Part shown: one piece after another, positions 1 through 64,000 of the stretch
How the letters are laid out: the number at the start of each line of letters is the position of its first letter
How positions within the stretch are numbered: the stretch's first letter is position 1
Assembly (NCBI RefSeq): GCF_008973715.1
Contig: NZ_WBOL01000001.1
Span: 186,001-250,000, forward strand
Source of the DNA: Nitrincola schmidtii
Lineage (GTDB): Bacteria > Pseudomonadota > Gammaproteobacteria > Pseudomonadales > Balneatricaceae
Reading direction: 5' to 3'
Length of the DNA stretch: 64,000 nucleotides
The notes under the pieces: generated by a model
The model's input: the letters and a program-made list of their open reading frames with translations, nothing else
Database searches by the model: none
What the model was told of the DNA's origin: nothing
Position numbers and translations under genes: made by a program

Positions 1-289
1 CAACAAGAACAATAGGATCACCTGGCTCCAAGCGACCCACACGATGAACAATGGTGCCCCCTAATAAGGGCCAGCGATCAGCAGCTTGGTGTGCTATCTG
101 ATGTAATTGTTGTTCAGTCATACCTGGATAATGCTCTAGGGTTAACGCAACAACATCAGGCTTCTCATTAAAATCGCGAACTAAACCTACAAATGTAGCA
201 ACTGCACCTATATCCGTTCGGCTGGCGGTCATTCGATCCACTTCGGCTCCAGAGTTAAAGGCTTCGTGTTGCACTCGAACATCAAACAC
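1..289 (-). CDS. moaE: MoaE, large subunit of molybdopterin synthase (3' end outside window)
   Basis: Only the first 96 codons are present. MoaE forms the heterotetrameric molybdopterin synthase with MoaD and inserts the dithiolene sulfurs into cPMP in the cytoplasm. The reading VFDVRVQHEAFNSGAEVD at the N-terminus, then TFVGLVRDFN and a LEHYPGM motif, matches the family. The start is a GTG at 289, two codons after the TGA of the upstream moaC-moaD gene and in the same frame; the nearby ATG at 293-291 hits a stop at once. The tight coupling to the gene encoding its MoaD partner supports the call. The C-terminal catalytic lysines lie beyond the window and cannot be checked. Confidence 0.9.
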   Translation of the reverse strand, partial: MFDVRVQHEAFNSGAEVDRMTASRTDIGAVATFVGLVRDFNEKPDVVALTLEHYPGMTEQQLHQIAHQAADRWPLLGGTIVHRVGRLEPGDPIVLV

Positions 290-292
290 GCA

Positions 293-1120
293 TCAACCTC
301 CCGTTACCGGTGGGAAAAATGCGACTTCATCACCTGCAGATATAACTGCTTGCTTGTCAGCCATTTTATGGTTAACGGCGACCATCAATCCTGAACGGTC
401 TAGAATTGACGCAAGCTCGGCTTGATGTTGGCGCAGCCATTGCGATAAGCCATCGATAGTCAAGGGATAGCCTTCAGACTCTAGATCATTCAGGCTGACG
501 GCAATCTCATCCTGCTTAAGTTGCTCACGTAACTCAGCAAAAAAGCGTACCTGAAGCGTGCGCGTGGCTAGATGACTGGTTTCTTTAACCGATGTTCCAG
601 CAGTATGGATTGAGCCAGCTTCTGACGGTTGTTCAGATCGATCATCCCCATAACGCCAATCACCTGATTTTCCACCCCGTTTTTCCAATACACGGATATC
701 TCCGATTAACATGGTCTTATCCACAGCTTTACACATGTCATAAAGCGTGAGGGCTGCGACAGAAGCGGCAGTTAAGGCTTCCATTTCAACGCCAGTTTGA
801 CCTGCCAACTTGCAGGTCGCTGCGATGCGAATGCCTGGCAAACTCGCATCAGGTTCAAATTCAACCGATACCTTAGATAACATCAAAGGGTGACATAACG
901 GAATCAGATCTGGCGTTCGCTTAGCCGCTTGAATACCCGCTATTCTCGCCGTTGCTAATACGTCCCCTTTGGTATGACCACCCGCCAAGATCATCTCTAG
1001 TGTTTCTGCTTTCATTGTCACACTGGCACTGGCTATTGCGGTCCTCGATGTAATCGCTTTGGCAGAAACATCTACCATGTGCGCCTGACCTTTATGATCG
1101 ATGTGGGTAAACTGTGACAT
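293..1120 (-). CDS. MoaC-MoaD fusion: cyclic pyranopterin phosphate synthase joined to the small MPT synthase subunit
   Basis: A single 275-residue frame carries two Moco enzymes. Residues 1-155 are MoaC, which with MoaA converts GTP to cPMP; visible motifs include [34 protein letters not shown] and [13 protein letters not shown] hydrophilic linker of about 35 residues follows. Residues 192-275 are MoaD, the ubiquitin-like sulfur carrier, ending in VTGG as required for adenylation and thiocarboxylation. The fusion leaves the MoaD Gly-Gly end free. No frameshift is needed, because both halves are in one frame without a stop. It lies directly upstream of moaE, so the fused MoaD and MoaE would be made together. 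MoaC is normally about 160 and MoaD about 81 residues long, and both halves look complete. Confidence 0.93.
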
Positions 1121-1176
1121 AGTGTTTAGTTCTCTTTATACCTATGTAAGTCAAAACTTCTTTTCGTTATGAGTAT

Positions 1177-2478
1177 TTAAACCAAGGGATAACCGGGCAG
1201 CCATCTACTAAACGGATAAATTTTTACTAATTCTCCCGCCTCAATATGGTCCCTCGTTTCTTCTATACGTATCAGGCAGTTGGCTTCATGCATTGAGGTT
1301 AAAATACCAGAACCTTGAGGACCCGTTGTTCTCACTTCAACTTCACCTTTTTCATTGATGGTATATATGCCTCGATGAAAGTCACTTCTACCGATTCGAC
1401 TTTTCATCGATTCTGTAGCCTTACTGGTCCAAGTTAAACCGACCCACTCTGTTTCTCCTTGAAGCCTACGAATCAAAGGCTGGATCAAAATGCAGAAAGT
1501 GACCAATACTGCGACTGGATTGCCAGGAAGGCCTGCAAAAAGACAGGTTTCACCTTGGTTATTAACGCCTAAATCACCAAAAGCTATCGGCCTACCTGGA
1601 CGAATCGCCAGTTGCCAAAAATTGGTATTCCCAAGTTTATTTAACGCTTGTTTTACAAAGTCAGCTTCACCGACTGAAACGCCACCACTGGTCAGAACCA
1701 ATCGGTGATGTAACGCAGCGTCTCGTAGGGAAGCCTCTATCGCTGCTTGGTTATCGGGTAAAATACCTAAATCTGATACCTCGCATTCCAAACCTCTTAG
1801 CATAGCAATCAGTGTGAAACGATTGGTGTCATAGATACCATCATCGCCGCGCAACTCGCCGGGTGCACAGACTTCATCACCGGTAGAAAAAACAGCCACT
1901 TTCAGCGTTTGATAAACATTAACTTCAGCAAATCCAAGTGAAGCAATCATACCAATCTCGACAGATCCTAAGCGCTGTCCTCGATTTAAGACCAAAGAAC
2001 CCTGCTCTATGTCTTCACCTGCTTGACGAACATTACTTCCTATACGAATAGACTGTGCATGCTCAACCGTTAGGAGGCTACCACTTACCTCACACATTTC
2101 TTTCATGATGACGGTATCAGCACCCTCTGGCATGGGGGCTCCAGTGGTGATCTGAACTGCGTCTTGTAAACTAATAGCGTTTGAGAAACGCTTACCGGCA
2201 AAACTTTGCCCAACAATGGTCCAAGTATTCTGAGATAACAGCGACTCACCTTTGATGGCAAAACCATCCATTGCAGCATTTCTATGAGGTGGTACATTAA
2301 ACGGAGCATGAATATCTTCAGATAATACTCGACCCATGAGTTTTGCGAGTGGCTGTAGCTCGGTCGCTTGATCTCCCAACCCCATAGACAAAATAAGACG
2401 AGCGCCTTCGTCCAGCTTTAAGTGACGATTTCCACTAGACGTAACAAAATCAAAACAGGATACTTCGGCATTATTCAT
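1177..2478 (-). CDS. moeA: Molybdopterin molybdenumtransferase MoeA, copy 1
   Basis: MoeA inserts molybdate (or tungstate) into adenylylated molybdopterin. The 433-residue protein shows the NAAMDGFAI motif, STGDEV, YDTNRF, TSGGVSVGEADFVK, RPGRPIAFG and AGLPGNPVAV in the usual order, and a C-terminal domain IV (SDFHRGIY, TGPQGSGIL). The ATG at 2478 overlaps the TGA of mobB (ATGA) and has GGGGAG seven bases upstream, so I prefer it to an in-frame start 33 bases further up inside mobB. The conserved acidic residues in the MDG, GEDI, TGDE and GEADF motifs are all present, so it looks active. A second moeA lies at 9655-10845. Confidence 0.92.
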   Translation of the reverse strand: MNNAEVSCFDFVTSSGNRHLKLDEGARLILSMGLGDQATELQPLAKLMGRVLSEDIHAPFNVPPHRNAAMDGFAIKGESLLSQNTWTIVGQSFAGKRFSNAISLQDAVQITTGAPMPEGADTVIMKEMCEVSGSLLTVEHAQSIRIGSNVRQAGEDIEQGSLVLNRGQRLGSVEIGMIASLGFAEVNVYQTLKVAVFSTGDEVCAPGELRGDDGIYDTNRFTLIAMLRGLECEVSDLGILPDNQAAIEASLRDAALHHRLVLTSGGVSVGEADFVKQALNKLGNTNFWQLAIRPGRPIAFGDLGVNNQGETCLFAGLPGNPVAVLVTFCILIQPLIRRLQGETEWVGLTWTSKATESMKSRIGRSDFHRGIYTINEKGEVEVRTTGPQGSGILTSMHEANCLIRIEETRDHIEAGELVKIYPFSRWLPGYPLV

Positions 2479-3014
2479 CCTTGGCTCCCCTTTACTTGGC
2501 AAAACTGACAAACGAAAGTTTCTACAGCATGGATATCATTGATATCTAACACTGGAATATGAATATTTTTGGGAAGCACTTCGGGTGAATCTGTAGCTAT
2601 CGCTACGATAGATTGATCTTCTGCATAACGAAGAGACTTGCCTAAATTAGGTCGAAACAATTCGATTTTCGGGAAGGATTCGGCCTTAAAGCCTTCCACT
2701 AACACCAAATCTAATTGAGTGGTATCTAAGTGTTTCAACAGCTCATTTAATTTGGGTATCTCTGAGCGAGGCGATTCTGTCATCAGTGCCCAGCGTTTTG
2801 CGGAGGCAATCAACATTTGCGAAGCGCCAGCATGACGCAGTTCATAGCTATCTTTACCGGGAGTATCAACGTCAAAATCGTGATGTGCATGCTTAATGCA
2901 GCCAACGCGAATACCCCGCTTAGTTAAGCGAGGCAAAAGCTGTTTTAACAAGGTCGTTTTACCTGTACCACTCCAGGCAGCAAACCCAAGAATGGGCAAT
3001 TTAGTCGTGTTCAT
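2475..3014 (-). CDS. mobB: Molybdopterin-guanine dinucleotide biosynthesis protein MobB
   Basis: A 179-residue P-loop GTPase-type protein that assists MobA in making the guanine dinucleotide form of Moco, the form used by DMSO-reductase family enzymes such as the formate dehydrogenase in this window. Walker A is AAWSGTGKTTLLKQLL near residue 13. The family motif IKHAHHDFDVDTPGKDSYEL follows, and LVLVEGFK is near residue 105. The gene overlaps moeA by four bases, so the two are translationally coupled. A 91-base gap separates it from mobA upstream; I see no hairpin there. Confidence 0.92.
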   Translation of the reverse strand: MNTTKLPILGFAAWSGTGKTTLLKQLLPRLTKRGIRVGCIKHAHHDFDVDTPGKDSYELRHAGASQMLIASAKRWALMTESPRSEIPKLNELLKHLDTTQLDLVLVEGFKAESFPKIELFRPNLGKSLRYAEDQSIVAIATDSPEVLPKNIHIPVLDINDIHAVETFVCQFCQVKGSQG

Positions 3015-3105
3015 TCTGGCCAGTTTTCCTATTATTACCCTTGAAGAAGCAAAAGCTGTTCCGGATATGAATGAAAAAGACTAACGAATAACAGAAAAAA
3101 ATCAG

Positions 3106-3678
3106 CTACTTTATGATGTTTATCTGATCAAGCGTATTAAAATTATGCAAACTTTGTGGTTCAAAACTCACTTCGTCCATTCCCACACTGGCATACCAAC
3201 GATCCGGCTTTCGCTCTCCAGCTTCAATCGATTGAAGGAGATGTGGCAATAACTGTTTTTCTATCATTACAACCATGGGTTGTAGTCTGTTACCATCATT
3301 AGCCACGATCACTGGTTTTTTAAAACGCTTGTATTGCTCCGAAAAGGCTTTGACCAATTCTGGACTAATGAAGGGTCCGTCACAAGGTACAAAAACGACT
3401 AGATCATACTGCGCCTCTTTCAGGCCTGTCGCGATCCCTACCAAAGGTCCTTGAAAACCCTCTAGAAAATCTGCAAAAACGGGCACTCCGAGTGCTTCGT
3501 AATCCGGCTGATTACGGTTAGCAATGATAATCACTTCATCTGCTTGGGGGGTTAATCTTTCTAGAATGTGCTGAATCATCGGTTTACCCTCATATTCAAC
3601 CCAGCCTTTATCCTGCCCTCCCATGCGACGACCTTGGCCGCCCGCTAAAATAACCACCGTGACACCTTGCTTTGACAT
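3106..3678 (-). CDS. mobA: Molybdenum cofactor guanylyltransferase MobA
   Basis: MobA transfers GMP from GTP to the metal-loaded molybdopterin to give MGD. The protein has 190 residues, the usual length. The signature VVILAGGQGRRMGGQDKGW is at residues 8-26, and FVPCDGPF is near residue 100. I place the start at ATG 3678, preceded by AAGGTGG six bases upstream. A longer frame runs 30 codons into tupC, but its extra residues are unlike the family. The start lies 16 bases after the tupC stop, so mobA is probably read through from the tungstate transporter genes. That links metal uptake to cofactor maturation. Confidence 0.93.
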   Translation of the reverse strand: MSKQGVTVVILAGGQGRRMGGQDKGWVEYEGKPMIQHILERLTPQADEVIIIANRNQPDYEALGVPVFADFLEGFQGPLVGIATGLKEAQYDLVVFVPCDGPFISPELVKAFSEQYKRFKKPVIVANDGNRLQPMVVMIEKQLLPHLLQSIEAGERKPDRWYASVGMDEVSFEPQSLHNFNTLDQINIIK

Positions 3679-3694
3679 CAATACCACCTTCAGC

Positions 3695-4339
3695 TTAGTC
3701 AATAGATTCTGTTCGTAGACGACCTTCTTGCATCCACCAAGTTTGATCACAAATATCCGTAAGTTCACCTTTTTGATGTGTCGTCAATAAAATAGCCGCA
3801 CCTGCATCACGAAGATTTCTGACCAACTCTACACACTTTTGCACTCCTTTTTCATCCAAACTGGCCGTTGGCTCATCCAGCAGCCAAAAGCTTGGTTTAC
3901 ATAACCAGGCTCTTGCCATGGCCAGCGCCTGACGCTCTCCACCTGATAAAGTTCGAGCCGCTTGCTCTGCCTGTTTAGCCAATCCAGACCAATGTAATGC
4001 CTCTTCCAGTTGATGCTGCTTTTCTTTCGAAGAACCTTGGCGAGACGCTAAAGCTAGGGCTAAATTACTGCGCACACTGCGATCAAACATATAGGGTTGT
4101 TGATGCAGGTAGCACACTTTACCACCCAGCATGACAGGTTGTTTATTAATAAGTACGTTACCTTTATCAGCCTTTTGCAAACCGGCCAATACCTTAAGGA
4201 GAGTTGTCTTTCCACTGCCATTCTCACCACGCAGATGGATAGTATCGCCTGACTTAAGCACAAGGTTTTCAATGTGCCAAAGCAGATGATGACCAAAATG
4301 TTTTTCCAACTGTTCAGCTACCAACACGTCAGTCGTCAT
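3695..4339 (-). CDS. tupC: Tungstate ABC transporter, ATP-binding subunit TupC
   Basis: A 214-residue ABC ATPase. Visible elements are Walker A GENGSGKTT near residue 38, the signature LSGGERQ near 129, Walker B FWLLDEPTASLD near 150, and the H-loop THQ near 183. It should energise tungstate import through TupB. The short length without a C-terminal regulatory (TOBE) domain is typical of TupC and unlike ModC. The start codon overlaps the TupB stop by four bases (ATGA). Assignment to tungstate rather than another anion rests on the neighbouring TupA-type binding protein and the flanking Moco genes. Confidence 0.88.
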   Translation of the reverse strand: MTTDVLVAEQLEKHFGHHLLWHIENLVLKSGDTIHLRGENGSGKTTLLKVLAGLQKADKGNVLINKQPVMLGGKVCYLHQQPYMFDRSVRSNLALALASRQGSSKEKQHQLEEALHWSGLAKQAEQAARTLSGGERQALAMARAWLCKPSFWLLDEPTASLDEKGVQKCVELVRNLRDAGAAILLTTHQKGELTDICDQTWWMQEGRLRTESID

Positions 4340-5043
4340 TGAGTAGCTCCTTGAACACTACGGCCACGTGTCACGCCAACCAGCAGATTCAACACTAAGG
4401 CCAACACCAACAGCACGATGCCCAAGGCGATCCCTTGTACATATTCACCTTTCGTGGTTTCCAAGGCGATCGACGTGGTGATGGTACGGGTGTAGCCTGC
4501 AATATTTCCACCCACCATCATGGCACAACCCACTTCGGCAATCACACGCCCGAAGGCAGTCACCAATGCAGCTAAAACGGCAAAACGTACTTCTAACGTA
4601 ATTAACCAGAGAGTTTTGAATCTAGAACAACCCAAGGATCGAGCTGTTTCCCAAGCATGGCGCGAAACACCTTGATAGGCCATGTGCAGCATAGCAACCA
4701 ACAGTGGAAAACAGATTAACACCTGACCAATAATCATGGCGGGCTGGGTAAAGAGTAAACGCAAGTCTCCAAATGGACCACTACGTGACAAGAGTAGAAC
4801 AAGAATAAGCCCAATCACGACTGTCGGTATCGCCAGTAATGTGTTGTTCAGTGTCACGATAAACCAATGTCCTGGAAAGCGCCAAAAACTGAGAATAAAC
4901 CCAAGTGCTGCAGCCAAAGGAAAGGCGATCAATAGAGCGCTCAATGATACTTTAAACGAGACAAAAATGATTTCCCAGAGCTTTGGATCACCAGAGATTA
5001 GCAGAAGCAAAGCTTCCACTGTTGAAGACGTAATACTATCCAT
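4336..5043 (-). CDS. tupB: Tungstate ABC transporter, permease TupB
   Basis: A 235-residue inner-membrane protein with about five to six hydrophobic helices. The coupling motif EVGCAMMVGGNIAGYTRTIT near residues 168-187 is typical of the TupB/CysTW-type permeases. It lies between tupA and tupC and is coupled to tupC. The start at 5043 has no strong Shine-Dalgarno sequence. A hairpin with a T-run sits between tupA and tupB (see 5068-5101), so this gene is probably expressed less than tupA. Confidence 0.88.
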   Translation of the reverse strand: MDSITSSTVEALLLLISGDPKLWEIIFVSFKVSLSALLIAFPLAAALGFILSFWRFPGHWFIVTLNNTLLAIPTVVIGLILVLLLSRSGPFGDLRLLFTQPAMIIGQVLICFPLLVAMLHMAYQGVSRHAWETARSLGCSRFKTLWLITLEVRFAVLAALVTAFGRVIAEVGCAMMVGGNIAGYTRTITTSIALETTKGEYVQGIALGIVLLVLALVLNLLVGVTRGRSVQGATQ

Positions 5044-5067
5044 ACGGAAACATGAACTCGATTAGAC

Positions 5068-5101
5068 AAAAAACCCCAGTAGTATGACACTAGACTGGGG
5101 G
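5068..5101 (-). terminator. Intrinsic terminator/attenuator between tupA and tupB
   Basis: Read on the minus strand, CCCCAGT pairs with ACTGGGG. An inner AGT/ACT pair sits around a GTCAT loop with a small bulge, and six T follow directly. It lies 32 bases after the tupA stop and 25 bases before the tupB start, inside what must be one transcription unit. I infer partial termination, giving more binding protein than membrane parts. Confidence 0.7.
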
Positions 5102-5132
5102 AAGTACTGTTTAACAAATCAAACAGTAATAA

Positions 5133-5939
5133 TCAATCTTCAGCCGAAGCGAAGAATAACTGCTCACCTTCAACTTGAAAACTATCAATCAAATCTTGAC
5201 CTTCAGCTGATACCAACCAATTAGCAAAAGCTTTCGCTTGATCATATAGTGTATGAGGATGACGCTCTGGATTCACTAAGATGACTTGATAAGGGTTAAA
5301 GAGTTGCTCATCACCTTCAAACACAAGGACTGAGTCCAAGCGATTTTTCATGGCTAACCAAGTACCACGATCTGTTAGTGTGTAACCTTCCATCTCGTCA
5401 GCCAAGGAAAGAACTCGACCCATACCTTGACCTACACTTCGATACCCTTCGAAAGGAAGATTTTTGTCCGCCATCTCCCATAACTCTAGTTCTTTCATAT
5501 GTGTGCCCGACTCATCGCCACGCGAAACAAATATTGATCCAGAATCAGCAATTTGTGAAAACGCATCAATGATATTCTCGGCAGTTTTTAATGAAGCGGG
5601 ATCACTATCAGGCCCCACTATGACGAAGTCGTTATACATTAACGCTTTTGGCATAATTCCATGGCCAGCCTCAACAAATGCAGCTTCAGCTTCAGGAGCA
5701 TGAGTCATGACCAGGTCCACATCACCATCCTGACCAAGACGAAGAGCTGCCCCCGTACCAACAGAGATCACCTGAACTTCCACACCCGTCTTTTCTTTAT
5801 AGACAGGCAACAAGTAATCAAGTAATCCAGAATTATACGTACTAGTGGTAGTCGCTAAACGCAGCATTTCGTCTGCTTGGACGAAAGAAACCATCATAAA
5901 GAAGGCAGCAAAAAGAGCGAGCTTTACTTTTTTGAACAT
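5133..5939 (-). CDS. tupA: Tungstate-binding periplasmic protein TupA
   Basis: A 268-residue secreted solute-binding protein. The N-terminus MFKKVKLALFAAFFMMV followed by QAD is a Sec signal peptide with cleavage after about residue 22. The mature part opens with LATTTSTYNSGLLDYLLP, the oxyanion-binding signature of the TupA family, then VGTGAALRLGQDGDVD and LVMTHAP. These distinguish it from ModA. It captures tungstate for TupBC. The gene is divergent from the two-component system at 6190 and has a close match to a sigma-54 promoter 52 bases upstream of its start. Confidence 0.9.
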   Translation of the reverse strand: MFKKVKLALFAAFFMMVSFVQADEMLRLATTTSTYNSGLLDYLLPVYKEKTGVEVQVISVGTGAALRLGQDGDVDLVMTHAPEAEAAFVEAGHGIMPKALMYNDFVIVGPDSDPASLKTAENIIDAFSQIADSGSIFVSRGDESGTHMKELELWEMADKNLPFEGYRSVGQGMGRVLSLADEMEGYTLTDRGTWLAMKNRLDSVLVFEGDEQLFNPYQVILVNPERHPHTLYDQAKAFANWLVSAEGQDLIDSFQVEGEQLFFASAED

Positions 5940-5990
5940 AGGTAATTCCCAAGAGTTGTCGTTATGTTTGTGAAACTCATAACAACAAAA

Positions 5991-6005
5991 GCAATTGGGG
6001 TGCCA
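5991..6005 (-). promoter_or_regulatory. Sigma-54 (-24/-12) promoter of tupA
   Basis: On the minus strand the sequence is TGGCACCCCAATTGC followed by TTTTG. It matches the sigma-54 consensus TGGCAC-N5-TTGC at every fixed position, with GG and GC twelve bases apart. The predicted start is near 5979, leaving a leader of about 40 bases before the tupA ATG at 5939. Confidence 0.85.
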
Positions 6006-6107
6006 GCTTTTAGCAGGCTTTTGTCTAAATGCTGATGATAGCTAGAAAGTTCTTCTGTATTTTGCATCATAATGAGACATTACAGCCTAGGTTATCTCTG
6101 CTAAAAT

Positions 6108-6153
6108 GGGACAAAATTACACAGCTAGAATTTATGTAGGGACATAAAATCCC
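6108..6153. promoter_or_regulatory. Two candidate enhancer (UAS) sites for the sigma-54 activator
   Basis: Two copies of GGGACA occur at 6108 and 6139. The second is in an imperfect inverted repeat, GGGACA-TAA-AATCCC. The first has only one good half. They lie about 105-150 bases upstream of the tupA -24 element, a usual distance for activator sites. The same motif recurs as a perfect palindrome at 20584-20600 and a near-perfect one at 19313-19327, in front of the formate dehydrogenase genes. Confidence 0.65.
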
Positions 6154-6189
6154 ATGCTATAAAAATAAACCTGACAATTTGGATCTCTA

Positions 6190-7572
6190 ATGCTCAGCAC
6201 CGATACAGACCTCTGTCGTTCCGCATCCGTTTTAGTGGTTGATGATGAATCAGGTATGCGCAGTTTTCTGCAAAAGGCCTTAGAAAAACACTTCGGATTG
6301 GTAGAAGTTGCTGGCAGCATTGAAGTGGCTGAAGAGTTACGCAAGCGTTGTCATTTTGATTTACTCATTGTGGATGTCAAACTTCCCGATCGTTCTGGTA
6401 TCGATTGGCATGAAGCATTAGATGATCCCAATCGCCATTGCGACATTATTTTCATGACGGCTTATGCAGAATTGGATACCGCTATACAAGCTCTCAGAGC
6501 AGGAGCTGCGGACTTTATCCTTAAGCCTTTTCGTCTAGAACAGATGATGAATGCGGTTAAACGTGTACTACAAAGACGCTTACTGGCACGAGAAAATTTT
6601 CTACTACGTCGAGAGGTCACTCGCTATATCGCAGCTGATAACCCGATGCTGGGAGAAAGCTCTGTCATTAAACGCCTTGAGGCCGTTATCCAACGGGTTG
6701 CCCCCACTCCATCTCCTGTGTTGATAGAAGGCGAATCAGGCACGGGAAAAGAACTGGTAGCCCGATCACTGCATCAGCAATCAGGTCGCGATGGCGCCTT
6801 TGTCGCGATCAACTGTGGCGCTATTGCACCCGACTTGATTGAAGCCGAGCTTTTTGGTCACACCAAAGGTGCGTTTACCGGTGCTGATCGTGCCAGAGAG
6901 GGTTTATTCACTTATGCATCTGGCGGCACACTGTTTTTAGATGAAATCGGTGAACTTCCATTATCAATGCAAGCCAAGCTGCTTCGTGCACTAGAGCAAA
7001 AAAGTATTCGTCCTGTCGGTAGTGAGCGTGAAATCCCAACCAATGTCCGTATCTTGGCAGCAACCAATCGCACCCTGAGCGAGGAAGTTCAAAAACAACA
7101 GTTTAGGGAAGATCTTTATTTTCGTTTAAACGTATTGACCTTAACATTGCCGCCTCTCAGAGAGCGCAGCGAAGATATTCCCCTATTAGCACACTTTTTC
7201 TCTCGTCGATTATCGGAAGACCTAGGCTTACCCGCCGTTCCTTTTAGCCACGAAGACCTTCGTGCCATGCAATCACACCTTTGGCCTGGAAACATCCGTG
7301 AACTGAAGAACTTTATTGAACGATGCATCTTATTAGGACATCTTCCGTTAACCGAACTAACCCCAACACAAAGCACGGATCTTAGCGGTGGAGGCTACCC
7401 CAGCTGCTGGCCACTCGAAGAGGTTGAAAAGCGCCATATTCTTCGCGTATTAAGTGCCTGTGATCTAAATAAGTCAGCGGCTGCTCGACAGCTAGGCATT
7501 GCTCGGAAAACGCTTGATCGCAAACTCAGTGGTTGGCAAGAAGCCGAGGATTCTTTAACAGGGACACCCTAA
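6190..7572 (+). CDS. Sigma-54-dependent response regulator (NtrC family)
   Basis: 460 residues. The receiver domain (about 10-125) has the phosphoacceptor Asp62 in LLIVDVKLPDRSG and the conserved K in ILKPFR. The AAA+ domain (about 150-385) has Walker A GESGTGKE, the sigma-54 contact loop GAFTGA, and [13 protein letters not shown]. The C-terminal Fis-type helix-turn-helix is in SAAARQLGIARKTLDRKL. It is followed one base later by its kinase. Its position opposite tupA, and the shared GGGACA repeats beside four sigma-54 promoters in this window, suggest that it activates the tungstate and formate dehydrogenase operons. The signal is unknown. A strong Shine-Dalgarno sequence is lacking. Confidence 0.92.
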   Translation: MLSTDTDLCRSASVLVVDDESGMRSFLQKALEKHFGLVEVAGSIEVAEELRKRCHFDLLIVDVKLPDRSGIDWHEALDDPNRHCDIIFMTAYAELDTAIQALRAGAADFILKPFRLEQMMNAVKRVLQRRLLARENFLLRREVTRYIAADNPMLGESSVIKRLEAVIQRVAPTPSPVLIEGESGTGKELVARSLHQQSGRDGAFVAINCGAIAPDLIEAELFGHTKGAFTGADRAREGLFTYASGGTLFLDEIGELPLSMQAKLLRALEQKSIRPVGSEREIPTNVRILAATNRTLSEEVQKQQFREDLYFRLNVLTLTLPPLRERSEDIPLLAHFFSRRLSEDLGLPAVPFSHEDLRAMQSHLWPGNIRELKNFIERCILLGHLPLTELTPTQSTDLSGGGYPSCWPLEEVEKRHILRVLSACDLNKSAAARQLGIARKTLDRKLSGWQEAEDSLTGTP

Positions 7573-7573
7573 C

Positions 7574-9658
7574 ATGAGCATTCCCTGGCGTTACTCCGTT
7601 CGTGGCAAGCTGCTCACCCTAATTTTACTGCCGATATTACTCACGTTTGCTGCCCTAATTGGCTTAACCGCATATTGGACAACCACTTATTCAGATCGCC
7701 AACTGTACATGAAAGTAGCATCTGATCTTGCGGTTGCTCGTAGCACACTACAACTCATGCAAGATCGTCAACTAGAGCGATTAGAGCAACTTAGTCAAAC
7801 CCTTAGTATTCACCCTTACCTGATAGAGGGTAGTCTTCAAGACCTGCAACCACTGATCGATGACATCATAGAAAGACAGGGATTAGATTTTTTATACCTG
7901 ATTCCTATTGAACAGCTGATAGCGGAGCAGTCACTAAGGCCAAGCATTAAAAATCGGATAGATGAATTACTTAATGGAGAAAGTATAAACGGCCTATCTG
8001 TTATTGATCAGGCTGAATTAGAGACTATTGATCCGGCATTAAACCAACGTGTTTTAGTCAATGTGTTGGACACTCCCAGAGCCATATCCTCGGACAAATC
8101 ACTCGAAACCCGCGGCATGTTTGTCCGTACCTTGCACCCTATTCACAACCATACAGGTGAATTACTCTACGTCCTAGATGGAGGTTTGTTGCTCAATCAT
8201 AACCTGGAGTTTGTTGATCGAATTCGTGATCTTGTATACGGCCAAGATGCATTACCCGAAAAAGGTATAGGAACGGTTACCCTATTTTTGGATGATGTAC
8301 GCATCACCACAAACGTCCCTGCTGAACATTTAGAACAACCCTCGCGTGACTTTGTCAGAGCCATAGGAACCCGAATCTCTGCAGAAGTACACGAACAAGT
8401 ACTGGTTCATGAGCGCATCTGGATTGATCGTGCATTTGTGGTTAATGATTGGTTTATCAGCGCTTATGAACCTATTTACAGTTTAAACGATCAACTCATC
8501 GGCGTGCTTTATGCCGGTTTCTCCGAAAGTCCTTTTATCAGCATGTATCGTCGTAACTTGGGTGAACTCGGTATTACCCTTGGTTTGATCATGCTAATTT
8601 CTGGCTATTTTGTATGGCGCAGTGCTTATCGTTTGCTTAGTCCGATCAAACGAATACATCGCTCAGTGATGGCTGTCAGAAAAGGTGATGCCGATACTAG
8701 AATTGGTCAGTTAAAAGCAGAGAACGAATTTGCCGACTTGGCACAACAATTTGACTCTATGCTCGATGAGCTTGCGGCAAGGCAAGAAGTCATCCAACAA
8801 GCCGCTGAAAAACTCGAACAAAAAGTCGAGTTACGCACCCACAGTCTAAAACGAAAAACACTCGAACTGGAAAAACACATTGAATTGCTCAATGCCACAC
8901 GCGCCGAGCTTTTTACTAAAGAGAAATTAGCAGTTTTAGGTGAGCTAACGGCAGGTATTGCTCATGAAATCAACAACCCTGCTGCCGTTATCCTAGGTCA
9001 TATCGATCTAATACAATCGGAGTTGGGCGAAAACTCAGTGGTGCAAGATGAAATCGATACTGTCATCGAGCAGGTCTATCGTATTCGAGCCATCATTAAC
9101 AACTTGCTGCAGTACAGCCGTCCAGGGCAAGTCATCGATCAAATGCAACCCTTGGATATCAATACCGTGGTACAAGACACTGTCTCATTAGTTCGTTATG
9201 CTTTGGACAAAAAAGGGATCTCTGTAGAGAGAGATTTTGGTGACTTACCCTCTGCTGAAGGGAATCGGCAACAAGTACAACAAGTGTTGGTGAACCTAAT
9301 GCTAAATGCGGCAAATGCCATGCCCACACAAGGACGTATTTGGCTAACCACACGACCCTGGCAAACCGACGATGGTGAGCTGGGTGTACAAATTCAAGTT
9401 CGTGATGAAGGTGTCGGCATGAGCGAAGAGGTTCGCCAACGTATCTTTGAACCTTTTTATACCACTCGCGAAAATGGCAACGGCTTAGGCTTATCTATCA
9501 GTCGATCCTTAGCAAAGCGCTACGGTGGCGATATTAAAGTCGAATCGACTTTAGGCAAGGGCAGTCAATTTACCATCTATTTGCGCCATAAAGCACGCCT
9601 TAACCAAGAAGATGAAGAAACCATGCGTCAGTTACTTTCGGGTCTTGGCGTTGCTTAA
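7574..9658 (+). CDS. Membrane sensor histidine kinase, partner of the 6190 regulator
   Basis: 694 residues. A first membrane helix (about 12-32) is followed by a periplasmic sensor domain of roughly 300 residues, probably a double-Cache fold. A second helix (about 333-350), a HAMP region, a short coiled coil and a HisKA domain follow. Phosphoacceptor His464 is in GELTAGIAHEINNPAAV. The HATPase motifs are NLMLNAANAM, DEGVGMSEE and GNGLGLSISRSLAKRYGG. The large periplasmic domain suggests a small external ligand, possibly formate or another carboxylate; this is inference. The gene ends convergently with moeA copy 2, with a four-base overlap of the stop codons. Confidence 0.9.
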   Translation: MSIPWRYSVRGKLLTLILLPILLTFAALIGLTAYWTTTYSDRQLYMKVASDLAVARSTLQLMQDRQLERLEQLSQTLSIHPYLIEGSLQDLQPLIDDIIERQGLDFLYLIPIEQLIAEQSLRPSIKNRIDELLNGESINGLSVIDQAELETIDPALNQRVLVNVLDTPRAISSDKSLETRGMFVRTLHPIHNHTGELLYVLDGGLLLNHNLEFVDRIRDLVYGQDALPEKGIGTVTLFLDDVRITTNVPAEHLEQPSRDFVRAIGTRISAEVHEQVLVHERIWIDRAFVVNDWFISAYEPIYSLNDQLIGVLYAGFSESPFISMYRRNLGELGITLGLIMLISGYFVWRSAYRLLSPIKRIHRSVMAVRKGDADTRIGQLKAENEFADLAQQFDSMLDELAARQEVIQQAAEKLEQKVELRTHSLKRKTLELEKHIELLNATRAELFTKEKLAVLGELTAGIAHEINNPAAVILGHIDLIQSELGENSVVQDEIDTVIEQVYRIRAIINNLLQYSRPGQVIDQMQPLDINTVVQDTVSLVRYALDKKGISVERDFGDLPSAEGNRQQVQQVLVNLMLNAANAMPTQGRIWLTTRPWQTDDGELGVQIQVRDEGVGMSEEVRQRIFEPFYTTRENGNGLGLSISRSLAKRYGGDIKVESTLGKGSQFTIYLRHKARLNQEDEETMRQLLSGLGVA

Positions 9659-10845
9659 TAAAACCAAAAATCCAACAAGTCTCCAGCAGATACCTGATGC
9701 TGAGGCGGCATAATCGCTAAGGCATTGGCGTGTACGGTTGAGGACAACACTCCTGAGTTCTGATTGGCATAGGCATGCAACTGCCAGGCCTGATCTTGCC
9801 ATACAGCTTGGACGCGAAGGTATTCTTGGCGGATTTGTGTTTTAGCCGAGAAGTGCACCTTTCCTTGCAATAATGGCTTATCCGATACTTTTTCTCCTGA
9901 CAATTTAATCAGTAAGGGCTGCACAAATACCTGCGCACCAACAAAGGTAGACACGGGATTACCGGGTAACCCCATAAATAAACACGGCCCAATACGACCG
10001 AAGGCTAAAGGCTTACCCGGCTTCATCGCCAAGCGCCATAATGACAACTCACCCAAGGCTTCAACTGCTGGTTTAACATGGTCCTCTTCACCGACGGAGA
10101 CACCGCCAGTGGAAAGAATCACATCGGCAATGGCAGCCGCTGATCGCATCGCTTCCAAAGTCTTTTCATAGCTATCTGGAACTTGTGAAAAACTGACAAC
10201 GTCGGCACCCATTTTTTCAAGATAACCTTGAAGCAAAAAACGATTAGAATTATAAATCTGTCCCGCTTTTAAAGCCGTGCCAGGCATGACCAGTTCATCG
10301 CCCGTTGACAGCAATGCCACTTTAACGCGCCGAAAGACCGATACCTGAGCCACGCCGACACTCGCCAGCAGTCCTAAGTGGCGATAATCTAAACGAGTAC
10401 CTTGATGAACAATGGTTTCACCTTGACGAATATCCTGACCCGCCGGTCGAATGTTTTGACCCAAAGTGAGGTTTTCAGGCACCACCACATCGTCAAACGC
10501 GGTAAAACTCACCGCTTCTTGCATTACGACTAGATCTGCACCGAGCGGTATTTCGCCACCGGTGAAAATACGTGCGCAAGTACCTAATTTTAGCGGCGAA
10601 GCAGGGTGACCGGCGGCAACGCGTTGACTTACGGGTAATGGCGCCAAGCGATCTTGATAGCGCAGCGCATAGCCATCCATTGAACTATTATCCGCCGGAG
10701 GGACATTCACCTGCGAAACAACATCTTCAGCTAAGACACGACCGGCACACTGAAGCAAATCTAACACTTCTGTTTGTTGCGCTTCAGGTGTCATCTCCAG
10801 CAAGGTGCTTAAAGCTTGCTCAACCGGTATCAAGGTATGATTCAT
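9655..10845 (-). CDS. moeA: Molybdopterin molybdenumtransferase MoeA, copy 2
   Basis: 396 residues with all MoeA landmarks: NVPPADNSSMDGYALR, GQDIRQGE, STGDELVMPG, STGGVSVGEEDHVKPA, MKPGKPLAFG and GLPGNPVSTFVG. It belongs to the same family as the gene at 1177-2478 but differs widely in sequence. For example, DNSSMDG replaces RNAAMDG, so it is an old paralogue rather than a recent duplicate. It is cotranscribed with moaB (9-base gap). With two MoeA proteins beside a tungstate transporter, one may favour tungsten over molybdenum; that is only an inference. Confidence 0.92.
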   Translation of the reverse strand: MNHTLIPVEQALSTLLEMTPEAQQTEVLDLLQCAGRVLAEDVVSQVNVPPADNSSMDGYALRYQDRLAPLPVSQRVAAGHPASPLKLGTCARIFTGGEIPLGADLVVMQEAVSFTAFDDVVVPENLTLGQNIRPAGQDIRQGETIVHQGTRLDYRHLGLLASVGVAQVSVFRRVKVALLSTGDELVMPGTALKAGQIYNSNRFLLQGYLEKMGADVVSFSQVPDSYEKTLEAMRSAAAIADVILSTGGVSVGEEDHVKPAVEALGELSLWRLAMKPGKPLAFGRIGPCLFMGLPGNPVSTFVGAQVFVQPLLIKLSGEKVSDKPLLQGKVHFSAKTQIRQEYLRVQAVWQDQAWQLHAYANQNSGVLSSTVHANALAIMPPQHQVSAGDLLDFWFY

Positions 10846-10854
10846 CTCGTAATC

Positions 10855-11373
10855 CTAGCTATGTAGCTGTTTACCCTGCAATAAAATGCCAACAAAGTTA
10901 CAAGGACGATGACGGCTATCCAGTTGTTCTTGCAGAATACTTTTCCATGCGGTTTTACAAGCGCCGGTAGAGCCCGGCAAACAAAAGATTGCGGTTCTGT
11001 TGGCCAAGCCTGCTAAAGCACGAGACTGAACAGTCGATGAACCTATCTCTTGAAAAGAGACCTGCCTAAAGGTTTCACCAAAGCCTTCGATTTCGGTATC
11101 AAATAAAGGACGCAGTGCTTCGGGAGTTGAATCACGACCTGAAAAGCCTGTGCCACCGGTGGTCAAAATCACCTGCACGCTGGGATCGGCAATCCATTGA
11201 CTGACGACTGCACGCATTTTGTAAACATCATCGGGAATAATATCGCGGGCAATCAGTTGATGACCTGATGCTTCTAAAAGTTGCACCAAGGTATCACCCG
11301 AGCGATCTTCGGCAAGTGTTCGAGTATCTGACAAGGTTAATACAGCAATGTTTAATGATACGGCGTCAGACAT
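10855..11373 (-). CDS. moaB: Molybdenum cofactor biosynthesis protein MoaB (molybdopterin adenylyltransferase family)
   Basis: 172 residues, related to MoaB/MogA, which adenylylates molybdopterin before MoeA inserts the metal. Motifs are AVLTLSDTRTLAEDRSGDTL, LTTGGTGFSGRDSTPEAL and IFCLPGSTGACKTAW. The start ATG at 11373 overlaps the TAA of the upstream DUF1244 gene (TAATG), so I reject a 29-codon longer form. The order DUF1244-moaB-moeA is an operon; moaB and moeA act in consecutive steps. Confidence 0.92.
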   Translation of the reverse strand: MSDAVSLNIAVLTLSDTRTLAEDRSGDTLVQLLEASGHQLIARDIIPDDVYKMRAVVSQWIADPSVQVILTTGGTGFSGRDSTPEALRPLFDTEIEGFGETFRQVSFQEIGSSTVQSRALAGLANRTAIFCLPGSTGACKTAWKSILQEQLDSRHRPCNFVGILLQGKQLHS

Positions 11374-11690
11374 TAGGCTTTCCCTTTTTTTGCTTCTTCT
11401 CGCGCTGCAAACGCGGCTAGCTGTTCTGGGGTGGCTGGTTGTTGATACAAGTCTTTCCACTGATCATATGGCATACCGTAAACCTGTTCACGAGCATCAT
11501 CATAACTCAGTGTCTCGCCCTGCTCTTCTGCAGCAGTCATTAACCACTTTGCCAAACAATTTCGACAAAAATCGGCCAAGATCATGAGATCTATGTTTTG
11601 CACATCTTTGTGTTGATCCAGATGCTGGAGTAAACGACGGAAAGCGGCTGCTTCAATGTCGGTCTGTGTCTGTGCATCAAATTGTTTCAT
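11373..11690 (-). CDS. DUF1244 family protein
   Basis: 105 residues, soluble, without signal or membrane helix. The block NIDLMILADFCRNCLAKWL with the Cys-X2-Cys pair is the hallmark of DUF1244, a small proteobacterial family of unknown function. A good AGGAGC ribosome site precedes the ATG. The gene heads the DUF1244-moaB-moeA2 operon. A role in cofactor metabolism is suggested only by position. Confidence 0.85.
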   Translation of the reverse strand: MKQFDAQTQTDIEAAAFRRLLQHLDQHKDVQNIDLMILADFCRNCLAKWLMTAAEEQGETLSYDDAREQVYGMPYDQWKDLYQQPATPEQLAAFAAREEAKKGKA

Positions 11691-11792
11691 CAGTGGAGCT
11701 CCTGATTGAAAGAGTGGGTTATTTTTACTGGGATTATATCGCTAAAAGAATAAGAAAACAGAACCCAACCTTGTATTTAAGGCCTTGCTGTA

Positions 11793-11830
11793 CAAAAAGA
11801 AACAGCCATGTCGGGTGAGGAACATGGCTG
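11793..11830 (-). terminator. Rho-independent terminator of the fdh operon
   Basis: A perfect 8-bp stem CAGCCATG/CATGGCTG with a 12-base loop is followed on the minus strand by TTTCTTTTTG. It sits 42 bases after the fdhC stop and before the DUF1244-moaB-moeA operon. Confidence 0.85.
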
Positions 11831-11871
11831 CTAGAGTATATAGAGTACTTACGCAAAATCTGTGGTGCAGA

Positions 11872-12861
11872 TCAGCTCTTAGTTTTATTTTTTACCGCGT
11901 CATACCAAAGATCATGGTGCTGTTTCGCCCAGGATTCATCAACATAACCGGTTTTCATCCCTTCAAATGCGCCTTCAGTTCCAAGCGTACCAATATAGAT
12001 ATGCCCGAAAGCAGCCGCCATCAGTAGCAGAGAAGAGCCGGCATGAATAATCAAGAACAATTGCATGGTTTCACGAGTTTGTCCGAAGTTTGGAAAATCA
12101 AGCACTAAACCTGAAATCACAACGGTTAAACCGACAAACACAATCATCCAAAACCACACTTTTTCACCACCGTTCAGGTATCCAGCAGATGGATGCCCCT
12201 TACCCACTAGCCCACCGCCTTTCAGGAACCACTTCAGATCGACCATATTGAAAAAGTTATGCTTTAACCATTTGATAATCATGGCTAAGACACCTAAACC
12301 AAATAAGGGACCTAGGTAGTTATGGATATTCTTTGCGGCGGTCATCCAAGCCGCCCAGACACTGGTCGGAAGAATCGGCATCAAGAACCATTTAGCATAA
12401 AGAATAGACAAGCCGGTAATCGCTAAAATGATAAACAAGCTAGCGACAAACCAATGAATGGTTCTATCCCAGCGTGACCATCGCTCTACTTTTCTGCCGG
12501 TACGAGGATGCTCAAGCTTTACTTTGCCAACCAATAGGTAGAACAACGTAATCGCCAGCAAGCTTCCTCCCAGTGCTATCGCACCACCAGGTGAAATCCA
12601 TTGATTTCGGATCTCACGCCAGCGTTCACCTTCCACCATGATTAGGGTATCTGCACCCGGGCTATTGGACTGAGTTCGTCCACTAACACCTTGCATGGCA
12701 TCTTCCCAAAAGCTAGGTTGAGTACCTGGCATGGATTGAAAGGCTTCTCGACGTGCATCGGCACCCTGCTGCGCTAACACTGTTGCGGGCAGTGCCATCA
12801 GCACCACCAGCAACAGAATCAGCCAGGCTTTTATGTCACGCACTGACTGGTATCTTGCCAT
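11872..12861 (-). CDS. fdhC: Formate dehydrogenase gamma subunit, membrane cytochrome b
   Basis: 329 residues. The gamma subunit anchors the enzyme and passes electrons to the quinone pool through two hemes b. An N-terminal signal-like helix (about 11-30) is followed by a periplasmic segment and then four helices. WDRTIHWFVASLFIILAITG contains a heme-ligand His, and NYLGPLFGLGVLAMIIKWLKH and IIHAGSSLLLMAAAFGHIYIG carry further candidate ligands. It is longer than E. coli FdnI because of the extra N-terminal part, as in Shewanella/epsilonproteobacterial-type FdhC. It starts two bases after the fdhB stop. Confidence 0.9.
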   Translation of the reverse strand: MARYQSVRDIKAWLILLLVVLMALPATVLAQQGADARREAFQSMPGTQPSFWEDAMQGVSGRTQSNSPGADTLIMVEGERWREIRNQWISPGGAIALGGSLLAITLFYLLVGKVKLEHPRTGRKVERWSRWDRTIHWFVASLFIILAITGLSILYAKWFLMPILPTSVWAAWMTAAKNIHNYLGPLFGLGVLAMIIKWLKHNFFNMVDLKWFLKGGGLVGKGHPSAGYLNGGEKVWFWMIVFVGLTVVISGLVLDFPNFGQTRETMQLFLIIHAGSSLLLMAAAFGHIYIGTLGTEGAFEGMKTGYVDESWAKQHHDLWYDAVKNKTKS

Positions 12862-12863
12862 GG

Positions 12864-13508
12864 TTATACACTCTGTGTTGCATCATAGGCTAAATCTGCT
12901 GCGTTCTTGGCCAACTGCTCTGATTCAGCAGCTTCATGCTCGACTGAACTCCAAGCACTATTACGATGGCCACGATACACAACACGCTCACGGAAGATAT
13001 CCGCTACTTCTGCTGCATCACCGGCTAACAGAGCTTTGGTTGAACACATTTCTGCACACAAAGGTAATTTACCTTCACGCAGACGGTTCGCACCATACTT
13101 CTGCTCTTCTAGAACCGGATCTTCCTCAGGACCACCGGCACAGAAGGTACATTTATCCATCTTGCCACGAGCACCAAAAGCGCCTTGTTTCGGGAACTGA
13201 GGTGCACCAAATGGGCAGGCGTACAGGCAGTAACCGCAACCGATACAGGCATCCTTATTGTGAAGAATCAATCCATCTTCAGTTGGGTAGAAGCAATCTG
13301 TTGGGCAAACTGCCATACAGGGTGCATCCGAGCAATGCATACAAGCAACCGAGATAGAGACTTCTTTACCGATTTCACCATCATCAAGTGTCACCACGCG
13401 ACGACGTTGAATACCCCATTCGGTTTCATTAGCATTTTTACATGCCGTAACACAGCCGTTACATTCGATGCAGCGCTCTGAGTCACATAAAAATTTCATA
13501 CGAGCCAT
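12864..13508 (-). CDS. fdhB: Formate dehydrogenase beta subunit, four [4Fe-4S] ferredoxin
   Basis: 214 residues. It moves electrons from FdhA to the cytochrome b. Cysteine motifs are CIECNGCVTACKNAN, CMHCSDAPCMAVCPTDC, CIGCGYCLYACPFGAPQF and CTFCAGG...CAEMC, enough for four cubane clusters. There is no signal peptide; export would be by hitch-hiking on the Tat signal of FdhA. I choose the ATG at 13508, with AGGAGA eight bases upstream, rather than an upstream in-frame start that falls inside a hairpin. It is between fdhA and fdhC. Confidence 0.93.
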   Translation of the reverse strand: MARMKFLCDSERCIECNGCVTACKNANETEWGIQRRRVVTLDDGEIGKEVSISVACMHCSDAPCMAVCPTDCFYPTEDGLILHNKDACIGCGYCLYACPFGAPQFPKQGAFGARGKMDKCTFCAGGPEEDPVLEEQKYGANRLREGKLPLCAEMCSTKALLAGDAAEVADIFRERVVYRGHRNSAWSSVEHEAAESEQLAKNAADLAYDATQSV

Positions 13509-13523
13509 GGATTTTCTCCTCAT

Positions 13524-13549
13524 GGACACTGACCTCCCGGTCAGTGTCC
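13524..13549. other. Intercistronic perfect hairpin between fdhA and fdhB
   Basis: An 11-bp perfect inverted repeat GGACACTGACC/GGTCAGTGTCC has a four-base loop. On the minus strand no T-run follows; instead the fdhB ribosome site and ATG come within 15 bases. It is therefore more likely an mRNA processing or stability element than a terminator. Confidence 0.7.
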
Positions 13550-13568
13550 CGCATTAAGTTCTATGGGT

Positions 13569-16430
13569 TCAGGCCGCTTTCTCGATACGGCAAACTGTAC
13601 ACTTGGTTTCCTGCATGATGGTAACTGGATCGTAACCATAGGTTGTGACCGTATTCACCGACTCACCCAGTACATAAGGATCACTGCCTTCTGGATAACG
13701 ACTACGCAAGTCTTCACCCTGGAACTCACCACCGAAGTGGAAAGGCATAAAGGCAACATCACGATCCACACGATTAGTGACCAGTGCTTTGACGCGAACA
13801 CGTCCACCTTCAGGTCCATAAACCCAAACATCATCACCATCGGCAATACGTAGCGTGTTGGCATTAAATGGATTCATCTCGACAAACATGTCTTGCTGAA
13901 GTTCAGCCAACCAAGGGTTAGAACGAGTTTCATCACCACCGCCTTCATACTCTACCAAGCGACCCGAAGTCAGAATGATCGGGAATTCAGCAGAGGTGTC
14001 TCTATCCTGTATGGACTTATACAGCGTTGGCATACGGTAAAGAGATTCGAAGTCATCCCATGTTGGATATTTTGCCACTAGGTCACGACGTGTGGTGTAC
14101 AGCGGCTCACGATGCTTAGGTATCGCATCAGGGAAAGTCCAGACGATGGTTCGAGCCTTACCGTTACCAAAAGGCGCACAACCATGTTTGATGGCAACAC
14201 GTTGGATACCACCCGAAAGGTCAGTTTTCCAATCTTTACCATCCGCCGCTGCTTTTTCAGCATCGGTGAGATCATCCCACCAACCCAGCTGCTTCAGCAT
14301 ATTGGCGGTAAACTCTGGGTGACCATCACCGATTTCGTTACCTACCGGAGCTGAACCTTCAGCAAGTAAGGTTTCACCATTACGCTCAACACCAAAGTTT
14401 GCACGGAAGCCTAAACCACCATCTTTAACTGGCAAGCTGGTGTCATACAGGACATGTGTACCTGGATGACGCATCTCTGCTGTTCCCCAGCACGGCCAAG
14501 GCAATCCATAGAACTCTCCATGAGCATCGGTTCCCACACCGCGCAAACTGGTGAAGTCGAAGGCGTGCCAGTTTTCTTGATGGTATTTCAGACGCTCAGG
14601 GCTTTGTCCGGTGTAACCGATGGTCCACATACCACGGTTGTATTCACGAACAATATCTTCAATTAAGGGTTCATCACCATTCACTTGAATATTCTTGAAC
14701 ACCTCGTCTGCAATACCGACCTTTTTCGCCAGCAAGTACATGATTTCGTGGTCAGGTTTCGACTCGAAATGCGGCTCGATAACCTTACTACGCCATTGAA
14801 TTGAACGGTTAGATGCGGTGACTGAACCATAGGTCTCAAACTGAGTACAGGCAGGTAACAGATAAACGCCATCGGTACGATCGTTCATCACAGCTGCGAC
14901 GGTTGGATAAGGATCAACAATGACCATCATATCCAGTTTTTTCATCGCTTCGCGCATTTCAGGTCCACGCGTTTGCGAGTTGACGGCGTGGCCCCAATAG
15001 AACATGGCACGAATATTATCGTTCTGCGCCATCTTCTCTTTATCTTCAAGCACACCGTCTATCCAGCGAGAAACGGTGATACCGTTGGTGTGCATGGGTT
15101 TGCCGCCACGGTACTCGGTTTGATCGTAACGATTCACAATCCAATCGTAATCGACCCCCCAAACACCAGCCCAGTGACGCCAAGAACCTTCAGCCAAGCC
15201 GTAGTAGCCAGGTAAAGAATCTGACAATACGCCAAAGTCAGTCGCACCTTGAACGTTATCATGACCACGGAAGATGTTAGCACCACCCCCTGACTTACCG
15301 ATGTTTCCGAGTGCAAGCTCTAGGATACAGTAGGCACGGGTGTTGTTGTTACCGGTGGTATGCTGCGTTCCACCCATACACCATACGATACATCCAGGAC
15401 GATTATCTGATAGCAGTTTCGCTGTATCGTACATGGTTTTTTCATCAACGCCGGTGATATCTTCAACCACCGATGGCGGGAACTGCTTCACCTCTTCACG
15501 AATTTCGTCCATACCGTAAACACGCTGAGCCAGATACTGTCTATCTTCCCAACCGTTTTCAAAGATATGCCACAACAGACCCCAAATATACGCCACATCG
15601 GACCCTGGACGAATGCGAACATACTGCGTCGCATGCGCAGCGGTGCGGGTGTAACGAGGATCCGCTACTACGATTCTGCAATTATTGCGCTCTTTGGCAA
15701 TCATGACGTGCTGCATCGAAACGGGGTGCGCTTCAGCTGCGTTCGAGCCGATAAACAACATGGATTTCGAGTTTTGCATGTCGTTGTAGCTGTTGGTCAT
15801 CGCACCATAACCCCAGGTGTTAGCGACCCCAGCAACGGTGGTTGAGTGACAGATACGTGCCTGATGCTCAACGTTGTTGGTTCCCCAAAGTGAAACCATC
15901 TTACGGAACAGATAAGCCTGCTCGTTATTGAATTTTGCGGAACCTAACCAGAACACAGAATCAGGACCGGATTCAGCACGAATCTGTTCGATTTTGTCCC
16001 CCACTTCACTAATCGCTTGTTCCCAACTTAATCGTTTCCATTGGCCGTTTTCCAGCTTCATAGGATACTTTAAGCGGCGGGTGCTGTGTCCGTGGTAACG
16101 TAAAGCTGCACCCTTAGCACAATGAGCGCCACGGTTGATTGGGTTATCAAATGCTGCTTCTTGGTATGTCCAAACACCGTTTTGAACATGAGCATAGACA
16201 CCGCACCCTACTGAACAGTGGGTACAAATAGTCCGCTTCACCTCAACCGGTGCTGATGACTTAGGCGTGGCGGCTTCAACGGGACGAACCATGCCTTTTC
16301 CTAGCAATCCAGAAGCGGCGATGCCTCCTGCTGCTAGCGTTGTACCTTTTAGAAAGCCTCGACGCGAGACGCCTAATCGGTTTTGAGTGGTTTCCAGTGA
16401 TGAGTCACTGATTTTTTTGTTCAGACGCAT
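13569..16430 (-). CDS. fdhA: Formate dehydrogenase alpha subunit, Tat-exported, Cys-type molybdenum/tungsten enzyme
   Basis: 953 residues. It oxidises formate to CO2 at a bis-MGD metal centre, most likely in the periplasm. The Tat signal SRRGFLK is at residues 22-28. The [4Fe-4S] ligands are Cys69, Cys72, Cys76 and Cys104. The metal-ligand position is Cys194, followed by His195, in RICHSTTVAGVANTWGYG. A normal Cys codon stands where E. coli FdnG has selenocysteine. The C-terminal MGD-binding domain has LTSGRLVEYEGGGDETRSNPW. A strong GGAGATAACG site precedes the ATG. The nearby tungstate transporter suggests that W may be the metal, which the sequence alone cannot settle. Layout and length resemble the Shewanella/Campylobacter-type respiratory enzymes. 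Confidence 0.95.
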   Translation of the reverse strand: MRLNKKISDSSLETTQNRLGVSRRGFLKGTTLAAGGIAASGLLGKGMVRPVEAATPKSSAPVEVKRTICTHCSVGCGVYAHVQNGVWTYQEAAFDNPINRGAHCAKGAALRYHGHSTRRLKYPMKLENGQWKRLSWEQAISEVGDKIEQIRAESGPDSVFWLGSAKFNNEQAYLFRKMVSLWGTNNVEHQARICHSTTVAGVANTWGYGAMTNSYNDMQNSKSMLFIGSNAAEAHPVSMQHVMIAKERNNCRIVVADPRYTRTAAHATQYVRIRPGSDVAYIWGLLWHIFENGWEDRQYLAQRVYGMDEIREEVKQFPPSVVEDITGVDEKTMYDTAKLLSDNRPGCIVWCMGGTQHTTGNNNTRAYCILELALGNIGKSGGGANIFRGHDNVQGATDFGVLSDSLPGYYGLAEGSWRHWAGVWGVDYDWIVNRYDQTEYRGGKPMHTNGITVSRWIDGVLEDKEKMAQNDNIRAMFYWGHAVNSQTRGPEMREAMKKLDMMVIVDPYPTVAAVMNDRTDGVYLLPACTQFETYGSVTASNRSIQWRSKVIEPHFESKPDHEIMYLLAKKVGIADEVFKNIQVNGDEPLIEDIVREYNRGMWTIGYTGQSPERLKYHQENWHAFDFTSLRGVGTDAHGEFYGLPWPCWGTAEMRHPGTHVLYDTSLPVKDGGLGFRANFGVERNGETLLAEGSAPVGNEIGDGHPEFTANMLKQLGWWDDLTDAEKAAADGKDWKTDLSGGIQRVAIKHGCAPFGNGKARTIVWTFPDAIPKHREPLYTTRRDLVAKYPTWDDFESLYRMPTLYKSIQDRDTSAEFPIILTSGRLVEYEGGGDETRSNPWLAELQQDMFVEMNPFNANTLRIADGDDVWVYGPEGGRVRVKALVTNRVDRDVAFMPFHFGGEFQGEDLRSRYPEGSDPYVLGESVNTVTTYGYDPVTIMQETKCTVCRIEKAA

Positions 16431-16469
16431 CGTTATCTCCTCAAATCTCAGAGTATTTGACAGTCCGCA

Positions 16470-16682
16470 TCAGCGACAACTGGCGTAATAAGAACGGATA
16501 TGATCCGTTTCGTGGTAACCTTGTTCAGGCTTCTCTTGCTCAACCGTTAGCGCAGGCGTATCTGCAACTGCAGTTCCAGCCGAAGCGGCAAGACCCACTG
16601 CGGATACGGCAGCGACGCCACGTAGAAATTGTCTACGTGAAGAACTGACCTGCTCTTCATTTTCTTTTGTAGTAGTCATCAT
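16470..16682 (-). CDS. Small Tat-signal protein of formate dehydrogenase clusters
   Basis: 70 residues. A twin-arginine motif SSSRRQFLRG near residue 16 is followed by a hydrophobic stretch rich in Ala/Val. The remaining 35 residues are polar and end in SYYASCR. It matches the family often named formate dehydrogenase region Tat target. Its function is unknown; it may be a small periplasmic partner of FdhA. Two consecutive ATGs at 16682 and 16679 follow GGAGAG; a GTG at 16694 overlapping the chaperone stop is less likely. Confidence 0.88.
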   Translation of the reverse strand: MMTTTKENEEQVSSSRRQFLRGVAAVSAVGLAASAGTAVADTPALTVEQEKPEQGYHETDHIRSYYASCR

Positions 16683-16690
16683 TGCTCTCC

Positions 16691-17326
16691 TCACCCTCTC
16701 AAGTGCACGCTTTGGACAGAGTCCAATCGTTTTTGTAAGTACAGACTTTCAATATGTAAAAAGGCTTCACCTAGCATTCCAACAGCGCTGTAAAAAACAG
16801 CACTCGGCGCTTGGGTCATGTCAGCGAATAGCTGTTTAGCCCACGGATCAATATGACGCTGATAAAACACCGCTTGGCGTTCACGACTCGCGCCTTGCTG
16901 AATAAGTTGACTCATCACTTCGAGTTGTAAAGCGATGTGATCTTCAGGTTCTTTAACCTCATCTTTTCTGGAAAAACCTAACAACTCAAGATCACTTCGA
17001 AGTTCAATCAATGGAGCCTCCATCAGTGAACCGGTTAAGTACCAAGATGCAAAAGGAGTCAACTCGCCTTGGGTAATTCCGATAAAAAGTGTGCAGTATT
17101 CATCTTCTAGCTGATCAGTGTTGGCTCTTTCGGCAGCAAGGCGCAAAAACTCCCAAGCCTTGGTCATGGAGTTAGACGCAGTCGGGTCTACTTCCATCTG
17201 AGACAAAAAACCTAACAATTCTGTTGATGGATGACTTCGACATAATGAAGCCAGTAACGCATAAATATCTGCTCTTAAAGCATCTTCATCAGTCATTGGC
17301 GCTGTCTGTATTAAGCTATTCATCAT
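16691..17326 (-). CDS. TorD/DmsD-family chaperone for the formate dehydrogenase
   Basis: 211 residues, all helical in appearance and soluble. Motifs include DIYALLASLCRSHPS, EDEYCTLFIGITQGELTPFASWYLTG and EPEDHIALQLEVMSQL, which match the TorD cytoplasmic chaperone family. These proteins guard the Tat signal and help insert the cofactor before export. The partner is presumably FdhA or the small Tat protein immediately downstream. A ribosome site AAGGA overlaps the stop of the upstream ferredoxin gene. Confidence 0.88.
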   Translation of the reverse strand: MMNSLIQTAPMTDEDALRADIYALLASLCRSHPSTELLGFLSQMEVDPTASNSMTKAWEFLRLAAERANTDQLEDEYCTLFIGITQGELTPFASWYLTGSLMEAPLIELRSDLELLGFSRKDEVKEPEDHIALQLEVMSQLIQQGASRERQAVFYQRHIDPWAKQLFADMTQAPSAVFYSAVGMLGEAFLHIESLYLQKRLDSVQSVHLRG

Positions 17327-17332
17327 GATTCC

Positions 17333-19096
17333 TTAAAGACGCAACTGAGCCGTAGGATCGGCTGCCAATTCGCGATAGCTGTCTTTCACTCTGCAGTCAT
17401 CACACATTTTTAGACGTTTAGCAGCCTCGCCCTGATAGTAAGGATGTGCCTCTAATTTCTTAGAAATCTTTTCAATGGTGCTTTGCGTGGCAAAAGCTTT
17501 ACCACAACTGATGCAGTGGAATGGTTCTTCTTGCTTCATTACCCGTGGTTCAGAGCGCATCCCAGCAGCGGGAGCAAAGCGCGCTTCCAAGGTAATGGCA
17601 TTTTCTGGACAGCTATGTTCACACAAACCACACTGCACACAATCGGCTTCAGTGAAGGCTAAAACGGGCGCATCTTCACTGGCACTGCGAAGTGCTTGTG
17701 TCGGACAAATCGAGACACAACTCATGCACAAGGTACAATCTTGAGCATTGACCAGCACCTGACCATAGGGACTGCCACTTGGGAGGCTAATGGGCTCATC
17801 AGAGCTATCTCCCTGTTCATACAGCAGATCAAGTGCTTCATTTAGGGTTTTACGTTTTCCTTTGTAGGTAAAAGCAGGACCTGTCGGCAAGCCAAACCAA
17901 TCTTTTAAGGAATCATCTAACGCTGCTAAATTCGACTGTAACTGTCCGGCCTCAACCAGACTGATCCGTGACGCAGGATGCCCCAGTGACTCTAGAAGCT
18001 TGCCCGTAACCGATACCTCTTTTTTTAACAACGCTTGCAGGGTTGGCGGTGTCTGATCATCTAGTAAAAGGGCAACATAACTGGTTCCGTGAACGAGTAA
18101 CGAAACCCAAATCTCTACTCCTAAGGCACCCACTTCCTCCAGAGAAATCGGCAGGATATGTCTGGGTAGGCTTTCAAGATCAAATTCAGAATGTTCAGCA
18201 TGCAGTAAAATGGCAGGATGCTCACCACCAAATTGCTGATAACTGTCTAAGCACAAACGCAACAAATCCAACCAACGCTGTGGACCGGGAGCCATAAAGG
18301 TCAAGGCACCCGTTGGACAGGCGGTAGTACAACTACCTGCACCGTGACACAAATTCACATTGACCAAAATTTGAGGATCATGTGATAGCGTTTTGTTGTC
18401 CGTTGTTAGGGCATCGGCAGGACAAACATCCAGACAGCGCGTACAGCCAATATTGCCACGGTCTGCATGTGCACAAATATCATGATTGACTTGAACATAG
18501 GCAGGTTTCTCAAACTCACCGACCATCCCGCTCAGTTGCTCTAGTGCATCAACCAAACGATCGCTGGCAAGACTGATGCCTTGCTCAGTCGACTCATCTG
18601 CAAGTTGACCAACATGAAAATAGCCTGGCGGTGATAACTCTGCTGCGATGACCGGTTCTGGATTAAGATCCAAAACCAGATCAAAGTGATCTTGTCCTGC
18701 ACTGACTTCAGCAGGATTAATCAGATCACCATTAGGTGCCGTCAGGCGTAACTCGAAAGCACCTAACCACCCTGATAAAGAAGCAAACGGCAGATAAATC
18801 GGCGTTAGGTTTGCAGCCGCTTGCATCGCCTTTTCAAGATGCTCATCGTCTTGAGAAAATACATTCCCCATGGCAATCAGTGTGATACTGGTCACGCCTT
18901 GAATTTGATCGGCCACCAAGCGGATCAAATCTTCAGGCCCTAAGATCACTAGATGACCACGGCTTTGATAACTGATCACGCCATCTTGCATCGCCATCAG
19001 TGGTGGCATTGCATTCAGTGCTTGCTGACGAGCACGCGCGTTGGTTTCCGGAGATGCTGTAAAAGCTCTGTTTACTATTAGACTATTGGGTTTCAT
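17333..19096 (-). CDS. Multi-cluster 4Fe-4S ferredoxin-like protein of the fdh operon
   Basis: 587 residues, first gene of the fdh operon. The N-terminal 200 residues have no motif that I recognise. Cys-rich ferredoxin motifs then follow: CTRCLDVCPADAL, CHGAGSCTTACPTGAL, CTLCMSCVSICPTQAL and CVQCGLCEHSCPENAI. A C-terminal zinc-ribbon-like part has FHCISCGKAF and MCDDCRVKD. There is no signal peptide, so it should act in the cytoplasm. Homologues occur in Shewanella-type fdh clusters with no firm function. Electron supply for maturation, or transfer of electrons from formate to cytoplasmic acceptors, are possibilities. The sigma-54 promoter at 19228-19242 would start its mRNA. Confidence 0.85.
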   Translation of the reverse strand: MKPNSLIVNRAFTASPETNARARQQALNAMPPLMAMQDGVISYQSRGHLVILGPEDLIRLVADQIQGVTSITLIAMGNVFSQDDEHLEKAMQAAANLTPIYLPFASLSGWLGAFELRLTAPNGDLINPAEVSAGQDHFDLVLDLNPEPVIAAELSPPGYFHVGQLADESTEQGISLASDRLVDALEQLSGMVGEFEKPAYVQVNHDICAHADRGNIGCTRCLDVCPADALTTDNKTLSHDPQILVNVNLCHGAGSCTTACPTGALTFMAPGPQRWLDLLRLCLDSYQQFGGEHPAILLHAEHSEFDLESLPRHILPISLEEVGALGVEIWVSLLVHGTSYVALLLDDQTPPTLQALLKKEVSVTGKLLESLGHPASRISLVEAGQLQSNLAALDDSLKDWFGLPTGPAFTYKGKRKTLNEALDLLYEQGDSSDEPISLPSGSPYGQVLVNAQDCTLCMSCVSICPTQALRSASEDAPVLAFTEADCVQCGLCEHSCPENAITLEARFAPAAGMRSEPRVMKQEEPFHCISCGKAFATQSTIEKISKKLEAHPYYQGEAAKRLKMCDDCRVKDSYRELAADPTAQLRL

Positions 19097-19123
19097 TGAC
19101 TCTCTCTCAGCTCACTTGAGTAG

Positions 19124-19188
19124 AAAACCTATCTAGAAAATCTATCTAGAAAATCTGTCTGGACATTCTATCTAGCAATTCAATCTAA
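19124..19188. repeat. Five degenerate 13-bp tandem repeats in the fdh operon leader
   Basis: Units starting at 19124, 19137, 19150, 19163 and 19176 read AAAACCTATCTAG, AAAATCTATCTAG, AAAATCTGTCTGG, ACATTCTATCTAG and CAATTCAATCTAA. They lie between the predicted sigma-54 start near 19216 and the first gene at 19096, so they would be in the untranslated leader. Confidence 0.85.
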
Positions 19189-19227
19189 CAAGTGGTCGAG
19201 CTTATTTAGTTATTGTTTAAAAAGTTT

Positions 19228-19242
19228 GCAATATGAACGCCA
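19228..19242 (-). promoter_or_regulatory. Sigma-54 promoter of the fdh operon
   Basis: On the minus strand the sequence is TGGCGTTCATATTGC. GG and GC are twelve bases apart, and TGGC and TTGC are both intact. The predicted start is near 19216, giving a leader of about 120 bases that contains the 13-bp repeats. Confidence 0.72.
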
Positions 19243-19312
19243 ACTTTTTCAGACCTAAAAAGGAAAATTGATACCAAATAAACCAAGCTTATAGATACCA
19301 ACCATCAAGATA

Positions 19313-19327
19313 GGGACATTTTGTCTA
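19313..19327. promoter_or_regulatory. Candidate activator site of the fdh operon promoter
   Basis: GGGACA-TTT-TGTCTA is an inverted repeat with one mismatched pair. It matches the perfect palindrome at 20584-20600. It is about 70-85 bases upstream of the -24 element and overlaps the stop codon of the DUF3306 gene. Confidence 0.65.
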
Positions 19328-19966
19328 GACTGATTCATTTTTACCGATCTGATCTGGCTCATCGACCTTAGTAGAACCCACTAAATTTTCTTTCGATTTC
19401 AATGTATCAGCCGACTCGGCAGATTGTTCAGGTATCGATACATCATTGGAGGCATCGGTTTTTAATAAAGCGTCCCTCGCTTGTTGCATCGCTTCGTCCA
19501 TCTGCTGCTGAGCCCAACCTCTCACTTTTTCGCCTACTTCTTGCACCAGTTTTTTTGGCTGAGAATAATCCAATGCGTAATCATCCAGTGGATCTCTAAC
19601 ATTAAATTCAGGTTGGTGAAAAAACTTGCGCAGCGCTTGTCGGCGCAGTTCGGCAGAAACACCACTCGACCAGAACATCGACATATCACTTTTAGCATTG
19701 ATGGTACTTAAATCGGGCATATCCGCATCCGTCAGAACAGGCACTTCTTCTAGGGGTTCTGGCTCATTTTCAGATACCCTTTCTAATGAAGCATCGGGCA
19801 CGTCATCTTTAAGCTGATCGTCTTCCTTAAGGTCAGCCTTCTGAAGAGACTCCTCCTCAGTAACCTCAACGGCTAATTGCGTTGCTGAACTCTCTTCTGA
19901 CGGCTCCAACTGATCTGGCGTTGTGCGCTTCAAGCGAGACCATCGACCTAAAAAACCTTCTGTCAC
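19325..19966 (-). CDS. DUF3306 family protein of formate dehydrogenase clusters
   Basis: 213 residues. The N-terminus FLGRWSRLKR and the block ELRRQALRKFFHQPEFNVRDPLDDYALDY are diagnostic of DUF3306. The middle is acidic and low in complexity. The start is a GTG at 19966 with a near-perfect AAGGAGG six bases upstream, one base after the stop of DUF3305. An apparent longer frame inside DUF3305 is not needed. The family is known from fdh loci, but its activity is not established. Confidence 0.87.
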   Translation of the reverse strand: MTEGFLGRWSRLKRTTPDQLEPSEESSATQLAVEVTEEESLQKADLKEDDQLKDDVPDASLERVSENEPEPLEEVPVLTDADMPDLSTINAKSDMSMFWSSGVSAELRRQALRKFFHQPEFNVRDPLDDYALDYSQPKKLVQEVGEKVRGWAQQQMDEAMQQARDALLKTDASNDVSIPEQSAESADTLKSKENLVGSTKVDEPDQIGKNESV

Positions 19967-19967
19967 C

Positions 19968-20420
19968 TCAGACCTCCTTTTGCTTGGATTGCGTCCGAAG
20001 ACGACGTTTACCTGCTCTTGGGTCTTCAACCTCACCATGATGAGACATAAACTGTTCTAACCACACACGCACCGCTGCTGGCATGGGAATACTGAGCACG
20101 GGTTGTCCGGCATCCATATAATCTGCTGCAACATCTTGCGCGACGGTTAATTTTCGCGGAACTCGCTGTTCAGCAGTAATATCCTCGCAAACCACAAATA
20201 ACCGAGGGGATTCAGAACTGAGGTTAAACCGATACGCCATACGTTCATCACGATGAAGCATTAACCAAAGTGCAACGGCGTCCTCTCGAGAAGACTGCTG
20301 AGCAATTTCAGCCACTTCCCAATTAATAGAAGGCCAGCCACGCGACAAGGTTTCATGCTTATCTAAACTAACCCACAAAGACCAAGCATCCAACGCGGGT
20401 CCGTTTTCTTGCTGAGTCAT
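19968..20420 (-). CDS. DUF3305 family protein of formate dehydrogenase clusters
   Basis: 150 residues, soluble. Features are SLWVSLDKHETLSRGWPSINWEV and LMLHRDERMAYRFNLSSESPRLFVVCE, typical of DUF3305. The second ATG (20420) is better placed after AGGAG than the first (20426), which abuts it. It is paired with DUF3306, and the pair probably has its own sigma-54 promoter at 20475-20489. Function unknown; a role in assembling or maturing the formate dehydrogenase is suggested by position alone. Confidence 0.85.
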   Translation of the reverse strand: MTQQENGPALDAWSLWVSLDKHETLSRGWPSINWEVAEIAQQSSREDAVALWLMLHRDERMAYRFNLSSESPRLFVVCEDITAEQRVPRKLTVAQDVAADYMDAGQPVLSIPMPAAVRVWLEQFMSHHGEVEDPRAGKRRLRTQSKQKEV

Positions 20421-20474
20421 TGGCATCTCCTGCTGTTTTATTTACTAGTGATTTCAATTCAGTTTAGACGCTAT

Positions 20475-20489
20475 GCAAAGAACGCGCCG
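20475..20489 (-). promoter_or_regulatory. Candidate sigma-54 promoter of DUF3305-DUF3306
   Basis: On the minus strand the sequence is CGGCGCGTTCTTTGC followed by AT. The GG and GC are correctly spaced and TTGCAT is intact; the -24 box deviates at two positions from TGGCACG. The predicted start near 20463 leaves a leader of about 43 bases. Confidence 0.6.
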
Positions 20490-20583
20490 CTCCACGTAAA
20501 CCTTTATATCCCTGATTAGTTCAGCAGGATTGGAAAATAAGCCTAGATTAAACGCGTCAATTTAAGCCAATCGAAAGACCACC

Positions 20584-20600
20584 TGGGACAAAATGTCCCA
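20584..20600. promoter_or_regulatory. Perfect palindromic activator site shared by DUF3305 and fdhD
   Basis: TGGGACA-AAA-TGTCCCA is a perfect 7-bp inverted repeat. It lies in the 316-base divergent gap between DUF3305 and fdhD, about 95 bases from the minus-strand -24 box and 63 bases from the plus-strand one. It fits a single enhancer serving both directions. Apart from this site and the two promoters I see nothing else in the gap. Confidence 0.72.
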
Positions 20601-20662
20601 ATGAAAAAAAGGGATAGCGATTCAAAGCCTTGATCGATAGACTCTTTCGGTTCTCTTCAGAT

Positions 20663-20677
20663 TGGTACAGATGTTGC
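20663..20677 (+). promoter_or_regulatory. Sigma-54 promoter of fdhD
   Basis: TGGTACAGATGTTGC followed by TG: GG and GC are twelve bases apart and only one -24 position differs from the consensus. The predicted start is near 20689, with a leader of about 48 bases to the ATG at 20737. Confidence 0.75.
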
Positions 20678-20736
20678 TGTTTTATTAGCAGTGTACTTTC
20701 AATAGGTGCTCATTAAATGACGATTAAGGATAGACC

Positions 20737-21603
20737 ATGTCACGCCATCCACATCTTATTTTGACGCAAGCAAGAGCTCCTCTGACTCGTGCCACTCAAG
20801 TGATGACCGAACAAGGAGAATGGCGAGAGCAATTACTGGCTTGTGAACGACCCTTAACCATTTATTTGAATAAGCGCGAAATTGTGACCTTAATGACCCT
20901 AGGAGAAGATCCTGAATCGCTGGTTCTAGGCTATCTTCGAAACCAAGGTCTGATAGAACAACTGAATGATTTACTCGCCATACAGGTGGATTGGGAAGTT
21001 GAAGCCGCTGCTGTGATCACTACTCATACCCCTGATGACCTTGAAGAAACCTTATCAAAAAGAACCGTCACCACCGGTTGTGGACAAGGGACCGTGTTCG
21101 GTAACCAAATGGAGCGGTTGAAAAACTTAGCGCTAAACCCCTGGCCAATAAAACAATCACAGATCTATGCACTGCTAGAAGCATTGAATCAACACAATGA
21201 AACCTATCGCAATGCTGGTGCTGTTCATGGCTGTGCTATCTGCACGGCAGAGGGCCACGTGTTAAGCTTTTGCGAGGATATTGGTCGACATAATGCCGTT
21301 GATACCCTGGCAGGCAGACTCTGGTTAGAGGGTATCTCCAGTCAAGATAAAATTTTTTACACCACCGGTCGTCTCACCTCAGAGATGGTCATCAAAGCCG
21401 CACAGATGGGCATTAGTGTTCTTTTATCTCGCTCTGGTGCAACCGAAATGGGTCTCAGTATTGCAGAATCTTTGGGAATGCTAATGCTGGCAAGAGCCAA
21501 AGGACGTCACTTTTTAGTCTTTAGCGGTCAAACCCGTCTAACACTCGATGCACGTCCCCCGGTCATGCCAAAATCCGTAAAACGGAGGGATTCGGATGAG
21601 TGA
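20737..21603 (+). CDS. fdhD: Formate dehydrogenase accessory sulfurtransferase FdhD
   Basis: 288 residues. FdhD passes sulfur from IscS to the bis-MGD cofactor and is needed for formate dehydrogenase activity. Motifs are TGCGQGTVFG near residue 126, NAGAVHGCAICTAEGHVLSF, EDIGRHNAVDTLAGR, TTGRLTSEMVIKAAQMG and SRSGATEMGLSIAESLG. The E. coli protein uses a Cys-X2-Cys loop; here the loop has one Cys (TGCGQG), and a different Cys-X2-Cys (GCAIC) lies about 40 residues further on. It is the first gene of a two-gene operon with the HTH/binding-protein regulator. Confidence 0.9.
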   Translation: MSRHPHLILTQARAPLTRATQVMTEQGEWREQLLACERPLTIYLNKREIVTLMTLGEDPESLVLGYLRNQGLIEQLNDLLAIQVDWEVEAAAVITTHTPDDLEETLSKRTVTTGCGQGTVFGNQMERLKNLALNPWPIKQSQIYALLEALNQHNETYRNAGAVHGCAICTAEGHVLSFCEDIGRHNAVDTLAGRLWLEGISSQDKIFYTTGRLTSEMVIKAAQMGISVLLSRSGATEMGLSIAESLGMLMLARAKGRHFLVFSGQTRLTLDARPPVMPKSVKRRDSDE

Positions 21604-22504
21604 ACTTAATCCTTATATGACGGTAAAAGAGGCCGCAATTTACCTTCATTTAAATGAAAAGAAAGTCTATCAATTGGCCAGTGACGGTCATCTTCCAGCC
21701 ACTAAGGTCACTGGCAAATGGCTGTTTCCTCGTAAGCTGATTGATCGCTGGTTATTAGAATCTAGCCACCACGGTGTGCTGAGTGATCGTCTACTGTTAT
21801 CCGGTAGTGATGATCCACTGCTAAAAGCCGGATTACTTAGAATCATGCAACAGCAACAATATCAGGCACTTTACAGCTATATGCCTACTGGAACCCAAGC
21901 GGGATTAACCCTACTGGCACAAGGGTTAGTGGATTGCTGCGCGGTTCATTGGGGACGAGCTGATGAAAGCCAACTGCGACACCCTGCCCTGTTAAGGCAA
22001 TATGCAGGCTCTCGGCATTGGGTGCTGGTACATCTGTTTAAGCGCCAGCAGGGTTTAATGATGCGTCCAGATGACTCACATACCTTACTGAGTGATGCAC
22101 CAGAGATGCTGCAAAAGCGCTGGGTGATTCGTCAAGAAGGAGCAGGCTCTCAACGCTTTCTGAAGGACTGGCTTCTACAACAGCAATTGTCTTTCGAAAA
22201 GATCAAAGCCAGTTATCGGGCGTTGACAGAATCAGAAGCAGCCTCCGCAATTGTACAAAATATTGCGGATATAGGCCCGGGCACCGAATCCGCCGCATCA
22301 GAATATGGGCTGACCTTTGTGCCTGTGTATCAAGAAGCCTTTGAACTTGCCCTTCCCAGACCTGTATTTTTTCGCTCGCTACTTCAGCATCTTTTTGAAT
22401 GGCTGCAAGGCCCTGAAGGGCAAGCGACCGCCAATCAACTCAAAGGATATGATTTAAGCCAGTGCGGAAAATTAGTTTGGAATGGCGAGACGAAAGAAAG
22501 CTAA
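21596..22504 (+). CDS. One-component regulator: excisionase-type HTH fused to a solute-binding (PBP-like) domain
   Basis: 302 residues. Residues 6-55 form a MerR/excisionase-type helix-turn-helix (YMTVKEAAIYLHLNEKKVYQ, GKWLFPRKLIDRWL). Residues 70-300 resemble the cytoplasmic PBP-like domain related to molybdate-binding proteins, with GAGSQRFLKDWL and AIVQNIADIGPGTESAA. It overlaps the end of fdhD by eight bases. A tungstate or molybdate sensor controlling cofactor or fdh genes is the natural inference. The ligand is not shown by the sequence. Confidence 0.82.
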   Translation: MSELNPYMTVKEAAIYLHLNEKKVYQLASDGHLPATKVTGKWLFPRKLIDRWLLESSHHGVLSDRLLLSGSDDPLLKAGLLRIMQQQQYQALYSYMPTGTQAGLTLLAQGLVDCCAVHWGRADESQLRHPALLRQYAGSRHWVLVHLFKRQQGLMMRPDDSHTLLSDAPEMLQKRWVIRQEGAGSQRFLKDWLLQQQLSFEKIKASYRALTESEAASAIVQNIADIGPGTESAASEYGLTFVPVYQEAFELALPRPVFFRSLLQHLFEWLQGPEGQATANQLKGYDLSQCGKLVWNGETKES

Positions 22505-22544
22505 GTATATGTTTTTAAAAGTATAAAAATAGTTTGATTTTTTA

Positions 22545-22614
22545 TTGTGCAGCGCACAAAAAACACTTGACATACTCTCCGAGATCTATATACTTTGGGT
22601 TATTGTGCAGTGCA
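22545..22614 (+). promoter_or_regulatory. Phasin promoter with two TTGTGCAGYGCA operator-like repeats
   Basis: TTGACA at 22567 and TATACT at 22589 with a 16-base spacer form a good sigma-70 promoter. TTGTGCAGCGCA (22545) and TTGTGCAGTGCA (22603) flank it at about -57 and +2. Each contains a TGCA-N-TGCA-like core, as expected for a PhaR-type repressor. The repressor assignment is inferred. Confidence 0.7.
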
Positions 22615-22669
22615 ACAAAACGACATGAAGCCCTGCATTGATAACTTAAAAATCTTAGGAGAGACACCC

Positions 22670-22975
22670 ATGACTAGCAATGTTGATTTCCAGAAGCCTG
22701 TTGAAGCTGTTAAAAGCCTAATCGCTCTTCAAACTGAAACACTAACTAAAACTGTTGAACTTCAGAAGAAGTCTGGCGAAGAGTTAGTTGCTTTCTTCAA
22801 AGCTGAAGCTGAAAAAGCTAAAAACTTGAAAACTCCAGAAGAAGTAATCAAGTTCAACACTGAAGCTAACACTTCTTTGTTCAATATGCTTAAAGCACAA
22901 GGTGAAGCTTTCACCGCACTTGCTACTGAAGCAAGCAAGACTGTAATGTCTGAAATGCAAAGCTTCGGCAAGTAA
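22670..22975 (+). CDS. Phasin family protein (PHA granule-associated)
   Basis: 101 residues, helical, with no Cys or Trp. The pattern of FQKPVEAVKSLIALQTETL, VELQKKSGEELVAFFKAEAEKA and FNMLKAQGEAFTALATEAS fits phasins, which coat polyhydroxyalkanoate granules. ATG 22670 has AGGAGA upstream. It is monocistronic, with its own promoter and a strong terminator. Codon choice (GAAGCT, AAAGCT) looks highly biased, consistent with strong expression. Confidence 0.85.
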   Translation: MTSNVDFQKPVEAVKSLIALQTETLTKTVELQKKSGEELVAFFKAEAEKAKNLKTPEEVIKFNTEANTSLFNMLKAQGEAFTALATEASKTVMSEMQSFGK

Positions 22976-22990
22976 TTGCTGACTATTCTA

Positions 22991-23020
22991 AAAACACCCC
23001 GCTGGTCGGGGTGTTTTTTT
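22991..23020 (+). terminator. Terminator after the phasin gene
   Basis: AACACCCCG pairs with CGGGGTGTT around a CTGGT loop, followed by seven T. It ends the monocistronic phasin mRNA. Confidence 0.93.
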
Positions 23021-23056
23021 GTCTACTCTAGCGCATTCTAATCTAAAAAGCTTTTT

Positions 23057-23788
23057 CTACGAAAAGCGCTCCATCTCAAGCAACTCTCCTGCCTCATAAA
23101 GCCACTGTTGATAGATAAACCCCGATAAAATTAGTCGCGTGTCATCTTCTATACCGTCAAATGCCACACCATGCCGGAAAACTCCAATGGCTTGGCTTTC
23201 AGTTTGCATGACACTTCGTACCTCTGCATTCACTAAAATGACATGGTCAATACCCGATACAGAAACCCGCGCGGTCACAAAAATAGTTTCACCCATGGCT
23301 GCTAAGGCGACGGGCGCCTCGATCGACGCACCCTGTAAGCTCATATCAACGCACAAGGCTTTAACCGGTTGATGCATATCCTTCTCACCGCGATCAACCA
23401 ATATAGGTAAATGCATAGGAACACGGGTGTGCTGCCTAAAGGCTTGAATATCCAGTTGCTGCGGATAAGACAATACCCAGAAAGGAAAAGGTTCACTATA
23501 GGACTTTAACAAACGTGATGTAAAGCTGACTAATCGGTTACCTATTAAGAGCTTGACGGCTATGACAGCTCCTTCAGTAAAAAGCGATTTACGTGTCTTA
23601 GGCGCGCTAACCATCACCGCCGTTTGTTCGTGAACACCAATTAAACGAACAGAATAACGCCCTTTCGGGATGCGAGTCTCAATGCGAACAGGATCACCGG
23701 ACCTCGGCCTTAACTCTGCAAGAGAAAGCTTTGGCTTTTGATTCGCGATAACGTCATTGGTCAAGGATTGATTAGGTTTGAGCTGCAT
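23057..23788 (-). CDS. PilZ-domain protein with YcgR-like N-terminal region
   Basis: 243 residues, soluble. The C-terminal PilZ domain shows the c-di-GMP motifs RQHTR near residue 118 and DMSLQG near residue 148. The N-terminal 100 residues (GDPVRIETRIPKGRYSVRLIG) resemble a YcgR-N/PilZN beta domain. It may couple c-di-GMP to motility or envelope functions. No flagellar genes are nearby. It lies nine bases after the stop of pdxB and may be cotranscribed with it. Confidence 0.8.
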   Translation of the reverse strand: MQLKPNQSLTNDVIANQKPKLSLAELRPRSGDPVRIETRIPKGRYSVRLIGVHEQTAVMVSAPKTRKSLFTEGAVIAVKLLIGNRLVSFTSRLLKSYSEPFPFWVLSYPQQLDIQAFRQHTRVPMHLPILVDRGEKDMHQPVKALCVDMSLQGASIEAPVALAAMGETIFVTARVSVSGIDHVILVNAEVRSVMQTESQAIGVFRHGVAFDGIEDDTRLILSGFIYQQWLYEAGELLEMERFS

Positions 23789-23797
23789 GGCGATTGA

Positions 23798-24943
23798 TTA
23801 TGTCTCCGACACCGAAAATCCCAGTGCTTTGAAATGAGCCAACTGATGATCTGAGAGGTTTAGTTTCAGCGCGCTAAACTCACGTCGCACCGGATAAGTC
23901 TTACGCAATAGATCGAACAGACGTCTCTGCTCAACAGTGTCGCTAACCAATGTTGCTCTGAAGGCACGATCATCGTGATAAGGATCGTACAACAGTTTAA
24001 CCGGCGGCAACAAGGACGCTGTTTCGGATAGTGTCATTGACGTTACTTCCGCTTTAGGTAGCAAGTCTTCAAACCTTAACAAAGGTGATCTATCAGTAAA
24101 CGCACAATAGGCTTGATACAGCATCCAAGTACCCCGAATTTTTCCCTCTAATGAATAGCCCGCAATATGGGGTGTGGCGATACGAACATGACTAGCCAGT
24201 TGCCGGTTTACTTCGGGCTCTTTCTCCCAAACATCCAGTACTAAGGTAACGTCTGGACGATCTTCAGTAAAACTTAACAAGGCTTCATTATCAATCACCG
24301 GACCTCGACCTGCATTGATCAAGATAGCATTAGGCTTTAAAAAAGGTAGATTGTTAGCATTCAGTAGATGATGAGTCGGGTGTAGGTGCTGATGTGTCAA
24401 CGGTGTATGCAAAGTAACAATATCTGCCTGATTAAGCAGATGAGTTAAACTCATAAATTGATCGCTTATAGTTGGATCTTGATCAACACGCGGTGGATCG
24501 CATAAAAGCGTTTTAACGCCCAACGCCTGTAATCTAGCCGCTAAACGAGAACCGACATTACCCACACCGACAATACCGACTGTTTTATCAAAAATGGAAA
24601 ATGACTGTTCGTCAGCAAGGTGAAGCAACACACTCAACACATATTCAGTGACCGCGTCAGCATTGCATCCGGGTGCACTGGCGAACTGAATACCCAAATC
24701 TGCCAGCGCTGTTTCATCGACATGATCGGTGCCAATGGTTGCTGTCCCGACAAACTTGACCTGACTGCCTTGAAGTAAATCTCGGTTCACCTGTGTCACC
24801 GATCTAACTAACAACACATCCGCATCTACTAACTGATCGGCACTCATCGACCTTCCAGGTAGGCGATAAATTTGCCCTAATTGGCCAAATAATGGGTCCA
24901 GCGCCGGAATATTTTCATCTGCAACAATCTTGATAGCGCTCAA
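23798..24943 (-). CDS. pdxB: Erythronate-4-phosphate dehydrogenase PdxB
   Basis: 381 residues. It carries out the second step of the DXP-independent pyridoxal phosphate pathway of gammaproteobacteria. The N-terminus IVADENIPALDPLFG, the NAD-binding GIVGVGNVGSRLAARLQ, VTLHTPLT, NAGRGPVID, and the Glu and His of the catalytic triad (WEKEPE, TPHIAGYS) are present, with the PdxB C-terminal dimer domain. The only start that gives the canonical N-terminus is TTG at 24943, with GGAGG four bases upstream. PdxB needs an unusual cofactor recycling, and PLP is used by the TrpB encoded next door, though on the other strand. Confidence 0.93.
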   Translation of the reverse strand: MSAIKIVADENIPALDPLFGQLGQIYRLPGRSMSADQLVDADVLLVRSVTQVNRDLLQGSQVKFVGTATIGTDHVDETALADLGIQFASAPGCNADAVTEYVLSVLLHLADEQSFSIFDKTVGIVGVGNVGSRLAARLQALGVKTLLCDPPRVDQDPTISDQFMSLTHLLNQADIVTLHTPLTHQHLHPTHHLLNANNLPFLKPNAILINAGRGPVIDNEALLSFTEDRPDVTLVLDVWEKEPEVNRQLASHVRIATPHIAGYSLEGKIRGTWMLYQAYCAFTDRSPLLRFEDLLPKAEVTSMTLSETASLLPPVKLLYDPYHDDRAFRATLVSDTVEQRRLFDLLRKTYPVRREFSALKLNLSDHQLAHFKALGFSVSET

Positions 24944-25055
24944 TGGACCTCCAATGCTTTACAATAACCCTAAATTCAGGCTCAATTTTGCGCCATTATA
25001 AAACGTCCCCACGTCAGGGTCATTTTCCTTACTTATTTATTTCAGAAGAAAACCT

Positions 25056-25301
25056 GTGGTATTACGCTGGCAAAAACAAGCTGACTATTTTACTGTCAGC
25101 GTTTATCAAGATCTGGTCGGTGACTGGATTCTGACACAAAGTTGGGGCAATAGCCTTAATGATCATAGTGAGTTCAGTCATACGGTACTGTCCTCAAGTA
25201 CTGAAGCAGAAAAATATGTGACCAAACTGCGCTTAAGCTTACTCAAAAGTGGCTTTCAAGAACGTAGTGGTAACTGCACCTTACGGAGAATGTATGAGTA
25301 A
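25056..25301 (+). CDS. Small WGR-like protein upstream of trpB
   Basis: 81 residues from a [24 protein letters not shown] followed by [18 protein letters not shown] resembles the WGR domain, a small nucleic-acid-associated fold. It ends with ATGTATGAGTAA, overlapping the trpB start by eight bases, so the two are translationally coupled. The function is unknown. The start is uncertain: the GTG has only AGAAGAA upstream. Confidence 0.6.
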
Positions 25302-26496
25302 CTTTCAATACGCTGAAATGCCTAACGCCCAAGGTTATTTCGGAGAATATGGCGGTCAAATTATTCCACCTGAACTGCAACAGGTGATGAACGACATCGA
25401 CAAAGCATACGAAGAAATTCGCAAAACAGAAGAGTTTCAAAACGAACTGAAAACGCTGTTTGCTGATTACATCGGTCGTCCTAGTCCCATTTTTCATGCC
25501 CGCCGTTTAAGCGATAAATTAGGTGGAGCGCAAATCTATCTAAAGCGTGAAGATCTTAATCATACTGGCGCTCACAAAATCAACCACTGTTTAGGTGAAG
25601 CATTACTGGCGAAGTACATGGGTAAAACCAAAGTGATCGCCGAAACCGGAGCCGGTCAACATGGCGTCGCCTTAGCAACTGCCTGTGCCCTTGTCGGCAT
25701 TCCTTGCGAAATTCACATGGGTCAGGTGGATATTGAAAAAGAACACCCGAACGTCGTCAAAATGAAGATCTTAGGCTGCGACTTGATTCCGGTAACACGC
25801 GGAACCGCTACGTTAAAAGACGCAGTCGACAGTGCTTTTGAAGAATACCTTAAAGACCCGCAAAATTTTATCTATGCCATAGGCTCTGTGGTCGGCCCTC
25901 ACCCTTTCCCCAAAATGGTTCGTGATTTTCAATCGATTATTGGAATGGAAGCGCGTGAGCAGTTCCTCAGCCGTCATGGGAAACTGCCCGACTACCTAAC
26001 GGCCTGTGTCGGTGGCGGTTGTAATGCTATCGGCCTGTTTACCGCCTTTTTAAATGACGAAAATGTCAAGATGGTTGGCGTGGAACCCGCTGGAAAAGGG
26101 CTTGATACCGACCAACATTCCGCCACCTTGACACTTGGAAAGCCCGGACAGATTCATGGCATGAAGTGTTATGTTTTGGAAAACGAAGATGGTGAACCCA
26201 TGGCAGTTCATTCCATTGCATCAGGTCTAGACTATCCAGGTGTAGGACCACAGCACTCCTATTTGAAAGATCTTGGGCGTGTTCAATACGAAAGCGCAAC
26301 CGATCAAGAGTGCTTAGATGCGTTTATCACCCTATCTCGCGTCGAAGGAGTTATTCCAGCATTGGAAAGTTCGCACGCTGTTGCTTGGGCCATTAGAACA
26401 GCACCCACCTTGAACCCTGACCAGACGATTCTTGTCAATATTTCTGGAAGAGGTGATAAGGATGCTGACTATGTTGCAAATCTCTTAGGATTGTAA
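25294..26496 (+). CDS. trpB: Tryptophan synthase beta chain, stand-alone copy
   Basis: 400 residues. TrpB joins indole and serine using [18 protein letters not shown] carries the PLP lysine, [10 protein letters not shown] the catalytic Glu, GGGCNAIG the phosphate-binding loop, and the C-terminus has SGRGDKD. Several blocks deviate from standard TrpB, for example [20 protein letters not shown]. No trpA, trpC or trpF is near, so it may be a second, specialised copy that salvages indole. ATG 25294 has GGAG six bases upstream. Confidence 0.88.
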
Positions 26497-26580
26497 CCTC
26501 TTAGCAATACCTCTCCTCAGTGCGGTGCGACACAGGGTCGCATCGCCTATTTAAATAGGTAACAGTAAACTGGCCTCGCT

Positions 26581-27087
26581 ATGACAGATGAACAGGTGCC
26601 AACACAAAATAACACGCGTAAACCTAACGTGAACAAACCGTGGTTGTTAATTGGGCTAACCGCGCTAGGCTTAATCGCATTACTGTTAGGAAGAGACGTG
26701 CTTGAAGAGATGCAACAGGCAGACAGTATCAGGATTCCCCCTCTACCCTGTGATCTGCATACCGGCGCTTGCATCGCTTCACGAGGCAATCAACAACTCC
26801 AATTACGCATCACGCCGGGGCCATTAGAGTCATTAAAACCGCTGGATGTGGAAGTTCGTCTACAACATTTAGATGCACGCCAAGTGATGCTCGATCTTCA
26901 GGGTCTCGACATGTATATGGGACTTAACCAAATACATTTAACCCAAGATGAAACGCGACCTGATATTTGGCGTGGAACAACAGAGCTTGCTGTCTGCACA
27001 ACAGGTGAAATGACTTGGCAAGCCAGTGTCTATGTTGATACTCCCGAACACTTGTATTCAACCGCGTTTAATTTTGATGCACGTTAA
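26581..27087 (+). CDS. Hypothetical membrane-anchored protein
   Basis: 168 residues. A short cytoplasmic N-terminus is followed by one helix at about residues 20-38 (WLLIGLTALGLIALLLG) and a periplasmic domain of about 125 residues containing CDLHTGACIASRGNQQLQL, with two cysteines that could pair. The rest looks like a beta-sandwich (LDVEVRLQHLDARQVMLDLQG). It resembles small proteins found near SCO1/copper genes, but I do not recognise a named family. It follows trpB by 84 bases. Confidence 0.7.
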   Translation: MTDEQVPTQNNTRKPNVNKPWLLIGLTALGLIALLLGRDVLEEMQQADSIRIPPLPCDLHTGACIASRGNQQLQLRITPGPLESLKPLDVEVRLQHLDARQVMLDLQGLDMYMGLNQIHLTQDETRPDIWRGTTELAVCTTGEMTWQASVYVDTPEHLYSTAFNFDAR

Positions 27088-27246
27088 CACGGCGACTCTG
27101 CACGAATTTATTGCGCTACATTAAATTGTTGCTCAGTATTAAAAGCGCCTCGCAAAAATCATTTCGTAACGTACTCTAGCGTACAGAAAGTCCAAACACT
27201 TTTTGTCACACTGCAGGTATCAACGATTTATTACCGAGGTACCATC

Positions 27247-27552
27247 ATGAAATCTAAAAACGTCACATCTCCATTATCTGCCGAATTCGAAAATATTTTT
27301 CAGGACGTTGAATCCCTGCTTAAAGAAGCAGACAGTCTGGGTGGAAAAGAATTCAAAGATGTTAAAGAAAAGTTAATGGCACGACTCACCTCTGCTAAAG
27401 AAGAAATAAGCCAAAAAAGTGAAGACTTTACCGATAAAGTGCACGAAACGAGTACTGACATCTCAGAAAAAATCAGTGATGAGCCTTGGAAGGCTATTGG
27501 TACAGCAGCGCTTGCGGGCTTGTTGATCGGCTACCTATTTGCACGCAGATGA
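27247..27552 (+). CDS. DUF883 (ElaB/YqjD/YgaM) family membrane protein
   Basis: 101 residues. A long amphipathic helical region (residues 10-78) is followed by a C-terminal membrane helix WKAIGTAALAGLLIGYLFARR, the mark of the family. Such proteins sit in the inner membrane by their C-terminus and have been linked to ribosomes in stationary phase in E. coli. It starts a three-gene set in which each stop overlaps the next ATG. Confidence 0.88.
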   Translation: MKSKNVTSPLSAEFENIFQDVESLLKEADSLGGKEFKDVKEKLMARLTSAKEEISQKSEDFTDKVHETSTDISEKISDEPWKAIGTAALAGLLIGYLFARR

Positions 27553-27932
27553 ATGCCGATCAATCCAAAAACAACACAGGGTCAACGGTTAGCGCACTCC
27601 TTGCACAGGGATCGCTTTACACTCAGCTGGCATGGGTTGAATTTACCATCGAAAAACATCGGCTAATGCACATGCTGATATTATTGATGGTGGGTGCTTC
27701 CTTGCTCACCAGCCTGATAGTTTCATTAACGGTCTTGGTGATAATGACCAGTTGGTTTACACACTATCGAATGCCGGTACTGGTCTTGATAGGTGTTTTC
27801 TACAGTGTCAGCTTTATCAGTCTTTTATTAGGGTTTAACGCCTTATCTCGAAAAGCTACCCAAGCATTTTCTGATACACGCGAAGAACTGGCAGAAGACC
27901 TGGATCTGATTCGTAGAAGGTTTGATCAATGA
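27549..27932 (+). CDS. YqjE-like (phage holin family) membrane protein
   Basis: 127 residues. Two helices (about 42-68 and 77-100) are separated by a short loop, as in E. coli YqjE. The ATG at 27549 overlaps the TGA of the DUF883 gene. An alternative in-frame start 21 codons upstream lies within the DUF883 gene and is not needed. The function is unknown; it is conserved as the middle gene of the yqjD-yqjE-yqjK arrangement. Confidence 0.8.
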   Translation: MNADQSKNNTGSTVSALLAQGSLYTQLAWVEFTIEKHRLMHMLILLMVGASLLTSLIVSLTVLVIMTSWFTHYRMPVLVLIGVFYSVSFISLLLGFNALSRKATQAFSDTREELAEDLDLIRRRFDQ

Positions 27933-28147
27933 CAGCACCCTCGAATTTGGACGAGCAACGCCGTGAACTGCGGCAAAAAATGCAACACCAACGAGTAGAG
28001 TTGAAAAGTATATTCAACCTCACGCCACCTAGCGATGGCGACGCCTTTCCTCGCAGCATGACCTTGCGATTGCTCACAGGTCAATCAACATGGCTGGTGA
28101 TCATTTTAATGAAACTCCTTCCCTTACTGTTAAAGCTTCGCAAGTAA
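27929..28147 (+). CDS. Small YqjK-like protein
   Basis: 72 residues. The basic, glutamine-rich N-terminal helix (DEQRRELRQKMQHQRVEL) and C-terminal hydrophobic stretch (STWLVIILMKLLPLLLKL) fit the third member of the yqjDEK group. It overlaps the preceding gene by four bases (ATGA). About 190 bases without a recognisable gene follow. Confidence 0.65.
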   Translation: MTAPSNLDEQRRELRQKMQHQRVELKSIFNLTPPSDGDAFPRSMTLRLLTGQSTWLVIILMKLLPLLLKLRK

Positions 28148-28336
28148 GAAGACCGAAGAACATTTCCACCTCTTTCCAACTGAACCTTTTCTCCAAGACG
28201 ACTCTCTATAAACGTGCGACACTATGCCGCATCGTCATCCGACAATGTCGAGAGTAGACTTCATCACACTAACACCTGAGCAACTCGCTAAACGACCCTA
28301 GCGATCTGTTTAGGTTAATTAAAAAAAGGTTATTGA

Positions 28337-28927
28337 ATGAAAGCGATACGTTATCTGATAGGTCTAAGTTTTGTGCTGGTCATTGCTGTATTAATCTATA
28401 TTCAACAGCAACCTAAACCCGCGGAACAGCGCATATTAGGTGGCAGCATTGGTGGAGATTTTACGCTAATGTCGATGGATGGCCCCGTTTCCTTATCAGA
28501 CTTTCATGGGCAACCGGTTGTGTTGTACATCGGCTATACCTACTGCCCAGATATTTGCCCCATGGCATTAGCCGTGCTGGGTCAAGCGATACGCAATCTT
28601 CCTGAAGAAAAAAGCGAGCAAATTCAAGGACTGTTTGTCAGTGTTGACCCCGAACGAGATACCCTAGAACACCTAGCCAGCTACTCTGCGTTCTTTTCTC
28701 CACAAATCATTGGTTTAACCGGTGATAGAGCAGACATTGATAAAGTGGTACAGCAATACGGTGCTTTTTATCGTCGCGTCGAAATGCGTGATTCGGCAAT
28801 GGAGTATGCTATAGATCACTCATCACGCCTCTACTTGATTGATCGAGAAGGAAACCTTGCCGCCATGGTTTCGCACAGCACGTCACCCGATCAACTGATG
28901 AACCATCTAAAAGAATTGTTAAATTAA
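28337..28927 (+). CDS. SCO1/SenC family copper chaperone
   Basis: 196 residues, anchored by an N-terminal helix (residues 5-24) with a thioredoxin-like domain in the periplasm. The copper motif is CPDICP in YTYCPDICPMAL, and the third ligand is His in YAIDHSSRLYLI. SCO proteins load the CuA centre of cytochrome c oxidase. The PCuAC gene follows 31 bases later, the usual partner in copper delivery. No cox genes are in this window. Confidence 0.9.
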   Translation: MKAIRYLIGLSFVLVIAVLIYIQQQPKPAEQRILGGSIGGDFTLMSMDGPVSLSDFHGQPVVLYIGYTYCPDICPMALAVLGQAIRNLPEEKSEQIQGLFVSVDPERDTLEHLASYSAFFSPQIIGLTGDRADIDKVVQQYGAFYRRVEMRDSAMEYAIDHSSRLYLIDREGNLAAMVSHSTSPDQLMNHLKELLN

Positions 28928-28958
28928 CACTGTAGATCTCAATCAAGGAGTCACTCAG

Positions 28959-29408
28959 ATGCGTAAACTTTTACTTGCCAGCTCCCTCGTGTTTTCATCT
29001 TTAGCCTTTGCGAATGATGCTATCACTATTGAAGAACCTTTTGCTCGTGCAGTACCTCCAGGTCAACCCAATAGCGCAGCCTTTATGAGTTTGCACAATT
29101 CTAGTGACGCTGATGTTCGCATAATTTCAGCAACGTCTAACGTATCTAACGTCACCGAACTACATACCCATACCGATGTTGATGGGGTCATGCAGATGCG
29201 TCAAATTGATGCCATCGACATTCCAGCGGGAGGCACCACTGAACTAAAACCCGGTGGTCTTCACGTGATGCTGATTGGATTGAATCAAAACCTAGCTGAA
29301 GGTGATAGTGTTGAGGTGACCCTGAACTTTGAAGATGGCACAGAGCGTCTACTAGAGGTTCCTGTAAAACACGTGATGCCAATGATGAATCATCAACACA
29401 AGCATTAA
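28959..29408 (+). CDS. PCuAC periplasmic copper chaperone
   Basis: 149 residues with a clear Sec signal (MRKLLLASSLVFSSLAFA, cleavage before NDA). The copper-binding layout H-M...H-x-M is seen in THTDVDGVMQMRQI and LKPGGLHVMLIGL. The C-terminal MPMMNHQHKH adds more possible ligands. It likely hands Cu(I) to SCO1 or to CuA. A good AAGGAG site precedes the ATG. Confidence 0.9.
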   Translation: MRKLLLASSLVFSSLAFANDAITIEEPFARAVPPGQPNSAAFMSLHNSSDADVRIISATSNVSNVTELHTHTDVDGVMQMRQIDAIDIPAGGTTELKPGGLHVMLIGLNQNLAEGDSVEVTLNFEDGTERLLEVPVKHVMPMMNHQHKH

Positions 29409-29433
29409 TCGTTACACAATACTTTTTTAATTG

Positions 29434-29469
29434 ACAGCCACGAAGATCAACATCGACGTGGCTGTTTTA
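29434..29469. terminator. Bidirectional terminator between PCuAC and epmC
   Basis: ACAGCCACG pairs with CGTGGCTGT around a 14-base loop. TTTTATT follows on the plus strand and an A/T-rich run on the other side. The genes on both sides converge here. Confidence 0.8.
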
Positions 29470-29492
29470 TTACCGCAATGCTTTTGACCGAT

Positions 29493-30032
29493 CTAAATAC
29501 TTTCTCTATTAAAACGACTGAAATCCAGCTGATGCGGTGTTTGATAAAAATCGCATAAGGCTGCACGTAACCGAGCAGTTCGTGTTGGTAACCCTTGTTC
29601 AATATAGCGACCCACTTGCTGATGAACAGCACGCTTAAAAGCGGTGTTATCGGTTGGCTCTCCATTCAAGTTATCGCTGCTCACGCGAAATCTAAAACCT
29701 GCCGCATCAGCTAACATCCATTCAGTGGCTTGTGGCTTCACTTCAACACGCTCAAATTCAGCTTGTTCCATAGCAGTTCGTCCATCGGGTCTATACCAAT
29801 AGCCAAAGTCCTCCAATAAACGACGCTCCGCACCCGCTATCAACCAATGGGAAATTTCATGCAGTGCACTGCTGTAAAAGCCATGGGCAAAGAAAATCGC
29901 ATGATATAGACGTTGTTGATCGGACGGTAAATAGATGGGCTCGTCATCACCTTTCACTAGGCGAGTATTAAATTCTTCAAAAAAACATTGATCAAACAAT
30001 GCGATCAGATCTTCATAACGGTGTTGCTGCAT
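29493..30032 (-). CDS. epmC: Elongation factor P hydroxylase EpmC
   Basis: 179 residues. EpmC (YfcM) hydroxylates the beta-lysylated lysine of EF-P. The metal-site motif ALHEISHWLIAG, then YWYRPDGRTAMEQAEFERVEVKPQA, are diagnostic. Its start overlaps the TGA of the upstream lipoprotein gene. No efp, epmA or epmB gene is in view. Confidence 0.92.
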   Translation of the reverse strand: MQQHRYEDLIALFDQCFFEEFNTRLVKGDDEPIYLPSDQQRLYHAIFFAHGFYSSALHEISHWLIAGAERRLLEDFGYWYRPDGRTAMEQAEFERVEVKPQATEWMLADAAGFRFRVSSDNLNGEPTDNTAFKRAVHQQVGRYIEQGLPTRTARLRAALCDFYQTPHQLDFSRFNRESI

Positions 30033-30787
30033 CAGTTTAGCACCTGCCAGGCATCTTCATTTAACCACCAACTTCTACCCGTACGGCGATCAATTCTAAC
30101 AGCGACATAGCCTTTTCTATCCTGATCTGCCCTTTGTACTTGAACTTCATAGCTGGAGGCTTGCAAGTTTTCGTTATCTCTTAATCGGGTCCAGTCATTA
30201 TTATTTGCCAACCAGGTTTCTCCGGTTTGGGCATGATAACGAATTAAGATCCAACCACGCTGTGTATAGGCAGTGGCCATTCTAAATGGCCCTGTTGCTT
30301 CACCTACTTGCGGCGACTGCATGCTCATCGCAGACAATAACTGCGCCACTGCTTGATCTATGTCTTGAACCACCTGCTCTAAAGAGCTATTGGCTAAATC
30401 TTCTTCAAAACCAGCCACCGTTGGCTGACTAGAAGAACCGAGCGAGCCACCTTGCAGCGCTTGCAACTGAGTTGCATTCATTTGCCCCTGCTCTAAAACT
30501 TGCTGTGACAAAGAACGTATTTGAATTACCTGCTCTTGCACCAGCGTAAGACGACCATTTAACTGATCTAATTGCGCTTGCAAGCTATTCGACATATCCC
30601 CTTGTGTGACTTGAAATGGCTGAATGGGCTCATCTCCCAACTGAGCGGCAATCTCGGCACGCCCTTCACTGCTGTGCGGGTCATCATTCACTCGCTCTGC
30701 ACCATTGCCACTAGGCTGTACATTTGCGTCATTGCATCCTGCCAAAAACAGCAGAGCTAAGAGCAATACTGAACCGTTTTTAAACAT
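30032..30787 (-). CDS. Hypothetical lipoprotein with two C-terminal repeats
   Basis: 251 residues. The signal MFKNGSVLLLALLFLAGC ends in a lipobox, so the protein is lipidated at Cys18. A coiled-coil-like Gln-rich region (about 80-125) is followed by two copies of a short motif: GWILIRYHAQTGETWLANNNDW and GYVAVRIDRRTGRSWWLNEDAW (G-[YW]-x2-[IV]-R-x3-TG-x-[ST]-W). The second N-terminal Met is the real start, since the first 15 residues would spoil the signal. Translationally coupled to epmC. Function unknown. Confidence 0.78.
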   Translation of the reverse strand: MFKNGSVLLLALLFLAGCNDANVQPSGNGAERVNDDPHSSEGRAEIAAQLGDEPIQPFQVTQGDMSNSLQAQLDQLNGRLTLVQEQVIQIRSLSQQVLEQGQMNATQLQALQGGSLGSSSQPTVAGFEEDLANSSLEQVVQDIDQAVAQLLSAMSMQSPQVGEATGPFRMATAYTQRGWILIRYHAQTGETWLANNNDWTRLRDNENLQASSYEVQVQRADQDRKGYVAVRIDRRTGRSWWLNEDAWQVLN

Positions 30788-30928
30788 CCTAGACCCCTTA
30801 AATAATTGAAAAAACATAACGCATATAACCAAAAAGAACTAAAAATTAATATTTTATTCTTTTAAACTCATTTTAAAAAATGATACCTTGCTCACACTTG
30901 AACAATCCACTAGATGGCTGGAAGCATA

Positions 30929-31270
30929 ATGATTCGCAGTATATTACCTCACAAACACACTCTACATAAGTTGTTGCTGGTGACCTTTTTTGCTGGCGCA
31001 ACGTCTTTTGTTCACGCAGAAGAGATCTCTTCAGCTCAAGTGAAGCTGATTGCTGGAACCTGTGCCAACTGTCATGGAACCGATGGAAAGCTTGCAGGTG
31101 CCATTCCTGCCATTGCAGGTCGTCCTAGCACCGTTTTAGAGGCTCAGCTACTTGCCTACAAGCAAGGTTTGCAACCCAACACAACGGTGATGGATCGTAT
31201 CGCTAAAGGTTTTAGCGATGCGGAACTTTCAGCATTAGCTGATTATTTTGCAAACATAAATAAAGACTAA
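30929..31270 (+). CDS. Periplasmic cytochrome c (FccA-like subunit)
   Basis: 113 residues with a signal peptide ending VHAEE and one heme-binding motif CANCH near residue 46. MDRIAKGFSDAELSALADYF includes the distal Met ligand region. It resembles the class I cytochrome subunit of flavocytochrome c sulfide dehydrogenase. Here it is short and monoheme, and the flavoprotein gene follows 11 bases later. The ATG at 30929 has GGAAG upstream and is preferred to one 15 bases earlier. It would accept electrons from FccB. Confidence 0.82.
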   Translation: MIRSILPHKHTLHKLLLVTFFAGATSFVHAEEISSAQVKLIAGTCANCHGTDGKLAGAIPAIAGRPSTVLEAQLLAYKQGLQPNTTVMDRIAKGFSDAELSALADYFANINKD

Positions 31271-31281
31271 GGAAGCCTGTG

Positions 31282-32598
31282 ATGAGCGATCAAAAGAACC
31301 TATTTTCATCTTCACGCCGCCAGCTTTTGAAAGGTCTTGGACTTGTGTCTATCTTTCCAGCCATCTCGGCTTGCGCTGCAACGGGTACGTCTAAGGCTTC
31401 TGCCGGTCGTGTCGTTGTCATCGGTGGTGGTTTTGGTGGAGCAACCGCAGCTAAATACATCAAGCGCGGCAATCCGGCCATTGACGTCACGCTAGTAGAA
31501 CCCAATAAAACCTTTTACACCTGCCCATTTTCAAACCTAGTGTTAGCAGGCGAGCGCCAGCTTGATTCTATCGGTCATAACTACGATGAACTGCAACAAG
31601 TGTATGGTGTGAAGGTCGTACATGCTTTGGCACAAGACATCGACCCTGTTGCCAAGCGAGTCAGCTTATCAGATGGTCAATCACTGCAGTATGACAAGCT
31701 ATTGCTATCCCCTGGCATAGATATGCGCTGGAATGCTATTGAGGGCTACGACGAAGCCGCTGCTGAATTGGCTCCACATGCGTGGAAAGCGGGTCCGCAA
31801 ACCTTAATACTAAGACAGCAACTGGAAGCGATGGAGGATGGTGATACTTTCATCATGTCCGTACCCGGAAACCCTTTCCGTTGCCCACCAGGGCCATACG
31901 AGCGTGCCAGTTTGGTGGCTCATTATCTAAAGCAGCATAAACCACGCTCGAAAATACTTATCCTGGATGGTAAAGATAACTTTTCTAAACAGGGTTTATT
32001 TACCGCTGGCTGGCAAGCTCACTATGGCGATATGATCGAATGGGTCAGCTTATCTAATGACGGTCGAGTCGTTCGCGTTGATGCCGCTAACAAAGAGGTA
32101 GAAACAGAATTCGGTACTCGCCACAAGGCGGCTGCTTTGAATATCATTCCACCGCAAAAAGCAGGATTTATCGCTGATCGCGCAGGTGTCACCGATCAAT
32201 CAGGTTGGGTTCCGGTTAATCCTGTGACGTTTGAATCGACTCAAGTTAAAGACATTTATGTTGTGGGTGATGCAACCGTAGCAGCACCTATGCCAAAATC
32301 TGGTTTTGCTGCCAATGCACAGGGTAAAGTGGCAGCCAGTGCCATTGTCGCTGCGTTTGCAGGTATTACACCGCTAGACCCCGTTTGGGCTAATACGTGT
32401 TACAGCCTAATTAACCCAGACTATGGTATCTCTGTGGCTGACGTCTATCGTGTTCAGGATAGTCAGATAATTGCGGTTGAAGGTGCAGGTGGATTAAGTG
32501 CCGCCGATGCTAGCGACAATATACGGCGTTCAGAAGCCGCCTATGCCGTTGGTTGGTATAATGCCATTTCTCAAGACACTTGGGGTACAAAACTATAA
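31282..32598 (+). CDS. fccB: Flavocytochrome c sulfide dehydrogenase, flavoprotein subunit
   Basis: 438 residues. A Tat-like signal SSSRRQLLKGLGLVS is followed by the FAD-binding RVVVIGGGFGGATAAKYI. The two redox cysteines fit TFYTCPFSNLVLAG and WANTCYSLINPDYG. VGDATVAAPMPKSGFAANAQG is the second FAD motif. It oxidises sulfide (or possibly thiols) to sulfur in the periplasm and passes electrons to the cytochrome. The operon order cytochrome-fccB-transporter-SoxYZ supports sulfur oxidation. Confidence 0.9.
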   Translation: MSDQKNLFSSSRRQLLKGLGLVSIFPAISACAATGTSKASAGRVVVIGGGFGGATAAKYIKRGNPAIDVTLVEPNKTFYTCPFSNLVLAGERQLDSIGHNYDELQQVYGVKVVHALAQDIDPVAKRVSLSDGQSLQYDKLLLSPGIDMRWNAIEGYDEAAAELAPHAWKAGPQTLILRQQLEAMEDGDTFIMSVPGNPFRCPPGPYERASLVAHYLKQHKPRSKILILDGKDNFSKQGLFTAGWQAHYGDMIEWVSLSNDGRVVRVDAANKEVETEFGTRHKAAALNIIPPQKAGFIADRAGVTDQSGWVPVNPVTFESTQVKDIYVVGDATVAAPMPKSGFAANAQGKVAASAIVAAFAGITPLDPVWANTCYSLINPDYGISVADVYRVQDSQIIAVEGAGGLSAADASDNIRRSEAAYAVGWYNAISQDTWGTKL

Positions 32599-32601
32599 GC
32601 C

Positions 32602-33651
32602 ATGATCGAATTTTTTGATGATCATTTACAAGCGGTACTCTGGGCAGGTTTTGCCTTAGGTATCGCTTATGGTGCAGCGGCTCAATGGAGCCGCTTTTGT
32701 CTATACAGAGGGTTGGTAAATCATTGGCAGAAAGGTGATAGCGTTAAGCTTCATGCCTTTATGCTGGCAATGGCTATTGCCTTATTAACCAGCCAAGCCC
32801 TACAAGCCTTTTCAGGCATAGATCTCACCAATACACACTACCATCAGCGATCCCCTTCGTGGCCGCTGTTAATCGGTGGCGGCGTTCTATTTGGCTATGG
32901 CATGCATTTAGCCAATGCTTGTGGAGCCCGCTCTTTGGTATTACTAGGCAGTGGCAATTTACGCTCCTTGATGGTGCTACTGGTACTCGGCATATCTGCC
33001 TACATCACCATGAGCGGCTTACTTGCGCAGTTTCGTCTCGATCTTGAGACAATGACGCAAAGTCGTTTACCCGTGACCTCGATCGATGGTCTGTTAGCGA
33101 TGACCGGTTTATCTCCTGTCAGCGCTAAAATCCTTACCTTAATCATTTTTGCCGGAGCACTGCTATTCACTGCACTAAAAAGTGCAGGACTACGTAATGC
33201 TTTTACAGATTTAATTGCGAGTGTTGTTATCGGCATCTTAGTAGCGACAGGATGGTGGATTACTGGCGTTTTGGGTGCTGATGATTTTGATCCAGTTCGG
33301 TTGGCATCGCTGACGTTTGTTGCCCCGATTGGCGAAACACTGCAGTTCACCATGTTATCCAGTGGCATGACGTTAAGTTTTGCCGTGGTTGTGGTGCTCG
33401 GCGTTATCTTGGGCAGCTTTATTCGTGCCATCCTCAGTGGAGAGTTTTCATGGCAAAGCTATGATTCACCTAAGCAGATGCAACGAAGTATTATTGGTGC
33501 TGTCCTAATGGGTGTGGGTGGTGTTCTGTCCCTAGGCTGTACCCTTGGACAAGGCATTAGCGGTTTTTCAACACTGGCCATCAGCAGCTTGGCTGCGTTA
33601 CTTGGAATTTTGATCGGTGCTCGTTTTGCGCTCTGGGTCGATAGTCATTAA
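32602..33651 (+). CDS. YeeE/YedE family sulfur-compound transporter
   Basis: 349 residues with about nine membrane helices. The conserved cysteines of the thiosulfate transporter family are visible in WSRFCLYRGL, NACGARSLVLLGSGN and LGCTLGQGISGFSTLA. It should move thiosulfate or a related sulfur species across the inner membrane. It begins three bases after fccB, suggesting that sulfur produced or bound in the periplasm can be taken in. Confidence 0.85.
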   Translation: MIEFFDDHLQAVLWAGFALGIAYGAAAQWSRFCLYRGLVNHWQKGDSVKLHAFMLAMAIALLTSQALQAFSGIDLTNTHYHQRSPSWPLLIGGGVLFGYGMHLANACGARSLVLLGSGNLRSLMVLLVLGISAYITMSGLLAQFRLDLETMTQSRLPVTSIDGLLAMTGLSPVSAKILTLIIFAGALLFTALKSAGLRNAFTDLIASVVIGILVATGWWITGVLGADDFDPVRLASLTFVAPIGETLQFTMLSSGMTLSFAVVVVLGVILGSFIRAILSGEFSWQSYDSPKQMQRSIIGAVLMGVGGVLSLGCTLGQGISGFSTLAISSLAALLGILIGARFALWVDSH

Positions 33652-33679
33652 TCGATCTTAATTAAAGAGGTTTTAACCT

Positions 33680-34435
33680 ATGCGTTTGGTTGTTTTGTAC
33701 ACATTTCTGTTAAGTCTTTTAGTGATGCCATTGCAAGTTTTTGCAGATTGGCAACGTTTTGCTGCACTCAAGGAAAAAATCCAAGACATGACGCCGATTG
33801 AATCAGGTCTTGAGTTAACCCTTCCTTTGGTGGCTGATGATGGCAGTGCCGTGCCTCTAAAAGTCACCTTTAAAGGCTCCTTAGCGGAAGATGAACACAT
33901 CACACGCTTGTGGATACTGGCTGACAGAAACCCAAACCCTGATGTCATTGATTTTGAAATCAGTGAGCATATACCACGTATTGAGCTATCAACGCGTATT
34001 CGCTTAGGCGAAAGCCAAACGGTTTATGCATTGGCACAAAGTAACCAAGGCAATCTGTGGTTAGCACAACAGGAAGTGAGAGTGACTGTCAGTGGCTGCT
34101 TGATGTCGGGTGATGATACAACCGCAGAAACGGTTATGTCACAACCGCGCGTAGCACTGCCGCGTAATCCTGTCGCAGGCGAAGCAGCCGAGTTACGCAC
34201 CATGATTAATCATCCAATGGAAACGGGTTTTCGCGAGGATGAGCAAGGCAACCTGATTGCACAACAACTGGTTGAATCATTACAAGTCACCCGTGCTGAC
34301 CAACCAGTGATCACCGCCAACTTCCATACCGGTACATCAGCCAACCCATTTGTTGCGTTTTTTCTCGACCAGTTCGATGAACTTACGTTCTCCTGGACAG
34401 ATCAACAAGGTCAACAACTTTCAGAACAACGCTAG
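33680..34435 (+). CDS. Fused SoxY-SoxZ-like sulfur carrier
   Basis: 251 residues with a Sec signal (MRLVVLYTFLLSLLVMPLQVFAD). Residues 25-150 are SoxY-like; the carrier Cys is expected in VRVTVSGCLMSG, where free SoxY would end in GGCGG. Residues 160-250 are SoxZ-like (RTMINHPMETGF, ITANFHTGTSANPFVAF). Related fused proteins are known near quinoprotein dehydrogenases. The missing glycine arm means the Cys is not at a flexible C-terminus here. Nothing else of the Sox system (XA, B, CD) is in the window. Confidence 0.82.
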   Translation: MRLVVLYTFLLSLLVMPLQVFADWQRFAALKEKIQDMTPIESGLELTLPLVADDGSAVPLKVTFKGSLAEDEHITRLWILADRNPNPDVIDFEISEHIPRIELSTRIRLGESQTVYALAQSNQGNLWLAQQEVRVTVSGCLMSGDDTTAETVMSQPRVALPRNPVAGEAAELRTMINHPMETGFREDEQGNLIAQQLVESLQVTRADQPVITANFHTGTSANPFVAFFLDQFDELTFSWTDQQGQQLSEQR

Positions 34436-34470
34436 TCCCGTGTAAGTCTGATATAAAACCCGAGATACCG

Positions 34471-35811
34471 TTACTTCAACTTGCTTAACTTTCTATATAG
34501 CGTTCGTTCACTGACACCCAATCGCTCCGCTAGGGAGCGATTGTCACCCTTAAACTTTGCTGAAATTCTTAGTAGGTAATAGCGCTCTAATTGATCCAAC
34601 GGAATAACGTCATCAAGCGAAATACCCCCCGAAGGAATATTCGACTGTTCCTGATTATCCTGTTGGCACTCATAAGGTAAATGCTGCACTCCAATTCGAT
34701 GGTCATCCGCCAACAACATCCCTCGCTCTAGAATATTTCTCAGCTCACGGATATTTCCTGGAAAAGCATACTGACGTAAGACCTTTAAGGCCGCATCCGT
34801 AACACTATAACCCTCAGCACCCGGAATTCTAGCCAGAAGAGAATTGATCAAAAGCTCAAGATCTTCAGCACGCTCAGCTAAGGATGGCAAGATCACTGGA
34901 AAAGCCGAGATACGATAAAATAAGTCCTGGCGAAAACGACCTTCATCCACCATTTGTTTAAGATTTCGGTGCGTAGCACAAACCAATCGAAAATCCGCGT
35001 GCTGCGGCTCAATACCACCTACCGTTCGATAAGTTCCTGTTTCTATCAATCGCAACAGCTTTACTTGTTGTGGAAGGGGTATCTCACCTATTTCATCCAG
35101 AAATAGAGTCCCTCCTCGCGCCGCTTCAATTAACCCTTTTTTGCGACCCACTGCGCCTGTAAAAGCACCCCTTTCATGACCAAATAACTCACTTTCAAAA
35201 AGAGACTCTGTTAAACCGGAGCACTCAACCGTGACAAATGGCCCTCGTGCCCGCGAACTAGCATCATGAACGGCTCTGGCAGCTAATTCTTTACCGCTAC
35301 CGGACTCTCCTAGCAGTAGCACAGTGATATCCGATGGAGCTGCTCGACGAAGCATCTCAAGCATTCTTGAGAAGGCTTGAGAGCGCCCCACCATACCATC
35401 ACCGTCACCGGGTCTGGCACGTGCTTCTTTGACCAGATGCATGATTTCAAGATAGCCGATCATCTCACCCTGAGCGTTTCGTACCGGATTCATCTCGACA
35501 TCAACATGCTCTTCCCCATTAGGCGTGTTATGCAAATGAAGCACACGCTGTCTTTGACCGCTTTCCTGACAGCGTTTCAGTGGGCAAGACTCCCCAGCTT
35601 GATCACAAGGGACATTATAACCGTGAGAGACATCGAAGCAGGGTCGCCCTAACACCGCCTCCCCTTCGCCATAAATTGAACGGTAAGCTTGATTGCAGGC
35701 TAAAATTTCGTAATTCAAAGAGATAATCGTGGCGGGTTCTTTAATCACATCCAGCAATGCCGCAAGCTCAGGCAACGAAGCCTGAGTTTTAGAAATTTGA
35801 ATTTCCGTCAT
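34471..35811 (-). CDS. PAS-AAA+-Fis sigma-54 activator next to the sulfur cluster
   Basis: 446 residues. The N-terminal PAS domain (about 10-130) holds a cysteine set: [21 protein letters not shown]. The AAA+ part has [19 protein letters not shown] and [13 protein letters not shown]. The C-terminal HTH is in [18 protein letters not shown]. Without a receiver domain it is likely to sense a signal directly, perhaps redox state, sulfide or a metal through the cysteines. It is convergent with the SoxYZ gene. I did not find a -24/-12 promoter in front of the cytochrome gene, so its target is unclear. Confidence 0.88.
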
Positions 35812-35997
35812 AACAACCTGCCATTCATGTCATATTTATTGTTCGATTATTCAAGATTTATGTCAATTTGTCACGGATCTCTTTTTAACTGAGTGTGCCA
35901 ACACACCGACCTTAGCCCTACTCGTCGATATGCTGATATCACTGACAGAGCCTACAACTGACAGTCCGTCAGGAAGGTATCGACAGAAGAGGTCACT

Positions 35998-36216
35998 ATG
36001 AATAAGACAGATTCAACAATGAATGCACTATCCGCCAAATGGAAACAGCATATGGGCGCAGCCAAAGTGTCATGGGGAAAGCTCACGGATGACCAACTTC
36101 TAGAAACGGAAGGGCATCACCAAAAACTGGTTGGGCTTGTCGAAGAGCAGTACAACATCACAAAAGAAGAAGCCGATAAGCAAGTTAAAGAATTTACTGA
36201 AAAGCACTTTAAGTAA
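35998..36216 (+). CDS. CsbD family stress protein
   Basis: 72 residues, hydrophilic, with KWKQHMGAAKVSWGKLTDDQLLETEG and ITKEEADKQVKEF. This is the CsbD pattern of small general-stress proteins of unknown function. GAGG precedes the ATG. It is the first of a group of stress-type genes (BON proteins, DUF3309). Confidence 0.9.
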   Translation: MNKTDSTMNALSAKWKQHMGAAKVSWGKLTDDQLLETEGHHQKLVGLVEEQYNITKEEADKQVKEFTEKHFK

Positions 36217-36254
36217 ATCAATATCACAATAATTTTCGAATGACAGAGAGCCTT

Positions 36255-37088
36255 ATGAAAAAAGTTCTTCATAAACTATTACTCGCATCAAGTATTTCGC
36301 TTGTGTTGGCAGTGACAGGTGCATCAGCAATGGAAAAAACAGTTTCGAATGAAATCAACAATGCACGCCAAGAATCGCAGATAGAAACTTCGTATGCATT
36401 AAGTCCTTATCTTCGTCAACATCAAATCGCGATAGCTGTCTTTGATGGAACAGCGACCCTATCGGGATTGGTGGATGAAGAGATTTACAAAGAGTTAGCC
36501 GAACAGATCGCGCTGGGTGTACCCGGGATCGAATCAGTAAAGAATGAGATTACCATTCAACCTGATTATGAACCTATTACTAGGACTGAAGGTGAAAGGA
36601 GCTTTGGAGATCTAGTCGATGACGTGTCTATCACGGCAGCAGTTAAATCAAAATTGATGTGGAGTGCTTTTTCCGATGGCATTGATACTGAAGTATCAAC
36701 TAGCCTAGCTATCGTCACCTTAGCGGGAACGGCAGAAAGTGATGAAAAGAAAGCCTTAGCTGAAATGTTGGCGATGAATACGCGCGGTGTAAAAGCAGTT
36801 GATAACCAATTAGTTATCGACACAGAAAAAAAATCAGCACCTGAAAGCACAGGTGAATCTAATGGCGCGAGTCAAAACATCTCTGATACATGGATCACGA
36901 CTAAGGTGAAATCCACTTTTCTGATGTCTAACAATATTCACAGCCGAGATATTTCCGTTACCACAGAAAAAGGTATTGTTACTTTAACTGGTGAAACACA
37001 CAGCGGTATCGAACATGCGCTTGCCGTTGAGCTGGCTCAAAACATTAAAGGTGTTAAAAGCGTTCATGCAAAAGCACTTACATTCTAA
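36255..37088 (+). CDS. Periplasmic protein with three BON domains
   Basis: 277 residues. The signal peptide ends near SAMEK. Three BON domains follow, at about 45-110, 125-190 and 205-277, each with the LSG/LAG/LTG turn (TATLSGLVDE, VTLAGTAES, VTLTGETHS) and a GVKSV-type end. BON domains bind phospholipid or the cell envelope, as in OsmY. The start at 36255 (MKKVLHK) follows AGAGAG. It follows csbD, with 38 bases between the stop and this start. Confidence 0.87.
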   Translation: MKKVLHKLLLASSISLVLAVTGASAMEKTVSNEINNARQESQIETSYALSPYLRQHQIAIAVFDGTATLSGLVDEEIYKELAEQIALGVPGIESVKNEITIQPDYEPITRTEGERSFGDLVDDVSITAAVKSKLMWSAFSDGIDTEVSTSLAIVTLAGTAESDEKKALAEMLAMNTRGVKAVDNQLVIDTEKKSAPESTGESNGASQNISDTWITTKVKSTFLMSNNIHSRDISVTTEKGIVTLTGETHSGIEHALAVELAQNIKGVKSVHAKALTF

Positions 37089-37193
37089 ATGTACGCTAAC
37101 GCACAGACCTTTTAGACAAGCTTCGTTATGGTAAAAAATGGTTTACTGAATTAAACCTCAGTTTAATCACCCCTAATACTGGAAGTCATTAAA

Positions 37194-37508
37194 ATGAAAA
37201 ACTTAAGTAAGTATGCATTAGCGATTTTTTTCGCTTTATCAATGATAACAATGGTAGGGTGCGCTGCGCCTGATAAGCAGCAAACAGTGGGTGCGTATAT
37301 TGATGACTCAACGATTACTACGCGTGTAAAAGCGGCAATATTTGACGACCAAGGTCTCAGATTTAGCGAAATTAACGTTGAAACCTTCGATGGTGTTGTT
37401 CAATTGAGTGGTTTTGTGAGTACACAAGTTGAAATTAACAGAGCAGTTCAAATGACTCGAACTATTCAAGGTGTCAAATCAGTCAAAAATGATATGCAAC
37501 TGAAATAG
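37194..37508 (+). CDS. Single-BON-domain lipoprotein
   Basis: 104 residues with a lipoprotein signal ending TMVGC, then one BON domain (TITTRVKAAIFDDQGLRFSEI, VVQLSGFVST, IQGVKSVKNDMQLK). It is probably tethered to the outer membrane. It is similar to the third BON domain of the preceding protein and may derive from the same gene group. A strong terminator follows. Confidence 0.88.
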   Translation: MKNLSKYALAIFFALSMITMVGCAAPDKQQTVGAYIDDSTITTRVKAAIFDDQGLRFSEINVETFDGVVQLSGFVSTQVEINRAVQMTRTIQGVKSVKNDMQLK

Positions 37509-37535
37509 ACAATAAATTTTAAAAACGATTTTTTT

Positions 37536-37568
37536 AAGGTACGCCGTTATTTGCGTACCTTATTTTTT
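37536..37568 (+). terminator. Terminator after the BON lipoprotein gene
   Basis: AGGTACGC pairs perfectly with GCGTACCT around an eight-base loop, with TATTTTTT after it. Confidence 0.88.
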
Positions 37569-37618
37569 GAGCTACTTAGCAACAATCCTGAACTCAAATT
37601 ATATATGAAATATTAACC

Positions 37619-37777
37619 CTATAGTTTACCTATTAAAATCAATATTAATACAATCATAATCAATAACCCAAGACCACTACTGGCGCCATAACCCCATCGC
37701 CGGCTGTGTGGCCAGGCAGGGATGACACCCACTAACATTAATATTAAAACGATGAGAATAATAGTTCCTAAAGGCAT
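37619..37777 (-). CDS. DUF3309 small membrane protein
   Basis: 52 residues, too short for usual gene calls. The translation MPLGTIILIVLILMLVGVIP is followed by AWPHSRRWGYGASSGLG and a second hydrophobic stretch. It has the two-helix layout and the central PxWPHSRxWGYGPSG-like motif of DUF3309. GGAG lies about ten bases before the ATG. The family is often found with CsbD and BON stress genes, as here, and is of unknown function. Confidence 0.82.
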   Translation of the reverse strand: MPLGTIILIVLILMLVGVIPAWPHSRRWGYGASSGLGLLIMIVLILILIGKL

Positions 37778-37967
37778 AAAGTTACTCCAAACAGAAAGGT
37801 GATAATCGATAAAGTCGCGTTTACATGTTTAGCTTTCTAGCATGTCACATAGACTTTTAGACCGTCTGTTTGCCAACCAACAGAGAACTCTATTATTGCT
37901 GCCATACAGTTATCTCACCGTTTATAGGCTATACTGGAGCAAGAAAATGCTAATTACTCTTGTACCA

Positions 37968-38005
37968 TCTCCCCTTCTCCCCTTCTCCCCTTCTCCCTTC
38001 TCCCC
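37968..38005. repeat. Pyrimidine tract of CCCCTTCT repeats
   Basis: About 38 bases consist only of C and T on the plus strand, mostly three tandem CCCCTTCT units and one shortened unit. They end 22 bases before the start of the Crp-PAS gene, just upstream of its ribosome site. Confidence 0.9.
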
Positions 38006-38027
38006 ATAAAAATTAAGGTACATATTG

Positions 38028-39314
38028 ATGGCCAACGTAAACACTATGAATGATCCTAAGAAAAACCGAATTTTGGCCGGATTGCAGGATAGTGACTACC
38101 AGCGCATCATAGGTGACTTAGAATGGGTTCCACTTTCAATGGATCAGGTGATCTGTGAACCTGGGGAAGCGCCTGACTATATTTACTTTCCCATCACTGG
38201 AATCATTTCTAGAGTTTTTACCACTCAAAATGGATCATCAACTGAATTGGCGATGACTGGAAATGATGGATTCATAGGGATAGCTTTACTACTAGGAGGT
38301 GGACAGTCACCATACAAAGCTGTTGTTCAAAGCAAAGGTGGAGCCTATCGACTGCGTGCAGAAACATTTATGTGGGAATTGGAACAAAGTGAAAGTTTGT
38401 TGTTTCTCTGCATGGCATACGTTCAAGCATTAATGACCCAGATAGCCCAGAGTGTCGTGTGTAACCGCCACCACAAAGCAGATCAACAGATTTGTCGTTG
38501 GTTATTACTCACGTTGGATCTTTTGGGTGGTGATCAAATTGACATGACTCAAGAACAAATCGCAAGCATGCTTGGAGTGCGTCGAGAATGTGTCACTGGT
38601 GCAGCAGGCAAACTTCAAGAAGCGGGCCTTATTCAGTATAGTCGAGGACACATTATCGTCCTCGACAGGCCTGGCATAGAAAAATTGGTCTGTGAATGTT
38701 ATGGAATTGTTAAATCTGAATATAATCGACTTTTCAGTTTGACAAAGACTCCACGCATCAAAAACCATGCTCGTTTTAATCCAGACACCTTACGTACACG
38801 AGCAGAACAGCGTTTGAAAGACACACAACCCGCGATACCTCATGCTGAATGGGACAATTCGCGTATGATTCACGAACTCCAAGTTCATCAAATTGAACTG
38901 GAAATGAATAATGAAGAATTGAAACGTGCCTATGATGAAACAGATGCTCTGCGGGCACATTATCTAGATGTATATGACTTTGCACCTATCCCATACATTA
39001 CGTTTGACTCTCTAGGTTCAATTCTAGAGATGAATTTGGCAGCTTCGATAATATTAGGCGTCAAACGATCTCATATGGATCGCAAACAATTTAGTACGCT
39101 TCTAACCGATATATCAGTGCCGATTTTCAAGCTTTTTCTCGAAGAAACACTCAGCGGAATGATGAGCAATTGTGAAATAAGTCTCAAATCAACCAATCTA
39201 CATCCACAGACCTCATTTAAGTTGGAAGGAGTTCCAGACGAACTGGGAAAAGAATGCCGCGTGATTATGCTCTCCAGCCAAATCAACGCAGCAAAAACTT
39301 CACTTATGGTTTAA
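38028..39314 (+). CDS. Crp/Fnr-family regulator with C-terminal PAS domain
   Basis: 428 residues. Residues 15-150 are a cyclic-nucleotide-binding-type beta-barrel (EPGEAPDYIYFPITGIISRV). Residues 160-220 are a Crp-type HTH (MTQEQIASMLGVRRECVTGAA). Residues 285-410 begin with HELQVHQIELEMNNEELKRA and form a PAS domain (PIPYITFDSLGSILEMNLAA). Joining a DNA-binding Crp protein to a PAS module of the type found in CheB-CheR-PAS proteins is uncommon. The next gene encodes exactly such a protein, seven bases after this stop. ATG 38028 follows AAGG; a TTG one codon earlier is possible. Confidence 0.85.
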   Translation: MANVNTMNDPKKNRILAGLQDSDYQRIIGDLEWVPLSMDQVICEPGEAPDYIYFPITGIISRVFTTQNGSSTELAMTGNDGFIGIALLLGGGQSPYKAVVQSKGGAYRLRAETFMWELEQSESLLFLCMAYVQALMTQIAQSVVCNRHHKADQQICRWLLLTLDLLGGDQIDMTQEQIASMLGVRRECVTGAAGKLQEAGLIQYSRGHIIVLDRPGIEKLVCECYGIVKSEYNRLFSLTKTPRIKNHARFNPDTLRTRAEQRLKDTQPAIPHAEWDNSRMIHELQVHQIELEMNNEELKRAYDETDALRAHYLDVYDFAPIPYITFDSLGSILEMNLAASIILGVKRSHMDRKQFSTLLTDISVPIFKLFLEETLSGMMSNCEISLKSTNLHPQTSFKLEGVPDELGKECRVIMLSSQINAAKTSLMV

Positions 39315-39321
39315 TACATCA

Positions 39322-41868
39322 ATGATTAAGACAGTGTACAACCACGATAAATTTCCTGTAGTCGGCATTGGTGCTTCAGCTGGTGGGCTCGAGGCTTTAG
39401 AATTGTTTCTAAGTGGCGTAACACCAGACAGTGGAATGGCCTATGTCATTGTGCAACATCTCGATCCAACGCATAAAGGAATGATGCCTGAACTGCTGCA
39501 ACGGGCGACCTCATTACCTGTCATACAGGCAAAAAACCAGTGCAAAGTACAACAAAATCATGTTTATGTTTTACCTCCGAACCATAATATCGCTATTCAG
39601 GATAGCATTCTCACTCTTAGTAAACCCTTAGCACCACGTGGGCAGCGCCTACCGATTGATTTCTTCCTAAACTCACTGGCACTTGACCAACGACAACTGG
39701 CTGTTGCCGTGATTTTATCGGGTATGGGTTCTGACGGCGCAAAAGGCCTGATAAACATTAAAGAAAATGCAGGGCTGGTATTAGCTCAAGACCCCAAAAC
39801 TGCAGCCTTTAATTCAATGCCGCAAAGCGCGATCGACACGGGCCTAGTGGATATCATCGCACCAGCAGCACAATTATCAACACGAATCATCGCAGGCTTA
39901 CGAGAAGGCTTAGTGATAAACAAAGATTCTCATCAGACAGAGCTTGTTAAAAGTGGATTAGCGAATGTTTTAACCTTGATGCAGGCTCATAACGGTCAAG
40001 ACTTTTCACTCTATAAAAAAAGTACGCTCTATCGTCGGATCGAACGACGCATGGGTATTCACCAACTTGGACATCTTGCTGAGTATGTCGACCTACTTAA
40101 AGAAAATGCTCAGGAACTAGACTTATTGTTCAAAGAGTTTTTGATCGGCGTCACTAGCTTTTTTCGCGATCCTATTGCATGGGATAACTTGCGTGATACT
40201 GCCTTTCCTACCCTATTTCGTCGTCATTCCTCTGGTCACGCATTACGTGCTTGGGTTCCTGCCTGCTCGACCGGGGAGGAAGCTTACTCACTGGCGATTA
40301 TCTTTAAAGAGGCATTGGAAATTCACCAACCCAAAGGTCGCTTTTCATTACATATTTTTGCGACAGATTTAGCTCAAGACGCTATTGATCGTGCTCGAAC
40401 AGGCCTGTACAACAAAGACATTGAAGAGAAGGTCTCAGCGGATAGATTATTACGCTATTTCTCGCCCACTGATGCCGGTGGCTATCAAATAGCAAAAGAA
40501 GTCCGTGAGATGGTGATCTTTGCACCACAAAACATGGCACAAGATCCCCCATTTACCAAATTGGATCTGTTATTGTGTCGTAATGTACTTATCTACTTTG
40601 GACCTGAACTACAAAAAAAACTGTTAGCGCTATTTCATTACACCTTAATACCGGGAGGTATTTTATTTTTAGGTAACTCCGAGACTATTGGCGCAACAAC
40701 ACATTTATTTGAGGCACTTGATTCAAAGTCTCGAATTTATCGTCGCATAGAAAGCCCACCGCAGGCGCTTTCGGTTGATTTTCCAACTCACTATAGACGA
40801 GTGACGAACGACGACGCAGTTTCGCTGGCACCGCCAGCTAAAAATTTACAATCACTGGCTGATCAATTTTTGCTTCGAGAGTTCGCTCCCGCAGCAGTGC
40901 TTGTCAATACCAGTGGTGACATCATCTATATCTGTGGACGAACAGGTCGCTACCTAGAACCTGCCGCTGGAAAAGCTAATTGGAATGTTTACGCAATGGC
41001 ACGAGATGGTCTTCGCCATGCATTGTCGATTGCTCTACAGCAAGTTGTGCGTGATAAAGGACGTATTGAATGCAATGATATCTCCGTTGTTGTTGAGGGT
41101 AAAACTCATCAGTTAGACCTAACTCTGCAATACATTAAAGATCCAGAGCCCTTGCATGGGACTGTGATGATTGTATTTACCGAGCGTCGAATCAAGCAAA
41201 TTGTCAAACGTCCAAATAAGCAACATCCTCAAACGCCAACCGAAAGTCAGCTGGAAAAAGCATTACAACAAGCTGAAGATGAAGTTCGCTACTTACGTGA
41301 GCAAATGCAAACATCAGGTGAGGAACTCAAATCAACGAATGAAGAACTTCAATCAACCAATGAAGAGCTTCAATCAACTAATGAAGAGCTGACTACCTCT
41401 AAAGAAGAGATGCAATCACTGAATGAAGAGCTACAAACCGTTAATGTTGAATTGCAATCCAGAGTCGATGATTTATCTCGCGTCAGCGATGATATGCAAA
41501 ATTTGCTTAACAGTACCGAAGTAGCGACGATTTTTCTAGATGATCATTTGCATATCAGGCGATTTACCAAACAAGCAGCCACGATCATAAAACTGATTTC
41601 AGCAGATATTGGACGTCCGTTATCTGATTTAGCCTGCGATCTAGACTATCCAGATTTAGCCAAAGATGCTCAAGAAGTATTGAATACATTGATCTTTTCA
41701 GAAAAACAAGTCACGGCACAAAACGAGCGCTGGTTTACGGTTCGTATTATGCCCTACCGCACTATGCAAAATCGAATAAATGGTGTTGTGATCACCTTTA
41801 TAGATATTAGTATTGCTAAAAAACTGGAAGCAAAATTACGCGCAATGGTTGTAGAAGATAAACGTTAA
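39322..41868 (+). CDS. CheB-CheR-PAS fusion protein
   Basis: 848 residues. CheB methylesterase, about 10-190: GIGASAGGLEALE and ILSGMGSDGAKG. CheR methyltransferase, about 215-480: LYRRIERRMG, ACSTGEEAYSLAI and DLLLCRNVLIYF. A coiled coil of NEELQSTNEEL repeats lies at about 665-720, then a PAS domain. It stops at residue 848 without the histidine kinase that many relatives carry. It may modify a receptor or another protein; no chemotaxis cluster is nearby. It is in an operon with the Crp-PAS gene, and both carry the same type of PAS module. Confidence 0.9.
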   Translation: MIKTVYNHDKFPVVGIGASAGGLEALELFLSGVTPDSGMAYVIVQHLDPTHKGMMPELLQRATSLPVIQAKNQCKVQQNHVYVLPPNHNIAIQDSILTLSKPLAPRGQRLPIDFFLNSLALDQRQLAVAVILSGMGSDGAKGLINIKENAGLVLAQDPKTAAFNSMPQSAIDTGLVDIIAPAAQLSTRIIAGLREGLVINKDSHQTELVKSGLANVLTLMQAHNGQDFSLYKKSTLYRRIERRMGIHQLGHLAEYVDLLKENAQELDLLFKEFLIGVTSFFRDPIAWDNLRDTAFPTLFRRHSSGHALRAWVPACSTGEEAYSLAIIFKEALEIHQPKGRFSLHIFATDLAQDAIDRARTGLYNKDIEEKVSADRLLRYFSPTDAGGYQIAKEVREMVIFAPQNMAQDPPFTKLDLLLCRNVLIYFGPELQKKLLALFHYTLIPGGILFLGNSETIGATTHLFEALDSKSRIYRRIESPPQALSVDFPTHYRRVTNDDAVSLAPPAKNLQSLADQFLLREFAPAAVLVNTSGDIIYICGRTGRYLEPAAGKANWNVYAMARDGLRHALSIALQQVVRDKGRIECNDISVVVEGKTHQLDLTLQYIKDPEPLHGTVMIVFTERRIKQIVKRPNKQHPQTPTESQLEKALQQAEDEVRYLREQMQTSGEELKSTNEELQSTNEELQSTNEELTTSKEEMQSLNEELQTVNVELQSRVDDLSRVSDDMQNLLNSTEVATIFLDDHLHIRRFTKQAATIIKLISADIGRPLSDLACDLDYPDLAKDAQEVLNTLIFSEKQVTAQNERWFTVRIMPYRTMQNRINGVVITFIDISIAKKLEAKLRAMVVEDKR

Positions 41869-42024
41869 ACATTTAATGGATCATTAAACGGCTAAAATAA
41901 TTTTTTAGTCTAATCTCATTGTATTAACTCGTAAAAACGCTTTTTAGTTCTTAAAAACATAAATCACTAAGGGTTTTCTTTTAATTTCGATCTTGCTTAG
42001 GTAAGTATATCGGAGCTTTGTAGA

Positions 42025-42735
42025 TCACTTGATTCGTTTTTTTTTTAACGCATCGATAGGTTCAATTTTAAACTGCGCCAAAGGAATTAACTCTAAATTA
42101 ACAACCTCATTAAGAACTGTTAACTCGTTTTTGTCAGTGTATCCTTCCAGATTATTCTCTACTATCGGATCATTATTTTGATTAATAACGCTAGGAATCA
42201 AAATGATTGGAAGTTCTAGATCGACTTCAATTATCGGAGTAACTGGTACTACAGGTTCGACTGGGTCAACCGGATCAACTGGATCAACTGGATCAACTGG
42301 GTCTACAGGATCGGTTCCACTTATCAGTAAAGTGCCTGTTATATAACTAATATCGTAATTGTTCGGATCAAACGTACCAGGAACTGCATCACTCGGTACA
42401 ATGGCGTATGGATTACCCTCGACAGGAGCTTCCGCTTCTGTACCGGAACTTGTCAACGTCACACTACTTATGGTTTCACCATCGACTAACCCGACAGAAG
42501 TGAAAGCAGATGTGCCTAGATCTAAAGTTTCACCGAACACCTTATCGGCATCGTTAGCGGTAATAGTCAGTGGGGCTGGTGTTATATCTGCTCGTGTAGT
42601 GTAAACGCCTACTGCCGCTCCTAAAGGAGCAAAAAGTTCATAAGTATCGTTGAAAAAGCTGCTTTCATAGGTAATGAGTTTATCAACACCAACATTCTTT
42701 GTATCAAACAATGCATTAGTGACAGCTCCCAAATG
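42025..42735 (-). pseudogene. C-terminal remnant of a large surface adhesin (MBG/YDG type)
   Basis: About 235 codons of open frame. VDKLITYESSFFNDTYELF and ITPAPLTITANDADKVFGET, then NPYAIVPSDAVPGTFDPNNY and GTLLISG, are the MBG-type repeat and tail of filamentous-hemagglutinin-like proteins. A (DPV)n stretch follows, then a hydrophobic/acidic end. Such proteins are usually thousands of residues long with a signal and TPS domain; all of that is missing. The 5' end runs straight into another truncated gene on the opposite strand. It has no plausible promoter or start. Confidence 0.72.
42257..42310. repeat. Six 9-bp repeats encoding DPV units
   Basis: On the plus strand TCAACTGGA-like units follow each other from 42257. 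On the minus strand they encode the Asp-Pro-Val repeat of the adhesin remnant. Length variation by slippage is likely. Confidence 0.88.
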
Positions 42736-43034
42736 AACATGATACTGTCGCTCGCATCGGTGGCGACGAATTTGTCATTATTTTGGAGTGCTTAGACCGT
42801 TCTGAAGCAACTGCAATAGAACTTGCCCATAAAATGGCTGAGAAACTCAAACAGGTCATTGCACTGAGCTTTGATCCAGAGGACACAGAATTACGCTGTA
42901 CCGCGTGTATTGGTATCCGTCTATTTGGACCTTCGACAGAAGTTCATGATCTTCTTAAACAGGCCGATCAAGCACTGTATCAAGCAAAACGGACGGGACA
43001 CAATCAGACGAGTTTTTTTCATCAAGCTAAATAA
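42723..43034 (+). pseudogene. C-terminal remnant of a GGDEF (diguanylate cyclase) gene
   Basis: The frame reads NEHDTVARIGGDEFVIILE and continues to DDLLKQADQALYQAKRTG-like sequence (HDLLKQADQALYQAKRTGHN), the second half of a GGDEF domain. A TGA at 42720 closes the frame upstream, so about the first half of the domain and any sensor domain are gone. A TTG could start only after the active site. It abuts the adhesin remnant head to head. Confidence 0.8.
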
Positions 43035-43078
43035 TAGCCTCATCGCACAGCACAACCCACCCATCAAAACCGCCTTAA

Positions 43079-43182
43079 ATGTCATATATGTCATACTTAA
43101 ATACCATTTATATGACATAATTATGAACTAAACCCCAATTAAATTCCGGTTATTATCAAAAAATCATGACCTAAATGTCATG
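43079..43182. promoter_or_regulatory. Cluster of ATGTCAT/ATGACAT elements upstream of cydAB
   Basis: ATGTCAT occurs at 43079, 43088 and 43175, and ATGACAT at 43112; a partial copy ATGAC is at 43166. TATGTCATA (43087) and TATGACATA (43111) form a perfect 9-bp inverted repeat. CATGAC and GTCATG (43165, 43177) form another. This looks like a multi-site operator, 107-210 bases before cydA. The protein is unknown. Confidence 0.6.
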
Positions 43183-43288
43183 TATTTCATAAACTAATAA
43201 GCTAATAACTAAAATTAATAAATTTGGCATGAAACCTGCCTAGACCCCAGTGACCTATTTTAACCTTTGCAGTATCAGAGGAATTTAT

Positions 43289-44884
43289 ATGATTACTGAA
43301 GCGGTCGTAGACTTATCGCGTCTACAATTCGCCATGACAGCGATGTACCACTTTCTGTTTGTCCCTCTCACCATCGGCTTGGCTTTCATGTTAGCTATCA
43401 TGGAATCCGTCTATGTGATGACAGGAAAACAGATCTATAAGGACATGACAAAATTCTGGGGTAAACTCTTCGGAATTAACTTTGCACTCGGTGTCACCAC
43501 CGGTCTTACCATGGAGTTCCAGTTCGGAACCAACTGGTCTTACTACTCCCACTACGTTGGCGATGTGTTCGGCGCACCACTTGCCATTGAAGGCTTGATG
43601 GCGTTCTTTTTAGAATCCACTTTTGTCGGTTTATTCTTCTTTGGCTGGGACCGCTTAAGCAAAGTGAAGCACTTAATGGTCACTTGGCTGGTAGCCATAG
43701 GTTCCAACTTCTCTGCGCTATGGATTTTGGTTGCTAACGGTTGGATGCAACATCCTGTGGGGGCTGAGTTTAACTATGAAACCATGCGAATGGAGATGAC
43801 CAGCTTCGTCGACTTGGTCATGAATCCAGTTGCGCAGGTTAAATTCGTTCATACCGTCTCTGCTGGTTACGTCACCGCTGCGGTATTTGTTTTAGCAGTA
43901 AGTTCCTATTACCTGCTAAAAGGTCGCGATATTGCCTTTGCTAAGCGTTCATTTGCTATTGCCTCTGCATTCGGTTTAGCCGCCAGCTTGTCCGTTATCC
44001 TGCTAGGTGACGAGTCAGGTTATGAACTTGGCGATGTTCAGAAAACCAAACTCGCAGCCATTGAAGCAGAGTGGGAAACGCATCCTGCACCGGCAGCCTT
44101 TACTCTATTTGGCATTCCCAATAGCGAAGAGATGCGCACTGACTACGCCATCAGAATACCTTATGCCTTAGGCCTGATTGCAACTCGCTCTACAACCGAA
44201 GAAGTTCGCGGAATTAAAGATTTGATTGCAGACCATGAGATCCGTATTCGTAATGGTATGGATGCTTATGCGCTACTTAAGAAAATGAGATCTGGAGAAG
44301 CCACTGACGAAGAACGTACTGCTTTTGAAGAGAAAAAAGCAGACTTAGGTTACGGTTTACTTCTGCAACGCTATACCGCTGATATCGTTGATGCCACTGA
44401 AGAACAAATTCACATGGCAGCCCAAGACACCATTCCAGCAGTAGGCCCTCTATTTTGGGCTTTCCGTATCATGGTTGCGGCTGGCTTCTGGATGCTTCTC
44501 TTGTTCGCACTCAGCTTCTACTTCACCGCCAAACGTACTGCTTGGAAAAAGCCTTGGTTGCTCAAAGCCGCCTTGTTTACGCTTCCTGTCCCTTGGATAG
44601 CGTCTGAAGCAGGTTGGTTTGTTGCAGAGTTTGGTCGTCAGCCTTGGGCAGTCGGTGAAATTTTACCGACCTTCAATGCAGTATCCGTACTCACAGCTAA
44701 TGAGATCTTATTAAGCCTGTCACTCTTTATCGTCTTCTACACGATTTTGATCATTATCGAAGTCTTCCTAATGCAGCACTTCATCCGCAAAGGCCCAAGT
44801 AGCTTGCACACAGGTCGTTATCATTTTGAACAAGATGATGATCAACACGACCCAGCGCTTTCACCACAAACGGTAAAAGCATGA
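43289..44884 (+). CDS. cydA: Cytochrome bd ubiquinol oxidase subunit I
   Basis: 531 residues, about nine helices. It carries hemes b558, b595 and d and oxidises quinol. The conserved His of [54 protein letters not shown] and the long periplasmic Q-loop (about 250-385) place it in the E. coli CydA type. ATG 43289 follows GAGG. It is the first gene of cydABX. Its upstream region carries repeated ATGTCAT elements. Confidence 0.95.
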
Positions 44885-44906
44885 GTCAGGCTAAGGAGTA
44901 TTTGAA

Positions 44907-46049
44907 ATGATCTTTGATTATGAAGTGTTAAAACTGATCTGGTGGGTTTTGATCGGTGTTCTACTCATTGGCTTTGCTGTGACTGACGGCTTCGATATGG
45001 GTGGTTTAGCCATCCTACCATTAGTTGCTAAAACCGATGATGAAAGACGCGTAGTCATCAACACTATGGCACCACACTGGGATGGTAACCAAGTGTGGTT
45101 TATCACAGCCGGTGGCGCTTTATTTGCAGCTTGGCCGCTCGTTTATGCTGCGGCCTTCTCCGGCTTGTACTGGGCAATGCTTCTGGTACTTTTTGCCATG
45201 TTTTTACGCCCTGTTGGATTTGACTATCGTTCAAAAATGCAGGATCAACGCTGGCGTGATGCGTGGGACTGGGCTCTGGTTGTCGGTGGCGCTGTACCTG
45301 CATTGGTATTTGGGGTCGCTTTTGGAAACCTGTTACAAGGCGTTCCTTTCCAGTATGACGAGCTGATTCGCCCATCCTATGATGGCAGCTTCTTTGCGCT
45401 ACTAAACCCCTACGCTCTTTTATGCGGTGTCGTGAGCCTATCCATGCTGTGCCTGCATGGCGCAACTTGGATACAAATGAGAACGCATGAAGCAGTCGAA
45501 GCACGCTCACGCTTCTATGCTCGTATTTTTGCACTGGTCTGCTTTGTCAGCTTCGCCTTAGCAGGATTATGGCTAGCAATGGGTATAGAGGGTTACGCGA
45601 TTATCTCTATGCCAGCCACGGATGCTGCATCCAATCCTATGTTGAAAGAGGTCGTCAGAGCCGAAGGGGCTTGGTTAAGCAATTACGTAGAGTACCCCTT
45701 AACAGTGATTGCACCAGCACTTGGATTTTTGGGGCTAATCGGCGCCTACCTGTTTGCCAGTAGCAATAAAGCAGCACTTGCATTCCTGTTCAGCGGATTG
45801 GGCGTCACCGGCATTATTCTGACAGCAGGCGTTTCGATGTTCCCATTTGTTATGCCATCAAGCTTAGTTCCGAATCACAGCTTAACCTTATGGGATGCTG
45901 CTTCAAGTGCCAATACGCTAATGGTAATGACCTGGGCAGCTGCAATCTTTGTTCCGATTATCTTGGGCTACACCTTTTGGTGCTACCGCGCCCTATGGAG
46001 CAAGATCGGTGTCAGCTTCATTAAAGAAAACAACCATTCACTCTATTGA
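44907..46049 (+). CDS. cydB: Cytochrome bd ubiquinol oxidase subunit II
   Basis: 380 residues, about nine helices. The N-terminus FDYEVLKLIWWVLIGVLLIG, then FAVTDGFDMGGLAIL and NTMAPHWDGNQVWFITAGGA, are conserved CydB features. It forms the core oxidase with CydA. A good AAGGAG site lies before the ATG, 22 bases after cydA, and cydX follows. Confidence 0.95.
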   Translation: MIFDYEVLKLIWWVLIGVLLIGFAVTDGFDMGGLAILPLVAKTDDERRVVINTMAPHWDGNQVWFITAGGALFAAWPLVYAAAFSGLYWAMLLVLFAMFLRPVGFDYRSKMQDQRWRDAWDWALVVGGAVPALVFGVAFGNLLQGVPFQYDELIRPSYDGSFFALLNPYALLCGVVSLSMLCLHGATWIQMRTHEAVEARSRFYARIFALVCFVSFALAGLWLAMGIEGYAIISMPATDAASNPMLKEVVRAEGAWLSNYVEYPLTVIAPALGFLGLIGAYLFASSNKAALAFLFSGLGVTGIILTAGVSMFPFVMPSSLVPNHSLTLWDAASSANTLMVMTWAAAIFVPIILGYTFWCYRALWSKIGVSFIKENNHSLY

Positions 46050-46060
46050 GGTGCAAGACA

Positions 46061-46162
46061 ATGTGGTATTTCGCATGGATTCTAGGCGTATTGCTCGCCT
46101 GCGCTTTTGGCATCATCAACGTGATGTGGCTAGAAGCAGAAGAAGAGTTTGATCAGGAGTAA
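46061..46162 (+). CDS. cydX: Cytochrome bd accessory subunit CydX
   Basis: 33 residues, too short for usual callers. MWYFAWILGVLLACAFGIIN then VMWLEAEEEFDQE is the classic CydX single helix with an acidic tail. GAGG sits before the ATG, 11 bases after cydB. It stabilises the oxidase hemes. Confidence 0.93.
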   Translation: MWYFAWILGVLLACAFGIINVMWLEAEEEFDQE

Positions 46163-46176
46163 TGCTCTCTCCCTCC

Positions 46177-46202
46177 AAAGGCACCTTCGGGTGCCTTTTT
46201 TC
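46177..46202 (+). terminator. Terminator of cydABX
   Basis: AAAGGCACC-TTCG-GGTGCCTTT is a nine-bp stem with a stable UUCG tetraloop followed by T's. It lies 15 bases after the cydX stop. Confidence 0.95.
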
Positions 46203-46266
46203 TATCTACACAATCATATTGAAACATGACCTGACATGGATTCTAGAAAAGTGAGATACAAAAACT

Positions 46267-46302
46267 AGCAGTGGACAAAACATTAGCAGTGGACAAAACA
46301 TT
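46267..46302. repeat. Exact 18-bp tandem duplication
   Basis: AGCAGTGGACAAAACATT occurs twice in a row, followed by a partial third copy (AGCA). It is in the gap before the DUF2892 gene. Confidence 0.92.
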
Positions 46303-46368
46303 AGCACTCACTTATATTAAAACCATCGAATTTAAACTTGTTTTGACAACCCTATACTGGAGAAAAAT

Positions 46369-46572
46369 ATGTCCTTAGATCGCATGGTTTTTGCGTTTGC
46401 TGGTACGTTTATCCTGATCAGCCTTGTTCTAGCTCATTTCGTTAGCCCAATGTGGCTGTGGTTCACCGCTTTTGTTGGCGCGAATATGCTACAAACAGCG
46501 TTTACCGGTTTTTGTCCGCTGGTCATTATATTAAAAAAACTAGGTGTAAAACCGGGTCAAGCCTTTAATTAA
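46369..46572 (+). CDS. DUF2892 (YgaP-type transmembrane) small protein
   Basis: 67 residues with two hydrophobic helices separated by a short turn. SLDRMVFAFAGTFILISLVL and FTGFCPLVIILKKLGV match the transmembrane part of the rhodanese YgaP, here without the rhodanese. CTGGAG lies before the ATG. Function unknown; possibly linked to sulfur metabolism. Confidence 0.87.
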   Translation: MSLDRMVFAFAGTFILISLVLAHFVSPMWLWFTAFVGANMLQTAFTGFCPLVIILKKLGVKPGQAFN

Positions 46573-46701
46573 TCAGTATTTTCAGGGTTGTTTTGTCATC
46601 AAGACACTTCAACCCGTTTTTTTTGCCTATACCCTTTACACCTGCTTCCGACTGATAGATGATCAGTATCACTGATTTAAACTCATAAGCGGGTGGTAAA
46701 C

Positions 46702-47550
46702 ATGAGTAATCCCAAGCACACTTTGTTCTGGATGACACTGTTCCTGGGTATAGTCATCGCTATCTGTGTTCTGATCTATGTTCCTTTACAAACCGCCTTT
46801 ATGGCTAACTGGGTGTTTAATGCACTCATATTTTGTGTACTGTTAATCGGCATTTTCATTACCTATCGACAAGTCTTCATGCTTTTTCCAGAGATTCGCT
46901 GGGTAGCGCAATTTAGAACAGGTCGTATGGGGTTATCTGTCACTCAAGAACCCCGTTTATTAAAACCACTGGCTCGACAGCTAGGTGAAGACTATAAACG
47001 TGACAAGTTCTCACTCTCTGCACTGTCATTACGAACCGTACTGGATGGCATTCGTACACGAATGGATGAGCAACGTGAAATTACACGTTATTTCATCAGC
47101 TTATTGATTTTTTTAGGACTGCTAGGCACCTTTTGGGGTCTGCTGGGTACTATCAACGCGGTTGGACAAGTCATCATCAACTTGGATATGCAGCAAAGTA
47201 ACTTTGCTGATGTCTTTAGCAGTCTTCAATCAGGCTTATTAACGCCACTTGAAGGCATGGGTACCGCATTTAGCTCCTCTTTATTAGGTTTAGGCGGATC
47301 ACTTCTACTGGGTTTCTTAGATATTCAAGCAGGACATGCGCAAAATCGTTTTTATGATGGTCTGGAAGAATGGTTAACCGGCGTGACTCACTTGGTTGAG
47401 AAAGCACATCAAGAAGGAAAAGCGCCACCGGTGCTCACAGACGATTGGGATTATGAGTTTTCTGGCATAGACACACTTCGTGAACTGGAAAGACTTCGGG
47501 AAGAAAATGCCGAACTCGCGGCAAAGTTGGCTGAACAGGATAAACGCTGA
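46702..47550 (+). CDS. MotA/TolQ/ExbB-family proton channel protein
   Basis: 282 residues. Helices lie at about 8-30 and 36-56 and in the C-terminal half (ISLLIFLGLLGTFWGLLGT and GMGTAFSSSLLGLGGSLLLG). The conserved channel motif of the family is in that half. An acidic coiled-coil tail ends ENAELAAKLAEQDKR. It is followed by an OmpA-like partner that begins at the same base as this stop. The pair should form a proton-driven stator-like complex; which process it drives is unknown. It is not flagellar MotA, since motor-binding motifs and flagellar neighbours are absent. Confidence 0.82.
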   Translation: MSNPKHTLFWMTLFLGIVIAICVLIYVPLQTAFMANWVFNALIFCVLLIGIFITYRQVFMLFPEIRWVAQFRTGRMGLSVTQEPRLLKPLARQLGEDYKRDKFSLSALSLRTVLDGIRTRMDEQREITRYFISLLIFLGLLGTFWGLLGTINAVGQVIINLDMQQSNFADVFSSLQSGLLTPLEGMGTAFSSSLLGLGGSLLLGFLDIQAGHAQNRFYDGLEEWLTGVTHLVEKAHQEGKAPPVLTDDWDYEFSGIDTLRELERLREENAELAAKLAEQDKR

Positions 47551-48659
47551 TGCTGGGTTCAGGTCGTCGTCAACGTAGCCAAATTAACGCTTGGCCGGGG
47601 TATGTCGATGCATTGTCAGCATTATTAATGCTGGTCATTTTTATGCTGATGATTTACATGGTCAGCCAACTCTACTTATCACAAACACTCTCTGATCGGG
47701 ATACAGAGCTGGCAAATTTGAATAGCCGCTTGAATGAAATATCCCGTTTATTGATGCTGGAAGAACTTCGCAGTGAACAATTATCCAGCGAGCTAACCAG
47801 CTTGAGATCCGCCTATGAACAAAGCCTTTCCCGCGAAGAAGCGATGCAACAGGCGTTAGACAGCTTACTGGGAGAGCTTTCAGAATCTGAAGAAACCCAG
47901 CAATTAATCAGCACCCGTGCGGCTGACTTAGAAAGCCAAATTGAACAAGAGCGTCGCGCTTTTGCACAACTGCAAACCCTTTCCGCCGATCAAGAAAGTG
48001 CGCTGCGTGAAGAACAAGAACTCACCGCATCACAACAAGACTTTATTCTACAACTGACACAACGCATTGATGCCCTTCAGGAACAACTGCGTCAAATCAG
48101 TGCAGCACTGCAACTTCAAGAGACCCTTGTTGCCGAGCGTGATGTAGAAATTGCAGGTTTGGGACAACGCCTTAACGTATTACTGGCGGAAAGAGTGAAT
48201 GAACTGGAACGCTATCAGTCTGAATTCTTCCGTCGTTTACGAGGATTATTAGAAGACAACGAAAATATTCGCGTCGTCGGTGACCGATTCCTTCTACCGT
48301 CTGAACTGTTCTTTGCTTCCGGATCCGCTGAAGTAGGTGCAGAGGGTCGTGCAGAACTCAGCAAACTGGCTAGTTTGCTTCTAGAAATAGCGTCTACTAT
48401 TCCCGACGACATTGATTGGGTACTGCAAATAGAAGGTCACACCGATAGAGTCCCCATCAATACAGCGGCCTTCCCATCTAACTGGGAGTTATCGACAGCA
48501 CGTGCTGTCTCTGTTGTTCGTTATCTGGCCTCGCAAGGCGTACCTGAAAGACACTTGGCTGCCGCAGGTTTTGGCGAGTTTTCTCCGGTTGATTCCGGCA
48601 ATACACCCGACGCACTCCAACGAAATCGACGTATAGAGATCAAGCTAACCAATAGATAG
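47550..48659 (+). CDS. OmpA/MotB-like peptidoglycan-binding partner of the proton channel
   Basis: 369 residues. One N-terminal helix (about 20-45), then a long coiled coil (about 50-225), then an OmpA-like domain (about 245-365) with FASGSAEVGAEG, IEGHTDRVPI, NWELSTARAVSVVRYL and NRRIEIKL. It would cross the inner membrane once and grip the cell wall. MotB's conserved channel Asp may be D20 of GYVDALSALLML. The two genes share one base. Confidence 0.85.
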   Translation: MLGSGRRQRSQINAWPGYVDALSALLMLVIFMLMIYMVSQLYLSQTLSDRDTELANLNSRLNEISRLLMLEELRSEQLSSELTSLRSAYEQSLSREEAMQQALDSLLGELSESEETQQLISTRAADLESQIEQERRAFAQLQTLSADQESALREEQELTASQQDFILQLTQRIDALQEQLRQISAALQLQETLVAERDVEIAGLGQRLNVLLAERVNELERYQSEFFRRLRGLLEDNENIRVVGDRFLLPSELFFASGSAEVGAEGRAELSKLASLLLEIASTIPDDIDWVLQIEGHTDRVPINTAAFPSNWELSTARAVSVVRYLASQGVPERHLAAAGFGEFSPVDSGNTPDALQRNRRIEIKLTNR

Positions 48660-48822
48660 ATTAGTTATTTTAACTACATATTTATTTTTGAATGGGTATT
48701 TCATCTGGTATTTTTTAATTATTAGATTAATTTCGTTTTAATTAACCACCTATACAGTGAAATATAAATCTTCTGCTAGAATGCTATGAATATAAGATTT
48801 TTAGTCCTAGCAGGAGATCAGA

Positions 48823-50067
48823 ATGTCGCGGGAAACCATTGTACTTGGAGCGGGTATTGTTGGCGTCAGCGTTGCTTGGCATCTATTAAAAAGAGGCCGT
48901 AAAGTACGCTTGATCGATCGCCGCGCACCCGGTTTAGAAACGTCGTATGGCAATGCAGGCATCATTCAACGTGAAGCCGTAGAACCCTATGCTTTTCCGC
49001 ATGATCTAAAAACCTTGCTTCGTGTGATCCCTAACAACAGCATCGATATTCGTTACCGTCCTATGGGCATGGTATCTGCTGCTAGCCCGTTGTTAAGTTA
49101 CTACGTCAACTCGTTCCCAGGTCGCTATAAAAAAATCGTCCCTGCCTATGCATCGATCATCTCCTTATCCACTCAAGAACATGAGCCGATGATTGCCGCA
49201 TCCGGTGCTGAAGCCTTAATTCAAAAGAAAGGCTGGCTTGAACTTTACAGAACAGAGTCAGAACTGGCTGAACGCTGGGAAAAAGCATTAGAAAACAAAC
49301 GATTGTACGGTGTCGAATCGCGTCTATTGAATCGTCAGCAACTTGATGAAGTACAGCCGGGATTATCCAGTGACATTTGTGGTGCCGTTCACTGGCTGAA
49401 TTCATGGACAGTAGAATCACCCGGAGATCTGGTGCAATCCTACGCCAAAGCGTTTGAACAAGCTGGCGGGGAGTTCATTGAAGCGGAACTACAAGGCTTA
49501 GTTCAGCAAGGTGAAGGCTGGAGAGTTAAAACTTCTAAAGGCGATCATGATGCCGCAGAGGTCGTCGTCGCCTTAGGTCCATGGTCGCAACAAATGCTAG
49601 CGCCGTTAAACTACAACTTCCCCTTATTTGTGAAGCGTGGCTATCACATGCACTACGCGCAACCGAATGTTAAAGCGCGCTTAAATTACTGGCTGATGGA
49701 TGCTGAAAAAGGCTACCTGCTGGAGCCCATGAAAAACGGCATACGTTTAACCACAGGTGCCGAACTGGCTGATCTAAACGCACCACCGTCTTATGGTCAA
49801 CTCGAAAAAGCCGAGAAACAAGGCCGCAAACTCTTCCCATTTGGTGAGCGTGTCGAAGCAGAACCTTGGAAAGGTGCTCGCCCCTGTTTACCAGATATGA
49901 AACCCGTGATTGGCCCAGCACCGAAGCATAAAGGGCTTTGGTTTGCCTTTGGTCACGGTCATCAGGGATTTACGCTGGGTCCAGCAACGGGTCGCTTGTT
50001 AGGCGAGATGATGGATGGCGAAACCACAGCCATCGACATGAAGCCTTTCCGCGCAGAGCGTTTCTGA
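48823..50067 (+). CDS. FAD-dependent oxidoreductase, D-amino-acid dehydrogenase (DadA) type
   Basis: 414 residues. The FAD site is IVLGAGIVGVSVAWHLLKRG with GNAGIIQREAVEPYAFP. The C-terminal PDMKPVIGPAPKHKGLWFAFGHGHQGFTLGPATG resembles DadA. It should oxidise an amino acid and pass electrons to the quinone pool. No alanine racemase (dadX) is near. GCAGGAG precedes the ATG, and a strong terminator follows, so it is monocistronic. Confidence 0.85.
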   Translation: MSRETIVLGAGIVGVSVAWHLLKRGRKVRLIDRRAPGLETSYGNAGIIQREAVEPYAFPHDLKTLLRVIPNNSIDIRYRPMGMVSAASPLLSYYVNSFPGRYKKIVPAYASIISLSTQEHEPMIAASGAEALIQKKGWLELYRTESELAERWEKALENKRLYGVESRLLNRQQLDEVQPGLSSDICGAVHWLNSWTVESPGDLVQSYAKAFEQAGGEFIEAELQGLVQQGEGWRVKTSKGDHDAAEVVVALGPWSQQMLAPLNYNFPLFVKRGYHMHYAQPNVKARLNYWLMDAEKGYLLEPMKNGIRLTTGAELADLNAPPSYGQLEKAEKQGRKLFPFGERVEAEPWKGARPCLPDMKPVIGPAPKHKGLWFAFGHGHQGFTLGPATGRLLGEMMDGETTAIDMKPFRAERF

Positions 50068-50088
50068 TTCACGGATAAAAAATTCAAT

Positions 50089-50130
50089 AGCCCAATTTTG
50101 CGTTTTTGCGTAAAATTGGGCTAATTTTTT
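50089..50130 (+). terminator. Terminator after the DadA-like gene
   Basis: AGCCCAATTTT pairs perfectly with AAAATTGGGCT around a 12-base loop, followed by AATTTTTT. Confidence 0.92.
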
Positions 50131-50160
50131 AATCCTAAGCCACAATACAGGACTCTCCCG

Positions 50161-50874
50161 ATGGGTCGCGCCTACCAAAACCGTAAAGAATCCATGGCCA
50201 AAACGGCCGATCAAAAAACCAAAATCTACAGCAAATATGCACGTGAAATCTATGTTTGTGCTAAGTCTGGTGGAACCGATCCCTCCGGCAACCTAACCCT
50301 ACGCGGGTTAATGGACCGTGCCAAAAAAGATCAGGTACCTGCTCACGTTATCGACAAAGCACTGGATAAAGCTAAAGGCAGTGGCGGTGAAGACTTCTCG
50401 GTTGCACGTTACGAAGGTTTTGGACCCGGTAACTGCATGGTGATTGTGGAATGCTTAACCGACAACCCTAACCGCACCTTTGGTGATGTGCGTCACTGCT
50501 TCACCAAAACCAAATGCAAAATTGGTACGCAAGGCAGTGTGAGTCACATGTTTGATCACTGTGCGATTCTGGCCTTTAAAGGTGGTGATGAAGAAGCAGT
50601 ACTTGAAGCACTGATGGAAGCCGGTGTTGATGTCACTGATATCGAGAGTGAAGATGGCATGATCACTGTCTTCGCCCCTCACACAGAATACTCGAATGCT
50701 AAACAAGCCTTGGCGGCTGCCTTCGGTGAAATTGACTATGAAGCCGATGCGATTCAGTTCCTGGCACAAACCACGACTGAAATCAGTGAAGAAGACCTGC
50801 CGATGTTTGAGCGCTTCATCGATCTATTAAACGATTTAGACGACGTGCAGAATATTTATCATAACGTCGCTTAA
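50161..50874 (+). CDS. YebC/PmpR family protein (YeeN type)
   Basis: 237 residues, full length. [21 protein letters not shown] and [10 protein letters not shown] open the protein; [15 protein letters not shown] and RYEGFGPGN are conserved. The C-terminus [10 protein letters not shown] matches YeeN rather than the housekeeping YebC. The family acts in transcription regulation or in translation of proline stretches. The start is ATG 50161. It is convergent with ttcA. Confidence 0.9.
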
Positions 50875-50881
50875 CTCGTCA

Positions 50882-50910
50882 GATATCCTGTCTTATACAG
50901 ACAGGATATC
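50882..50910. terminator. Perfect 12-bp inverted repeat between yeeN-like gene and ttcA
   Basis: GATATCCTGTCT pairs with AGACAGGATATC around a five-base loop. It lies just after the yeeN-type stop and includes the last codons of ttcA. It can act as a terminator for the plus-strand gene, though a long T-run is lacking. Confidence 0.6.
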
Positions 50911-51804
50911 AATCCGCTCCATTATCTGCACAGCAGGCTTCTGCTGGCTTTGTGGCTCTTCATCCCAATCATCTGGCACGATACCGTGTGCATGACCTAG
51001 CTGTAAGTTTTTGAAATCGAAGAGTTCGGCATCGGCTAGATGTGACGGCACCACGTGACAGAGTGAACGAAACATTGTTTCGATGCGACCAGGATGGGTT
51101 TTATCCCAGCTTTGCAGCATCTCTTTAATGACTTGGCGTTGTAGGTTTTCTTGCGAACCACATAAATTACACGGAATAATTGGGAAACCACGTAGCTCTG
51201 CATATTCAGCAATGTCTTTTTCGCGGGCGTAAGCCAGTGGGCGAATCACCATATTCTTGCCATCATCCGAGACTAGCTTGGGTGGCATTGATTTGAGCTT
51301 GCCGCCATAGAACATATTCAGGAAGAAGGTTTCCAGAATATCATCGCGATGATGACCTAATGCAATTTTATTCGCACCGATTTGCTCAGCAAAACCATAG
51401 AGAGTTCCACGACGCAATCGAGAACAGAGTGCGCAGGTGGTTTTCCCTTCAGGAACGACCGCCTTAACCACTGAATAAGTATCACGCTCGACAATATGGA
51501 AAGGCACACCCAGTTCTGATAAGTAAGCGGGTAATACATGTTCGGGAAAGCCGGGTTGCTTCTGATCCAGATTCACCGCCACCAATTCAAAATTAATAGG
51601 GGCGCTCTTCTGAAGATTCATCAAGATATCCAACATCACAAATGAATCTTTACCGCCTGAAAGACACACCATCACCTTGTCACCTTCTTCAATCATGTTG
51701 AAGGTTTCAATGGCCTGCCCCATCTCGCGTCTAAGGCGCTTTTGCAGTTTGTTTTGGCGTAATTTGAGTTTACGTGCGGCTTCAGTATCGGTGTTGCTGG
51801 TCAT
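50893..51804 (-). CDS. ttcA: tRNA 2-thiocytidine biosynthesis protein TtcA
   Basis: 303 residues. TtcA thiolates C32 of certain tRNAs. The ATP motif [13 protein letters not shown] and the [4Fe-4S] cysteines in [12 protein letters not shown] and PCNLCGSQ are intact. [19 protein letters not shown] is the family signature. The last codons form half of the hairpin at 50882-50910. Confidence 0.95.
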
Positions 51805-51883
51805 GAGTGTTCCGAAAAATCTTGATTCATCTTGGTCGCAGATTATACAGATCCGTAATACAGATCACAGCAACTAGATCAAC

Positions 51884-52675
51884 TCAATTACCTGCCGACA
51901 GCCAATTAATCTCTATCGCCGTCGCCGGTCCTATCACTGCATGGTCTAAACTGGGTGGCAGCAATAACCAACCGGGTGACACCTGAAGGCGACCGCTCAT
52001 GATCTCTGCGCGGGTTTGAGGATACAGCGGAAACTGAGTAGGATCGGCATAACCATCTGGCCAAATAGGCTCCAGAGTGTCCATATCATATTTATCCGTT
52101 GCACCCAGTGTATGGAGTAGTTCGTGAGCGGCTACTAGATTATTGCGACCTGCATGCTCCCCTCCTGCATAACCATTCACTAAACCTATCAGTCCTTTTT
52201 GTAACCCTAAGGAATGCTGCATTGGACCGGGATTATCGGGTGCATAAAAACGAATAAAGATACGAATGGCTCTGGGTTCGCGCGGGGTATCATCATATTT
52301 CCATACCCAATATCGCATTTTTAGCGCCCAGATAACGGCATCAACGATACTGGGCTCCAGTGGGATATCGGGAGGAATTGCATTAATCTGCGCGGCAAGT
52401 TGAATTTGAATCGGTCGTTCAAGACCTAACCGATAACGGGCTGCCTCGCGATCAAAAAAGCGCTCCATATCGTCAAAATGAGCATCGGATAATTGGTCTA
52501 TCCAGGTTTGCGTGGCGATTTCACCGTCAGCATTAATCGGATACATCCAAGCCGTAACCGGTGTTTGCCAGTTCTCTTCACGTGTTTGTGAAAACCAGAC
52601 ATTCAGTAACAACATCACCACTGCCAACGTCAGCAGTAAAGTACGTAAAAGACTGAATATCTCTCGTCGTGTCAC
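51884..52675 (-). CDS. Putative membrane-anchored zinc metalloprotease
   Basis: 263 residues. One N-terminal helix (about 10-28) leaves the rest in the periplasm. AAHELLHTLGATDKYD is an HExxH zinc motif with an extended HTLGATDKY, a metzincin-like pattern in which the Asp could be the third ligand. No named family is recognised; related proteins are annotated as hypothetical. It is placed just after yqaA, 26 bases downstream. A protease function is inferred from the motif alone. Confidence 0.65.
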   Translation of the reverse strand: MTRREIFSLLRTLLLTLAVVMLLLNVWFSQTREENWQTPVTAWMYPINADGEIATQTWIDQLSDAHFDDMERFFDREAARYRLGLERPIQIQLAAQINAIPPDIPLEPSIVDAVIWALKMRYWVWKYDDTPREPRAIRIFIRFYAPDNPGPMQHSLGLQKGLIGLVNGYAGGEHAGRNNLVAAHELLHTLGATDKYDMDTLEPIWPDGYADPTQFPLYPQTRAEIMSGRLQVSPGWLLLPPSLDHAVIGPATAIEINWLSAGN

Positions 52676-52701
52676 CGAATATCCTCGTTAGGATGAACCG
52701 A

Positions 52702-53118
52702 TTACAAAAACAAACCCGCCACTACAAGATAACGCAATAATTTACCTAAGGCGATGGTCATCACACTTAAACTGAAACGCACTCCTAGCCATCCAGCAAC
52801 AAAACAGAGAGGATCTCCAATAATCGGTAACCACGCCATAATCAACGCCAAAGGGCCGTAACGTTCGATCAGTCGTTGGGCGCGTTGATGCTGCGGTTTT
52901 TCCAATGTTTTCAGTGGGAATTTGACTCTGAGCAGTGATCCCATGCCAAAGGTCACCAAACTACCCAGTACATTACCTGCGGTTGCACTTAACACCAGTG
53001 ACATCAGCGAATATTCACCTTGATGCACCATCCAAGCTAACAGCGCTTCGGAGCCACCGGGTAACAAGGTCGCCGAGATAAAAGCGCTAATGAAAAGTGC
53101 GGTTAATCCAACCTCCAT
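52702..53118 (-). CDS. yqaA: YqaA family (DedA/SNARE-associated type) membrane protein
   Basis: 138 residues with four hydrophobic segments. ISATLLPGGSEALLAWMV, GNVLGSLVTFGMGSLL and AWLPIIGDPLCFVAGWLGV match YqaA. The ATG at 53118 overlaps the recQ stop by one base (TAATG). A start six codons upstream within recQ is not favoured. Likely a small lipid scramblase or transporter of the DedA superfamily; function unproven. Confidence 0.85.
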   Translation of the reverse strand: MEVGLTALFISAFISATLLPGGSEALLAWMVHQGEYSLMSLVLSATAGNVLGSLVTFGMGSLLRVKFPLKTLEKPQHQRAQRLIERYGPLALIMAWLPIIGDPLCFVAGWLGVRFSLSVMTIALGKLLRYLVVAGLFL

Positions 53119-54998
53119 TAAACTGGACTCACCCACTGACCGGGTGCAGTTTGATGCTCTTCAATCACATCCAAAAAAGCATCGCCATAGAGGTCAAATT
53201 TGCGCTCACCTACGCCACTTAAACTGCGCATTTGCTGTTCTGTTTGTGGACGATAAATCACCATTTCCATTAACGTGGCATCATGGAAAATAATATAAGG
53301 GGGTACATCTTGCTCTTGAGCTAGACGCTTACGAAGTGCACGAAGGTCTTCCCACAAACGCTCTTCTGCTGGATCAAGACGACGCATCGCCGGATTGGTT
53401 CGATCACGACGTCCTGCGGATCGGAAATCGGTTTTACCCTTGCCAGAAGGTACTCGTGGGTCTTTACGTAATTGAATGGTTTCATCACCCCGTAATAAAG
53501 CACGACAGGTATCATTCAGTAACAACACACCATGACCATCAGCATCGACACGTAAATAGCCCCTTGCCACCAATTGACGAAACACAGAACGCCATTGATT
53601 TTTATCCAACTCTTTACCAATACCGAAGGTACTGAGTTTTTGATGCTGATTTTGCAACACCTTGTCGGTTTGTTGCCCCAACAAAATATCGACCACATGA
53701 TTGACACCAAAACGCTGACCACTGCGATATACAGCAGATAAGGCTTTTCGGGCCGCTTCCGTACCATCCCACACAGGGACAGGCTCTAGACAGGTATCAC
53801 AATTACCACAAGGGGGGTGTTCAGGTTCGCCAAAGTAACTGAGTAGCACTTGACGGCGACAACTGGTGATTTCACATAGACCCAGCATCGCCTCTAACTT
53901 TTGTCGTTCAACCTGTTTATAGCGATCTTCCGCTTGCGAACTTTCAAGCATCTGTCGTAAAAACAACACATCCTGTAAACCGTAGACCATCCACGCATCA
54001 GCAGGTAGACCATCACGCCCTGCTCTTCCCGTTTCTTGGTAATAGGCTTCGATGGAGCGCGGAAGATCCAAATGGGCAACAAAACGAACATTGGGCTTAT
54101 CAATACCCATCCCAAAGGCGATGGTTGCCACCATAATGATCGGATCTTCGGTCAGAAAACGATGTTGATGATGCTGACGTAATTCGGCGGAGAGTCCTGC
54201 GTGATAAGGCAAGGCATTAAAGCCTTTGTCGCACAGGTAGGCAGCCGTTTCTTCCACCCGCTTTCGCGATAAACAGTAAACAACCCCGACATCTTGTTCA
54301 TGCTCAGTACGAATAAAGCGCAACAACTGCTCGCGTGCTTTTTCTTTTTGCCCAATACGATAACGAATATTGGGTCGATCAAAACCTTGCACAAAACGCT
54401 TGGCATCGGTCAGTGCTAAACGATGAACAATTTCATCTCGCGTGCGCGCATCCGCTGTCGCCGTTAAGGCGACCCGAGGCACGCCTGGAAAAAGAGTGGC
54501 CAACTGATCCAACTGCATATATTCGGGACGGAAATCATGCCCCCACTGCGAAACACAATGCGCTTCATCAATGGCAAATAAAGCAATTTCTGTTCGTTGC
54601 AGCAGATTCAAGGTGCGAGGCTGCAATAACCGCTCCGGAGCCACGTAAAGCAGATCCAACTGTCCGGTCAGCAACAGGTGTTCAGTTTCCTGAAGTTGCT
54701 CGAACGGAATGGACGAATTAAGGCAACCAGCATTAATACCTAGCTGAGAAAGAGCACTGACCTGATCTTGCATCAAGGCAATCAACGGCGACACCACAAT
54801 ACCGGTACCGCTTCGCACCAAGGAAGGCAATTGATAGCATAAGGACTTGCCACCGCCTGTCGGCATCACCACCAAGGCATCTTGTCCGGACAATAAGGTA
54901 CCTACAACCTCTTCTTGAGGCTGTCTAAACTGACTGAACCCAAAGACTTCGGCTAGGGATTGGCGAGCAGAGTGGAGTAACGCGGTCGTGTCTATCAT
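53118..54998 (-). CDS. recQ: ATP-dependent DNA helicase RecQ
   Basis: 626 residues. Walker [15 protein letters not shown] near residue 44, [17 protein letters not shown] (DEAH), and the helicase C motifs [10 protein letters not shown] are present. The zinc site has ...CEITSCRRQ and PPCGNCDTC, and a C-terminal HRDC domain ends the protein. Complete and typical in length. Upstream is a 59-base gap to the Amt-MCP gene. Confidence 0.95.
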
Positions 54999-55057
54999 GG
55001 GCCGACATTATCCGCGAAGCCTGCTAGCTTGTCATCTGCGAAAACTTAATCTTAACC

Positions 55058-57253
55058 TTAGGTTACCAGCCTTGCGTTGACCTGATAACGATTAACATCC
55101 TGATTTAATTGACTAGAAAGTGCTTTAAGCTGCTGACTCAGTTGATGAATCGCATTCAAGTCATTTTCATTATCTGCTACCAGCTGATCCATCACAACGG
55201 TACCCTGCTCTACTTGTTCTACCACATGAAACTGGCTATTCGCTAAACCGGCCATGTTTTGACTTAAATGGTAGATTTCATCTACTGCTGTGTTGATCTG
55301 TTCAAACGCATCGCGACTTTGATCGACAACCTTCACACTTTCATCAGCTAGTTCTGCACTTTGATCAGCCACTTCAGTGGCTTTATCCACTTTTGATTGC
55401 AATTGACCGATATTCTCGTGAATTTTTGATGCCTCATTTTGCGTAATCACAGACAAGTTACGGACTTCATCAGCGACCACCGCAAACCCTCGACCAGCAT
55501 CACCCGCTCTGGCTGCTTCGATGGCAGCGTTCAAGGCTAACAAATTGGTTTTCTCTGAGACTGATTCAATCGTTTGCAGAATACGATTGATATCTTGCGT
55601 ATCCCTTGCAACGTCGGTGATTTTCTCACGCATATCATTAACCAAAGACGCAAACTGCTTGATCTGATCGCTGGTTCGCGATGACGAAGACAAAGCACCT
55701 GATGCCGTGCTCGATGCGGTTTGGGCATACTGCTCAGAATCTTTGACTTGCTGACTGAATAGTTTGACCGCATCGACTAGCGAATGAATAGAACTGGATA
55801 ACTGATGGTTTTGATCACGATATTGAGTTGAGGTATTGGTCAATCGCTGCCCCAATTGATCCATTAAATCTGAGAAATCACTCAAGGAGTGAGCGTTATT
55901 TTGCAACTGCCCTATCGCCTTTTCATAGTCAGACATAAATTGATTAAACGCTTCTGCCAAGGGAGCGAATTCTGACCCTACTTCAACCGGTGCTCTTAAG
56001 GTCAAATCCCCAGTTTGGATAATTTGATGCATGACACGCTGCATATCCTGAACGGATGAACTGGCTCCATGCTCAGAGACATTCAAACCGGCAATTTCAT
56101 CTTCTAAAGGCACGCGAAGCTTATCTATCCACTTTAATCCACCAAAGAGGATTAAGCCCATGGCAAAGCCCCACACAAACACGCTAAAGACACCAATCAG
56201 CTGCACCCAAAACTGCTGCCAAACACTTCCTGCAGCCAATTCACCTACAGCGAAAAAAGGGAGAACCAAGGTACCGAAAGCACCCGCGACACCATGAGCT
56301 GAAATCACGTTGACGGGGTCATCAACTTTAAACTTATACAGCAATATGTATTCAGCCACATAGACCACAATACCAGCGATGGCACCAATCATCACCGCAC
56401 CTAGCGTCGAGACCACATGGGCACTGGCCGTAATGGCCACCAAGCCACCAATAACACCGTTAAGTAACTTTTCCACACTGACCAAACGCTGATCATGAAA
56501 CATCATCGACGCTAGGAAACACGCAGCACCACCTGCTGCTGCCGCTAACAGTGTATTGGCAACAATACCGGGAACGGTGGAATCGGCTGCAAAGGTACTA
56601 CCACCATTAAAGCCAAACCAGCCAAACCACAGAATCAATACACCGATGACCGCTAAGACTAAATTATGAGCAGGAATAGCGTTCACCTTGCCATCTTTAC
56701 CAAAACGCATCCAACGCGGACCCACCACAATTGCACCAGCAAGACCCACCCATGCGCCTAAAGAGTGCACGACCGTTGACCCAGCAAAATCCATAAAGCC
56801 CATTTGCGCTAACCAACCCTCTTCGTTCCAGATCCAATGGCCTGAGACGGGATAGACAAAAGCAACTACCATCACCGAAATAAGCACATAAGACATAAAG
56901 CGCATTCGCTCTGCTACGGCACCAGAGACAATCGTCGCAGCAGTACCCGCAAAAACTGCTTGAAAAACAAAGTAGGTATAGACACTGGGATCGCCACTGT
57001 CGTCCAGAATCTTAGGAATCCCTATCCAACCCGATATAGAGTCACCAAACATAAAGGTGTAACCCAACAACCAAAAGACTAAAATCGCTGCAATAAAATC
57101 GGTAATATTCTTAATCGCCACATTGATGGTATTTTTCGCTTGCGTCAGCCCTGACTCTAATGCGGTAAAGCCTGCCTGCATAAACATGACCATCGCAGAC
57201 GCAATGATGATCCAAATCAGGTCAAATTGGTGTTGAGTTACAAATTCAGTCAT
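55058..57253 (-). CDS. Ammonium transporter-chemoreceptor fusion (Amt-MCP)
   Basis: 731 residues. The first 405 residues are an Amt channel of eleven helices. [20 protein letters not shown], the twin histidines in [13 protein letters not shown] and [12 protein letters not shown], and GFNGGSTFA are visible. A linker follows, then a methyl-accepting signalling domain (about 530-720) with [20 protein letters not shown] and [12 protein letters not shown]. The helix-turn core is typical of chemoreceptors that bind CheA/CheW. I place the start at ATG 57253 (MTEFVTQ) after AGAGGA; another ATG is two codons earlier. The protein probably senses ammonium flow or occupancy and signals to chemotaxis. Confidence 0.9.
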
Positions 57254-57296
57254 CGGCATATCCTCTGGAAAACTACCAGAGCTTGGAGCAATTAAC

Positions 57297-57815
57297 ATGC
57301 CACAGCACAGCAACAGACAACTAATAGACTGTCGATTCGAAGATCACGGCGATAGCGTGTTAGAAATTTTTAATGATGCCATTCTGAACACCACCGCTTT
57401 GTATGAATACGATCCTCGTGATCATGCCACTATTGAGCGTTGGTTCAGTGATAAACAGCAACATAACTTTCCCATACTAGGGGTATTAAATGAAAAAAAT
57501 AGGCTCATGGGATTTGCCAGTTATGGACGTTTTCGGCCCTATCCTGCTTTTAACACAACCGTTGAACACTCGATCTATATTCATCAAGACTTTCGAGGTC
57601 TAGGTTTAGGTAGACTTCTGCTTTCTGCCCTTATGGAGCGTGCTGTAGAACAAGGCTACCATTCTATGATCGGTGCTATTGATGCCGAAAACACTCCCAG
57701 TATCCGACTTCACCAGCAATTAGGATTCCAACCAACTGGGCTTTTACCAGAAGTTGGTTTTAAATTTGAGCGATGGTTAACCTTAGTGCTGTATCAAACA
57801 ATTCTTAGCAACTAA
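57297..57815 (+). CDS. GNAT acetyltransferase, phosphinothricin-acetyltransferase type
   Basis: 172 residues. [31 protein letters not shown] contains the acetyl-CoA loop [10 protein letters not shown], then [18 protein letters not shown]. The [14 protein letters not shown] start is typical of the Pat/YncA group, which acetylates small amines or methionine sulfone. It is divergent from the Amt-MCP gene, 43 bases apart. Substrate unknown. Confidence 0.88.
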
Positions 57816-57932
57816 ATTTGTTACAGGGTTTTATTGACCTGTATCTAAAAAAAGGCGCGTAAGCAAAGCAATAACGCAGCTAAAAATGATAAACTCGTTT
57901 TCATTATTTGGCCGTACAGACATATCCATCCT

Positions 57933-59771
57933 ATGACCTCAATGTCTACATCCTTTTCACGATTGATAATCTTAGTTGTTCTAATAGGACTGTCGACACT
58001 CGGAATTTTTTACTACCAATTTCATTCATCTGTCACTAGCTATGAAGACAAGGTCTATGAACAAGTCAGTCAACGCTCTCATGCCTTAGCCATCAAGCAG
58101 CGCGAGATTGTACGTGCCAAGATGTATGAATTGGATCGTGTTTTGCTTACTCTGCGAGATGCCGTTAAGAATGAGCAGTTTAATCAACAGCAGCTCGAAG
58201 AGTTAATGTCGTTACAAAAAAGCTATAACCAAGAAATAGCAGACTTCCTACTATTAGACTCACAGGGCATGATGACCGCTTGGACACGTGCTGAACCCAT
58301 GCCTATTGTGAAAGATAGAGATTACTTTCAATGGCAGCTAAATCAACCCGAAGACCAAGTTTTTCTTTCGAGCATTCAAGTGGCTCGAGTTGAAGAACCC
58401 TTCACCTTCTTTGCCATGAGCCGCAAAATCACCAATGATCAAGGAGATTTTATAGGAGTTATCGTCGCCACCGTCGACATCTTCAAATTCTCATCAACCC
58501 TTGATGATCAACTCTTTGATGGTCGTTTAACGCATGTGCTGGTCAACGATGAATCGAAAATCATTTTTCGACTTCCCTTTGCCGCAGATTTTATCAACCA
58601 GCCCCTAGCATCACTGGATAAGTATGGGAATAACATACCCGACCAAGATAGTTATATCGTCTTATCGCCTTTTGACTCAATAAACCGCTTAGTGACCTTC
58701 CAGCGCGTGCCCAATTGGCCTTTAATCGTTTATATCGGTGAAAACCTCAGCTATGCTGATCAACTGATTACCGAATTTACCACCAAAGAACAAAAGCGTT
58801 GGGGGGCGCTCGCAGTTTTCATAGTACTTTTGGGCGTTATTATTATCGCCCTGCTTAAACGTCGCTATGACAATGCCCTACAAATTCTACAACAACGAAA
58901 AGAACTGGATGACTACCATCATCGCAATCGTGCGATATTAGAAGCGATGCCTGATCTCGTCTTCACCTTGGATAAATCAGGCATCATCTTGGACTATCAA
59001 TCGAGTAGCGACGAACTTCTGTTCATGTCACCTGATCAATTTATCGGACGCTCTTTCATCGATGTCATGCCGCAAACAGTAGCCGAAAATGGCTATTTCC
59101 TTCTCAATCAAGTCATCAAGACTGGAAAATTGCAACTCTATGAGTATCCATTAACGATTAAAGACCAAGATCTTTACTTTGAATTGCGCATGTCCAAAAT
59201 CGATGACGACAACATTTTAGCGATGGCGAGAGATATCACCGCACGTAAACAGGCCGAAAAGCAGCTAACCTGGCAAGCCACCCACGATGCGCTAACTCGG
59301 CTGCCGAATCGAGTATTGTTTTACGACCGTTTAAGCCAAGCCGTGACAAAATCGCTTCGACAGCCTTCCCCTTTTGCCCTTCTTTACTTAGACATTAACG
59401 GCTTTAAACCGGTTAATGACACCCTGGGTCATAGCATTGGGGATCAACTTTTAATTGAGTTTTCTCAGAGACTTCAACAACATTTAAGAGCTTCCGACAC
59501 GTTTGCCCGCCTAGCCGGTGATGAATTTGCCATCATCCTGTTTGACTGTCTTTCTGAAGCCAAGGCACAAGAACTTGTTGACAAGTTACATGATCTCATT
59601 GAAAAACCTTTCATGATTAATACCCATGAGATTTTGATATCTGCCAGTATTGGCTTAATTTGGACAAATCGATGGGAAGGTAGTGTCGATGCGCTTGTGA
59701 ATAGCGCAGATCAGGCTATGTATCGAGAAAAGCATTTTCAGAAACAAGAAAAACAAGACACAGCGAGATAA
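57933..59771 (+). CDS. Cache-PAS-GGDEF diguanylate cyclase
   Basis: 612 residues. A membrane helix (about 10-28), a periplasmic Cache domain (about 30-280; SLQKSYNQEIADFLLLDSQG), a second helix (about 288-308), PAS (about 330-440) and GGDEF (about 450-610). The active site is RLAGDEF, an AGDEF variant generally compatible with activity. The RxxD inhibitory site is RASD eight residues before. It makes c-di-GMP, which could act on the PilZ protein in this window. The ribosome site is weak. Confidence 0.9.
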   Translation: MTSMSTSFSRLIILVVLIGLSTLGIFYYQFHSSVTSYEDKVYEQVSQRSHALAIKQREIVRAKMYELDRVLLTLRDAVKNEQFNQQQLEELMSLQKSYNQEIADFLLLDSQGMMTAWTRAEPMPIVKDRDYFQWQLNQPEDQVFLSSIQVARVEEPFTFFAMSRKITNDQGDFIGVIVATVDIFKFSSTLDDQLFDGRLTHVLVNDESKIIFRLPFAADFINQPLASLDKYGNNIPDQDSYIVLSPFDSINRLVTFQRVPNWPLIVYIGENLSYADQLITEFTTKEQKRWGALAVFIVLLGVIIIALLKRRYDNALQILQQRKELDDYHHRNRAILEAMPDLVFTLDKSGIILDYQSSSDELLFMSPDQFIGRSFIDVMPQTVAENGYFLLNQVIKTGKLQLYEYPLTIKDQDLYFELRMSKIDDDNILAMARDITARKQAEKQLTWQATHDALTRLPNRVLFYDRLSQAVTKSLRQPSPFALLYLDINGFKPVNDTLGHSIGDQLLIEFSQRLQQHLRASDTFARLAGDEFAIILFDCLSEAKAQELVDKLHDLIEKPFMINTHEILISASIGLIWTNRWEGSVDALVNSADQAMYREKHFQKQEKQDTAR

Positions 59772-59814
59772 GCAGAGCAAAGATAACGTTCAATGCCCAG
59801 CTTATCTGTCTTGA

Positions 59815-60453
59815 TCACATTAACTGATCAGCAAAACTATGATTAGTATCTCGATGCTCTGCTTCATCGGCACGAACGGCCATCACAACCTCACGTAAAC
59901 GTGCATCCTGAGATAACTTCCAGTAATCGATAGCTATTTTTGGTGCTGGGATATTCTCATAAAGACCGCTATCAATACCTTCAAGATACTCGGTGTAACT
60001 ATAAACAGCTTCTTCCTCTAGATAACCAACGATTCGATGCGCTGTTTTGCTCGAACATAAATACAACAGAAAAAACAGGTTATAAAAGAACCCCTGAGCA
60101 AGAACAATCAGGAAACGCTCAAATCGATTCGGTTGTGCTACCTCGATAAAGGTCATGAGGTGCATGCGCTCATTTTCCGCTTCCTCCAACAAGGTCCGAA
60201 TCCAACCATCGTCATCTTTAATGCGTCTTAACGCGTGCAGATGTTGTATGGTGCCCCCTACCATGCCAGGTACGGCGGCAACAGTCTCTAGCACAACGGC
60301 TCGATGACCATACCGCCCCTTAAAGAATAGATCAGCGAATATGCGCATAAATTTTACAAACCGATAAGCAACCCAATCAGAAAATGACTTCGGCGTGTAG
60401 TGGGTTTGTTTCACTTCGGGTTGAAGTGTTTTGGCAACATTTAAGTCCATCAT
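59815..60453 (-). CDS. aox: Alternative oxidase (diiron quinol oxidase)
   Basis: 212 residues. AOX reduces oxygen to water directly from quinol without proton pumping and resists cyanide, nitric oxide and sulfide. The four-helix diiron site is seen in [27 protein letters not shown] and [23 protein letters not shown]-type hydrophobic segments let it sit on the membrane. It is somewhat shorter than plant AOX, as other bacterial versions are. GAGGAG precedes two ATGs. Confidence 0.93.
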
Positions 60454-60696
60454 GACACTCCTCTTGGATATAAAACCGGTTTAAGAAGTTAACCATCTCC
60501 TTTAGCAAACACTGGATAATCTTCTAACCATAAGATATTTATAGTTAGTTATCGTTATTAGACTTAAGTTCAATTTAATCATTCAACTGATAGCTTCTCC
60601 GTCAGAGTGATACAGATGAACACAGTAAGATGAAAAATTTAATGTCGTCACTGAAGCTGTTAGACTCATTAAATAGCTATCTAACAAGGAAAATTC

Positions 60697-61020
60697 ATGT
60701 CATCCAAAGTCTATTGCACGGCCCAGTTTCTTCCTAAAGAAGGTAAAGAAACTGAACTTTTTCGGGTGCTACAGTCCCTAGAACCCAACACATTGCGAGA
60801 AGATGGCTGTATTCAATACATCGTCACCAAACAGATACAAAGCCCATTCGCGGAAGGCAAAAGCTTCCCCATCGTGTTTCATGAAATCTGGAAAGATATG
60901 GCAAGTTTTGAAGAGCACTGCCAGCGTGATGAAATCAGCAACTTTTTTGAGTCCTACTGTTTAGCTGAAGACGGACTGGCAGCAGATTGGAATGTGTGTG
61001 TTTATTCGGATGAGGGTTAA
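60697..61020 (+). CDS. Antibiotic-biosynthesis-monooxygenase fold (ABM) protein
   Basis: 107 residues. FLPKEGKETELFRVLQSLEPNTLREDGC and FEEHCQRDEISNFFESY match the ABM dimeric alpha/beta-barrel (YgiN-like). Such proteins include quinol monooxygenases. AAGGAA precedes the ATG. A methyltransferase gene follows five bases later, so the two may act on the same small molecule. Confidence 0.85.
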   Translation: MSSKVYCTAQFLPKEGKETELFRVLQSLEPNTLREDGCIQYIVTKQIQSPFAEGKSFPIVFHEIWKDMASFEEHCQRDEISNFFESYCLAEDGLAADWNVCVYSDEG

Positions 61021-61025
61021 TAGCC

Positions 61026-61733
61026 ATGCCATCACTCAAATCCACCCAAGCCTACTTGGAGCGCCATCATGGTGGCGATGGTAAGCTGGCGGCTCAGCGC
61101 ACACTAGAAAGCCATCAACGTAATCATGATGAGGTGTTTCAGGCGTTTTGGAACCAGCATGTTGTGTTATCGAATGATGCTGAGTGTCATATCGTTGATC
61201 TCGGTTGTGGTCCTGGGCTCTTTTTACAGGATCTCCACCAACGTTACCCGCAGGCTACCTTAACAGGAGTCGAGTGTGCGCCCTACATGTTGGATCAAGT
61301 ACCTGATCTGCCAGAGGCTATCAATATTCAAGTGGCCGATTTAAATCTAGATCTGCCTGATCTTTTTCCAACCAATAGCATCGATATTGCCGTGGCGAAT
61401 CGACTGGTTCATGAACTGCATCAACCTGTGAGCTTATTTCGTAACCTGCAGCATTGGTTAAAACCTGGCGGTGTGTTTGTGTTAGTGTTAGTGGATATGG
61501 TGCGCCAACCACTGAAAAGCTACGTATCACATGAACTTAAAGGAACGAATCTAAACGATCCTCAATTAACTGATAAAACGTTAGAAGATTTATTCATACA
61601 TTTTTTAGAACACAACCGCTATCATGTAGATGATTTAGTTGATTTATTAACTCTTTGTGAGTTTAAAATTTTGGCTGTTGAGCCAATTCGAAGTGGTCGC
61701 GCTGTGCAAATTGCCGTCCAAAAAAGCGAATAA
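61026..61733 (+). CDS. SAM-dependent methyltransferase
   Basis: 235 residues. IVDLGCGPGLFLQDLHQRYP is motif I of class I methyltransferases; ANRLVHELHQPVSLFRNL and LKPGGVFVLVLVDM are further motifs. It is soluble. It is coupled to the ABM-fold gene, but neither reveals the substrate. The next gene starts 20 bases later, so an operon of three is possible. Confidence 0.85.
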   Translation: MPSLKSTQAYLERHHGGDGKLAAQRTLESHQRNHDEVFQAFWNQHVVLSNDAECHIVDLGCGPGLFLQDLHQRYPQATLTGVECAPYMLDQVPDLPEAINIQVADLNLDLPDLFPTNSIDIAVANRLVHELHQPVSLFRNLQHWLKPGGVFVLVLVDMVRQPLKSYVSHELKGTNLNDPQLTDKTLEDLFIHFLEHNRYHVDDLVDLLTLCEFKILAVEPIRSGRAVQIAVQKSE

Positions 61734-61753
61734 ACTATTTAAAAGGATTTCTC

Positions 61754-62494
61754 ATGTCCAAATCTTTCGTTTATGCCTTAATAGCAGGCTGTTTGATCGT
61801 TTCAGTTTCTTCAGCTCAAGCTGCTGAAGAATGGACTTCTCGTGTGGCGTTGTATGGTTGGGCAACTCACTTAGATGCCAAGGTTTCTCATCCTCTTCTT
61901 CCCACCGTCAGTGTGGATAAAAGCTTCAGTGACATTTTAAAAACCATCGATTTTGCCGCTATGGGTATGATGGAAACTCGCAAAGGTGACTTTGGTCTGA
62001 TTCTGGATGGTATGTATGTTCAGATGAAGGACGGAGCATCCGCAACACAGGGACCACAAACCGTTGATGCCAACTTAACAATGGATTTAACAACCCTGAT
62101 GCTCGCTGGACAATACCGCATCTCTCAAACACCCACTAGCTATGCTGATCTAATGCTTGGGGTGCGAGGTTGGTCTGTCAAAACAGATATCACCATTGAA
62201 CCTTTCAATCTCCAAGACAAACGATCAAAGCAATGGGCCGATCTGATGGTCGGTGCCAAAGGGATATATGATCTGAACCAAGAGTGGTTTGCATCTTGGT
62301 CAGCAATGGTGGGAGGCTTTGATATTTCATCTAACTGGGTAAATGATCTTCACCTAGGTGTGGGTTATCGCATTAGTGAAAACTCTGCCGTGCAATTAGG
62401 TTACCGCTATTTAGATGTTGACTATAGTCAGGGGAATTTCGATATCGATACCAAACTGGGTGGTTTAATACTGGGAATCGATTACCGTTTCTAA
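61754..62494 (+). CDS. Outer-membrane beta-barrel protein
   Basis: 246 residues with a Sec signal (cleavage after AQAA). The mature part has alternating hydrophobic strands: WTSRVALYGWATHLDAKV, LMLAGQYRISQ, LGVGYRISENSAVQLGYRYL. The C-terminus ends GLILGIDYRF, with the terminal Phe typical of outer-membrane barrels. It resembles small porin-like proteins of 8 or more strands; no substrate can be named. Confidence 0.8.
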   Translation: MSKSFVYALIAGCLIVSVSSAQAAEEWTSRVALYGWATHLDAKVSHPLLPTVSVDKSFSDILKTIDFAAMGMMETRKGDFGLILDGMYVQMKDGASATQGPQTVDANLTMDLTTLMLAGQYRISQTPTSYADLMLGVRGWSVKTDITIEPFNLQDKRSKQWADLMVGAKGIYDLNQEWFASWSAMVGGFDISSNWVNDLHLGVGYRISENSAVQLGYRYLDVDYSQGNFDIDTKLGGLILGIDYRF

Positions 62495-62589
62495 AAGAAT
62501 AGGCGATTCATTTGGTTATTTTTGCTGTTTACTTAACCATTGCATCCGTTCCTTAATTAAAAATAATTTCAATTTTGTCAGAGGTATTT

Positions 62590-63642
62590 ATGAAAAAAAT
62601 CTCTACCGCCCTTCTTTCCGGCGTATTTGCCGCGTCTGTTGTTTTAGCGAGTCAAACGCATGCGTGTACACGCATGGTTTATCACGGTCCCGATGATATG
62701 GTCATTACCGGTCGAAGTATGGATTTTTCCTTAGATATCCCAGCTAATATCTGGGCTTTTCCCCAAGGTATGCAGCGCGAAGGTATGGTCGGTGCTAATT
62801 CGGTTGAGTGGACGTCGAAATATGGCAGCGTGATTACCAGCTCATGGGATATCGCCACGACGGATGGTATGAATGAAAAAGGCTTAGTCGCCAATTTATT
62901 GTGGCTGGTGGAGTCAGAATATCCAGCCTTTGAAAAAGATGGAGACCGTCCAGGCATTGCGGTGTCTTTATGGGCTCAGTTCGCCTTGGATAATTTTGCC
63001 ACCGTTGAGGAGGCGGTCAATTTCTTTAAGGACGAACCTTTTGCCGTAGTATCTGACTACATACCTGGCACTAATAAGTTTACCACTGTGCATCTGTCTA
63101 TGTCGGACAGCTCCGGTGACAGCGCCATCCTGGAATACATTGAAGGAAAGTTAGTGATTCACCATAACCGTGACTATCAGGTGATGACTAATGACCCACC
63201 GTTTGAGCAACAGTTAGCCATTAAAGGTTATTGGGAAGGCATTCCCGGTACGATTTTCTTACCGGGCAGTAATCGCGCTCAAGACCGTTTTGTCAGAGCG
63301 TCGTATTATATTGATCGTATTCCACAAACCAGTGACCCTCGTATTGCTGCTGCCAGTGTGATGAGTATCGTACGCAATGTCTCTGTACCTTATGGAATTT
63401 CTGCTGAAGACCAACCTCACCTATCCAATACACGCTGGCGTGTTGTTTCTGATCAGAAAAATCGTATTTATTACTACGAAAATGTTCTTACACCCAATGC
63501 CATCTGGGTTGATTTTAACAACATTAATTTTAGTGAAGGGGCAAGCGTTAAGAAATTGGCGTTAGCGGAAGAACAGATCTATGCAGGTGAGGCGAGCCAA
63601 TACTTTGTTGAATCTGAACCTTTCCAATTTATGGGCCTGTAA
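62590..63642 (+). CDS. Linear amide C-N hydrolase (penicillin V acylase/choloylglycine hydrolase family)
   Basis: 350 residues. The signal peptide ends THA and the mature chain begins with Cys (HAC/TRMVYHG), the N-terminal nucleophile of this Ntn-hydrolase family. TGRSMDFSLDIPANIWAFP and WTSKYGSVITSSWDI follow. The family cleaves amides such as penicillin V or acyl-homoserine lactones, so quorum quenching is possible. ATG 62590 follows GAGG and gives a clean signal peptide, unlike a start five codons earlier. Confidence 0.87.
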   Translation: MKKISTALLSGVFAASVVLASQTHACTRMVYHGPDDMVITGRSMDFSLDIPANIWAFPQGMQREGMVGANSVEWTSKYGSVITSSWDIATTDGMNEKGLVANLLWLVESEYPAFEKDGDRPGIAVSLWAQFALDNFATVEEAVNFFKDEPFAVVSDYIPGTNKFTTVHLSMSDSSGDSAILEYIEGKLVIHHNRDYQVMTNDPPFEQQLAIKGYWEGIPGTIFLPGSNRAQDRFVRASYYIDRIPQTSDPRIAAASVMSIVRNVSVPYGISAEDQPHLSNTRWRVVSDQKNRIYYYENVLTPNAIWVDFNNINFSEGASVKKLALAEEQIYAGEASQYFVESEPFQFMGL

Positions 63643-63708
63643 AAACGTATCAGCGGATCTGCAATACAGGTTACAATAGCGCGACATGACAAAAATAGGA
63701 CGATCTCA

Positions 63709-64000
63709 ATGACTGCCACAGGTTTGATTACAGAAGCTGAACTCGATCAGCTAGAAGCTTTTCTATTTTCATCAGCGGTTTCGGAGGATTCTTTAGATCT
63801 GATTGGAACACATGGATTGTTATGCGCGCTAAATATCAGTCCAACGAAAGTGCCTGAACAAGAATGGCTGGATCTGTTATTTGACTCAGAGCCTAAGTGG
63901 GAATCAGCAGAGCAAAAGGAACTGATCATCGGTCTATTGCGCAAACTGCACTTTACCATTGGTCAAGATCTGTACAATGATCAGGAAACCCTACTTCCTT
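63709..64000 (+). CDS. UPF0149 family protein (3' end outside window)
   Basis: 97 codons visible. LITEAELDQLEAFLFSSAVSEDSLDLIGTHGLLCAL and PTKVPEQEWLDLLFD fit the YgfB/YecA-type UPF0149 family. GLLRKLHFTIGQDLYND is also in the right place. The start ATG at 63709 has AGGA upstream. A C-terminal SEC-C zinc motif, if present, is not visible. Confidence 0.82.
   Translation, partial: MTATGLITEAELDQLEAFLFSSAVSEDSLDLIGTHGLLCALNISPTKVPEQEWLDLLFDSEPKWESAEQKELIIGLLRKLHFTIGQDLYNDQETLLP

Follow-up and report, generated by a model that had tools for sequence, protein, structure and literature searches.

The regulon of FhlA covers a formate dehydrogenase together with maturation genes, and FhlA has no receiver domain; it carries instead an N-terminal formate-binding region and senses cytoplasmic formate itself. 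TaoR and the ModE/TunR-type proteins are one-component, metal-responsive regulators of tup genes. In the formate hydrogenlyase system of E. coli, FhlA is described as a formate-induced sigma-54 activator of formate metabolism (PMC3162934). A survey published in 2025 contains an oxidoreductase COG with 176 sigma-54-regulated members (predicted control), 32% of which are formate dehydrogenases, and this COG is enriched in alpha-, beta-, and gammaproteobacteria and in bacilli (PMC12316311). The available part of that survey contains no "tungst" words, and neither a regulator nor an operator was found in it. Our literature searches found no description of a formate/tungstate sigma-54 switch such as the one proposed here.

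The locus lies in a stretch of 64,000 nucleotides from Nitrincola schmidtii (positions 186,001 to 250,000 of contig NZ_WBOL01000001.1), referred to as the window, and encodes a putative two-component system:

6190..7572, (+): NtrC-type response regulator, proposed activator, with a receiver, a sigma-54 AAA+ domain with GAFTGA, and a Fis-type HTH (Pfam)
7574..9658, (+): membrane histidine kinase, proposed formate sensor, with periplasmic Cache (PF17202), HAMP, HisKA, and HATPase domains (Pfam)

The two genes adjoin each other. The phospho-acceptor D62 of the regulator is kept in 92/93 cases and H464 of the kinase in 99/99 kinases, the sCache_3_3 domain (PF17202) is matched with an E value of 3.2e-24, and the AlphaFold model of the kinase has a mean pLDDT of 86.6. 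As far as sequence can tell, the regulator has the features of the NtrC family, i.e., the receiver/AAA+/Fis HTH architecture, GAFTGA, the Asp residue, an adjacent kinase, and -24/-12 targets together with RpoN. None of the 25 NCBIfam models listed for it reached its cut-off, the best being AtoC (361 of 714). The initial annotation had regarded this protein as the only local receiver-type sigma-54 activator, and this view stands because the sole other tblastn match in the window (E 1e-3), a sigma-54 activator at 34483-35493, aligns from residue 120 and without a receiver.

The pair resembles AtoSC, ZraSR, and NtrBC in domain order, GAFTGA, Fis HTH, and enhancer-like sites, whereas signal, operator, and regulon are different. 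Like FhlA (PMC3162934), the regulator would be a sigma-54 activator for formate metabolism induced by formate; unlike FhlA, it has a receiver domain (Pfam). The two systems are set further apart by the membrane kinase with its external sensor domain, by a different operator, and by the inclusion of metal import in the proposed regulon. Tungstate transport would be under control as with TaoR and the ModE/TunR-type regulators, but here the inducer of tup would be the enzyme's substrate.

The genes for metal uptake and cofactor synthesis are the following:

5133..5939, (-): tupA, tungstate-type ABC binding protein (NCBIfam NF041772, 234 bits, below the cut-off of 400; the only NCBIfam family matched)
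4336..5043, (-): tupB, permease (NCBIfam NF041773, 190 bits, below the cut-off of 320)
3695..4339, (-): tupC, ATPase, named from position and sequence, with synteny
293..3678, (-): mobA, mobB, moeA, and a moaC-moaD fusion (mobA, mobB, and moaCD by Pfam, moeA by sequence; synteny)

The mobA-mobB-moeA-moaCD genes follow tupC in the same direction and probably form one transcript with tup. The metal is presumably tungstate rather than molybdate, judging from a family resemblance that lies below the curated cut-offs. The genes for the enzyme and its maturation are located on the other side of the regulator pair:

17333..19096, (-): polyferredoxin of the fdh operon (Pfam)
16691..17326, (-): TorD-like chaperone (Pfam/NCBIfam searches)
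16470..16694, (-): small protein between the chaperone and fdhA, with a twin-arginine signal (SRRQFLRG in the sequence)
13569..16430, (-): fdhA, formate dehydrogenase catalytic subunit, with a Tat-like signal (TIGR01591, 458, below the cut-off of 666)
12864..13529, (-): fdhB, FDH3 iron-sulphur subunit (NF038355, 326 bits, over the cut-off of 240)
11872..12861, (-): fdhC, FDH cytochrome b subunit (TIGR01583, 183 bits, over the cut-off of 115.85)
19968..20426, (-): DUF3305 (Pfam)
19325..20038, (-): DUF3306 (Pfam)
20737..21603, (+): fdhD, FDH maturation protein (Pfam)
21596..22504, (+): protein with an excisionase-type HTH and a PBP_like domain, overlapping fdhD (Pfam/NCBIfam searches), which we take to be perhaps a TaoR-like metal regulator

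The assignment to the FDH3 type comes from the beta and gamma subunits, which score above cut-off, the alpha subunit being below it.

Four predicted promoter elements were found upstream of these genes; mismatches refer to TGGCACN5TTGCW and p values to 200 dinucleotide shuffles per upstream region:

5990-6005, (-): sigma-54 -24/-12 element of the tup operon, TGGCACCCCAATTGCT, 0 mismatches, shuffle p 0.000
19227-19242, (-): sigma-54 element of the fdh operon, TGGCGTTCATATTGCA, 2 mismatches, shuffle p 0.000
20474-20489, (-): sigma-54 element of DUF3305-DUF3306, CGGCGCGTTCTTTGCA, 2 mismatches, shuffle p 0.010
20663-20678, (+): sigma-54 element of fdhD, TGGTACAGATGTTGCT, 1 mismatch, shuffle p 0.000

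The elements previously annotated before tupA, the fdh operon, DUF3305, and fdhD are thus all present with p ≤0.010, and the 12-base GG-GC spacing attributed to them is right in the four cases when counted first-to-first (10 bases lie between). Over the whole window, -24/-12 boxes with up to three mismatches occur at chance level (309 vs 322 expected). The RpoN gene is present in the genome.

Upstream of these elements lie candidate operators of the type GGGACA-N3-TGTCCC:

6139-6153: candidate operator in the tupA/regulator intergenic region, 10/12 (2 mismatches), centre at about -167
6108-6122: second, weaker candidate operator in the same intergenic region, 9/12 (3 mismatches), centre at about -136
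19313-19327: candidate operator of the fdh operon, 10/12 (2 mismatches), centre at -104
20585-20599: perfect candidate operator common to DUF3305 and fdhD, 12/12, centre at -129 (DUF3305) and -97 (fdhD)

The centres are therefore located 97-167 bp upstream of the predicted transcript starts, and the 6108 and 6139 repeats are 31 bp apart, a spacing similar to that of paired sites in relatives (about 31 bp). It had been proposed that each promoter is accompanied by a repeat of this type; the type is right, but a perfect match occurs only at 20585, and DUF3305 and fdhD have this site in common. The significance of the repeats derives from their position and conservation and not from site counts, since no excess was observed in the window (13 with ≤3 mismatches vs 17.3 expected) or genome-wide (43 with ≤2 mismatches vs 71 for the reversed pattern). 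The sole other exact repeat of the genome falls inside a 1033-aa open frame, and no sigma-54 box scoring ≥9 was found within 400 bp of it. Further regulon members were sought at 11 of the 40 other genomic places with ≤2 mismatches: one of the 11, L155, has a sigma-54 box ≥9 within 400 bp (score 9.0, 255 bp off), and none of them appeared to be a convincing further member.

The initial annotation suggested scanning related genomes for the motif near sigma-54 promoters. In 21 family loci, the operator was significant in 63/75 upstream regions of target genes vs 0/211 control regions, or in 45/57 if the region that DUF3305 and fdhD have in common is taken once, and a sigma-54 box was present in 51/75 target regions vs 16/211 controls. 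Ahead of the fdh operon, the operator centre falls at -103/-104 in 14/18 family loci. A clear operator is present at tupA in 14/21 and at fdhFeS in 13/18 loci, the remaining relatives having no clear site. All 29 family genomes with the kinase and tupA have FDH3; two further ones combine FDH3 and tupA but lack the kinase, and the operators are absent from their loci. No operator with ≤2 mismatches was found in ten tup/fdh loci of eight kinase-less family genomes. Across six family genomes, sites with ≤1 mismatch numbered 16 for the operator pattern vs 12 for the reversed one, and 12 of the 16 fall inside this locus; of the four outside, one has no box ≥8.5 and three have single boxes of 8.5-9.0, at -222, +215, and -342. 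In the family, a de novo dyad search of the regions preceding the regulator gave only weak peaks (GGGTCA and ATTATG 6/21 each, GGGACA 5/21).

In other Proteobacteria, the regulator pair occurs, together with the operator, next to OFA-like carboxylate transporters, and some of its copies are near other formate dehydrogenase types. Five named loci were omitted from the kinase tree because they were presumed to duplicate family genomes, and one of the 105 kinases was too short. In the named loci outside the family, the operator was detected at 15/16 OFA-like genes and at tupA in 9/20 cases, with fdhD at 3/15, fdhFeS at 0/10, DUF3305 at 2/2, and regulator upstreams at 22/63, vs 7/213 control regions. 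The scarcity of operators at fdh promoters there means that the coupling of tup and fdh is supported for the family only. A de novo search in 25 OFA-like upstream regions returned GGGACA-N3-TGTCCC as the top dyad (13/25). In the non-OFA named loci, GGGACA dyads upstream of the regulator were weakly peaked (6/48), and no operator-like top dyad emerged at fdhD, fdhFeS, or tupA, which likewise limits the claim on fdh promoters to the family. An OFA gene was not found in the genome of N. schmidtii in a search run without a positive control.

The signal perceived by the kinase is most likely formate outside the cell, as its sequence and its neighbours suggest. When the Cache profile was compared with all PDB sequences, it matched 8py1 (7e-6) and 8py0 (3.1e-5), both Cache domains whose PDB titles state a complex with formate, the next match being at 0.6; these matches were obtained with alignments, and a single-sequence query from part of the sensor gave no PDB match. 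A longer kinase profile weakly touches the dicarboxylate sensor DcuS (E 0.013, N-terminal part). R243 and T246 are each kept in 99/99 kinases and T266 in 98/99. The available part of the report on the formate receptor PacF implicates R142/T145/T158 in formate binding, and the R-x-x-T...T spacing of the kinase family (R, +3, +16) agrees with these residues (PMC12501870); the motif residues are common to the kinase and 8py0/8py1, and are shared with PacF by spacing. In the window kinase, extra residues are inserted between T246 and T266, and the exact spacing is found in relatives such as L056. PacF, Atu0526, 8py0, and 8py1 have a Cache domain like the kinase, but they are chemoreceptors, whereas here a histidine kinase controls transcription. 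Neighbours of the kinase include OFA-like transporters, the alpha subunits of FDH-N and of NAD-type FDH, and FdhD. Neither formate as the signal nor the OFA-like loci elsewhere formed part of the initial annotation.

We consider it probable that a periplasmic formate sensor controls tungstate import, cofactor synthesis, formate dehydrogenase, and FdhD through the NtrC-type regulator and sigma-54. Periplasmic formate would be bound by the Cache domain of the 7574 kinase, which would phosphorylate the 6190 regulator; the phosphorylated regulator would act on the GGGACA-N3-TGTCCC sites, about 100-170 bp upstream of the sigma-54 promoters, and would switch on tupABC with the cofactor genes mobA-mobB-moeA-moaCD, as well as the FDH operon, DUF3305-DUF3306, and fdhD. 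Formate would thereby call up formate dehydrogenase along with its metal, cofactor, and maturation factor. The DNA itself shows the genes with their promoters and operators, how conserved these are and how they are spaced, and that the operator is associated with the two-component system; we infer that the regulator binds the sites and that its effect is activation. The earlier proposal that one two-component system governs tungstate import and FDH synthesis and maturation through sigma-54 thus finds support in the family operators, their geometry, and gene co-occurrence.

Regulator, sites, and promoters might act as proposed with another short carboxylate (lactate, oxalate, acetate, or pyruvate) as the kinase ligand. 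The OFA-like neighbours score best on the L-lactate transporter model SfMCT (314-327, cut-off 320), well below the cut-offs of the oxalate/formate models, and these scores leave room for another monocarboxylate; Cache domains, moreover, bind various carboxylates, according to the available part of PMC12415202. Nevertheless, genes for three kinds of FDH and for FdhD are repeatedly found beside the kinase, and its sensor is closest in sequence to the two formate complexes with the R-x-x-T...T residues kept, so that this reading seems unlikely. A signal of tungstate or molybdate shortage, or of loaded TupA, would agree with a regulator pair that is divergent from tupA and travels with tup genes in many loci. 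It is disfavoured by the OFA loci, given that OFA-like genes adjoin the pair in 9/9 fetched family loci, in which no tupA or tupB was matched, and that 15 of 16 named loci with an OFA-like gene have the operator; the kinase residues and PDB matches also favour formate, and we regard a metal signal as quite improbable.

The repeats could also be the sites of a different regulator, the foremost candidate being the excisionase-HTH/PBP_like protein at 21596, whose gene is within the locus. The TaoR family controls tup and tungsto-enzyme genes, and in non-OFA kinase loci a site with ≤1 mismatch is present in 18/36 with a TaoR-like gene vs 7/43 without, but the former set may also hold more complete tup/fdh stretches. 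The site is carried by 13/25 OFA loci that have the two-component system and no TaoR-like gene, and by 0/3 loci with a TaoR-like gene and no two-component system (few loci, with sites counted anywhere in the locus). The distance between the repeats and the sigma-54 promoters downstream of them, about 100 bp or more, is that seen for enhancer-binding proteins. We consider this owner improbable. Chance, i.e., common boxes plus a degenerate repeat picked by eye, would fit the imperfect-repeat counts, which are at or below expectation in window and genome; it is practically ruled out by the contrast of target and control regions in the family and by the fixed spacing before the fdh operon.

If the formate-sensing reading is true, the metalloenzyme's substrate and not the metal would control metal uptake, and tungstate might be imported because formate is present and not because the metal is scarce. 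It would also yield a candidate formate sensor kinase whose ligand residues are predicted, along with a precise operator and a defined regulon, and would provide a sigma-54 switch inducible by formate; candidate formate regulons in uncultured Proteobacteria could be searched for with the operator consensus.

The recognition-helix region of the regulator is much alike across the tup, fdh, and OFA types. The GAFTGA Thr is lost in five OFA-type regulators, whose loci have a -24/-12 box ≥8.5 in 0/5 cases, compared with 19/20 loci of the OFA-type regulators that keep it. We lean slightly towards a family of two-component systems for formate sensing, not described in the literature searched, that extends over alpha-, beta-, and gammaproteobacteria and in which one recognition helix and operator have been repeatedly plugged into OFA-like transport, FDH3, FDH-N, or NAD-type FDH and, in one lineage, metal import and cofactor synthesis; in some Rhodobacterales, the family appears to have lost sigma-54 dependence with the operator kept. 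Among the 105 kinase loci, 25 carry no tup, FDH3/FdhD/DUF3305, or OFA label in the stretch examined, and at least L097 and L123 of these have an FDH-N or FdhD gene.

The genes, sigma-54 boxes (-24/-12 promoter elements, scored against TGGCACN5TTGCW) and operators (GGGACA-N3-TGTCCC-type inverted repeats) considered here are arranged as follows in the window, which belongs to a genome of 3.14 Mb.

293-5939, minus strand: tupABC, mobA, mobB, moeA and a moaC-moaD fusion
6190-9658, divergent from the tup block: NtrC-type response regulator and membrane histidine kinase
11872-19096, minus strand: FDH3-type formate dehydrogenase operon (polyferredoxin, TorD-like chaperone, small Tat protein, fdhABC)
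beyond the fdh operon (11872-19096), minus strand: DUF3306-DUF3305
divergent from DUF3306-DUF3305: fdhD and an HTH-PBP_like gene
5990-6005, minus strand: sigma-54 box, 0 mismatches
19227-19242, minus strand: sigma-54 box, 2 mismatches
20474-20489, minus strand: sigma-54 box, 2 mismatches
20663-20678, plus strand: sigma-54 box, 1 mismatch
6108-6122: operator, 3 mismatches
6139-6153: operator, 2 mismatches
19313-19327: operator, 2 mismatches
20585-20599: operator, exact

The best match of TupA is the tungstate family, with a score under the curated cut-off, and in TupB the tungstate family match ranks after a general permease model, also under its curated cut-off. The genome also encodes a distinct ModA that scores above its cut-off, which fits tungstate as the substrate of tup. 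The window also encodes a second sigma-54 activator (34483-35493), in which AAA+ and a weak Fis HTH were matched, with no receiver in the matched part. In two of the fetched neighbourhoods, L172 (genome G004) and L171 (G055), there are second tup copies with the order tupA-tupC-tupB and no operator nearby.

The four -24/-12 elements that the initial annotation had placed before tupA, the fdh operon, DUF3305 and fdhD were recovered. The accompanying repeats are indeed present at all three regions, but only one of the four is exact. Their centres lie at -167 and -136 from the predicted start of tupA, -104 from that of the fdh operon, -129 from DUF3305 and -97 from fdhD, distances usual for the enhancer-like sites that sigma-54 activators bind. 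By count, the operator is not in excess either in the window (13 matches with up to 3 mismatches vs 17.3 expected) or genome-wide (43 matches with up to 2 mismatches vs 71 for the reversed pattern).

The phylogenetic footprint comprised 21 loci, i.e., the window and 20 neighbourhoods from genomes of the family Balneatricaceae, 10 of the 21 coming from a single genus. Wherever the stretch is long enough, the grouping of tup, regulator, kinase, fdh operon, DUF3305/3306 and fdhD is largely preserved; the block order differs among loci and some contigs stop early. For each gene, the best operator within 450 bp upstream was tested against 200 dinucleotide shuffles, and it reached p <= 0.05 at tupA in 14/21 loci, at DUF3305 and fdhD in 18/18 each, and at the fdh operon (fdhFeS) in 13/18. 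The scan of relatives for the motif near sigma-54 promoters, proposed with the initial annotation, thus bore it out: 63/75 pooled target regions carry the operator vs 0/211 regions upstream of 13 control genes taken from these loci, or 45/57 targets when the intergenic region common to DUF3305 and fdhD is counted once. Sigma-54 boxes were significant (p <= 0.05) in 51/75 target vs 16/211 control regions, and in 14 of 18 loci the operator of the fdh operon is centred at -103 or -104.

The kinase (E <= 1e-60) was found in 45 of 116 family genomes; 29 of the 45 have tupA (E 1e-20), and all 29 have FDH3 (E 1e-200). Another two genomes carry both FDH3 and tupA, with the kinase absent at E 1e-60. 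The comparison set consisted of 10 tup or fdh loci from eight kinase-free genomes, none of which carries the operator (up to 2 mismatches), plus a second tup locus from a kinase-bearing genome, in which one such site lies about 3.8 kb from tupA. In the remaining 16 kinase genomes both tupA and FDH3 are absent at the E-values given, and in all nine loci fetched from genomes of this kind an OFA-like carboxylate transporter (MFS) gene adjoins the kinase. A de novo search of 25 OFA upstream regions for 6-base dyads with spacers of 0 to 8 returned GGGACA-N3-TGTCCC as the top dyad, in 13/25 regions, often paired at about 22, 31 or 42 bp. Among the matches listed, 15 of 16 OFA loci from named genomes outside the family have a significant operator.

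A weaker candidate for owner of the operator is the protein with an excisionase-type HTH and a PBP_like domain at 21596-22504, which overlaps fdhD and which we take to resemble TaoR-type tungstate/molybdate regulators. Among non-OFA kinase loci, the site occurs in 18/36 with a TaoR-like gene vs 7/43 without it, a surplus that may reflect the extent of the tup/fdh block in the stretch. Against this candidate, the site (up to 1 mismatch) is present in 13/25 OFA loci that carry the two-component system but lack a TaoR-like gene, and in 0/3 loci with the reverse content. The TaoR-like protein could possibly provide a second, metal-responsive control layer. The NtrC-type regulator, the favoured owner, has a recognition-helix region that is mostly G[IV][SAT]RKT[LMI][DE]RK, alike in tup, fdh and OFA types (93 aligned regulators). 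The exact GAFTGA motif is present in 65/93. Five OFA loci (L099, L112, L115, L126 and L128), all from a single clade that includes Rhodobacterales, lack its Thr and have a conserved operator. A -24/-12 box precedes OFA in 0/5 of these vs 19/20 Thr-keeping loci (Fisher p 1.1e-4; the score threshold of 8.5 was picked after data inspection, and GAFTNA or GAFTSA replaces the exact motif in some of the 20). Judged from sequence, the Thr-less loci appear to have lost sigma-54 dependence and look like a natural control for it.

The kinase was modeled with AlphaFold2 from 43 sequences (mean pLDDT 86.6). Foldseek against the PDB returned three integrative models (titles MCPB, YVAQ, WALK), then MkcA (9heh), an Oscillibacter sensor domain with formate (8py0), LuxQ (3c38), an Asticcacaulis domain with formate (8py1) and many other sensor domains; TM-scores by query length are low because the model contains membrane helices. 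A profile restricted to the Cache region matched, among all PDB sequences, 8py1 (7e-6) and 8py0 (3.1e-5), followed only by a beta-galactosidase at 0.6; a longer profile also matched HAMP domains and, weakly, DcuS. Both formate complexes have an R, T(+3) and T(+16) that align with R243, T246 and T266, conserved in 99/99, 99/99 and 98/99 kinases. The same spacing is found in PacF, where changes of R142, T145 and T158 are reported to affect formate binding (PMC12501870). Formate was assigned to an sCache_3_3 receptor that carries the residues reported for formate (PMC12415202), and Atu0526 has a Kd of 172 uM (PMC10294657). Lactate is the main alternative signal: five OFA-like proteins score 314-327 bits with the SfMCT lactate transporter model (cut-off 320, two above) and 149-193 bits with the oxalate/formate antiport family model (cut-off 375). 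Considering the Cache matches, the residues and the FDH and OFA-like partners together, formate would be the most likely signal.

The proposal that one two-component system serves both tungstate import and formate dehydrogenase is thus supported and extended at the sequence level; we hold its regulator-operator-promoter part to be highly probable and the whole model, with formate as signal, to be likely. Like the initial annotation, which knew of no such combination, full-text searches of mostly open-access papers turned up no description of this system in a title or the opening of an abstract. Of two sigma-54 surveys, in the text examined, one treats formate via FhlA and formate hydrogenlyase (PMC3162934) and the other describes a COG with 176 sigma-54-regulated members, 32% of them formate dehydrogenases (PMC12316311), so sigma-54 control of such enzymes appears already known; no word beginning with "tungst" occurs in the same text. 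As far as seen, the new elements are the regulator, the operator, the signal and the link with metal import.

The scan of named genomes gave at least 80 kinase loci from gamma-, beta- and alphaproteobacteria, and a class-wide draw found the kinase in 19/321 genomes, the window's own included. Among 105 labelled loci, the named ones being among the matches listed, 26 have tup with FDH3/FdhD/DUF3305, 16 tup only, 13 FDH only, 25 OFA and 25 no such gene. In a phylogeny of 104 kinases, the named ones again from the matches listed, the OFA label requires 6 changes (shuffled mean 22.8), with 3 changes forced by starred branches. Outside the family, among the matches listed, the operator is found at fdhD in 3/15, the fdh operon in 0/10, DUF3305 in 2/2, tupA in 9/20, upstream of the regulator in 22/63 and at control genes in 7/213; since it is less evident at fdh promoters there, coupling of tup and fdh via one operator is claimed for the family only. 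Beside the same system, a Sulfuritalea locus (L097:5295-8390) encodes an FDH-N alpha subunit (TIGR01553, 1501 bits) with one in-frame TGA, presumably selenocysteine. In the alphaproteobacterial loci L110, L099 and L114, the FDH alpha subunit is over the TIGR01591 cut-off and has a NuoG-like N-terminus, by which we take it as NAD-type; an FdhD gene is present in L110 and L123.

The kinase of L050 (G054) falls inside an OFA clade, yet its locus is of the tup and fdh type, possibly through a swap of the system or of its partner genes. The titles of L128 and L115 name the Actinomycetota Nocardioides marinus and Enemella evansiae, and their kinases fall among those of Rhodobacterales, so these records are perhaps contaminated or mislabelled assemblies. 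Broken frames in the two-component genes of L039 (G085) and L028 (G053), seen as split matches and one TAA, are possibly assembly errors. In L071, a PQQ-dependent alcohol dehydrogenase-like gene (14394-16115) follows the OFA-like gene downstream of the two-component system.
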